Assembly: GCA_017629145.1 (NCBI GenBank)
Contig: JAGBXR010000027.1
Span: 1-32,994, forward strand
Reading direction: 5' to 3'
Source: Alistipes sp.
GTDB lineage: Bacteria; Bacteroidota; Bacteroidia; Bacteroidales; Rikenellaceae
Length of the DNA stretch: 32,994 bases
The position numbers and the translations under genes were made by a program. Position 1 is the stretch's first letter. Every line of letters begins with the position of its first letter. The notes under the pieces are model-generated. The model did no database searches, was not told the origin of the DNA, and saw only the letters and a list, made by a program, of their open reading frames with translations. This document shows positions 1 to 32,994 of this stretch, piece by piece.

Positions 1-278
1 ACACCTGGGAGGTCCTTAACACGACCACCACGAACGAGCACGATTGAGTGCTCCTGCAAGTTGTGGCCCTCACCTGGGATGTAGGCATTGACCTCCTTGC
101 CATTAGTCAATCTAACACGTGCAACCTTACGCATAGCCGAGTTTGGCTTCTTAGGAGTTGTGGTGTACACACGAGTACAAACTCCACGGCGCTGAGGACA
201 CGCTGCGAGCGCTGGCGACTTACTCTTCTCAACCAGGCTAACTCGACCGTTTCTTACTAACTGCTGAATAGTTGGCAT
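1..278 (-). CDS. rpsL: 30S ribosomal protein S12, partial (C-terminal end beyond the window)
   Basis: Translating the minus strand from the ATG at 278-276 gives about 92 residues, starting [15 protein letters not shown] and running through [44 protein letters not shown] and [10 protein letters not shown]. This is unmistakably S12, the small-subunit protein of the decoding centre. The roughly 30-40 C-terminal residues lie left of base 1. The two lysines where streptomycin-resistance changes usually occur (in PKKPN and in RVKDLPG) are the usual wild-type residues. In most bacteria rpsL heads the str operon (rpsL-rpsG-fusA), so that operon probably continues to the left; this is inference. A TAnnTTTG promoter lies about 70 bases upstream. 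Confidence 0.97.
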
Positions 279-345
279 TTCTAAAACGTTTTTGTCCTTT
301 AATTTTTGTTAATAATTTCAATTCCCATTTGCGAGAAATTGCCCG

Positions 346-374
346 CAAAGATACTCATTTTTTTTGACATACAA
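346..374 (-). promoter_or_regulatory. Probable rpsL promoter
   Basis: Read on the minus strand there is a TATCTTTG (346-353) that fits the Bacteroidetes -7 consensus TAnnTTTG. A TTG (372-374) lies 18 bases upstream as the -33 element. The predicted start near 340 gives a leader of about 60 nt before the rpsL ATG at 278. The AT-rich remainder of the gap (375-632) holds a weak inverted repeat TTTACCC/GGGTAAA at 525-549 and no credible gene. Confidence 0.6.
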
Positions 375-632
375 TATATAAGCACCCTTTTTTCGCACCA
401 AAATGTTGAAAACTCGCGAAAAACCGATAGAATTTTCTTATCCCAATTCCAAAACTATAACGGTTTATCTATGGGTAAAAACATATAGTATTGATATTCT
501 GCACTTTACAATTTTTCACCAAAATTTACCCCGAAAATTTACGGGTAAAAAAATACGATTTCGCAAATAGTTGATTTTTGGACTATTTTTCGGAGAGTGT
601 AAATTTTTAAGCGATTTGATAGTGTGGTCAGC

Positions 633-904
633 TATAGGGAGTTTAGGGAGTTTAATGAGCTTAGGGATGGCTTGCGCGCCTGCGGATGGGGGCTAAGGGA
701 GATTAAGGAATTTAAGGAGTTTAGCGAGGGCTTGCGCGCCTTTGGATAGAGCTAAAGGAATTTAAGGAAATTAGAGAATTTAGGGAGAGCTTGCGCGCCT
801 TTAGAACGCACTCTGCTCCTTAACACCCCTATATTCATTAATTTCCTTAAACTCCTTAAATTCCTTAATCTCCCTAAATCACTACCTACCCACCTGCACA
901 CCCT
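633..904. repeat. 9-nt purine array with inverted pyrimidine counterpart (array copy 1)
   Basis: From about 633 to 795 the + strand is built from 9-nt units such as GGGAGTTTA, AGGAATTTA and AGGAGTTTA, interrupted three times by GCTTGCGCGCC (about 668, 730 and 789). After TTTAGAACGCACTCTG the sequence becomes the reverse-complement type (CTCCTTAAA, TTCCTTAAT; about 812-890), so the two halves can pair as a long imperfect hairpin. It ends in a conserved linker, CCCACCTGCACACCC, directly before hairpin A. It lies downstream of tkt and upstream of rpsL. Confidence 0.85.
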
Positions 905-1031
905 AATTTTTCGATAGAAGCCGTGAGATGTGGCACTGACACGAAAAAGCCACCGATGGGTAGTACTTGATGTACGTCCCATTGGTGGCGTTGACTGAAG
1001 TGTCGCAGATGACTACTTATCTCGAAAAATT
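905..1031 (+). repeat. Palindromic hairpin element, copy A (variant terminal stem)
   Basis: The ends are AATTTTTCGA (905-914) and TCGAAAAATT (1022-1031), a perfect 10-bp terminal stem whose sequence differs from the AATTTGTTGT/ACAACAAATT ends of the other copies. Inside are GGCACT opposite AGTGTC (partly decayed), GCCACC/GGTGGC, a G.T wobble, ATGGG/CCCAT, and GTAC/GTAC closing the loop TTGAT. The P2 region on the 3' side has diverged compared with the sister copy at 13758. Because the outer stem differs but still pairs, this copy is the clearest case of compensatory change in the outer stem. Confidence 0.85.
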
Positions 1032-1033
1032 GA

Positions 1034-1162
1034 AATTTGTTGTCAGAAGGCTGTAGATGCTGCACCGATAAAGAAGTTGCCCCAGATGGGACATACTTGA
1101 CGTATTTCCCATTTGGGGCAATGATTGAGGTGCGGCAGATATCTGCCTTATGACTACAAATT
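1034..1162 (+). repeat. Palindromic hairpin element, copy B
   Basis: This copy follows copy A in tandem after two bases. The ends are AATTTGTTGT (1034-1043) and ACTACAAATT (1153-1162), the latter with one change from ACAACAAATT. Internal pairs are AAGGC/GCCTT, TGCTGCACC/GGTGCGGCA (with one T.G wobble), TTGCCCCA/TGGGGCAA, the G.T wobble, ATGGGA/TCCCAT, and ATAC/GTAT around the loop TTGAC. The right terminus runs into tkt: the transketolase stop codon (1154-1156) lies inside the terminal repeat. Confidence 0.88.
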
Positions 1163-3181
1163 AAGGAGAGCCTTAACCTCCTCTGCTACACACTTGCCGT
1201 TGTAACCAAACTTCTCGTCGAGCACCTTGAAAGGAGCTGAATAACCGAAGTGGTCGAAGCCGTGGATGTAGCCATTCTCACCAACCAAACCTGCGAGGTT
1301 GAGTGAAAGACCTGATGTCATACCATAGCGTGGCAAGTTGCCGAGAACCGCCTCCTGGTACTCCTTAGGCTGATCACGGAAGAGACCCTCACTTGGGATA
1401 GATACCACGCGAGTAGCGATACCCTCAGCAGCGAGAAGCTCTGCACCCTCAACAAGAGTAGATACCTCCGAACCTGTTGCGATGAGCGTAGCGCGAGCAT
1501 CCGCAGAGTCCAAAACAACATAACCGCCCTTCTCGGCCTTCTTCGCCTCCTCCTGACGCGATACACCAGAGAGTGCTGGCAACGACTTGATATTCTGACG
1601 AGAGAGTACCAAAGCTACAGGACGCTTCTCCTCCAACGCCATCTTCCAAGCTACCACTGTCTCCTCGCTATCAGCTGGGCGAAGTACGAGCATTGAGCGC
1701 TCGCCAGAGTGGTTGCGCACGTGCTCCATAAGACGAATCTGAATCTCGTGCTCTACAGGCTCGTGAGTAGGACCATCCTCACCTACGCGGAATGAGTCGT
1801 GTGTCCAGATGTAGATAACGTGCTGCTCCATAAGTGCAGAGAGACGAACAGCTGGCTTCATATAGTCAGAGAATACGAAGAATGTACCGCACGCTGGAAT
1901 GATACCGCCGTGAAGTGCCATACCGTTCATTACGCAAGCCATAGTGAGCTCGGCAACACCTGCCTGGAAGAAGTTACCAGAGAAGTCGCCCTTGGTGAAC
2001 GCCTTGGTCTTCTTGAGGAAGCCATCGGTCTTATCAGAATTCGAGAGGTCAGCAGATGCAACAACCATATTCTCAACCTTCTCTGCGAAGATGCCGAGCA
2101 TAGATGCAGATGCTGCACGTGTTGCCTGATCAGGCTTAATCTCGATTGAAGAGTAGTCGATCTCTGGGAGCTTACCAGAGTAGAAGAGATCCATCTTCTC
2201 GGCAAGAGCTGGGTTAGCCTTACGCCACTCGTCCTCCGTAGCCTTCATCTCGGCAGCCCACTTGCGCAACTCCTCGCGGCGCTGTGCGTAGATCTCCTTT
2301 GACTCCTCGAATACTGCAAATGGCTCCTCTGGGTTACCACCAAGGTTGGTGATTGTGGCCGCGATGTCGGCACCAGCAGCTGTGAGTGGCTGACCGTGTG
2401 TTGACACCTGGTTCTCGAAGCTTGTACCATCAGCCTTACGTGCACCGTAACCCATAATTGTCTTACCGATGATGAGTGTAGGACGCTCTGTCTCGGCATT
2501 AGCAGCCTTGAGGGCAGCACGAATCTCGTCGATAGACTGACCATTAACTGTGATTACATTCCAGTTCCAAGCGCGATACTTCATCTCGATATCCTCGGTA
2601 TCAACCTCGTCGCACTTTGTAGAGAGCTGGATGTTATTTGAGTCGTAGTACATAATGAGGTTAGACAGGCCGAGGTGACCAGCAATGCGACCAACACCCT
2701 GTGAGATCTCCTCCTGAACAGCACCGTCAGAGATGAATGCATAGGTCTTGTGTGCCATCCACTCACCGAAGCGAGCCACCATAAAGCGCTCTGCAATAGC
2801 AGCACCGAGAGCCATAGCGTGACCCTGACCGAGAGGACCAGATGTATTCTCCACACCGCGAAGTACGTCAACCTCTGGGTGACCAGGAGTTACACTACCC
2901 CACTGACGCAACGACTGCAAATCCTCAGTCGTATAGTTACCAGCCAATGAGAGCACAGCGTAGAGCATAGGTGACATATGTCCTGGGTCGAGGAACATAC
3001 GGTCGCGGTGTGGGTACGCCATATTCTCTGGGTCGTAGCGAAGGAACTCTGTGTAGAGCACATTGATAAAGTCGGCACCACCCATAGCACCTCCAGGGTG
3101 ACCAGACTTTGCCTTCTCGACCATTGAAGCAGCCAGGATACGAATATTATCGGCTGCACGCTGAAGTTTGTTATTCTCCAT
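1154..3181 (-). CDS. tkt: Transketolase
   Basis: The 675-residue product is a thiamine-diphosphate enzyme that moves two-carbon ketol units between sugar phosphates in the non-oxidative pentose phosphate pathway. Family landmarks in order are SGHPGG (about 26-31), DPGHMSP (about 65), SGPLGQGHAMALG (about 112), the cofactor motif as ISDGAVQE...DSNN (about 150-182), SSFENQVSTHGQPL, and the C-terminal domain with HDSFRVGEDGPTHEP and LRPAD. The usual GDG of the cofactor motif reads SDG, which as I recall is normal for Bacteroidetes transketolases. The length is full. The last codons (Leu-TAG) come from the terminal repeat of the hairpin at 1034-1162. The ATG follows a TAnnTTTG promoter about 85 bases upstream, and pgk is divergent. 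Confidence 0.97.
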   Translation of the reverse strand: MENNKLQRAADNIRILAASMVEKAKSGHPGGAMGGADFINVLYTEFLRYDPENMAYPHRDRMFLDPGHMSPMLYAVLSLAGNYTTEDLQSLRQWGSVTPGHPEVDVLRGVENTSGPLGQGHAMALGAAIAERFMVARFGEWMAHKTYAFISDGAVQEEISQGVGRIAGHLGLSNLIMYYDSNNIQLSTKCDEVDTEDIEMKYRAWNWNVITVNGQSIDEIRAALKAANAETERPTLIIGKTIMGYGARKADGTSFENQVSTHGQPLTAAGADIAATITNLGGNPEEPFAVFEESKEIYAQRREELRKWAAEMKATEDEWRKANPALAEKMDLFYSGKLPEIDYSSIEIKPDQATRAASASMLGIFAEKVENMVVASADLSNSDKTDGFLKKTKAFTKGDFSGNFFQAGVAELTMACVMNGMALHGGIIPACGTFFVFSDYMKPAVRLSALMEQHVIYIWTHDSFRVGEDGPTHEPVEHEIQIRLMEHVRNHSGERSMLVLRPADSEETVVAWKMALEEKRPVALVLSRQNIKSLPALSGVSRQEEAKKAEKGGYVVLDSADARATLIATGSEVSTLVEGAELLAAEGIATRVVSIPSEGLFRDQPKEYQEAVLGNLPRYGMTSGLSLNLAGLVGENGYIHGFDHFGYSAPFKVLDEKFGYNGKCVAEEVKALLNL

Positions 3182-3264
3182 AACCTTTGTTAAATTAATA
3201 TTTTGTTTATGTTGTTGTTACATATTCACCGGGGACTACAGTATATGTTTCCCCATACATCTTA

Positions 3265-3285
3265 CAAAGGTACAAAAAGTTTCAA
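3265..3285 (-). promoter_or_regulatory. Probable tkt promoter
   Basis: The minus strand carries TACCTTTG (3265-3272), matching TAnnTTTG, with a TTG-containing GTTTCAA complement at 3279-3285 only a few bases upstream. A -33 element at standard spacing is not clear. The predicted leader is about 75 nt. The 350-base tkt-pgk gap (3182-3531) otherwise holds the pgk promoter and leader. Confidence 0.5.
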
Positions 3286-3397
3286 TATGATGTACCACAA
3301 ATTGCACTTTTCGGCACATTTTTCCTCTCCTTTACCAAAAGGTCGAGTGGCAAGGCTAAAAGATAGTGGTAATAATTATAATATATAGGTATAAGTA

Positions 3398-3428
3398 GCT
3401 ATTTTTTAAGATAAATTTCCTAACTTTG
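3398..3428 (+). promoter_or_regulatory. Probable pgk promoter
   Basis: TAACTTTG at 3421-3428 matches the Bacteroidetes -7 box TAnnTTTG. The -33 region (about 3398-3403) is AT-rich but has no clear TTTG. Transcription would start about 3433-3436, just before the nested hairpin of the leader. Confidence 0.55.
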
Positions 3429-3438
3429 CATTGATATT

Positions 3439-3487
3439 GCGACAATGCGGACCTATGCGAACTTCGGCGTTCGAGGTGCAGCGTCGC
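3439..3487 (+). promoter_or_regulatory. Strong nested hairpin at the 5' end of the pgk leader
   Basis: The stems nest perfectly: GCGAC/GTCGC (3439-3443 with 3483-3487), TGC/GCA, ACCT/AGGT, and CGAAC/GTTCG around the loop TTCGGC. Small internal loops aa/gc, gg and atg separate them. It would sit within a few bases of the predicted 5' end of the pgk mRNA and ends about 44 bases before the ATG. A 5'-end stabiliser or a protein or metabolite-responsive leader are both possible; nothing matches a riboswitch I know. Confidence 0.7.
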
Positions 3488-3531
3488 GACACACGCTGAA
3501 AATCTATTCATAAACTAAAATATCAAAAGCT

Positions 3532-4794
3532 ATGTTTGCAATTGACAACTACAATTTCGCTGGCAAGCGTGCCATCATCCGCGTTGACTTCAACGTGCCT
3601 CTCAATGGCGAGGGTCAGGTAACAGACGACACACGTATCCGCGCTGCTATCCCTACAATCCAGAAGGTATTGGCAGGTGGCGGCTCTGTAATTCTTATGT
3701 CGCACCTTGGTCGTCCAAAGAAGAACCCAGATCCAAAGTACTCTTTGGAGCAGATCATCTACGCTATCGAGGCTCGTCTCGGAGTGAAGGTTCAGTTCGC
3801 TGGCGACTGTATGGGTGAGAAGGCTGCAGAGATGGCAGCAAACCTCAAGCCAGGTGAGGTGATGCTCCTCGAGAACTTGCGCTTCTATGCCGAGGAGGAG
3901 GGTAAGCCACGCGGCTTGGCAGAGGATGCAACCGACGAGGAGAAGAGCGCAGCAAAGAAGGCTGTGAAGGAGTCACAGAAGGAGTTCGTGAAGAAGCTCG
4001 CTTCGTATGCTGACTGCTACATCAACGATGCATTCGGTACAGCACACCGCGCACACGCCTCTACAGCACTCATCGCCGACTACTTCCCACAGGACAAGAT
4101 GTTCGGCTACGTTATGGAGAACGAGCTCAAGGCTATCGACGGCGTTATGGAGAACCCAGAGCGTCCGTTCTGTGCTATCATCGGCGGCTCAAAGGTATCT
4201 ACAAAGATCACTATCATCGAGAAGCTTATGGAGAAGGTTGACTCTATCATCATCGGTGGCGGTATGACCTACACCTTCGCTGGCGCAGAGGGCGGCAAGG
4301 AGGGTAAGTCTATCTGCGAGCCAGATATGTTCCCAGTAGCTCTTGAGATCTTGAAGAAGGCCGAGGAGAAGGGTATCCAGATTCTCCGCTCTCCAGATGC
4401 ACTCATCTGCGACGACTTCTCGGAGAACGCAAATACACAGGAGGCTCCTGCAAACAACATTCCTGACGAGTGGGAGGGTGTCGACATCGCAACTGGCGGT
4501 AAGGCTAAGTTCCGCGAGCATATCCTCGGCTGCAAGACTATCCTCTGGAACGGTCCTGTAGGCGTATTCGAGATCAACAAGTTCTCGACAGGTTCACGCG
4601 CTGTAGCAGAGGCTATCGCCGAGGCTACAGAGAAGAACGGTGCATACTCACTCATCGGCGGTGGTGACTCGGTAGCTTGTGTAAACAAGTTCGGTCTCGC
4701 AGACAAGGTGTCGTACGTATCGACTGGTGGTGGTGCACTGCTCGAGTATATGGAGGGCAAGGAGCTCCCAGGCGTAGCAGCTATCCGCAAGTAA
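3532..4794 (+). CDS. pgk: Phosphoglycerate kinase
   Basis: The 420-residue product is the glycolytic enzyme that makes ATP from 1,3-bisphosphoglycerate and ADP (reversible), in the cytoplasm. Signature stretches are [11 protein letters not shown] (about 15-25), SHLGRPK (about 62), the substrate-binding [22 protein letters not shown] (hinge side of the nucleotide domain), [11 protein letters not shown], and the nucleotide-binding [13 protein letters not shown] near the C terminus. The length is normal. The start is fixed by [15 protein letters not shown], the typical N terminus. It is divergent from tkt, putting two central sugar-phosphate genes back to back. The next gene, the M13 peptidase, starts 105 bases downstream with no clear promoter, so read-through is likely. 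Confidence 0.98.
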
Positions 4795-4810
4795 TAGATA
4801 GGTAGTATAG

Positions 4811-4846
4811 AGGGCTGATTAGATACGCATAATCTAAATCAGCCCT
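4811..4846 (+). other. Stem-loop between pgk and the M13 peptidase gene
   Basis: AGGGCTGATTAGAT (4811-4824) pairs with ATCTAAATCAGCCCT (4832-4846, one bulged A) around a 7-base loop. No run of T follows on either strand, so it is not a standard intrinsic terminator. It may process or partly attenuate a pgk-peptidase transcript. Confidence 0.6.
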
Positions 4847-4899
4847 TGCTATGGCCATCGATTGAAACAATACAACTCAAACAGAATAGACAAACAAAG

Positions 4900-6927
4900 A
4901 TGAAAAAGTTCTCATTTATCCTTGCAACAGCACTCCTTATGACAGCGTGCGCAACGACAAATGGCGGCAAGCAGGCCGAGGTGCCAGCTATCGACATCAA
5001 CAACCTCGATGAGTCGATCGTCCGCAACGATGACTTCTACCAGTGGGCAACAGGCGGCTGGCAGAAGAACAACCCTCTCAAGCCAGAGTTCTCTCGTTAC
5101 GGCTCATTCGACGTATTGCGCGAGAACAACGAGGTGCGTATCAACGAGCTCTTCCAGGCTATGACCGAGTCGAAGGCCGAGGCTGGTAGCATCGAGCAGA
5201 AGATCTCGGATCTCTATAAGATGGGTCTCGACGAGGAGCGTCTTAACCGCGAGGGCGCAGAGCCTATCCGCGAGGCGTTGAACAAGATTTATGCTATGAA
5301 CAGCCGTGAGGAGATCTTGGCCGCTTTGCCAGAGCTCCACACCGATGGCATAGGCGCATTCTTCTACGCATACCCTGCAGCTGACCTTGCAGATAGCAAT
5401 ATGACAATTCTCTACCTCGAGCAGGGCGGCCTTGCGATGGGCAACCGCGACTACTACACCGAGGAGAACAACGCTGACAAGAAGGCCGAGTACCGCAACT
5501 ACCTCGCAAAGATCTACGCTTTGGCAGGTCTCGAGGGCGATGCAGAGGCATTCGTAGCTGATGTGTTGAAGGTTGAGGATGCTATCGCTGCAAAGCACTG
5601 GACAAATGTTGAGTGCCGCGACATCCAGCGTGGTTACAACCCATACACTATGGAGCAGGTACGCAAGGAGTTCTCAACAGTTGACTGGGATGCTTACTTC
5701 AAGGCTATGGGTGTTGAGAACGTTGAGAAGCTCGTTGTGAGCCAGCCATCATCGTTCAAGAACATTATGGAGGTTATCGCAACTATGCCTGTCGAGGCGT
5801 TGCGCAACTACGTTGCTGCACACTACATCGATGCAGCATCTGGCTACCTCAGCGAGGAGTTCGCACTCGCATCGTTCGAGTTCTTCGGCCGTACAATGTC
5901 GGGTACACAGGAGATTCGTCCTCGCTGGAAGCGCGCTATGGGTGTGCCTAACAACATCCTTTCAGACGCTGTAGGTCAGATCTACGTTGCAAAATACTTC
6001 CCAGAGAGCGAGAAGGCTCGCGTAGAGCTTATGGTATCTAACATCCAGAAGGCATTCTCAAAGCATATCGACAACCTCGACTGGATGGGTGAGGAGACCA
6101 AGGCAAAGGCACAGGAGAAGCTCGCAGCATTCACCGTAAAGATCGGCTATCCTAACAAGTGGGAGGACTACTCTACACTCAACGTAGACCCAGCAAAGAG
6201 CTATTGGGCAAATGTCGTAGAGGCTAACCGCTGGTACAGCGCAGACTCTATGTCAGAGGTAGGCAAGCCCGTAGATCGCGAGAAGTGGATGATGCCTCCA
6301 CAGATGGTTAACGCATACTATATGCCTACAACCAACGAGATCTGCTTCCCAGCAGCTATCCTCCAGCCTCCATTCTACAACCCTGCAGCTGACGATGCAG
6401 TGAACTATGGCGCTATCGGCGTGGTTATCGCTCACGAGATGACACACGGCTTCGACGACCAGGGCTCGCAGTTCGACAAGGTAGGCAATATGAACGACTG
6501 GTGGACTGCCGAGGATCGTGCAGCATTCGAGAAGAAGACTGACGTATTGGTTGAGCAGTTCAACGCTATCGAGATTCTCCCAGGCTTGTTCGCTGATGGT
6601 AAGTTCTCATTGGGCGAGAACATCGCTGACCAGGGTGGTTTGCGCCTTGCATACACAGCGTTGGTTGACTCTTGGAACGGTGAGCACCCAGCAGACATCG
6701 ATGGCTTCACAGCCGAGCAGCGTTACTACATCGGTTACGCAACACTCTGGGCACAGAACATCACCGATCAGGAGAAGGAGCGCCTCACAAAGGTTGACGT
6801 ACACTCATTGGGCCGCAACCGCGTGAACGCTACATTGCGTAACATTCAGAGCTTCTACGATGCCTTCGGCATCACCGAGGAGGATGCTATGTATATGCCT
6901 GTTGAGGAGCGCGTGATTATCTGGTAA
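4900..6927 (+). CDS. pepO: M13 family zinc metallopeptidase, lipoprotein (PepO/neprilysin-like)
   Basis: The start at 4900 gives MKKFSFILATALLMTAC, a lipoprotein signal with lipobox LMTAC. An in-frame ATG at 4846 would put extra residues before the signal and is rejected. The mature enzyme is predicted to be a lipid-anchored endopeptidase outside the inner membrane. It has the M13 N-terminal domain (NNLDESIVRNDDFYQWATGGW), NAYY with FPAAILQPPFY, the zinc site HEMTH (H512 and H516, with catalytic E513), the third ligand in GENIADQGG (E573), and a C terminus ending VIIW where many family members have CxxW. At 676 residues the length is normal. It is probably co-transcribed with pgk, and a strong terminator follows. 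Confidence 0.95.
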   Translation: MKKFSFILATALLMTACATTNGGKQAEVPAIDINNLDESIVRNDDFYQWATGGWQKNNPLKPEFSRYGSFDVLRENNEVRINELFQAMTESKAEAGSIEQKISDLYKMGLDEERLNREGAEPIREALNKIYAMNSREEILAALPELHTDGIGAFFYAYPAADLADSNMTILYLEQGGLAMGNRDYYTEENNADKKAEYRNYLAKIYALAGLEGDAEAFVADVLKVEDAIAAKHWTNVECRDIQRGYNPYTMEQVRKEFSTVDWDAYFKAMGVENVEKLVVSQPSSFKNIMEVIATMPVEALRNYVAAHYIDAASGYLSEEFALASFEFFGRTMSGTQEIRPRWKRAMGVPNNILSDAVGQIYVAKYFPESEKARVELMVSNIQKAFSKHIDNLDWMGEETKAKAQEKLAAFTVKIGYPNKWEDYSTLNVDPAKSYWANVVEANRWYSADSMSEVGKPVDREKWMMPPQMVNAYYMPTTNEICFPAAILQPPFYNPAADDAVNYGAIGVVIAHEMTHGFDDQGSQFDKVGNMNDWWTAEDRAAFEKKTDVLVEQFNAIEILPGLFADGKFSLGENIADQGGLRLAYTALVDSWNGEHPADIDGFTAEQRYYIGYATLWAQNITDQEKERLTKVDVHSLGRNRVNATLRNIQSFYDAFGITEEDAMYMPVEERVIIW

Positions 6928-6968
6928 TCGCAGATAGATAGCGAGCCGAAGTCGGCTCAACAAACGAT

Positions 6969-7003
6969 AAAGGTCTGTGCAGGCGCACAGACCTTTATTG
7001 TTA
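6969..7003 (+). terminator. Intrinsic terminator after the M13 peptidase gene
   Basis: A 12-bp perfect stem AAAGGTCTGTGC/GCACAGACCTTT (6969-6980 with 6985-6996) with loop AGGC is followed by ATTGTTAT. A smaller GAGCC/GGCTC hairpin precedes it. Confidence 0.8.
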
Positions 7004-7012
7004 TGAGACATC

Positions 7013-7275
7013 TGGGGAGTGTAAGGAGTGTAAGGAGATTAAGGAGTTTAGGGAAGTTAGGGAGGGCTTGCGCGCCTTTAGATAGAGCATAAGGAATTTA
7101 GGGAGTTTAGGGAATTTAGGGAGAGCTTGCGCGCCTTTAGAACGCACTCCACTCCTTAAACTCCTTAAACTCCTTAAATTCCTTAAATTCCTTAAACTCC
7201 CCCCAACCCAAAAACCGCCCTAACCTCCCTAATCTCCTTAACCTCCCTAAATTCCCTAATCTCCCCACAACCCAC
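7013..7275. repeat. 9-nt purine array with inverted pyrimidine counterpart (array copy 2, no hairpin element)
   Basis: GGAGTGTAA, GGAGATTAA, GGAGTTTAG and related 9-nt units are interrupted by GCTTGCGCGCC (about 7065 and 7124). GAACGCACTCCA follows, then CTCCTTAAA/TTCCTTAAA units and a C-rich stretch. It fills the gap between two converging genes. Unlike the other four arrays, it is not followed by the AATTTGTTGT hairpin; a conventional terminator occupies that place. Confidence 0.85.
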
Positions 7276-7311
7276 AAAAAAAAAAGCGTGTCCAACATAA
7301 GTTGAACACGC
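7276..7311 (-). terminator. Intrinsic terminator of the exbB-exbD operon
   Basis: On the minus strand an 11-bp stem (7301-7311 with 7286-7296, one G.T pair) with loop TTAT is followed by ten T (7285-7276). This is a textbook rho-independent terminator 22 bases after the last exbD stop. Confidence 0.92.
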
Positions 7312-7333
7312 CTTTGCGATATTATGCAATAGG

Positions 7334-7792
7334 TTAGTTATTACCTGTTGCACGCGCTGCGTATGAGATGTTAAGCGCCTCTGCCTTACGAAGCTCCTGC
7401 TTAACAGCAGTAAGCTTACCTACAGTTGCACCCTCATCAACGCGAAGGTTAACAACGATATCCTTAGGACCAACACCCTTAGTAACGGTAGTAGCCGAGA
7501 TAAAGTCGCGGATGTCAGACACCTCGCGTGTCTGGTCGTTGAGCTGAATCTTCAAAGCATCCTCACCTACCTTAGCACCGAGGGGCTTACCCATCCAAAT
7601 ATTTACAAGATTCTTCTTGTCGAGCTCGGTGATCTCATAAGCCTCAGGCATCTGCACCTGCACCAATGGATCTACCTCACGCATCGTAGTTGCTGCCATA
7701 AAGAAGAACAGAAGCATAAACACGATGTCGGGAAGTGACGAAGTCGACATTGCGGGCACCTCTTTCTTGCCCTTTTTTGCCATTACTGCCAT
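7334..7792 (-). CDS. exbD: ExbD/TolR family protein (second copy)
   Basis: The 152-residue protein has a short basic N terminus, one transmembrane segment (PDIVFMLLFFFMAATTM, about 21-37) carrying the membrane aspartate (D22) on which proton use in ExbD/TolR depends, and a periplasmic domain. ExbB-ExbD complexes harvest the proton motive force to drive TonB at the outer membrane. The start is two bases after the previous exbD stop, showing translational coupling; a second ATG three codons in is also possible. It is the last gene of the four-gene operon and is followed by a strong terminator. Two dissimilar ExbD proteins in one operon are common in Bacteroidetes. Confidence 0.92.
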   Translation of the reverse strand: MAVMAKKGKKEVPAMSTSSLPDIVFMLLFFFMAATTMREVDPLVQVQMPEAYEITELDKKNLVNIWMGKPLGAKVGEDALKIQLNDQTREVSDIRDFISATTVTKGVGPKDIVVNLRVDEGATVGKLTAVKQELRKAEALNISYAARATGNN

Positions 7793-7794
7793 AA

Positions 7795-8391
7795 CTACTT
7801 CTTTGTTTGATCGTTAGGTTCTGCCTCGGAAATCTTCATAGGAACAGCCTTACGGATGTTCGATGCCTTGATATCATCCAACTCATCGTACTTCGCACCA
7901 TATACCAAGAACGAAATATCGTCGCGGTAGAGGCTGAAGGCGTGAGTAAGCTCATCCTGCACCTTAAGATATACCTTGTACTTAGTCTCATCATCGGCCT
8001 TGAGTGATACAAGACCCTCGCTGACATCGTATGTCATACCGTCGATCTCGGTGGCCTTCTTGTTAGAACGGTCGAGATGTGTAAGGAAGTTGTAAACCTC
8101 CTGTGAGAGACGTGAGTGTGTGCCGTGACGACGAAGGTCGTTTGAACCATACTCCTCAGTACCCACCATAATAGCACCGCTACGCGATACATTAACCTTG
8201 AGTACGTTACGCTCGTTTACATCTACATCGTTCTGCTGCTCTGTGGGGTCAATCCAGGGAGGAAGCGTACGCTTCATACCTGTATCGACATCCATCGTAG
8301 TGGTCACCAAGAAGAATATCAACAGCAAGAATGCGATATCCGCCATTGAACTGGAGTTGATATCTCCAGCCTTTTTCTTCGATTTTGCCAT
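7795..8391 (-). CDS. exbD: ExbD/TolR family protein (first copy)
   Basis: The 198-residue protein has a basic N terminus (MAKSKKKAG), one transmembrane helix (ADIAFLLLIFFLVTTTM, about 18-34) with the conserved Asp (D19), and a periplasmic region longer than that of the downstream paralog (about 160 residues, with an inserted charged stretch around 90-120). It is predicted to form a proton-motive-force-driven energiser with ExbB and the second ExbD. It starts three bases after the stop of the coiled-coil membrane gene. The two ExbD proteins share the helix pattern but little else, so they may have distinct roles in the complex. Confidence 0.92.
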   Translation of the reverse strand: MAKSKKKAGDINSSSMADIAFLLLIFFLVTTTMDVDTGMKRTLPPWIDPTEQQNDVDVNERNVLKVNVSRSGAIMVGTEEYGSNDLRRHGTHSRLSQEVYNFLTHLDRSNKKATEIDGMTYDVSEGLVSLKADDETKYKVYLKVQDELTHAFSLYRDDISFLVYGAKYDELDDIKASNIRKAVPMKISEAEPNDQTKK

Positions 8392-8394
8392 AAA

Positions 8395-9333
8395 CTACGA
8401 TTTAAAGACGCCACGAACAGCCGAAAGGATTGCTGCCAAAGCTGCACCAGCGAATGTGATATAAGTAACCAAAATACTTGCGTCAGCCAACATATACTCG
8501 AATGGACCGAATACCTTACGTGTAGCAAGATCAGTACCCAAACCGAGGTCGTAGCCAGCTGCATCCTTCAATGTTGCACCATCTGCCCAGCCGTGAGTAG
8601 TAGCAAGAACGTAAGATACACCAATAACAGCTGCTACAACGCAAATAGCTGCCAATGTCTTACCAAGACCACCCTTGTTCTGGAAAAGGTTCATTACTGT
8701 GTTGATAATGATAATGCAGAATGCAAATACCAACAAGAAGTAGAACCACATAATATTGACGCTAATAGCAGTCGAAAGAGCGATGATATTAGCAGCGTCT
8801 GCCTGTGCCTGAGCGTTAGCCTTCTCAGAAGCTGCAATATTCTCCTCCATTACTGCGATATTCTCCTTATATACGTTGAGAGTATCGTTCAACGCCTTGA
8901 AGTCTGCCTGAACAGCCTGTGCCTCAGCAAGCTTCTTCTTCTGTGCAGCAGAGAGCTTCTTAACCTCAGCAAGCTCAGCGACAACTGCGTCAGCAGCCTT
9001 AGCTACCTCAGCCTTAGCACCAACCTTTGCCTCATACTCGGGAACGAGCACTGTGCGAGTGTTCTCAAGCTTAAGCTTCTCATCAGCGATGCCCTGCTCA
9101 GAGAGGATACCCTCCTCAAGCTGAGTGGCAAATACCTTACCCAACTCCTCGATACCGTGAGCTGTAGAGCGTACGGGCTCAGCAACACCCTCATCATTGA
9201 GGTTGATCAACTGAGCATTGCCAGCGATCTTCGATGAATCGGGAGCAGCCATACCCACCACGATAGCCCAAGCCACCAAAGCAACTGAAACAGTCGCGAA
9301 GAGTAGGAATACTATTCTATTTAAATTCTTCAT
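8395..9333 (-). CDS. Membrane protein of the ExbB/ExbD operon with central coiled coil (function unknown)
   Basis: The 312-residue protein has an N-terminal hydrophobic helix (about 8-30). An Ala/Lys/Glu-rich region (about 95-190, with ELAEVKKLSAAQKKKLAEA and NIAVMEENIAASEKANAQA) is predicted to be a long coiled coil. Three further hydrophobic helices follow (about 192-213, 224-245 and 285-308). It is not related to TonB. It sits between exbB and the two exbD genes with gaps of 33 and 3 bases, which places it in the same energy-transducing complex; this is inference from context. Genes of this type are, to my knowledge, conserved in Bacteroidetes exbB-exbD operons without an assigned function. 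Confidence 0.8.
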   Translation of the reverse strand: MKNLNRIVFLLFATVSVALVAWAIVVGMAAPDSSKIAGNAQLINLNDEGVAEPVRSTAHGIEELGKVFATQLEEGILSEQGIADEKLKLENTRTVLVPEYEAKVGAKAEVAKAADAVVAELAEVKKLSAAQKKKLAEAQAVQADFKALNDTLNVYKENIAVMEENIAASEKANAQAQADAANIIALSTAISVNIMWFYFLLVFAFCIIIINTVMNLFQNKGGLGKTLAAICVVAAVIGVSYVLATTHGWADGATLKDAAGYDLGLGTDLATRKVFGPFEYMLADASILVTYITFAGAALAAILSAVRGVFKS

Positions 9334-9366
9334 AATTCGATTTATCCTTAAAATATTGGAGCTTAA

Positions 9367-10140
9367 TTATCGCTTGTTGTATGCAGTAAGCATATCAATC
9401 AAGGTGATAGAGGTATCCTCCATCTTAACTACGAGTGACTCAATCTTTGAGAGGATGTAGTTGAAGAAGATCTGAAGGATAACGGCTGCGATAAGACCCA
9501 ACATAGTAGTCAAAAGAGCCACCTTGATACCACCAGCAACGACTGCAGGTGAGATAGTAGCCTGTGCCTGGATGTCATCGAATGCCTGGATCATACCCAC
9601 AACGGTACCCATAAATCCGAGTGATGGAGAAAGAGCGATGAAGAGTGAGATCCAAGAGAGACCTGACTCGAGGTGACCCTGCTGAACTGAACCGTATGAT
9701 ACAACAGCCTTCTCAACAGCCTCAAGACCCTGGTCGTAGCGCATAAGACCCTGGTAGTAGATAGATGCGATAGGACCGCGTGTGTTGCGGCAAACCTCCA
9801 AAGCAGCCTCTACGCCCTTCTCGTTGAGAGCCTTCTCAACCTCAGCAGTGAACTTCTTAGTGTTGATCTGTGCGAATGTCAAATAGATGATACGCTCGAT
9901 AGCGATAGCCAAACCGAGAACCAAGCAAACAAGCACTGGAAGCATCCACTCCCAACCACCTTCCAAGAACTTCTTCATAAGAGCGAAGTGCATAGGCTCA
10001 CCTGCCAACTCCTCAGCTGCATCAGCCTCTACTACCTGCTCAACGGCAACCTCCTGAACGGGAGCCTCGTTAGCATCCTGTGCGTAAGCAGCGCCAAATG
10101 ACAAAGTGGCAGCTGCCAAAACCAAAAATAATTTTTTCAT
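9367..10140 (-). CDS. exbB: MotA/TolQ/ExbB proton channel family protein
   Basis: The 257-residue protein begins with a cleavable-looking signal (MKKLFLVLAAATLSFGAAYA). An acidic stretch rich in E, V and A follows, then the ExbB/TolQ core: a first helix around 70-90 (WMLPVLVCLVLGLAIAIERI), a cytoplasmic part, and the family block SLFIALSPSLGFMGTVVGMI (about 162-181) with GGIKVALLTTMLGLIAAVI (about 203-222). It forms the pentameric proton channel that works with ExbD to energise TonB. It is the first gene of a four-gene operon, with a leader of about 220 nt that contains a hairpin. The N-terminal signal peptide plus acidic extension is frequent in Bacteroidetes ExbB. Confidence 0.93.
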   Translation of the reverse strand: MKKLFLVLAAATLSFGAAYAQDANEAPVQEVAVEQVVEADAAEELAGEPMHFALMKKFLEGGWEWMLPVLVCLVLGLAIAIERIIYLTFAQINTKKFTAEVEKALNEKGVEAALEVCRNTRGPIASIYYQGLMRYDQGLEAVEKAVVSYGSVQQGHLESGLSWISLFIALSPSLGFMGTVVGMIQAFDDIQAQATISPAVVAGGIKVALLTTMLGLIAAVILQIFFNYILSKIESLVVKMEDTSITLIDMLTAYNKR

Positions 10141-10272
10141 AGTGTTTTGTTAAGTTAAAATTTGTAAATTTTAGTAGTTGTTTCTCTATTTTGTTTTTAG
10201 TTTTCAGCTCGTTTTTGGTTCTTTCCGACCATACGCTATCACGCCAAATCCGCACATCAGAGCACCAAATAC

Positions 10273-10332
10273 GGTGTGCAAATACCCTGTCATTTAGGCA
10301 TTTACAGCATCTGCTTTACTCTATTGCACACC
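10273..10332 (-). promoter_or_regulatory. Hairpin in the long exbB leader
   Basis: Read on the minus strand, GGTGTGCAA (10332-10324) pairs with TTTGCACACC (10282-10273), a 9-bp GC-rich stem closing a loop of about 40 nt. If the promoter at 10366 is right, this lies in a leader of about 220 nt, unusually long for this window. Confidence 0.45.
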
Positions 10333-10365
10333 CCAAGGTGGCAAAAACACGCGACTTTAACGTGC

Positions 10366-10396
10366 TAAATATACGCATTATTCTCGAAAAGTGCAA
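10366..10396 (-). promoter_or_regulatory. Possible exbB operon promoter
   Basis: On the minus strand TATATTTA (10366-10373) is one mismatch from TAnnTTTG, with TTG (10394-10396) 20 bases upstream. No better match lies closer to the exbB ATG. It sits immediately after the asparaginase stop codon (10401). Confidence 0.4.
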
Positions 10397-10400
10397 CGCT

Positions 10401-11438
10401 TTACAAAGTAAATTCGCCACGCAGAGGACGACGCATCAGGTTAAGCGATTCCGATAATGGCAAATTTTTGCCTAAAACGTACATCAGCTTTGTAACTGCC
10501 GACTCGATAGTCATATCGTGACCCGATACAACGCCTGCCTCCTGCAATGCCAAACCTGTCTCGTAGAGGTGCATCTGCACAGCACCATCCTTACACTGCG
10601 ATACATTCACCACGATGATACCTCGCTCGACAGCCTCCTTGACCAGGTCGACAAACCACTGCGACGTGGGGGCGTTACCTGCACCATAGGTCTCAAGCAC
10701 CACACCACGCGCACCGCTGTCGAGCAGCAGGGTACGAAGCGTCGATGGACGGATACCCGGGAAGAGCTTCACGACAACAACCTCGTCGCACATAGCCTCG
10801 CCAATGCGGAACTCGTCGCTGAAGTCGGGGGCATAGGGGGCAATAGCCGCCTGGTTGTACTGGATGTTGACACCAACATCGGCCAACGCTGGATAGTTGA
10901 ACGATGCAAAGGCGTTGAGCGCCTCGGCACTAAATTTGGTTGTTCGGTTACCGCGCATCAGCTTATTCTGGAAGTAGAGCGCCACCTCGGGAACGAGAGG
11001 ATGGCCATACTCGTTGCGTGCACCAGCAATCTCGATGGCTGTGATAAGGTTCTCGCGGCCGTCGGTACGCAGTATGCCGATAGGAATCTGGCTACCTGTA
11101 AAGATCACGGGCTTGGCCAAATTCTCAAGTATAAAGCTCAACGCAGCAGCCGAGTATGACATAGTATCTGTGCCGTGGAGCACCACGAAACCATCATACG
11201 CCGAGTAGTTATCGCGGATAAGACGCGCCATATGCACCCAGTTCTCGACCGACACGTTCGAAGAGTCGATAGGGGGTTTTATGGTCATCACCTCGAGGTC
11301 GACCTTAAGTCGCTTGAGCGAGGGGAACTCGTCGTATATACCGCTGAAATCGAAGGGGACGAGAGCTCCTGTAGCCTCGTCGGTTTTCATACCGATAGTA
11401 CCTCCGGTATAGATAATCAATATGGATGAACGCCTCAT
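10401..11438 (-). CDS. ansA: Type I (cytoplasmic) L-asparaginase
   Basis: From the ATG at 11438 the product is 345 residues, MRRSSILIIYTGGTIGM onward. An upstream in-frame ATG at 11501 is rejected because the -7 promoter box (11479-11486) lies between the two. Asparaginase signatures are YTGGTIG with nucleophile T11, IDSSN (S60), HGTDTMSYS (T90-D91) and FTGSQIPIG. There is no signal peptide, so it should act in the cytoplasm, hydrolysing L-asparagine to aspartate and ammonia. It lies downstream of dprA and tatD on the same strand, after a 114-base gap with its own promoter. Confidence 0.93.
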   Translation of the reverse strand: MRRSSILIIYTGGTIGMKTDEATGALVPFDFSGIYDEFPSLKRLKVDLEVMTIKPPIDSSNVSVENWVHMARLIRDNYSAYDGFVVLHGTDTMSYSAAALSFILENLAKPVIFTGSQIPIGILRTDGRENLITAIEIAGARNEYGHPLVPEVALYFQNKLMRGNRTTKFSAEALNAFASFNYPALADVGVNIQYNQAAIAPYAPDFSDEFRIGEAMCDEVVVVKLFPGIRPSTLRTLLLDSGARGVVLETYGAGNAPTSQWFVDLVKEAVERGIIVVNVSQCKDGAVQMHLYETGLALQEAGVVSGHDMTIESAVTKLMYVLGKNLPLSESLNLMRRPLRGEFTL

Positions 11439-11478
11439 AAGTGAAGGTGAGTGTGGCTTTAGTGCACACATATCATTA

Positions 11479-11486
11479 CAAAGGTA
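11479..11486 (-). promoter_or_regulatory. Probable asparaginase promoter (-7 box)
   Basis: TACCTTTG on the minus strand matches TAnnTTTG and lies 41 bases before the chosen ATG at 11438. No clear TTTG is seen at -33. Its position decides in favour of the shorter start. Confidence 0.5.
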
Positions 11487-11552
11487 GGTAAAATTTGCCA
11501 TTGTTGTTACGCATAAGGCAACTTTTTTCTACACCTACCCCACTTTTTCTCT

Positions 11553-12329
11553 CTACAGATTGAAGATGCGGCTCGCCGTAGCGGTAGTCACAATTGCCAC
11601 CTCCTCGACCGATTTACGATGCAGCTCCGCGATTTTGCCACATACGAGCGCGACGTTTTGCGGCTCGTTGCGCTTGCCACGATGGGGCACAGGAGCGAGG
11701 TATGGCGAGTCGGTCTCGAGCACCAAAAGCTCGGTAGGCAGTTCGGCCACAACCTTGTCAAGACCTGAGTTCTTGAATGTTACGACTCCACCGATGCCGA
11801 AAACGAAGTCGCCAAACTTCAGTATCTTACGCGCCGTATCTACCGAGTCGGCATAGGCGTGCATCACGCCACGCATACCGCGTCCTGCATAGGTAGCCAA
11901 CGCATCGAGCATCTCGACATATGCCGAACGTGTGTGTATAGCCACAGGCAGACCATACTGCAACGCTAACTCGAGCTGTGCGTGGAGCGTCTCGCGCTGC
12001 TGCTTGTAGAAATCCTGACTCCAGTAGAGATCCAGACCTATTTCACCCACGCCATAGAAACGAGTAGGTGGCCGAGAGAGGAGCTTCTCGACCATATCGA
12101 GTTCATCGCGCCACGTGGGATTGTCGTTTACCGACGTGGGATGGAGACCCACCATCGGCAGGCAGTAGTCGGGCTCGGCAGCCGCCAGTTCGAGCATACG
12201 GCCACGACTCTCCGAGTCGATATCGGGCAAAAGCATACATCTCAAGCCTGCATCGCGCGCACGCGCTATAGTTTCCGCACGGTCAGCATCGAACTCCTCG
12301 GCGTATATATGTGAGTGAGTATCAATCAT
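11553..12329 (-). CDS. tatD: TatD family metal-dependent hydrolase (DNase)
   Basis: The 258-residue TIM-barrel amidohydrolase-type protein has metal ligands where the TatD family has them: H5 and H7 in MIDTHSHIYAEEFD, Glu in YGVGEIGLDLYW (about 95), His in VAIHTRSAY (about 131), His in GVMHAYADS (about 157), and Asp in VLETDSPYLAPVPHRGK (about 207). TatD enzymes are Mg-dependent 3'-5' exonucleases for DNA or D-aminoacyl-tRNA-type substrates; the true substrate here is not shown. It starts 21 bases after the dprA stop and is probably co-transcribed with it. Confidence 0.94.
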   Translation of the reverse strand: MIDTHSHIYAEEFDADRAETIARARDAGLRCMLLPDIDSESRGRMLELAAAEPDYCLPMVGLHPTSVNDNPTWRDELDMVEKLLSRPPTRFYGVGEIGLDLYWSQDFYKQQRETLHAQLELALQYGLPVAIHTRSAYVEMLDALATYAGRGMRGVMHAYADSVDTARKILKFGDFVFGIGGVVTFKNSGLDKVVAELPTELLVLETDSPYLAPVPHRGKRNEPQNVALVCGKIAELHRKSVEEVAIVTTATASRIFNL

Positions 12330-12350
12330 ATAGTCTTATATTGTTTTATT

Positions 12351-13454
12351 TTACACTCTTTCGTATCGTTTGCCTGGCAACGTGCGTATCAGACCCTTCA
12401 TCTCAAGATCCATAACCACCATCGCCAGTTCTCCCATCGTCAGGCCAGTAGCCTCCATCAACGATGGCCAGTCGAGCGTCGCAGCAGTGTCGAATGCCGC
12501 ATAGAGGTTGCGCTCGGCAGCACTTAACCCAGCTGTTTTATCCTCAACCTCGGTATCAGCCTCGACACCGAGAGATATGTTCCATCCCAAATCCTCGATG
12601 ATATCGGCCGCCGAGAGCACCAGACGCGCCTTGCCCGAGCGTATGAGGTTGTTCGTGCCGAACGACGCAGGGTCGGAGATGCGCCCCGGGAGTGCCATAA
12701 CCACACGACCATAGCTGTCGGCAATATCGGCCGTAGCGAGTGAGCCACCCCTTGCTGGCGACTCTACTACGAGCGTGCCGTGGCAAAGGCCGGCTATTAT
12801 ACGGTTGCGCGCGATGAACATCGAGCCGTTGTGATGCGTCTGCGAGTGCAGCTCCGAGACCAGAGCGCCACCACGACGAAGTATATCCTCGGCGAGGTTG
12901 CGATGCGCAGCAGGCGACACCTCGGGCAACGTCGTAGCTACCACAGCCACCGTTGGCACATCGCAATTGAGTGCAGCACGGTGTGCCGCAGCGTCGATGC
13001 CATAGGCCAGGCCGCTCACTATTCGCAACTCGTCGACACTCTTGGCAAGTCCCTCGACAATGGTGTTGCAGGCGTGCTGACCTGCAGGCGATGCCTCGCG
13101 TGTACCTACCATAGCGAGCAGGTTACCACCAAGCGCCTCTATATTACCCTTGACAAAGAGCACGTGGGGGCGGTCTGCGGTGTCGCGCAGCGCCTCGGGA
13201 TACTCGGCATCGGTAGCGGCTATGGCGAGGATGCTGTTGCGACGGCAATACTCCGCCTCGCGACGTGCAAGTTCGAGGCTACGACTGTCGAGCAACGCAT
13301 CGACAAGCTCGGCACGTAGTCCTGCGCCTTCTACAATCTCGCTACGCGAGGCAGCAAATAGAGCCTCGGCCGAACCGAAGTAGTCGACGAGGTGTCGCGC
13401 ACCGCGAGTGCCTATACCGCGAGTGAATATTAGTGCGAGATCTTCGAGAGTCAT
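12351..13454 (-). CDS. dprA: DNA-processing protein DprA (Smf)
   Basis: The 367-residue protein has an N-terminal helix-hairpin-helix/SAM-like part (about 1-75), the DprA Rossmann domain with AMVGTREAS (about 118), VSGLAYGIDAAAHRAAL (about 143-159), SMFIARNRIIAGLCHGTLVVES (about 208-229) and GSLATADIADSYGR, and a C-terminal winged-helix domain (about 305-367, LDWPSLMEATGLTMGELAMVVMDLEMKGLI). DprA protects incoming single-stranded DNA and loads RecA during natural transformation. No other competence gene is in the window, so active competence cannot be inferred. It is the first gene of a dprA-tatD transcript. Confidence 0.95.
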   Translation of the reverse strand: MTLEDLALIFTRGIGTRGARHLVDYFGSAEALFAASRSEIVEGAGLRAELVDALLDSRSLELARREAEYCRRNSILAIAATDAEYPEALRDTADRPHVLFVKGNIEALGGNLLAMVGTREASPAGQHACNTIVEGLAKSVDELRIVSGLAYGIDAAAHRAALNCDVPTVAVVATTLPEVSPAAHRNLAEDILRRGGALVSELHSQTHHNGSMFIARNRIIAGLCHGTLVVESPARGGSLATADIADSYGRVVMALPGRISDPASFGTNNLIRSGKARLVLSAADIIEDLGWNISLGVEADTEVEDKTAGLSAAERNLYAAFDTAATLDWPSLMEATGLTMGELAMVVMDLEMKGLIRTLPGKRYERV

Positions 13455-13478
13455 AGACTTATAGATTGTTTGAGAGTG

Positions 13479-13486
13479 TAAAGATA
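13479..13486 (-). promoter_or_regulatory. Possible dprA promoter (-7 box)
   Basis: TATCTTTA on the minus strand is one base from TAnnTTTG and lies 25 bases before the dprA ATG. The -33 region has no clear match. Confidence 0.35.
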
Positions 13487-13524
13487 ATACTTTTTATCGA
13501 AAGAGCATATAAGATGGGGAAAAT

Positions 13525-13757
13525 GGGGAGGGCTAAAGGGAATTAAGGAATTTAGGGAATTTAAGGAGAGGCTTGCGCGCCTGAGGATGGGGGCTAAGGG
13601 AGATTAAGGAGTTTAGGGAATTTAAGGAAAGGCTTGCGCGCCTTTAGAACGCACTCAGGCTCCTTAACACCCCTATATTCATTAATTTCCTTAAACTCAT
13701 TAAATTCCCTAATCTCCCTAAATTCCCTAATTCACCACCTACTTACCTGCACACCCT
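13525..13757. repeat. 9-nt purine array with inverted pyrimidine counterpart (array copy 3)
   Basis: Purine units (GGAATTTAG, GGAGTTTAG) are interrupted twice by GCTTGCGCGCC (about 13571 and 13632). Then come TTTAGAACGCACTCAGG, the fixed block CTCCTTAACACCCC with ATATTCATTAATTTCC, pyrimidine units, and the linker TACCTGCACACCC. It fills the gap between the dprA start and the fusA2 stop. Confidence 0.85.
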
Positions 13758-13884
13758 AATTTGTTGTCAGAAGCCGTGAGATGTGGCACTGACACGAAAA
13801 AGCCACCGATGGGTAGTACTTGTGGTACGTCCCATTGGTGGCTTTGACTGAAGTGCCGCAGATTGCGGCTTATCACAACAAATT
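13758..13884 (+). repeat. Palindromic hairpin element, copy C
   Basis: Perfect terminal repeats AATTTGTTGT (13758-13767) and ACAACAAATT (13875-13884) bracket the usual CAGA/TATC internal loop. Stems AGCCG/CGGCT, GGCACT/AGTGCC and GCCACC/GGTGGC follow, then the G.T wobble, ATGGG/CCCAT, and GTAC/GTAC closing loop TTGTG. It is the best-paired copy. The stop codon of fusA2 (13883-13885) uses the last two bases of the right terminus. Confidence 0.92.
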
Positions 13885-16036
13885 ACTCTTCGTCAGTATC
13901 AGTGTAAGCCTTCAACAACTTATCCTGTACATCTGCTGGCACCTGCTCGTAGGTAGCAAACTGCATTGTGTAGGTTGCTGCACCTGAAGTGAGTGATGAC
14001 AAAGATGTAGAGTAGCGGTAGAGCTCTGCAAGAGGTACACGTGCGTTGAGACGGTCGAAGCCCTTATCTGACTCCATACCCATAATCATAGCACGACGGT
14101 TCTGCAAGTCACTCATCACAGCACCCATATACTCGCTTGGAGTGAGTACCTCGACGTTGTAGATAGGCTCCATAATCTTTGGACCTGCGTTGCGGAATGC
14201 CTCCTTGAAGGCGTTACGAGCTGCAAGCTTGAACGAGATCTCGTTAGAATCTACTGGGTGCATCTTACCATCGTAGATAACCACGCGGATGTCGCGAGCG
14301 TAAGAACCTGTAAGTGGACCCTCGTCCATCTTCTCCATAATACCCTTCAAGATAGCTGGCATAAAGCGAGCGTCGATAGCACCACCAACGATAGAGTTGT
14401 AGTACTGCAACTTACCGCCCCAAGGCAAGTCGTACTCCTCCTTACCCTTAACGTTCACGGTAATATCCTTGCCGTTAACCTTGTACTTTGTAGGCTCTGG
14501 CATATCCTCGTAGTAAGGCTCGATAACCATATGTACCTCACCAAACTGACCCGAACCACCAGACTGCTTCTTGTGGCGGTAGTCTGCCTGTGCTACCTTG
14601 GTGATAGTCTCACGATATGGGATCTTTGGTGCGAAGAACTCCATCTCCATCTTGTTCTCTGTCGAGAGACGATACTTCAAGATGTTGAGGTGGTGCTCAC
14701 CCTGACCCTGGATGATAGTCTGCTTAAGCTCCTTTGAGTACTCTACAAGGATTGTAGGATCCTCATACTTTGCGTCGTTGAGCAACTTGCCGAGCTTCTC
14801 CTCATCACTCTGCTCCTTTGCCTTAACCGCTGCACGGTAGCGAGGCTCTGGGAATACGATAGGCTCAACAGTTACTGGAGTAGCAGGAGCAGCCAAAGTA
14901 TCGTTTGTGCGTGTACCCTTAAGCTTCACAGTGCAACCGATGTCACCTGCTGAAAGCTCTGACACCTTGATACGGTTCTTACCAGCAACTGCGAAGAGCT
15001 GCGAGATCTTCTCCTTGTTGCCTGTACGTGAGTTCACGAGCTCCATACCCTCGGTGATCTTACCACGAACTACGCGGAAGTAGGTGATCTCACCGATATG
15101 CTGCTCGATCTGGCTCTTGAATACGAATACTGCTGTAGGCTCATCGGCATTTGCCAAAAGCTCCTCGCCCTCGGTAGAGAGGAATGCAGGTGCCTTCAAT
15201 GGGCCTGGAGCTACGTTGATGATGAACTCCATAAGACGCTTTGTACCGATATCGCGCTTACCTGATGCGCAGAAGATAGGCATAACATCGCGCTTCGACA
15301 CGCCGAGCTTCAAACCTGCACGGATATCATCCTGTGTGAGTGAACCCTTCTCGAAGTAGAGCTCCATAAGAGCGTCATCGTAAACTGCAGCTGCCTCGGC
15401 AAGCTCCTGGTTGAGAGCCTGTGCTGTCTCGAGCTCGCTCTCTGGAATTGGATGCTCCTCACGTGTACCGTTCTCGTCTACGAACTTGTACATCTTCATC
15501 ATCAATACGTCGATGAATGAGTCGAAGCCTGCACCCTGGTTTACAGGATACTGAACAATAACTGGCTTAACTGATGAGTTAGCGCGGATACCCTCGACTG
15601 TAGCCTCGAAGTTAGCCTTGTCGCCATCGAGCTGGTTAACCAAACCGATGAGTGGCTTATTGAGGATGCGTGCGTAGCGTGACTGAAGCTCTGAACCTAC
15701 CTCCCAACCATTCTGGGCGTTGAGCACCATAACACCAACGTCACCTACCTTGAAAGCCGAGAAGAGCGAACCACAGAAGTCGTCCGAACCTGGGCAGTCG
15801 ATGATGTTGAGCTTACGGTCCATAAACTCTGTAAAGAGGGTTGTCGAATAAATCGAACGCTTATACTCGTGCTCGATATCGGTGTTATCCGATATAGTAT
15901 TGTTATTCTCGATACTACCCCTGCGGTCAATAACTTTACCCTCATAAGCCATTGCCTCTGCAAGGGTAGTTTTTCCAGTGCCGGGCGCACCAATAAGAAC
16001 GATGTTCTTAATCTCTTTTGCTGAATAGTTTTTCAT
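13883..16036 (-). CDS. fusA2: EF-G paralog of the Bacteroidetes EF-G2 type
   Basis: From the ATG at 16036 the product is 717 residues. The in-frame ATG at 16099 is rejected because it adds 21 residues with no family similarity. It has the EF-G plan: G domain, domain II (VFKSQIEQHIGEITYFRVVRG), domain III (ILVEYSKELKQTIIQGQGEHHL), domain IV (about 480-600) and domain V. The G domain is abnormal. The P-loop GAPGTGKTT (16-24) is intact, but switch I has RSIYS where RGITI is expected, G3 is DCPGS (80-84) instead of DTPGH so the catalytic His is Ser84, and G4 is NQLD (134-137) instead of NKxD. This matches, as I recall it, Bacteroides EF-G2 (fusA2), reported to support translation without GTPase activity. 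The canonical fusA is expected beyond rpsL. Confidence 0.88.
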   Translation of the reverse strand: MKNYSAKEIKNIVLIGAPGTGKTTLAEAMAYEGKVIDRRGSIENNNTISDNTDIEHEYKRSIYSTTLFTEFMDRKLNIIDCPGSDDFCGSLFSAFKVGDVGVMVLNAQNGWEVGSELQSRYARILNKPLIGLVNQLDGDKANFEATVEGIRANSSVKPVIVQYPVNQGAGFDSFIDVLMMKMYKFVDENGTREEHPIPESELETAQALNQELAEAAAVYDDALMELYFEKGSLTQDDIRAGLKLGVSKRDVMPIFCASGKRDIGTKRLMEFIINVAPGPLKAPAFLSTEGEELLANADEPTAVFVFKSQIEQHIGEITYFRVVRGKITEGMELVNSRTGNKEKISQLFAVAGKNRIKVSELSAGDIGCTVKLKGTRTNDTLAAPATPVTVEPIVFPEPRYRAAVKAKEQSDEEKLGKLLNDAKYEDPTILVEYSKELKQTIIQGQGEHHLNILKYRLSTENKMEMEFFAPKIPYRETITKVAQADYRHKKQSGGSGQFGEVHMVIEPYYEDMPEPTKYKVNGKDITVNVKGKEEYDLPWGGKLQYYNSIVGGAIDARFMPAILKGIMEKMDEGPLTGSYARDIRVVIYDGKMHPVDSNEISFKLAARNAFKEAFRNAGPKIMEPIYNVEVLTPSEYMGAVMSDLQNRRAMIMGMESDKGFDRLNARVPLAELYRYSTSLSSLTSGAATYTMQFATYEQVPADVQDKLLKAYTDTDEE

Positions 16037-16133
16037 AAGTATATTAGTTTTTAGGTTTTTTTTCGTCACTCTTCTGCCAATCGGGACTCTTGCATACAAG
16101 CCATCGTCTCGGCTTATTGAGCTTTGCGGATTA

Positions 16134-16164
16134 TAAAGTTATAGACTTTTTTCGAAACTGCAAA
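16134..16164 (-). promoter_or_regulatory. Probable fusA2 promoter
   Basis: On the minus strand TTTG (16161-16164), exactly 19 bases, then TAACTTTA (16134-16141) form a near-consensus Bacteroidetes promoter. The leader would be about 90 nt and contains an AAGCC/GGCTT hairpin. In Bacteroides fusA2 is, as I recall, activated by the carbon-starvation regulator Cur; no operator is recognisable here. The 405-base gap 16037-16441 otherwise holds only AT-rich sequence and the divergent promoter at 16388. Confidence 0.55.
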
Positions 16165-16387
16165 ATATTCTTTCAAAAATTCCAAAAATATCTTTATTTT
16201 CCCACCCTTTTACCACTTTTATACCAATCCAGCAGCGCACAATATCGGCCTTGCGGCACATTTTTCACATTACATAACAATGCATAAAAGCGCGATATAT
16301 ATATGCAATGAATCTATTCTTTTTTAGAATATATCAGCAAATATGCAGATAGAGAGCATAGAGCATAGATAAAAATGCATCGACCGA

Positions 16388-16418
16388 TTGGACTATTTCT
16401 CAAAAATAGCTACCTTTG
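16388..16418 (+). promoter_or_regulatory. Probable promoter of the outer-membrane barrel gene
   Basis: TTG (16388-16390), a 20-base spacer and TACCTTTG (16411-16418, a TAnnTTTG match) lie 23 bases before the ATG at 16442. Because the in-frame ATG at 16388 coincides with the -33 region, the shorter start is preferred. Confidence 0.6.
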
Positions 16419-16441
16419 TTACACCAATAAACGAGGTCGTT

Positions 16442-18904
16442 ATGCTTCGCAGAGTCATACATAACCACATTTTACCACTCATCGCGCTATTGTGCTACAG
16501 CGCGGTATCGGCTCAACAGCTCGACGAGTACGACTTTCGCAACTACAAATTCTACGACGAGGAGTTTAGCGAGCCCCTATACCCCATTGCCGACACAATA
16601 CGTCCAAACGCAGCATACGAGGATCTCGACGACCCTCTCGCCCAAATACGCTATTCGCTGACCACCCTGGGTAACCCACGTCGCGGCGGCGGATACGACG
16701 AGGAGCGATACTGCGTCGACAATCTCGACATCGAATACTCCACAGCACGCCTCCTTGGTAGCACAGGCATAGGTCGAGCCACTGGTGCAGGCACAGGATA
16801 TGCGCCATCGGGAGGAGGTACAGCAACACTCACACACTACACACTCGCAACAGATGCGTCGCGCTGCTACGAGCAGCACTATCTGCGCGGCGAGTTCTCG
16901 GGCAAGCGTTACATAGGCGGAGTGAGCTATGCCGCAACCTTCACACCACACCGTCATCCAGCGCGCATCGATGATTGGTATACGCGTGTGCATGCGCGCG
17001 CACGTGCAGGACGCGATATATATGTAGAGGGCGTATACACCTATGCTGCCGACATAGCAGCGACACTCGGCCGCGTGCGCCGCAACAGCGCAATAGGCAT
17101 CGCCCTGCTGCTCCCCGTCGGCGAGCGAGGTCTGAATCGTGCATCGGTCGAGGAGGCCTACACACTGACAGCTAATAGGCACTACAACCCAACGTGGGGT
17201 ATACAGGATGGCAAGGTACGCAACTCGCGCATAGAGCGCACGCTGCGCCCCGAGGCTATCGTATCGTGGCAACAACGTCTTACAGCCACAACAACACTCC
17301 ACCTGGGCGCAGACCTATACTATGCTCTCGAGGGCAACAGCGCCCTCGCTTGGTTTGATGCGATGACACCCGAGCCCGACAACTACCGCTACCTGCCCTC
17401 CTACCAGAGTGACGCTACGGCACAGCGCGAGGTAGAAGAGGCGTGGCTCACAAACGACCTTCGCTACACACAGCTCGACTGGGAGGCGATGTATCACACC
17501 AACGCGATACAGGGTGACGGCCGCGCGGCATATATTGTCGAGAGCCGACGCAGCAACACACTGCACACCGCGCTGAACGCACTGCTCGAAAGCAATCTAC
17601 AGAGCATAACACTGCGCTACGGCATTGATGCTGCGTGGCACCGCTCGCACGAGTTCAAGGTTGCAGAGGATTTGCTTGGTGCCGACCACATCGAGGATAT
17701 AGACTACCACCTCATCGACGACAACACCTACTCGAGCAACACACGCAACAACCTGCGCAGCGTTGACACGCGCATAACAGAGGGCGAGCGCTACGGCTAC
17801 GACTACGCCCTCACACGACGCCACATCGCTCTGCAAGGCATCGTCGAGTGGCACAACGAGCAGATGAGCGCCTCGGCAGCACTGCGCATAAGCGGCGAGC
17901 AGACACTGCGCCGCGGATATTTCGAGAAGGAGTTGTTTGCCGGAAATGGGTCGTATGGTCGCTCGGCGATAGTGACCCTCGCACCATACCGCTTCGATGC
18001 CCGATGGAGCTACACGTTCGGTAGACACTCGTTACGCGCTGGTGCGATGATGCGTGGCAAGAGCCCCGAGGCCGAGAATCTGTTTCTGCAACGCGAGTAC
18101 AACAACCGCACAGTAGCGACACCCTCGCTATGTCATACCGCTGCGGCAGATGTCACCTACAGCTACAGCGCAAGCCGCCTATCGTTGAGCGCAACAGCAT
18201 TCTGCAACTACAGTTTCGACGACTCCGAGGTGTTGCACTACTACGACGACTTGGCCCAAGAGTATGCCGATGTGGTAATCAGCGCCATAGACCGCCTCAA
18301 CCTCGGTGTGGAGCTTGTCGCAGATGTGCGCTACAGTCGCTGCTTCAGCTCTACGTTTGCACTCATCGCAACATTGAGCCGCTATACTGATGATGCCGAG
18401 ATGGAGATATATGCCGACAAGGACAACCGTCTGCTCGCCTCGACAAGTTCGCTGATGCGAGGCTGTCGCGGCAATACACCCGCACTGACGCTCTATGGCG
18501 ATGTGGAGTATCGTTCGGCAAATGGATGGACCGCAAGCCTCGCTGCGACATACTGGGGTATGCGCTACGTAGACCCAGCATTTGCGCACCGCAGCGTAAG
18601 GGTGCTATCCTACGCCTCATCGCCCGAGGAGCGCGCGATGCTCACAACGCAGGAGCGACTACCGGATGGTGTGATGATAGACATTGGCGGCGGCAAGAGC
18701 TTCAAGTTCCGCACGGGCCAAAGACTCTACCTCCACCTCGCGCTACGCAACATACTCGGCAGCGAGACTATATCGCGCGGATATGAGCAGAATCGCGTAT
18801 CGCGCCAAACGATTGGCGGTGTACAGCACGTCACACCATTCGCCAACCGATTGAGTTACGCCTATCCCAGAACAATATACCTCTCGGTGGGCGTGAGCTT
18901 TTAG
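16442..18904 (+). CDS. Outer-membrane beta-barrel protein, TonB-dependent-receptor-like barrel without plug (substrate unknown)
   Basis: The 820-residue product starts MLRRVIHNHILPLIALLCYSAVSA, a signal peptide cut before QQLDEYD. The rest is rich in alternating aromatic and polar strands, for example LTLYGDVEYRSANGWTASLA and RLYLHLALRNILG, and ends YPRTIYLSVGVSF, a classic C-terminal beta-signal with terminal Phe. The last part (LRNILG..., then ...YAYPRTIYLSVGVSF) resembles the end of TonB-dependent receptors. I see no carboxypeptidase-like or plug domain, no TonB box and no SusD partner, so transport is unproven. It has its own promoter and stands alone. The codons are GC-rich (many CGC, CTC, ACA), like its neighbours. 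Confidence 0.75.
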   Translation: MLRRVIHNHILPLIALLCYSAVSAQQLDEYDFRNYKFYDEEFSEPLYPIADTIRPNAAYEDLDDPLAQIRYSLTTLGNPRRGGGYDEERYCVDNLDIEYSTARLLGSTGIGRATGAGTGYAPSGGGTATLTHYTLATDASRCYEQHYLRGEFSGKRYIGGVSYAATFTPHRHPARIDDWYTRVHARARAGRDIYVEGVYTYAADIAATLGRVRRNSAIGIALLLPVGERGLNRASVEEAYTLTANRHYNPTWGIQDGKVRNSRIERTLRPEAIVSWQQRLTATTTLHLGADLYYALEGNSALAWFDAMTPEPDNYRYLPSYQSDATAQREVEEAWLTNDLRYTQLDWEAMYHTNAIQGDGRAAYIVESRRSNTLHTALNALLESNLQSITLRYGIDAAWHRSHEFKVAEDLLGADHIEDIDYHLIDDNTYSSNTRNNLRSVDTRITEGERYGYDYALTRRHIALQGIVEWHNEQMSASAALRISGEQTLRRGYFEKELFAGNGSYGRSAIVTLAPYRFDARWSYTFGRHSLRAGAMMRGKSPEAENLFLQREYNNRTVATPSLCHTAAADVTYSYSASRLSLSATAFCNYSFDDSEVLHYYDDLAQEYADVVISAIDRLNLGVELVADVRYSRCFSSTFALIATLSRYTDDAEMEIYADKDNRLLASTSSLMRGCRGNTPALTLYGDVEYRSANGWTASLAATYWGMRYVDPAFAHRSVRVLSYASSPEERAMLTTQERLPDGVMIDIGGGKSFKFRTGQRLYLHLALRNILGSETISRGYEQNRVSRQTIGGVQHVTPFANRLSYAYPRTIYLSVGVSF

Positions 18905-18907
18905 CAA

Positions 18908-19160
18908 CGTGAGGATGGGGGCTAAAGGAATTTAGGGAATTTAAGGAGTTTAGAGAAGGCTTGCGCGCCTTTAGATGAGGGCTAAGGGAATTTAAGGAGT
19001 TTAAGGAATTTAAGGAGAAGCTTGCGCGCATTTAGAACGCACTCTGCTCCTTAACACCCCTATATTCATTAATTTCCTTAAACTCCTTAAATTCCCTAGT
19101 CTCTAATCTCCCTAATCTCCCTAATTTCCCTAATTCACTACCTACCCACCTGCACACCCT
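18908..19160. repeat. 9-nt purine array with inverted pyrimidine counterpart (array copy 4)
   Basis: GGATGGGGGCTAAAGG begins the array. Units GGAATTTAG, GGAGTTTAG and GGAATTTAA are interrupted by GCTTGCGCGCC (about 18959) and GCTTGCGCGCA (about 19020). Then come TTTAGAACGCACTCTG, the fixed CTCCTTAACACCCC block, pyrimidine units, and the linker CCCACCTGCACACCC. It occupies the gap between two converging genes, starting within about 8 bases of the barrel gene stop. Confidence 0.85.
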
Positions 19161-19288
19161 AATTTGTTGTCAGAAGGCTGTAGATGCTGCACCGATAAAG
19201 AAGTTGCCCCAGATGGGACATACTTAGCGTATTTCCCATTTGGGGCAACGATTGAGGTGCGGCAGATATCTACCTTATGACAACAAAT
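19161..19288 (+). repeat. Palindromic hairpin element, copy D
   Basis: The ends are AATTTGTTGT (19161-19170) and ACAACAAAT (19280-19288). The stems are AAGG/CCTT, TGCTGCACC/GGTGCGGCA and TTGCCCCA/TGGGGCAA, then the G.T wobble, ATGGGA/TCCCAT, and ATAC/GTAT with loop TTAGC. It is nearly identical to copy B (1034-1162). The right terminus is coding: it supplies the last residues and the stop codon of rlmD. Confidence 0.9.
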
Positions 19289-20687
19289 GCAGCTTCACAA
19301 CATTCTCAACGTGGTGGGTATGTGGGAACATATCGACAGGCTGCACCGCGAGAATCTCGTACATATCGCTAAGCAAGGCAAGATCGCGCGCCTGGGTCGA
19401 AGGGTTGCAGCTTACGTATACCATACGCTCGGGCGCTGCACGCTTGATAACCTCAAGCACCTTCTCGTCGACACCTGCACGTGGTGGATCGAGGATGATG
19501 ACATCGGGACGACCATTGCGCGATACGAACTCGTCGCTGAGAACATCCTTCATATCGCCAGCGTAGAACGTAGTATTCTCGATGCCGTTGATCATAGAGT
19601 TAATCTTTGCATCCTCGATAGCCTCGGGAACATACTCCACACCGACAACCTTCGCTGCGCGACGTGCACAGAAATTGGCAATAGTACCCGTACCTGTGTA
19701 GAGATCGTAGAGGACATCGGTAGGCTTAAGGTCGGCAAATTCGCGCGTAACCTTATATAGCTCATAGGCCTGCTCCGAGTTGGTCTGGTAGAACGACTTT
19801 GGACCGACCTTGAACTGCAAGCCCTCCATCTGCTCGATGATGTGATCCTTGCCTGCATAGCAGATAGGCTCACGGTCGCCGAGCGAGTCGTTCCACTTCT
19901 CGTTGATCATATAGATGAGCGAAGTAATCTCGGGGAACTGTACCTTGAGATGCTCCATAAGGGCGTTTATGCGCTCCTTGTCGTTCTCGTTGAATACCAC
20001 AATGACCATAATCTCACCCGTCGAAGCTGTACGCACAACCATCGTACGCATAAGACCCTCGTGGGCGCGTGCATTGTGGAACGAGTAGCCGTTATTGATA
20101 CAGAACTGCTTGATGCTTAAGCGTATGCGGTTGTTTATATCGTTTTGCAAGTGACACTTCTCTATGTCGAGCACCTTGTCGAAGCAGCCAGGTATGTGGA
20201 AGCCTACAGCTGGCTTTGGCTCGATGTCGCCACCTTCGGCAATCTCCTCGTAGGTAAGCCAGCGACGGTCAGCAAACGTAAACTCGAGCTTGTTGCGATA
20301 CTCCTCCGTGCGTGCCGAGCCGAGGCAGGGGCGCACCTCAGGAATGGTGAGGTGTCCTATGCGCACAAGCTGATCCTCGACCTGCTTGGTCTTCTGACGG
20401 AGCTGCTCCTCGTAGGGCAGATTCTGCCACTTACAGCCACCACAGATGCCAAAGTGCTGACAGAATGGCTCGGTACGCAACGGCGACTTCTCGACAAAGC
20501 GCACGACAGTGCCCTCCATATAGCGGCGGTGGTGCTTGCGAATCTGCACGTCGACAACATCGCCAGGAACGGTCATAGGCACGAAAACCACCTGGTTGTC
20601 GACCTTACCCATAGCCTTACCCTCGGCAGCCAAAGTTGTGATATGTAGTCCCTCGATAAGAGGATAATCCTTTCTTCTCTTTCCCAT
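19275..20687 (-). CDS. rlmD: 23S rRNA (uracil-C5)-methyltransferase, RlmD/RumA family
   Basis: The 470-residue protein has an N-terminal TRAM RNA-binding domain (about 8-66), a probable 4Fe-4S cluster set C76, C82, C85 and C178 (FCQHFGICGGCKW and DIEKCHLQ), and a SAM-dependent methyltransferase domain with DLYTGTGTIANFCA, DPPRAGVD, catalytic cysteine C427 in VSCNPSTQARDLALL and catalytic-base glutamate E461 in HHVENVV. It adds a 5-methyl group to uridine in 23S rRNA; the exact position (1939 or 747) cannot be told from sequence alone. The last residues (LLS) and the TAA come from the hairpin at 19161-19288. It starts 11 bases after trmB in the ricT-gldH-trmB-rlmD operon. Confidence 0.93.
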   Translation of the reverse strand: MGKRRKDYPLIEGLHITTLAAEGKAMGKVDNQVVFVPMTVPGDVVDVQIRKHHRRYMEGTVVRFVEKSPLRTEPFCQHFGICGGCKWQNLPYEEQLRQKTKQVEDQLVRIGHLTIPEVRPCLGSARTEEYRNKLEFTFADRRWLTYEEIAEGGDIEPKPAVGFHIPGCFDKVLDIEKCHLQNDINNRIRLSIKQFCINNGYSFHNARAHEGLMRTMVVRTASTGEIMVIVVFNENDKERINALMEHLKVQFPEITSLIYMINEKWNDSLGDREPICYAGKDHIIEQMEGLQFKVGPKSFYQTNSEQAYELYKVTREFADLKPTDVLYDLYTGTGTIANFCARRAAKVVGVEYVPEAIEDAKINSMINGIENTTFYAGDMKDVLSDEFVSRNGRPDVIILDPPRAGVDEKVLEVIKRAAPERMVYVSCNPSTQARDLALLSDMYEILAVQPVDMFPHTHHVENVVKLHLLS

Positions 20688-20698
20688 ATGCGAAAATA

Positions 20699-21451
20699 TT
20701 AAAACGCTTTTGTTCTATTGCTCTCGGCATCCTTCTCCAATGCCTCATCGCCCTCCCAGTCGAAATGCTCGAAATTCTCGCACTCGCCAAGACGGAAACG
20801 TGTGTAGGTGATAGGCAGACCCATAGCCACAAACTTTGTCTCGTAGGCGGTCTTTACCGAGAGTACCTCATCGGCATAGCCCGAGCCGTAGATGTCGTCG
20901 TTCTGCACCTCGGCCTCGAGACCCAAACGCTCGATGACTGCTGCTGTATAGGCGTAGAGGTGCTTCGAGTCGGTCTTGAGGTTGATGACACCCTCCTTAC
21001 CGATCATACGCTTGTACTCGGCCAAGAATAGTGGCGATGTGAGACGCTTCTTTGCACGACGTGTCTTGAGCTGTGGGTCGGGGAACGTAATCCATATCTC
21101 GGCAATCTCGCCCTCGGCAAAGAACGAGCGGATGAACTCGATGCGTGTGCGCACGAAGCCTACATTCTTCATCTCGCGCTCGGTTGCAGTCTTGGCACCA
21201 CGCCACATACGCGCACCTTTGATGTCGATGCCGATGTAGTTCTTGTCGGGGTTGCGCTCCGCCAATGCTACGGTATACTCACCACGACCACATCCCAACT
21301 CCAGGATTATGGGGTTGTCGTTGTGGAAGAACTCCTTGTGCCACTTACCCTTGAGCGAGTGGTCTTTATGGAATATCTCCTCGAATTCGGGTTGTACCAT
21401 ACAGCCGAAAGTCAAGTTCTCGGCAAACTTACGCAATTTATCCTTTCCCAT
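20699..21451 (-). CDS. trmB: tRNA (guanine-N7)-methyltransferase
   Basis: The 250-residue class I SAM-dependent methyltransferase makes m7G46 in the tRNA variable loop. Visible landmarks are the SAM-binding ILELGCGRGEYTVALA (about 48-63), YIGIDIKGARMWRGA (about 72-86), the family hallmark ITFPDPQLKTRRAKKRLTSP (about 119-138), and INLKTDSKHLY (about 155). The C-terminal extension (about 215-250, acidic and Lys-containing) is longer than in Escherichia coli TrmB. It begins 7 bases after the gldH-like stop and is followed by rlmD, so two RNA methyltransferases share a transcript. Confidence 0.96.
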   Translation of the reverse strand: MGKDKLRKFAENLTFGCMVQPEFEEIFHKDHSLKGKWHKEFFHNDNPIILELGCGRGEYTVALAERNPDKNYIGIDIKGARMWRGAKTATEREMKNVGFVRTRIEFIRSFFAEGEIAEIWITFPDPQLKTRRAKKRLTSPLFLAEYKRMIGKEGVINLKTDSKHLYAYTAAVIERLGLEAEVQNDDIYGSGYADEVLSVKTAYETKFVAMGLPITYTRFRLGECENFEHFDWEGDEALEKDAESNRTKAF

Positions 21452-21458
21452 ATTTTAG

Positions 21459-21917
21459 TTATTCTTCATCACTTCGGTTAGTTACAAGCAGCCCCACAGA
21501 ACTTACACCCTCGACCCTTGCCTGGGGCGTGAGACGAAAGCGATACTCACCCTTACGCTGTAGCACCACGCCACAGCGGTAGATGAAACTCTGCTCGGCA
21601 GGACGCATATCGCCAAGTCGCGGTATGCGCAACGTCATATCCTCGGAGAGCACCAGCGAGTCGGGCGAGATGGTGAGGATGTTGAGCGCAACGCTGTCGG
21701 CAACCTCGCCTCGGTCGTAGCGCAACACCACAGCAATCTCGCGCACCGAGAGCGAGTCGTCGTTCTGGAAAACGAACTCCTCGACACCCTCCCAGCCACG
21801 TGTCGACTGGTCGTGAACCTCGACTGCGCGCTGCTCACCACGACAGGCAATACCCATCGCAGCTACAACCACAACCGCCATCAGGCGCAGCATAAAGCCC
21901 TCTTTTAAGCTCCTCAT
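21459..21917 (-). CDS. gldH: GldH-like lipoprotein
   Basis: The start at 21917, 4 bases after the ricT stop, gives 152 residues, MRSLKEGFMLRLMAVVVVAAMGIAC. A start at 21893 (MLRLM) is also possible. The signal ends in a weak lipobox (GIAC), suggesting export and lipidation. The mature part shows the GldH pattern: a residual RYDRGEVADSVALNI strand, SPDSL, IPRLGDM, and the C-terminal block GEYRFRLTPQARVEGVSSVGLLV. GldH is required for gliding in Flavobacterium, but homologs occur in many non-gliding Bacteroidales beside ricT, as here. Its role in such organisms is unknown to me. Confidence 0.72.
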   Translation of the reverse strand: MRSLKEGFMLRLMAVVVVAAMGIACRGEQRAVEVHDQSTRGWEGVEEFVFQNDDSLSVREIAVVLRYDRGEVADSVALNILTISPDSLVLSEDMTLRIPRLGDMRPAEQSFIYRCGVVLQRKGEYRFRLTPQARVEGVSSVGLLVTNRSDEE

Positions 21918-21921
21918 CCGA

Positions 21922-23487
21922 CTACTCCTCCGTCTTGGGTGCACGATTCTCGTCACGACCGCCACGCTCCGAATTGTTGCGACGTGGACGATTGTTGCGA
22001 CGCTGACGATGCTCGTTGTTACGCGCTCCGCCATTGCCGTTTGCGCCATTGTTATTGTTTGCGCCACCCTCTACCGTATGCTCCGCAGGACGGTTGCTCT
22101 CGCGTGGCTCGCGGTTTTCTTTTGGCTCACGTGGCTCGCGATTCTCGCGTGGCTCTCTTGGCTCGCGGTTTTCTCTTGGCTCGCGATTGTCGCGACGGCG
22201 GTCGTTGCGCTGACGGCGCTGGCCATTACGCTCACCACGCTCCGCGCGCTCACCCTTATCTCCCTTCTCGGCACGTGGTTCACCACCCTTTGCAGCCTCC
22301 TCATTTACCTCGGCTACTGGCACTGCTGCCGCCTGCTCGGCACGTTGCTCACGCTCCTTACCACCGCGACGCTTGTTGCGCTTATTGCGCTTGCCCTTAT
22401 TGTCGAAACGTGTGATGCTATCCTCCTCCTGACGGTATGTAGGCTCGGCATTGCCCTCCTCGGCTACGCTGCCCAATAGTGTCTCGGCACGCTCACCAGC
22501 GCGATTCAAAGCGATAATCTCCTTGACGCGCCAGATAGGCAATGTTGTGAGGTTGGCCAGTGTACCCTTGCTTGTCGAGAATGACATAGTCTGCGCCAAT
22601 GGGTCGACCTTAACGAGGAAGTACTCACCATCGAGGGTCTGCAATGGCTCACGCAGACGTGGTATTGTGCGACGAGCATCGGCATATACGTCGTACTCGT
22701 ACATCAGACAGCACTTAAGCTTCGAGCACTGACCTGCCAGCTTCTGTGGGTTGAGCGATATCTCCTGCATACGCGCAGCGTTGGTTGTAACGCTCGAGAA
22801 GCTCGACATCCACGATGCACAGCATAACTCGCGACCACAAGCACCGATACCACCAATGCGGCCAGCCTCCTGACGTGCACCAATCTGCTTCATCTCGATA
22901 CGGATGCGGAAGCGGTCGGCGAAGACCTTGATAAGCTCGCGGAAGTCGACACGCTCGTCGGCAATGTAGTAGAAGATAGCTTTGATCTTGTCGCCCTGAT
23001 ACTCCACATCGCCAATCTTCATATTCAGACCCATATCTGCGGCAATCTGTCGCGATGCGATCATCGTCTCGTGCTCGAGGGCTATCGCCTCCTGCCACTT
23101 CTCGATATCGTATGGACGCGCCTTGCGGTAGATCTTCTTGAACTCGCCGTTGTGGGGGTTGAAGCCCACGCGACGCATCTGCTTGGCTACCATATCGCCC
23201 GTAAGCGAGATGATGCCTATGTCGTGACCTGGCGACGCCTCGACAGCTACGATATCTCCGCGCTTAAGCTCCAAACCATTGACATTCTGATAGTATGAAC
23301 GGCGCGTATTCTTGAATCGCACCTCGAATATGTCGGTAGGTATGTTGTCGGGATACTCCTCGAGCCAGTTTGTCTCGTGCAGCTTGTAGCAACCCTCGAG
23401 CGCGATGGCATCGAGCTCCTCGCCACAGTCGCAGAAGCAACAGCCACGGCCTATCTCCGACTTATGTTTTTTATTGCAACAACTCAT
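21922..23487 (-). CDS. ricT: PSP1-domain protein (RicT/YaaT-like) with long disordered basic tail
   Basis: The 521-residue protein has three parts. A Cys-rich N terminus, CCNKKHKSEIGRGCCFCDCG (about 3-22), could bind metal or Fe-S. The PSP1 core (about 50-330) has FEVRFKNTRRSYYQN, KRGDIVAVEASPGHDIG, GARQEAGRIGGIGACGRELC and KLAGQCSKLKCCLMYE; the Cys motifs match RicT/YaaT proteins that, with partners, carry Fe-S clusters in Bacillus. The C-terminal 150 residues are low complexity: Lys/Arg/Glu, then repeated REPRENREP units, then Asn/Gly and Arg-rich segments, probably disordered and RNA-binding (inference). It is the first gene of the ricT-gldH-trmB-rlmD operon. Confidence 0.9.
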   Translation of the reverse strand: MSCCNKKHKSEIGRGCCFCDCGEELDAIALEGCYKLHETNWLEEYPDNIPTDIFEVRFKNTRRSYYQNVNGLELKRGDIVAVEASPGHDIGIISLTGDMVAKQMRRVGFNPHNGEFKKIYRKARPYDIEKWQEAIALEHETMIASRQIAADMGLNMKIGDVEYQGDKIKAIFYYIADERVDFRELIKVFADRFRIRIEMKQIGARQEAGRIGGIGACGRELCCASWMSSFSSVTTNAARMQEISLNPQKLAGQCSKLKCCLMYEYDVYADARRTIPRLREPLQTLDGEYFLVKVDPLAQTMSFSTSKGTLANLTTLPIWRVKEIIALNRAGERAETLLGSVAEEGNAEPTYRQEEDSITRFDNKGKRNKRNKRRGGKEREQRAEQAAAVPVAEVNEEAAKGGEPRAEKGDKGERAERGERNGQRRQRNDRRRDNREPRENREPREPRENREPREPKENREPRESNRPAEHTVEGGANNNNGANGNGGARNNEHRQRRNNRPRRNNSERGGRDENRAPKTEE

Positions 23488-23527
23488 ATCTAATGTTACT
23501 CTTTACTTACAAGTATAATTTATCGCG

Positions 23528-23535
23528 TAAAGGTA
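23528..23535 (-). promoter_or_regulatory. Possible ricT operon promoter (-7 box)
   Basis: TACCTTTA on the minus strand, one base from TAnnTTTG, lies 41 bases before the ricT ATG in AT-rich sequence. The -33 side is T-rich without a clean TTTG at standard spacing. Confidence 0.4.
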
Positions 23536-23609
23536 AGCAAAAAATATGAAAAAAGAAAATTAATCGCCACGAAGGAGAAGAAAGGGGCTGAAGAGCGGTG
23601 CTGTATGGC

Positions 23610-23871
23610 TGCGCGCCTGCGGATGGGGGCTAAGGGAGTTTAGGGAGTTTAGGGAATTTAGGGAGGGCTTGCGCGCCCTTAGAACGCACTCTGCTCCTGA
23701 GGATAGGACTAAAGGAATTTAGGGAATTTAAGGAGTTTAGGGAGAGCTTGCGCGCCTTTGGAACGCACTCAGGCTCCTTAACACCCCTATATTCATTAAT
23801 TTCCTTAATCTCCTTAAATTCCTTAATCTCCCTAATTTCCTTAATTCACCACCTACCCACCTGCACACCCT
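23610..23871. repeat. 9-nt purine array with inverted pyrimidine counterpart (array copy 5)
   Basis: The array has three rounds of purine units with GCGCGCC punctuations (about 23610, 23668 and 23750). The middle round is followed by a partial GAACGCACTCTGCTCCTGA, suggesting an internal duplication. Then come GGAACGCACTCAGG, the fixed CTCCTTAACACCCC block, pyrimidine units, and the linker CCCACCTGCACACCC leading to the hairpin. It is upstream of ricT. Confidence 0.85.
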
Positions 23872-23998
23872 AATTTGTTGTCAGAGTGGCGCTAATTTAC
23901 CACCGATAAAGAGAAAGAGCGGATGGGACATACTTGAGGTATTTCCCATTCGCTCTTTGGATTGAGGTGGCGAAGGAGCGCCACTATCACAACAAATT
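23872..23998 (+). repeat. Palindromic hairpin element, copy E
   Basis: Terminal repeats AATTTGTTGT (23872-23881) and ACAACAAATT (23989-23998) bracket stems that differ from every other copy yet pair perfectly: GTGGCGCT/AGCGCCAC, CCACC/GGTGG and AAAGAGCG/CGCTCTTT. Then come the G.T wobble, ATGGGA/TCCCAT, and ATAC/GTAT with loop TTGAG. The internal loop GATAAAG/GATTGA is like copies B and D. It is strong evidence that pairing rather than sequence is maintained. Confidence 0.92.
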
Positions 23999-23999
23999 A

Positions 24000-24037
24000 A
24001 AAAGATGAGGGGGACGTCTTCACAGATAGTCCCCCTC
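24000..24037 (-). terminator. Intrinsic terminator ending the candidate small RNA
   Basis: On the minus strand a 9-bp GAGGGGGAC/GTCCCCCTC stem (24037-24029 with 24015-24007) with a 13-base loop is followed by ATCTTTTTAATTT. Confidence 0.75.
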
Positions 24038-24140
24038 AATTAGTTAGGTTAATGAGAAAATTTAAAATTCTTTGTTGTCAGCGGGCTATTGGTGTGTCCA
24101 TGAGAATTATTCGAGATGTGTGCCCACTAACTCCTGTTTG
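24000..24140 (-). ncRNA. Candidate small RNA with its own promoter and terminator
   Basis: A near-perfect promoter (24146-24176, minus strand) is followed about 100-135 bases later by an intrinsic terminator, with no convincing reading frame between them. The predicted RNA is about 140 nt. Its 5' half can fold by pairing GTTAGTGGGC with GCCCGCTGAC (10 bp including two G.U pairs; about 24124 to 24074) around a loop of about 33 nt. It then carries CTGACAACAAA, AU-rich sequence, and the terminator hairpin. The same CTGACAACAAA occurs at the end of the palindromic hairpins read on this strand. It does not resemble tmRNA, SRP RNA or RNase P RNA. Leader RNA for a downstream gene is less likely because a terminator intervenes. 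Confidence 0.5.
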
Positions 24141-24145
24141 CACTG

Positions 24146-24176
24146 CAAATGTACATATTATTTTTGGATTACCAAA
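24146..24176 (-). promoter_or_regulatory. Promoter of the candidate small RNA
   Basis: On the minus strand TTTG (24173-24176), exactly 19 bases, then TACATTTG (24146-24153) match both boxes of the Bacteroidetes consensus. No protein-coding start follows, so it probably drives a non-coding transcript. The rest of 24154-24242, up to the end of the membrane-protein gene, shows nothing else. Confidence 0.65.
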
Positions 24177-24242
24177 TATTTTTTCACATTTTTTCGTTCA
24201 ATACCAATTTTTACCGCATAGATGCATTAAATATGCAGATAA

Positions 24243-25238
24243 TTATGCAAGTATATGCAATATTGCAACAGCGCAACCTGCAGATAGGAAGAGCGTAAAT
24301 AGCAATACGCACAGGTATGGCGGCACGCGCAGGTAGAGCAGCGGAAGCATAGCCACGACCGAGAGTGTGGTGAGGAGCATAAGCGCCGCCGAGGTAGATG
24401 GGAGGAAGATGCAGAGGAGTACCAAAACGAGGAAGAGCAGCTGCAAGTAGCTCCACGCGTGGCGCACGCCAGGGCCCAGCGACATACGGTCGGAGATGTA
24501 TACTGCCGAGCTCGAGAGCTGCATCACGAGGAGCATTACGAGGAAGATCATTCGGGGCAGTGTCACGTAGTCGACGAGGGTGTCGTAGGCAGGGGTGAGC
24601 ATATCGCGCCACAGAGCCACGGGGAGTGCCGAGAACTCTCCACCGAAGCACCACTCAATGTAGCTCAACGCAAAGAGCGGAAGGAGCGCACCGACTATGG
24701 ATATGACGCTCTCGCGCAGTGTACGGCGCACGAAGATAATGAGCCCCACAAGAGCTGCAACTACTGGCAGCAATGAGCTATCTATCAGAGGCATACAGCC
24801 AGCGAAAAGCATCGCCGAGAAGAGGCGTTGCACGCGCAACACAGGGCCGAAACATCCGAGTATTCTGCCGAGCGAACTACAAGCCAGAGTAGCCACTATG
24901 ATCAACGAGAAGTAGTCGACCGAGGCAGTCATTGCCAGCAGCACTATCGAGCAGAGAGCTATCGCCGCGAGGGTCGCAGCAGGGTATAGCGAGATGCGTA
25001 TTGTAGCACGCGCGAGGCGCAGTGCCGAGAGGCAGAATAGTGGCACGATGAGGAGTGCCGCGATGATGTTGTGCTCGACGGCAAAGTTCTGCAACGGTGT
25101 GCGCCACGGCTCGACACTCGGAGCGAGGGCTGCGACATCCACCGGAGCGCATAACGCCACCACCATCGCCGAGATGGCGAGGAGCAACATAACGAGGATT
25201 GCCTCGGCAAACTTATGTCGTACAACATCTAAAATCAT
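24243..25238 (-). CDS. Polytopic membrane protein of unknown function
   Basis: From the ATG at 25238 the product is 331 residues, MILDVVRHKFAEAILVML onward. A longer frame from 25325 would run through the promoter box at 25247-25254 and is rejected. It is almost wholly hydrophobic, with about 9-10 helices, for example AILVMLLLAISAMVVALCA (about 12-30), IIVATLACSSLGRILGCFG and LVALLCIF-like segments; short loops carry single Arg residues. I see no catalytic motif. It might belong to the Bacteroidetes DUF6427-like membrane proteins, but I cannot confirm this. It stands alone and is divergent from the BspA-like gene. Confidence 0.7.
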   Translation of the reverse strand: MILDVVRHKFAEAILVMLLLAISAMVVALCAPVDVAALAPSVEPWRTPLQNFAVEHNIIAALLIVPLFCLSALRLARATIRISLYPAATLAAIALCSIVLLAMTASVDYFSLIIVATLACSSLGRILGCFGPVLRVQRLFSAMLFAGCMPLIDSSLLPVVAALVGLIIFVRRTLRESVISIVGALLPLFALSYIEWCFGGEFSALPVALWRDMLTPAYDTLVDYVTLPRMIFLVMLLVMQLSSSAVYISDRMSLGPGVRHAWSYLQLLFLVLVLLCIFLPSTSAALMLLTTLSVVAMLPLLYLRVPPYLCVLLFTLFLSAGCAVAILHILA

Positions 25239-25246
25239 AACCACGG

Positions 25247-25278
25247 CAAAGATACAAAAAAAGTTGAAGAGTGCACAA
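25247..25278 (-). promoter_or_regulatory. Probable promoter of the membrane-protein gene
   Basis: TATCTTTG (25247-25254, minus strand) matches TAnnTTTG, and TTG (25276-25278) lies 21 bases upstream. The box is only 8 bases before the ATG at 25238, so the mRNA would be nearly leaderless. Confidence 0.5.
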
Positions 25279-25369
25279 TATTGTGGTTTTATTGTGGTGC
25301 GCGTACTACTCCAAAGGTCGTACATATAAGGCTTTAAGTTGTTTTGAGGAGCGTGATTGGAGTGTATGG

Positions 25370-25401
25370 TTTGCTTTTTCGTATTATAAGTTGTATATTT
25401 G
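25370..25401 (+). promoter_or_regulatory. Probable promoter of the BspA-like gene
   Basis: TTTG (25370-25373), a 20-base spacer and TATATTTG (25394-25401) match the Bacteroidetes consensus. The leader would be about 80 nt before the ATG at 25488. Confidence 0.65.
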
Positions 25402-25487
25402 CAAGGCGGTCCAATTTCGACTCATAGGCATCTCTTGCCCACAGCCGCTACGAAGAAGTAAAATATTGATAAATAGTTTATAGCGTT

Positions 25488-28400
25488 ATGAAAAAGTTAC
25501 TATCCCTAGTGCTTGCTGCTATCCTCTTTGCGGCCTGCACGCACGACAACATCGAGGAGTTAAGCTCGATGCGTGATGACCAGCCCGACACCCTTTTCGT
25601 GGGCTTCGATGTGGATGATACGCGCATCCAGCTCAACGAGAATCTGAAGAGCGTCTGGACAGAGGGCGACCTCGTCTCGGTATTCTATAAGTCAGACTGT
25701 AACGACTGCTGGGCCTTTGTTGGCGAGACGGGCGACCGTGAGGGCGAACTCAACCGCGTGAGCTATGGCGAGGGTTCGCGCTCGTCGGATAATGTTGTTG
25801 TCGTCTATCCCTACGATAAGAACTATATCATATCGCTTGCGGCCAATACCGTGGAGCTTACGTTGCCTACTACGCAGTTCTATGCCGAGGATAGCTTCGG
25901 CGTAGGTTCATCGCCGATGATTGCCACCAGCGAGTTCAATAAGTTTAAGCTTAAGAATGTGTGTGGCTGGTTCAAGTTCAGCCTTACGGGTTCGGGCGAG
26001 CGTGTTACGGCCATCACGCTACGCGGTAATCGTGGCGAGCAGGTCGCTGGTCGCATCCTTGTCTCTGCCGACGATGCAAGTTCGGTTCTTGCCGCTACGC
26101 GCCCCGATGTCGGTGATGAGGAGATTGGCGGCACGCTTATCGGTGACGGCGATGTGGCTACGGCTGTTAAGCTTCTCTGTGCCGAGGGTGTGGAGCTAGG
26201 CGAAACGGCTACAGCATTCTATGTTGCAGTGCCTCCGCAGAGCTTTGCTGAGGGTATCACGCTCAAGGTGGAGTGTGCCGATGGCACCTATATGATTCAA
26301 TCCTCTAGTAGCGAGGTTGTGGTCAACCGTAATGTCATCAAGCAGATGGAGTCGTTTGCCTATGTTGCGGGCGGTGGCGAGTTCTATCCCGATGGCGACC
26401 CCGAGGCTAATGCAATGCCTAACGACGAGATATGGTACACCACATCCGATGGTAGCACCATGTCGTACACAGATAAGAGCGACTATGGCTTTAAGCTTGT
26501 CTCAAATACCTATACCGATGGTAAGGGTGTCTTGAAGTTCGATAGCGATGTCACTATGCTTATGTCGGGCTCATTGTCTGGTTCTAATGTCACCTCGCTG
26601 ACGCTACCTCGAAGCCTTAAGAGGGTTAATGGCACCACGGTCTTTAATAGCCTATCCAAATTGGTCTCTTTGCATGGTGCTCATGCTACGAGTGATGGCC
26701 TTTGCTATGTTGTCGATGGCGAGTTGCAGGCATTTATCGGCCGCGATGTCACCGAGTATACCATCCCTGAAGGTGTAACTGCAATCGGCGATAGCGCCTT
26801 CTATAATCGCTCTGACTTGGAGAGAGTCTATTTCCCTGAGGGCGTCACCTCTCTTGGTAATAGTGCGTTTCAGTACTGCTCTAAACTATCGCAAATCGAC
26901 ATTCCTGAGGGTGTCACCTATCTTGGTGATTCAATATTTTATGATTGTGATGCTCTATTGCAAGTCAACATTCCTGGTAGTGTTACATCTGTTGGATACT
27001 GCGCATTCTTTAGCTGCTACAAACTAACCGAGGTGGTTATCTCAAATGGCGTAGTAAAGATTGGTAATTCAGCCTTCTCTGATTGTAGTAGTTTGCAGGA
27101 GTTGCATCTGCCCGATAGTGTTAAGGAGATTGGTGATTATGCCTTCCATGTTTGCAGGAGTTTGCAGGAGGTGCATCTGCCCGATAGTGTTAAGGAGATT
27201 GGTGATTCAGCCTTCGCTAGTTGTAGTAGTTTGCAGGAGGTGCATCTGCCCGATAGCATTGAGGAGATTGGTAAGGAGGTGTTTAGTCAATGCACGAAAA
27301 TCTCTAAGTTTAGTGGTAAGTTTGCTTCGGAGGATGGCTTGGCCTTGATTATGGGCTCTCGATTCCTTCAGTATGCAGTCGCTTCTACGGTGAATAGCTA
27401 TACTGTGCCTGAGGGTGTTGAGCAGATAGATGATTATGCATTCTACCAAAGCCAAAACCTTACTACATTGCGACTCCCCGAAAGCATCTATAGGATAGGG
27501 AATAATGCTATTGCGAAATGTAGTAATTTGTCATCGGTATATTTCGAGTCGATATATTACCCTACTATGACCACTAGTACGTTTGGTGATACGAACACGC
27601 AAAACGCGAACTTGACTCTCTATGTCTACGAGGAGGCTATCGACGCATTTAAGACTAAATTCTCTGGCTATAGTTTTGGTTCTCGTTTTGTGGCAAATGG
27701 TCCAGCCCCTGAGGATGTTGCAACAACCATAATCTACTACGCGACATCGGATAACTCGCTTATCAATGTTAAGGATTGTATCGTTATCAACCACGAGTTT
27801 ATTGATGATAAGCAGGGTAATAGATTGGAGGTCTTGGGAATCATGCGTGAGGTGCCATACTCGCTCTTTACGGGTAATAGTAAGCTTTGGTCTGTCACCC
27901 TGCCATCATCAATTCGAAAGATTGCCGGGTCGGCATTTTATGGATGTTCGATCCTCTCTTATGTTTCGCTTGCCGAGGGCCTAGAGGCCATACATGACTC
28001 GGCATTCTACAAATGTAAGAATCTAAGCTATATCACTATTCCGCAGAGTTGCACAGATTTGGGATCGTATGCATTTACTGGCTGCACCTCACTCAAGTCG
28101 ATTGTTGTGCCCGACAATGTAAAGGATATCGGTACCGAGGCCTTCAAGGATTGCACTGCGCTCAAGACGGTCGCTTTGGGTCGAGGTATTAAGAATATCT
28201 ACTCTTCAGCCTTTAAGAATTGTACGGCTATCACCGAAATCAATATGCCCGAGACACTTGAGTATATCTCTAGCGAAGCCTTCAGCAACAGTATGACCAG
28301 CAGCGCAAGTTTTACGCTGCCAGCAACGCTGGAGTCGGTAGGCAATAAAGCATTTGACAAATGCTATGCTCAAGTGAGCATAAATTGCGAGATTGGTGCC

Positions 28401-29153
28401 GATATGTTTGCAAGCGTAGGATTTAGCAAGGTGACTATTGCTGAGGGTATTACGAGCATTGGTGATAGAGCCTTTGCATCCGCTACGACCAGCACTTTTA
28501 TACTGCCTAACAGTCTGCGACGCATCGGCGATAAGGCGTTCTACCAGTGTAAGAATGCCTCATTTAACAAGCCTACAGGCTTGGAGTATATTGGTGAGAG
28601 TGCCTTCCAAAATACTCGCCTAGCGGAGGTGAGCATCACTAGGGAGGATGCCTATATCGGCCCTAGTGCCTTCATCGGTTGTTCGTCGCTCAGGAGCGTA
28701 ACTCTGCCTCAGGATCTCGCCTACATCCCTGGTGGTCTTTTCTCGGGATGTAGCTCGTTGAAGTCGATAGATATCCCCGATAGCATTACGGTCATTGGTG
28801 GCTCAGCATTCTCGGGATGTAGTTCGTTGACTGAGATAAATATCCCCGAGGGTGTAACACATGTTAAGAGTGAGGCATTCTCTGGATGTAGCTCATTGAC
28901 CGAGATTCGCTTCCCCGAGAGTGTTATCGAAATTGGCTATGCAGCGTGCCTTAACTGCACGGCGCTCGACACCGTATATTGCTGTCGTCTGTTGCCTCCA
29001 GGCCTTGGCGAACAGGCCTTTAGAACCTACGATGGTGAGTGGTACGACTATATCAACTGCCGCATCTATGTTCGCCCCGAGGCCTACCAGCTCTACCTCA
29101 TCGCAGGTGGCTGGAAGAGCTACGCCGACGATATTGTAGCTCTCGATTTCTAG
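25488..29153 (+). CDS. BspA-like leucine-rich-repeat lipoprotein with fimbrillin-like N terminus
   Basis: The 1221-residue product starts MKKLLSLVLAAILFAACTHDN, a lipoprotein signal (FAAC), so it is probably surface-anchored. Residues about 35-295 resemble the N-terminal domain of Bacteroidetes fimbrillin/Mfa-like lipoproteins (TRIQLNENLKSVWTEGDLVSVFYKSD, VVVYPY, LPTTQFY, VCGWFKFSLTG, AITLRGN). From about 300 on are BspA-type repeats of about 23 residues (pattern IGDSAFxxCSSLxxVxLPDSVxx) in two blocks separated by SIYYPTMTTSTFGDTNTQNA (about 685-775), with a degenerate C-terminal cap. BspA proteins bind host matrix or other cells; the ligand here is unknown. DNA-level duplications occur within the repeats. 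Codon use is less GC-rich than in the neighbouring genes (many gat, ggt, ttg). Confidence 0.88.
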   Translation: MKKLLSLVLAAILFAACTHDNIEELSSMRDDQPDTLFVGFDVDDTRIQLNENLKSVWTEGDLVSVFYKSDCNDCWAFVGETGDREGELNRVSYGEGSRSSDNVVVVYPYDKNYIISLAANTVELTLPTTQFYAEDSFGVGSSPMIATSEFNKFKLKNVCGWFKFSLTGSGERVTAITLRGNRGEQVAGRILVSADDASSVLAATRPDVGDEEIGGTLIGDGDVATAVKLLCAEGVELGETATAFYVAVPPQSFAEGITLKVECADGTYMIQSSSSEVVVNRNVIKQMESFAYVAGGGEFYPDGDPEANAMPNDEIWYTTSDGSTMSYTDKSDYGFKLVSNTYTDGKGVLKFDSDVTMLMSGSLSGSNVTSLTLPRSLKRVNGTTVFNSLSKLVSLHGAHATSDGLCYVVDGELQAFIGRDVTEYTIPEGVTAIGDSAFYNRSDLERVYFPEGVTSLGNSAFQYCSKLSQIDIPEGVTYLGDSIFYDCDALLQVNIPGSVTSVGYCAFFSCYKLTEVVISNGVVKIGNSAFSDCSSLQELHLPDSVKEIGDYAFHVCRSLQEVHLPDSVKEIGDSAFASCSSLQEVHLPDSIEEIGKEVFSQCTKISKFSGKFASEDGLALIMGSRFLQYAVASTVNSYTVPEGVEQIDDYAFYQSQNLTTLRLPESIYRIGNNAIAKCSNLSSVYFESIYYPTMTTSTFGDTNTQNANLTLYVYEEAIDAFKTKFSGYSFGSRFVANGPAPEDVATTIIYYATSDNSLINVKDCIVINHEFIDDKQGNRLEVLGIMREVPYSLFTGNSKLWSVTLPSSIRKIAGSAFYGCSILSYVSLAEGLEAIHDSAFYKCKNLSYITIPQSCTDLGSYAFTGCTSLKSIVVPDNVKDIGTEAFKDCTALKTVALGRGIKNIYSSAFKNCTAITEINMPETLEYISSEAFSNSMTSSASFTLPATLESVGNKAFDKCYAQVSINCEIGADMFASVGFSKVTIAEGITSIGDRAFASATTSTFILPNSLRRIGDKAFYQCKNASFNKPTGLEYIGESAFQNTRLAEVSITREDAYIGPSAFIGCSSLRSVTLPQDLAYIPGGLFSGCSSLKSIDIPDSITVIGGSAFSGCSSLTEINIPEGVTHVKSEAFSGCSSLTEIRFPESVIEIGYAACLNCTALDTVYCCRLLPPGLGEQAFRTYDGEWYDYINCRIYVRPEAYQLYLIAGGWKSYADDIVALDF
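27061..27267 (+). repeat. Three 69-bp tandem repeats inside the BspA-like gene
   Basis: Units start at 27061, 27130 and 27199, each encoding one 23-residue repeat of the form IGxxAFxxCxSLQExHLPDS. They are far more alike at the DNA level (identical runs such as TTTGCAGGAG and CATCTGCCCGATAG) than the other repeats of the protein, which points to recent duplication or copying. A fourth partial match follows at 27268. Confidence 0.9.
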
Positions 29154-29190
29154 TAGCGCTGTGCGGAGACTTTCGTTTCACGCCATAGAG

Positions 29191-29238
29191 TTAGCCCATG
29201 GGCTAGGGTGCTTGCCGTGCCCTTGGCCTGTGGGCTAA
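29191..29238 (+). terminator. Stem-loop after the BspA-like gene (possible terminator)
   Basis: TTAGCCCA (29191-29198) pairs with TGGGCTAA (29231-29238), with inner GGC/GCC and GGG/CCC pairs. ATATTTG rather than a clean T-run follows, so termination strength is uncertain. It lies between the BspA-like stop and the tig promoter. Confidence 0.5.
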
Positions 29239-29241
29239 ATA

Positions 29242-29272
29242 TTTGTATATTGAGAAATTTGTATTATCTTTG
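29242..29272 (+). promoter_or_regulatory. Promoter of tig
   Basis: TTTG (29242-29245), exactly 19 bases, then TATCTTTG (29265-29272) match both Bacteroidetes promoter boxes. The leader is about 80 nt. Confidence 0.75.
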
Positions 29273-29360
29273 CGCGATTTTATACTTATTTATATAAGTT
29301 GGTGGGTGGCACACGCCCATAATAACTGGAAAATTTAAGCAAAATAAACAGTATAAAGCT

Positions 29361-30689
29361 ATGAATATTACAAGAGAACAGCGCGATGGCGGCATTTCGG
29401 TATTGAAGGTCGTTGTCAATGAGGCTGACTACGGTCAGGCAGTAGAGAGCCAGTTGCGTGAGTACAAGCGCAAGGCTAATATCCCAGGTTTCCGTCCAGG
29501 TATGGTACCTATGGGCATCGTTAAGAAGATGTTCGGCAAGGGTGTGGTTGCAGAGCAGTCATACCGCGTTGCATCAAACTCTGTATTCGAGTACTTGCAG
29601 AAGGAGAACATCGACTACGTAGGTGATGTTATCCCATCAGAGGAGCAGGGCGAGTTCGATTTCGAGAACAACACCGAGTTCGAGTTTATGTTCGAGATCG
29701 GCGAGGCTCCAAAGATCGAGTTCGAGCTCTCGGCAAAGGACAAGGTTACTTACAACAAGATCAAGGTTGACGAGAAGATGCAGTCGGAGTACCGCTCTAA
29801 CTACTTGCGTCGCTACGGCCGCTTGGTAGAGGTAGAGAAGGTAGAGAAGGACGAGGCTTTGAACGTAACTTTGGACAACGGCGATATGCGCATCGAGGAG
29901 GCTTACGTAGGCCTTATCTCAATGTCTGACGAGGAGCGCGCAGCATTCATCGGCAAGGAGGTTGGTTACAAGACCAAGGTTAACATCAACGAGCTCTACA
30001 AGAAGCCAGAGCAGCGTGCTGCAATCCTCTCTGTTAAGGCTGAGGAGTTGGAGGGTATCAACCCAGAGTTCGAGTTGGAGATCACAAAGATCCGTCGTTT
30101 CGCTGATCCAGAGCTCAACGAGGAGTTCTTCAAGATGGCGTTCCCTGCAGGCAACGTAACATCAGAGGAGGAGCTCAACAAGTTCATCGCAGAGGAGATC
30201 GAGAGAGAGTTGAAGCGTGAGTGCGACTTTATGTTCGTTAACAGCGTTCGCAACTTCATCCTCGAGAAGGCTAAGTTGAATATGCCAGAGGAGTTCTTGA
30301 AGCGTTGGTTGTATGTTATCAACGAGGGTAAGTTCTCACGCGAGGAGATCGAGAAGGACTTCCCAGCATTCATCAAGATGTTCACCTGGAACTACTTGCA
30401 GAAGCACTTCATCACTGAGGGTAAGTTGGAGGTATCGGCTGACGAGGCAAAGGCTGAGGCTATGTCTTTCGCACAGATGCAGTTCGCACAGTACGGTATG
30501 CCATCAGCACCAGCAGATATGTTGGAGAACTTCGCAAAGCAGATTATGGACAACAAGGAGCAGTTGCAGAAGATCTACGAGAAGCTCTTCGAGGAGAAGG
30601 TTGTTGAGTACGTTCGCGGTAAGGTGAAGGTTACCGAGAAGGCTATCTCGGCTGACGAGTTCGCAAAGCTTGCTGGCGAGCTCGCATAA
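29361..30689 (+). CDS. tig: Trigger factor (ribosome-associated chaperone)
   Basis: The 442-residue protein has an N-terminal ribosome-binding domain with the signature GFRPGMVPMGIVKKMFG (about 43-59; the family motif is GFRxGxxP), a degenerate FKBP-like middle part (about 150-235), and an alpha-helical chaperone domain with substrate-cradling arms (about 270-442). It binds at the ribosome exit tunnel and shields nascent chains. The Bacteroidetes version typically has a reduced FKBP domain, as here. It has its own promoter and a strong terminator, and is followed by clpP and clpX as in many bacteria. Confidence 0.95.
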   Translation: MNITREQRDGGISVLKVVVNEADYGQAVESQLREYKRKANIPGFRPGMVPMGIVKKMFGKGVVAEQSYRVASNSVFEYLQKENIDYVGDVIPSEEQGEFDFENNTEFEFMFEIGEAPKIEFELSAKDKVTYNKIKVDEKMQSEYRSNYLRRYGRLVEVEKVEKDEALNVTLDNGDMRIEEAYVGLISMSDEERAAFIGKEVGYKTKVNINELYKKPEQRAAILSVKAEELEGINPEFELEITKIRRFADPELNEEFFKMAFPAGNVTSEEELNKFIAEEIERELKRECDFMFVNSVRNFILEKAKLNMPEEFLKRWLYVINEGKFSREEIEKDFPAFIKMFTWNYLQKHFITEGKLEVSADEAKAEAMSFAQMQFAQYGMPSAPADMLENFAKQIMDNKEQLQKIYEKLFEEKVVEYVRGKVKVTEKAISADEFAKLAGELA

Positions 30690-30721
30690 GTAACTGCCCG
30701 AGAGGGCTACTTTAAACGGTT

Positions 30722-30760
30722 GAGAGTGCCCAAACAATAATGTTGGGCACTCTCTTTATA
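30722..30760 (+). terminator. Intrinsic terminator after tig
   Basis: GAGAGTGCCCAA(A)ACA pairs with TGTTGGGCACTCTC (30722-30754) around a short AT loop, followed by TTTATATAT. It ends only about 15 bases before the clpP ATG, so partial read-through or a promoter close to clpP must supply clpP mRNA. Confidence 0.85.
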
Positions 30761-30774
30761 TATGACGAAGAATT

Positions 30775-31446
30775 ATGAAGGTAAACGAATTTGAGAAATT
30801 TGCACGCCTACACTGCGGCATCAACTCTATGACGCTCCACGACTTCCGTGCCGAGGCTCGCGGATATGTATCACCCACGATCATCGAGGAGCGCTCGCTC
30901 AACGTGGCCGCTATGGACGTATTCTCGCGCCTGATGATGGACCGCATCATCTTCCTCGGTGCGCCTATCTACGACGATGCAGCAAACATCATACAGGCAC
31001 AGTTGCTCTTCCTCGAGTCGGTAGATGCCGACAAGGATATTCAGCTCTATATCAACTCACCAGGTGGCTCGGTATCGGCAGGTTTGGGCATTTACGATAC
31101 TATGCAGCTCATCTCGTGCGACGTGGCTACCATCTGTACAGGTATGGCAGCCTCGATGGGTGCGGTGCTCCTCACAGCAGGTGCTGCTGGCAAGCGCTCG
31201 GCACTACCCCACTCGCGTGTTATGATCCACCAGCCATTAGGTGGCGTTCAGGGTCAGGCATCGGATATCGAGATTACGGCGCGCGAGATTGCCAAGACAA
31301 AGCAGGAACTCTACCAGATTTTGTCGTCACACTCGGGTGTTGCCATCGACAAAATCGAGGCGGATGCCGACCGCGACTACTGGCTTACAGCAGCCGAGGC
31401 ACAGGCTTATGGCCTTATTGATAATGTGCTCACAAAGCGCAAGTAA
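30775..31446 (+). CDS. clpP: ATP-dependent Clp protease proteolytic subunit
   Basis: The 223-residue serine peptidase has catalytic triad S127 (in MAASMGA), H152 (in MIHQP) and D201 (in ADRDYW), with the spacing (25 and 49) seen in Escherichia coli ClpP. The N-terminal stretch of about 30 residues before [10 protein letters not shown] (33-42) is longer than the mature E. coli protein and may include a propeptide. It assembles as a double ring and degrades substrates unfolded by ClpX. clpX starts 23 bases downstream, so they are one transcript. No TAnnTTTG box is seen in the 28 bases before the ATG apart from the terminator. Confidence 0.97.
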
Positions 31447-31469
31447 GTAACATATAACCAACAAAATAG

Positions 31470-32729
<1,260 letters not shown>

Positions 32730-32754
32730 TCCATAGAAGTACGAATAAAAATAA

Positions 32755-32785
32755 GGGGCTGACTAAAAAGTAACTTAGCCAGCCC
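32755..32785. terminator. Stem-loop after clpX (possible weak bidirectional terminator)
   Basis: GGGCTGACTAA (32756-32766) pairs with TTAGCCAGCCC (32775-32785) with one A.C mismatch. The + side is followed by AGACC, not T. The minus side is followed by CTTATTTTTATTC, so it fits a terminator for transcripts coming from the right better than one for clpX. Confidence 0.45.
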
Positions 32786-32820
32786 AGACCTAAGAGAGTG
32801 AATAAAAAGATGTAGTTTTA

Positions 32821-32882
32821 GGCTTGCGAAGCCCGAAAAAGCGGAGTTTACTGAGCGTAAATGAGCATTTTGAGGGCAAGCC
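32821..32882. repeat. Nested palindrome immediately before the last hairpin element
   Basis: GGCTTGC (32821-32827) pairs with GCAAGCC (32876-32882). Inside are GAAAAaGC with GCaTTTTG, and TTTAC/GTAAA around TGAGC. It abuts the AATTTGTTG start of the element at 32883, in the position taken by the array-plus-linker elsewhere. Confidence 0.65.
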
Positions 32883-32994
32883 AATTTGTTGAGAGAATAG
32901 TGCAGATACTTTCGCTCGGCGAATTTCGAGGCGATGGGCTGTACTTAGGCGTACTGCCCATTGATGAGATAATTCGTTAGCGGAAGTAGATGCG
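32883..32994 (+). repeat. Palindromic hairpin element, copy F (divergent, cut by the window edge)
   Basis: It begins AATTTGTTGAGAG and contains CTTTCGCT/AGCGGAAG (one T.G wobble), CGAATTTC/GA(T)AATTCG, the tandem G.A arrangement (GA after TTTC, GA before TAATTCG), the conserved G.T wobble, ATGGGC/GCCCAT, and GTAC/GTAC with a TT-starting loop. The right terminal repeat is past base 32994. Outside the ATGGG core, nearly every stem base differs from the other copies while pairing is retained. Confidence 0.75.

Follow-up and report, generated by a model that had tools for sequence, protein, structure and literature searches.

A dispersed family of four-stem palindromic hairpins at gene ends in Alistipes, with its fold signature on the strand complementary to the mRNA

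A 32,994-nt contig stretch from Alistipes sp. (hereafter the window) carries members of a family of covarying four-stem hairpins that lie at stop codons in a single orientation relative to the gene, occupy nearly always the same strand of a contig in agreement with GC skew, are rare at the ends of genes on the other strand, and bear a G.T/G.A mismatch signature on the antisense strand. With moderate confidence, we read these hairpins as dispersed palindromic terminators of Bacteroidales, about 127 bp long, which would be maintained at the DNA level and coupled to replication. Palindromes scattered through bacterial genomes are commonly interpreted as REP relics or as mRNA stabilisers; this family passed none of the tests made for REPs, Rfam families and retroelements, and its mismatches reveal the folding strand. 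Among the matches listed in searches of the open-access literature on Alistipes repeats, REPs, terminator repeats and polarised palindromes (subscription papers and preprints being outside the scope), we did not find a description of the family or of its arrangement, in which about 100 hairpins of 127 bases stand at the ends mostly of genes that seem fork-directed and appear built to fold on the anti-mRNA strand.

The hairpin family in the window and beyond

The original prediction had placed five copies with a four-stem plan in the window, and both coordinates and folding bear this out: all five are where it had put them, each folding as one long hairpin, with copy 4 one base longer than had been thought (Table 1). 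RNA folding energies of the model strand range from -55.6 to -73.7 kcal/mol. The five copies fall into three subtypes, those at 1034 and 19161 being 96% identical and those at 905 and 13758, taken with their left flanks, 85%. To the right of copy 5, the next convincing open reading frame (24243-25325, minus strand) ends 245 nt away.

Table 1. Hairpin copies, stems of the best-matching copy and adjoining features in the window
Feature	Position	Strand	Remark
Hairpin copy 1	905-1031	+	Terminal stem AATTTTTCGA/TCGAAAAATT; stem P2 broken; first in tandem pair
Hairpin copy 2	1034-1162	+	Right end overlaps end of transketolase gene 1154-3181 (-)
Hairpin copy 3	13758-13884	+	Best model match of all copies
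Copy 3 stem P1	13758-13767/13875-13884		
Copy 3 stem P2	13771-13779/13863-13871		
Copy 3 stem P3	13782-13790/13852-13860		
Copy 3 stem P4	13799-13813/13831-13845		
T-tract after copy 3 P4, read in EF-G gene direction	13797-13801	-	A-run on + strand
Elongation factor G (EF-G) gene	13883-16099	-	Stop codon overlaps copy 3 right end
Hairpin copy 4	19161-19289	+	Right end overlaps end of RNA methyltransferase gene 19275-20687 (-)
Hairpin copy 5	23872-23998	+	Not at recognised stop codon
Sixth hairpin	32883-32994	+	Loop of another subtype; truncated at model position 109/127, where the window (contig) ends

A model search of the host genome, an Alistipes relative, finds about 100 hairpin places, and among the 108 places listed are partial copies and a few weak matches with E values as high as 1; copy numbers for single genomes are to be read as "at least". 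Most copies measure 125-131 bp and have four stems, and tandem and partial copies occur. Of 151 genomes of the genus, 87 have matches, and two genomes from other Bacteroidales families show the same architecture. The distant members keep the fold asymmetry (4/4 folded) and the stop-codon position (2/2 checked), and strand is uniform (10/10) on those contigs of genome G358 that carry two or more hairpins. The proposal that this is not a known family agrees with the Rfam comparison, which gave no match in the window at the gathering score and, at a relaxed threshold over 10 loci, only six matches, all far below gathering scores. Copy 3, the sole copy tried, has no match by distant DNA similarity in phage and plasmid records, and a loop pattern was not found in the viral contigs searched.

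Covariation is strong, 42 of 48 pairs showing changes on both sides. Among 91 representatives below 80% identity (3 of 94 were misoriented and left out of the alignment), 85.0% of cells pair as against 66.1% in shuffles; sliding the partners by 1-3 columns lowers pairing to 43-46%. Because pairing in the wider family exceeds both the shuffled and the slid controls, it goes beyond chance, in line with the earlier suggestion that the structure is selected or regenerated in a dispersed structured family. The claim that stems differ in sequence yet still pair holds for the family, although not for every copy, since P2 is broken in copy 905. Part of the "compensatory" diversity looks like the exchange of whole concentric modules between copies rather than stepwise compensation alone, as in one chimera hairpin whose P4 arms are unpaired. 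At one P4 position, a G.U pair is kept in 62 of 91 sequences.

Position at gene ends and terminator features

The right-hand neighbour is transcribed toward the hairpin in 108 of the 113 cases that have such a neighbour, and in 88 of those 108 its stop codon lies between -25 and +13 nt from the hairpin; the left neighbour points at the hairpin in only 46 of 108. The hairpin occupies the position of the gene's terminator, which the original prediction had not foreseen, any more than the polarity with GC skew or the wobble signature on the antisense strand. Read in the direction of the gene, 187 of the 224 hairpins counted have a U-rich tract, with 5 or more U within 10 nt, after P4; the P4 core was not located in 38 of 262. 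A U-rich tract is also found in the opposite direction in 91 of 224, which counts against a terminator reading.

From these sequence features, we infer that P4 and its U-rich tract would end the gene's transcript. In many hairpin-less species, inspection by eye finds terminator-like stems after the EF-G stop codon, and L155 keeps only a P4-like stem and eight T. As in intrinsic terminators, a GC-rich inner stem and then a U-rich tract follow the stop codon in the gene's direction; unlike them, the hairpins add three outer stems, start at the stop codon itself, form a dispersed homologous family, carry their wobble pairs on the opposite strand and seldom occur where genes of the C-rich strand end. 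The T-tract of copy 3 is also picked up, on the minus strand, by a consensus terminator scan, and a generic, stricter scan of 8 kb gives 7 sites versus 5.4 in shuffles, no excess, with two hairpins flagged. Terminator hairpins formed by dispersed repeats have a precedent in paired DNA uptake sequences (PMC2267715; see also PMC1852404).

Folding strand and strand polarity

In 262 hairpins, imperfect pairs on the model strand, which is antisense to the gene, comprise 1077 G.T versus 176 A.C and 1210 G.A versus 257 T.C, and this strand is the more stable in 247 of 262 with RNA parameters and in 250 with DNA parameters. Fifty-eight other gene-end stems, a small control sample, have 36 G.U versus 7 A.C on the gene's own strand, so the wobble strand of the hairpins is opposite to that of ordinary gene-end stems. 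Of the three options in the original prediction, plain structured RNA is therefore less favoured: the family is structured and covaries, but the neighbouring gene transcribes the other strand and not the one that bears the fold signature. Deamination of C to T affects the exposed sense strand of leading-strand genes; as a mutational source of the G.T excess it was rejected, as it would yield the opposite excess.

Hairpin strand is nearly uniform per contig (91-97%), with 95/101, 93/96, 86/92 and 85/93 hairpins on the majority strand in four genomes, counts that 20,000 random draws never brought above 83, 74, 72 and 70, respectively. The hairpin strand follows GC skew. When strand classes are set by GC skew alone, 71 of 147 gene ends on the G-rich strand carry a hairpin, as against 8 of the 90 on the opposite strand (p 6e-11; gene ends with at least 100 nt after them); classes set by hairpin majority give 74/152 versus 5/85 and, in a third genome, 18/66 versus 4/65. 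These counts come from 20-kb stretches picked mainly around known matches, which inflates the hairpin share in both classes. Agreement with skew is imperfect: among 23 minus-majority stretches, only 16 have a skew that matches the hairpin strand, 14 of 116 hairpins oppose the pooled skew of their contig, and along three strand-switching contigs the skew agrees loosely in two (G003 C15 and C7) and not in the third (G017 C8). On contig G052 C10, 4 of 18 hairpins are reversed, and strong reversed copies lie there at 250 kb (127.5 bits) and at 300 kb (130.1 bits).

The G-rich strand is presumably the leading strand, as judged from weak GC skew (mostly <0.07) in draft MAGs; dnaA was located in three genomes. 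A replication-linked element, a putative source of the polarity, comes closest of the three original options, which had included a nucleoid or replication site.

Competing explanations and a proposed mechanism

Several known systems share features with the hairpins. Integron attC sites have a conserved fold and variable sequence, lie near stop codons, work as a folded single strand and show the core-site order RYYYAAC...GTTRRRY. They were provisionally set aside; genes adjoining the hairpins include housekeeping ones rather than cassettes, and this core order was not seen by eye in the hairpin ends. A classical MITE mobilised in trans by a DDE transposase would account for many copies and for inverted ends (AATTTGTTGT/ACAACAAATT), but it is highly improbable given that the element is palindromic over its whole length, its stems covary, its ends sit at stop codons, and flanking duplications of 5-8 nt number 0 among 296 hairpins with enough flank; at 3-4 nt there is a slight excess (13 and 5 versus 6.8 and 2.2 expected). 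Equally hard to credit is a REP/BIME/REPIN-like element mobilised by a RAYT (TnpA-REP) or other Y1 HUH transposase, the mobile palindrome of the original prediction, which is already contradicted. The likeness lies in many dispersed palindromes adjoining gene ends downstream of genes; in E. coli, a minority of REPs (446 of 4,072) lie within 15 nt of stop codons (PMC12306157, excerpt), G.T pairing in stems is noted for GTAG REPs (PMC3733652, excerpt), and Y1 enzymes act on single-stranded DNA of the lagging template (PMC6006769, excerpt). Against this, Y1_Tnp is absent from the 41 genus genomes searched (5/14 in the control); within 8 nt of the hairpin foot, GTAG occurs 2 times on the left and 5 on the right, and CGTC 3 times on either side, in 301 hairpins with enough flank, once any match that overlapped a better match on the opposite strand had been removed; and four stems over ~127 bp contrast with the 20-40 bp and single 5-13-bp stem given in the excerpted part of PMC3733652. 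Strand uniformity per contig and wobble pairs measured on the antisense strand set the hairpins further apart. IS200/IS605 elements, with their non-autonomous derivatives, and group II introns are established cases of replication-linked targeting by way of single-stranded DNA (PMC6006769; see also PMC8914252); the hairpins would share this link but differ in having no Y1 transposase in those genomes and in a fold-signature strand that would not be the lagging template. A retroelement origin (group II intron or retron) was rejected since RVT_1 reverse transcriptase is not consistent in carrier genomes and shows no association in the 30 genomes searched; it is found in 7/18 genus genomes rich in hairpins and in 5/10 that have none.

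Two further explanations address the folding strand itself. The hairpins could be structured antisense RNAs, with a promoter on the left side of each copy driving transcription of the model strand and with an RNA fold that is bound by a protein or acts on the adjacent mRNA at its 3' end. The G.U and tandem G.A signature, the covariation on the model strand and the conserved P4 G.U pair are typical of RNA, and an antisense RNA whose promoter has escaped notice could leave an identical wobble signature; we nonetheless think this unlikely, because left neighbours point at the hairpin in fewer than half of cases, so that most copies would need a promoter of their own, frequent left-flank words differ by genome (GCACACCC in G000, CAGCGCAC in G017), no Rfam family matches, and replication polarity is left unexplained. 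Alternatively, copies may spread at random and survive passively, slippage deleting those in which the more stable strand serves as the lagging-strand template, with no specific machinery. Such deletion would suit the greater stability of the model strand with DNA parameters too, an observed orientation that keeps this strand off the lagging template, and the existence of tandem and partial copies. It leaves unexplained the non-Watson-Crick pairs conserved at fixed positions of the antisense strand and the arrival of elements at stop codons, and strong reversed copies exist; we regard passive survival as quite unlikely.

We favour, instead, palindromic terminators coupled to replication, whose inferred parts rank, in falling support, as leading strand, termination, DNA-level constraint and replication-coupled spread. 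We posit that, in genes running with the replication fork, the palindromes stand directly behind the stop codon and substitute for the intrinsic terminator. What constrains the palindrome as a whole would act on DNA, on a folded single strand complementary to the mRNA; we place it there because the wobble signature resides on that strand although it is not the gene's transcript. For a leading-strand gene, the folding strand would be the leading template, with the sequence of the nascent lagging strand. Copying coupled to replication, together with gene conversion that exchanges concentric modules, might spread and renew the copies, which could (i) arise only in, or (ii) survive only in, the orientation in which the lagging-strand template bears the less stable of the two hairpins. 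These searches turned up no transposition event for the hairpins, nor an enzyme or a target rule. A recurrent gene end (L091, L084, L257) was considered as a "master" gene and rejected: in L091 it belongs to an ordinary-looking reading frame, with a GGGtGRT motif and nothing transposase-like by eye.

A bolder and doubtful possibility is that the hairpins represent a new chromosomal element, a self-spreading palindromic terminator copied via folded single-stranded DNA complementary to mRNA at the fork, without a Y1 transposase or reverse transcriptase, each insertion replacing the terminator of a co-directional gene; if so, transcription ends across the genus would be in the process of being rewritten by a replication-coupled element. 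With this strand consistency and mismatch signature, a common gut genus offers a direct test of whether palindromes spread or survive by way of single-stranded DNA at the fork, and the hairpins would make up a natural set of terminators, frequent on genes of one class and scarce on those of the other.

Hairpins of the window and spread of the family

The hairpin family is real and large, and it is stranger than the original prediction held. Folding and model searches place all five predicted hairpins in the window (copies 1 to 5, starting at 905, 1034, 13758, 19161, and 23872), although the fourth runs one base further than claimed, and the end of the window truncates a sixth; all six are on the + strand. 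Each complete copy forms a single unbranched hairpin in which a terminal stem P1, P2, P3, and an inner P4 are joined by small internal loops. The four-stem plan is shared as predicted, but the differing stems sort into just three subtypes, not into five separate designs, and P2 is broken in copy 905. Copy 2 overlaps the end of the transketolase gene, copy 3 that of the EF-G gene, and copy 4 that of the RNA methyltransferase gene; the next convincing ORF lies 245 nt from copy 5, and the + strand gene ending at 6927 carries, by eye, an ordinary terminator-like stem in place of a hairpin. As suspected, no known riboswitch or RNA family is recognizable: nothing in the window matches Rfam, and a relaxed threshold yielded only six matches over 10 loci, all sub-threshold. 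None of the papers that our searches of an open-access library listed describes the family.

The window corresponds to contig C22 of a 1.62-Mb draft genome (G000, 76% complete), in which a covariance model built from the five window copies (R1) matches ~108 places, partial and some weak copies counted. A first sample yielded matches to R1 in 9 of 18 other genomes of the genus and in none of 12 from other genera; in a larger sample with stricter filters, 87 of 151 genus genomes matched, own genome counted, bearing out a dispersed family. A further model (R2) was built from 91 diverse copies; searched with strict filters over 295 genomes of the order, it matched the own genome and two from other families, G358 and G292. 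Four copies inspected in these two have ends and internal loops similar to those of the family, and the stop-codon position is the same in both loci checked; G358 has 15 matches, 10 of which lie on four contigs with at least two matches, all on one strand per contig. From other genera of the window's own family, G263 gave one weak match (E 0.0097) and G363 none. Copy 3 matched no phage or plasmid record, and viral contigs searched with the hairpin loop pattern had none. Relatives in the scan of the window EF-G are Alistipes and other MAGs of the Rikenellaceae or Bacteroidales; ruminant gut is the source of many. Several G000 contigs (e.g., C27, C30, C36, C37, and C49) begin or finish in or near a hairpin; assemblies thus probably break at the repeat, and the copy numbers given are probably too low.

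Four hairpin sites have a second repeat on their left side, in which arrays of 9-nt units (CTCCTTAAA / GGAATTTAAGGAG) are inverted about GCTTGCGCGCC. Different short-unit arrays occur, by eye, near hairpins or EF-G ends in some other species.

Hairpins with revised or new extents and other repeats of the window
Feature	Position	Remark
Hairpin, copy 4	19161-19289	
Hairpin, sixth	32883-32994	truncated
9-nt-unit array	600-904	
9-nt-unit array	7009-7278	without hairpin
9-nt-unit array	13520-13757	
9-nt-unit array	18905-19160	
9-nt-unit array	23600-23871	
9-nt-step repeats	22099-22195	within PSP1-domain gene coding sequence
Large ORF	25488-29153	internal repeats in 69-nt steps; presumably resembles a leucine-rich BspA-like surface protein

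Covariation and possible exchange of modules

Compensatory changes were predicted to keep the structure, and many copies with covarying pairs were indeed found. In a MAFFT alignment of 91 representatives (not structure-fitted, 3 misoriented ones left out, structure taken from one representative), both sides change in 42 of 48 pairs, double-change cells number 786 versus 275.5 in shuffles, and none of 500 shuffles attains any observed covariation measure; pairing stands at 85% and drops to 43-46% when partners are slid by 1-3 columns. The covariation is strong, though not equal to R-scape significance because the shuffles keep relatedness.

Hairpin diversity is partly modular. A recognizable core is present in 70 of 83 own-genome copies; counting point variants, these combine P1, P2, and P4 in 38 distinct ways, and shared modules occur in differing combinations: four-combination cases number five for P1 with P4, two for P1 with P2, and none for P2 with P4. 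Inside a tandem array, the chimeric hairpin L018:1638-1765 combines P4 arms of two types (left GGCTCG, right GGTGGC) that cannot pair, and is likely a recombination product. The diversity may therefore come from stepwise compensation as well as from exchange of concentric modules. Just downstream of the EF-G hairpin, L140, L144, and L147 contain partial second copies, mainly of the 3' half in gene direction, which look as if produced by slippage or template switching.

Stop codons, probable termination, and the strand that folds

In the genomes G003 and G017, placement against ORFs was scored for 116 hairpins over 40 stretches, each at most 20 kb long. The right-hand neighbor is transcribed toward the hairpin in 108 of the 113 cases having one; its stop codon lies -25 to +13 nt from the hairpin end in 88 of these 108, 117-140 nt away (one tandem unit off) in 13, and further in 7. 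Left neighbors run either way (46 toward, 62 away). A model match falls within 17 nt of the EF-G stop in 18 of 80 loci, 17 of them in the same orientation; the remaining match, in L216, is weak and on the other strand. Among the outputs listed, many hairpin-less relatives show, by eye, a GC-rich stem and T-tract after the EF-G stop, and L155 just a P4-like stem and eight T. At this same place, loci L184, L195, and L207 of other Alistipes-group species carry, by eye, another palindromic repeat, with ends like AAAAATT...AATTTTT and a loop near CATAG..CTATG.

In the 224 of 262 hairpins whose core could be located (all but 38), the 10 nt following P4 average 5.54 U in gene direction versus 4.32 in the opposite one, with at least five U in 187 versus 91. 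Judged from sequence, P4 and the U-tract probably form the adjoining gene's terminator. A generic terminator scan of window 12-20 kb returned 7 sites versus 5.4 in shuffles, two of them hairpins, on the - strand.

The outer palindrome, beyond P4 and the U-tract, is conserved for something on the strand opposite the gene's transcript. On the model strand, which is antisense to the adjoining gene, mismatches in 262 distinct hairpins, scored alike for both strands and with no model, comprise 1077 G.T versus 176 A.C and 1210 G.A versus 257 T.C; RNA parameters make this strand the more stable one in 247 of 262 and DNA parameters in 250, and in four distant copies this strand reaches -48 to -71 versus -33 to -50 kcal/mol. 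As expected for ordinary transcribed stems, 58 control gene-end stems outside the family have 36 G.U versus 7 A.C, and 3 G.A versus 4 C.T, on the gene's own strand; the family is reversed. Although the hairpins were found with models built in this same orientation, strand calls differ by tens of bits.

Strand polarity and replication

On contigs with at least two hairpins, the majority strand holds 95/101 hairpins in G000, 93/96 in G003, 86/92 in G017, and 85/93 in G052 (98% complete), versus maxima of 83, 74, 72, and 70 in 20,000 random draws; with tandem copies collapsed, the first three retain 48/54, 90/93, and 73/79. This uniformity does not merely stem from hairpins following genes, because gene ends of one class carry them far more often (74/152 versus 5/85, with at least 100 nt after the gene and classes set by hairpin majority; 18/66 versus 4/65 in G052). 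When GC skew, pooled over the stretches of each contig, defines the classes instead, 71/147 G-rich-strand gene ends have a hairpin versus 8/90 others (p 6e-11), and 102 of 116 hairpins run as the pooled skew predicts. By stretch, skew is negative in 16/17 on plus-majority contigs (9/11 in G052) and positive in 16/23 on minus-majority contigs (7/9 in G052). Leading strands are generally G-rich, so this agreement suggests that the genes bearing hairpins lie on the leading strand. Within stretch L285, genes and skew are locally reversed, yet 3/3 hairpins keep the contig's strand. Against polarity, GC skew is weak and arises partly from gene content, strand switch points agree only loosely with skew in two of three contigs, and 4 of 18 hairpins on C10 of G052 are reversed.

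We favor a constraint on the palindrome that acts at the DNA level and is tied to replication, since the gene transcript is the sense strand and just 46 of 108 left neighbors would transcribe the model strand. The same count weighs against the main rival, in which the model strand is transcribed into an antisense RNA. Under a replication-linked constraint, two variants would fit the polarity: copies originate solely at genes whose sense strand serves as lagging template, or those with the stabler strand on the lagging template are lost. Neither a Y1 transposase nor a consistent reverse transcriptase, both looked for, accompanies the family. Flanking duplications of 5-8 nt are absent from all 296 hairpins, those of 3-4 nt are in slight excess in the 296, and a short GCAC-type word lies near the left end of 96 of 301.
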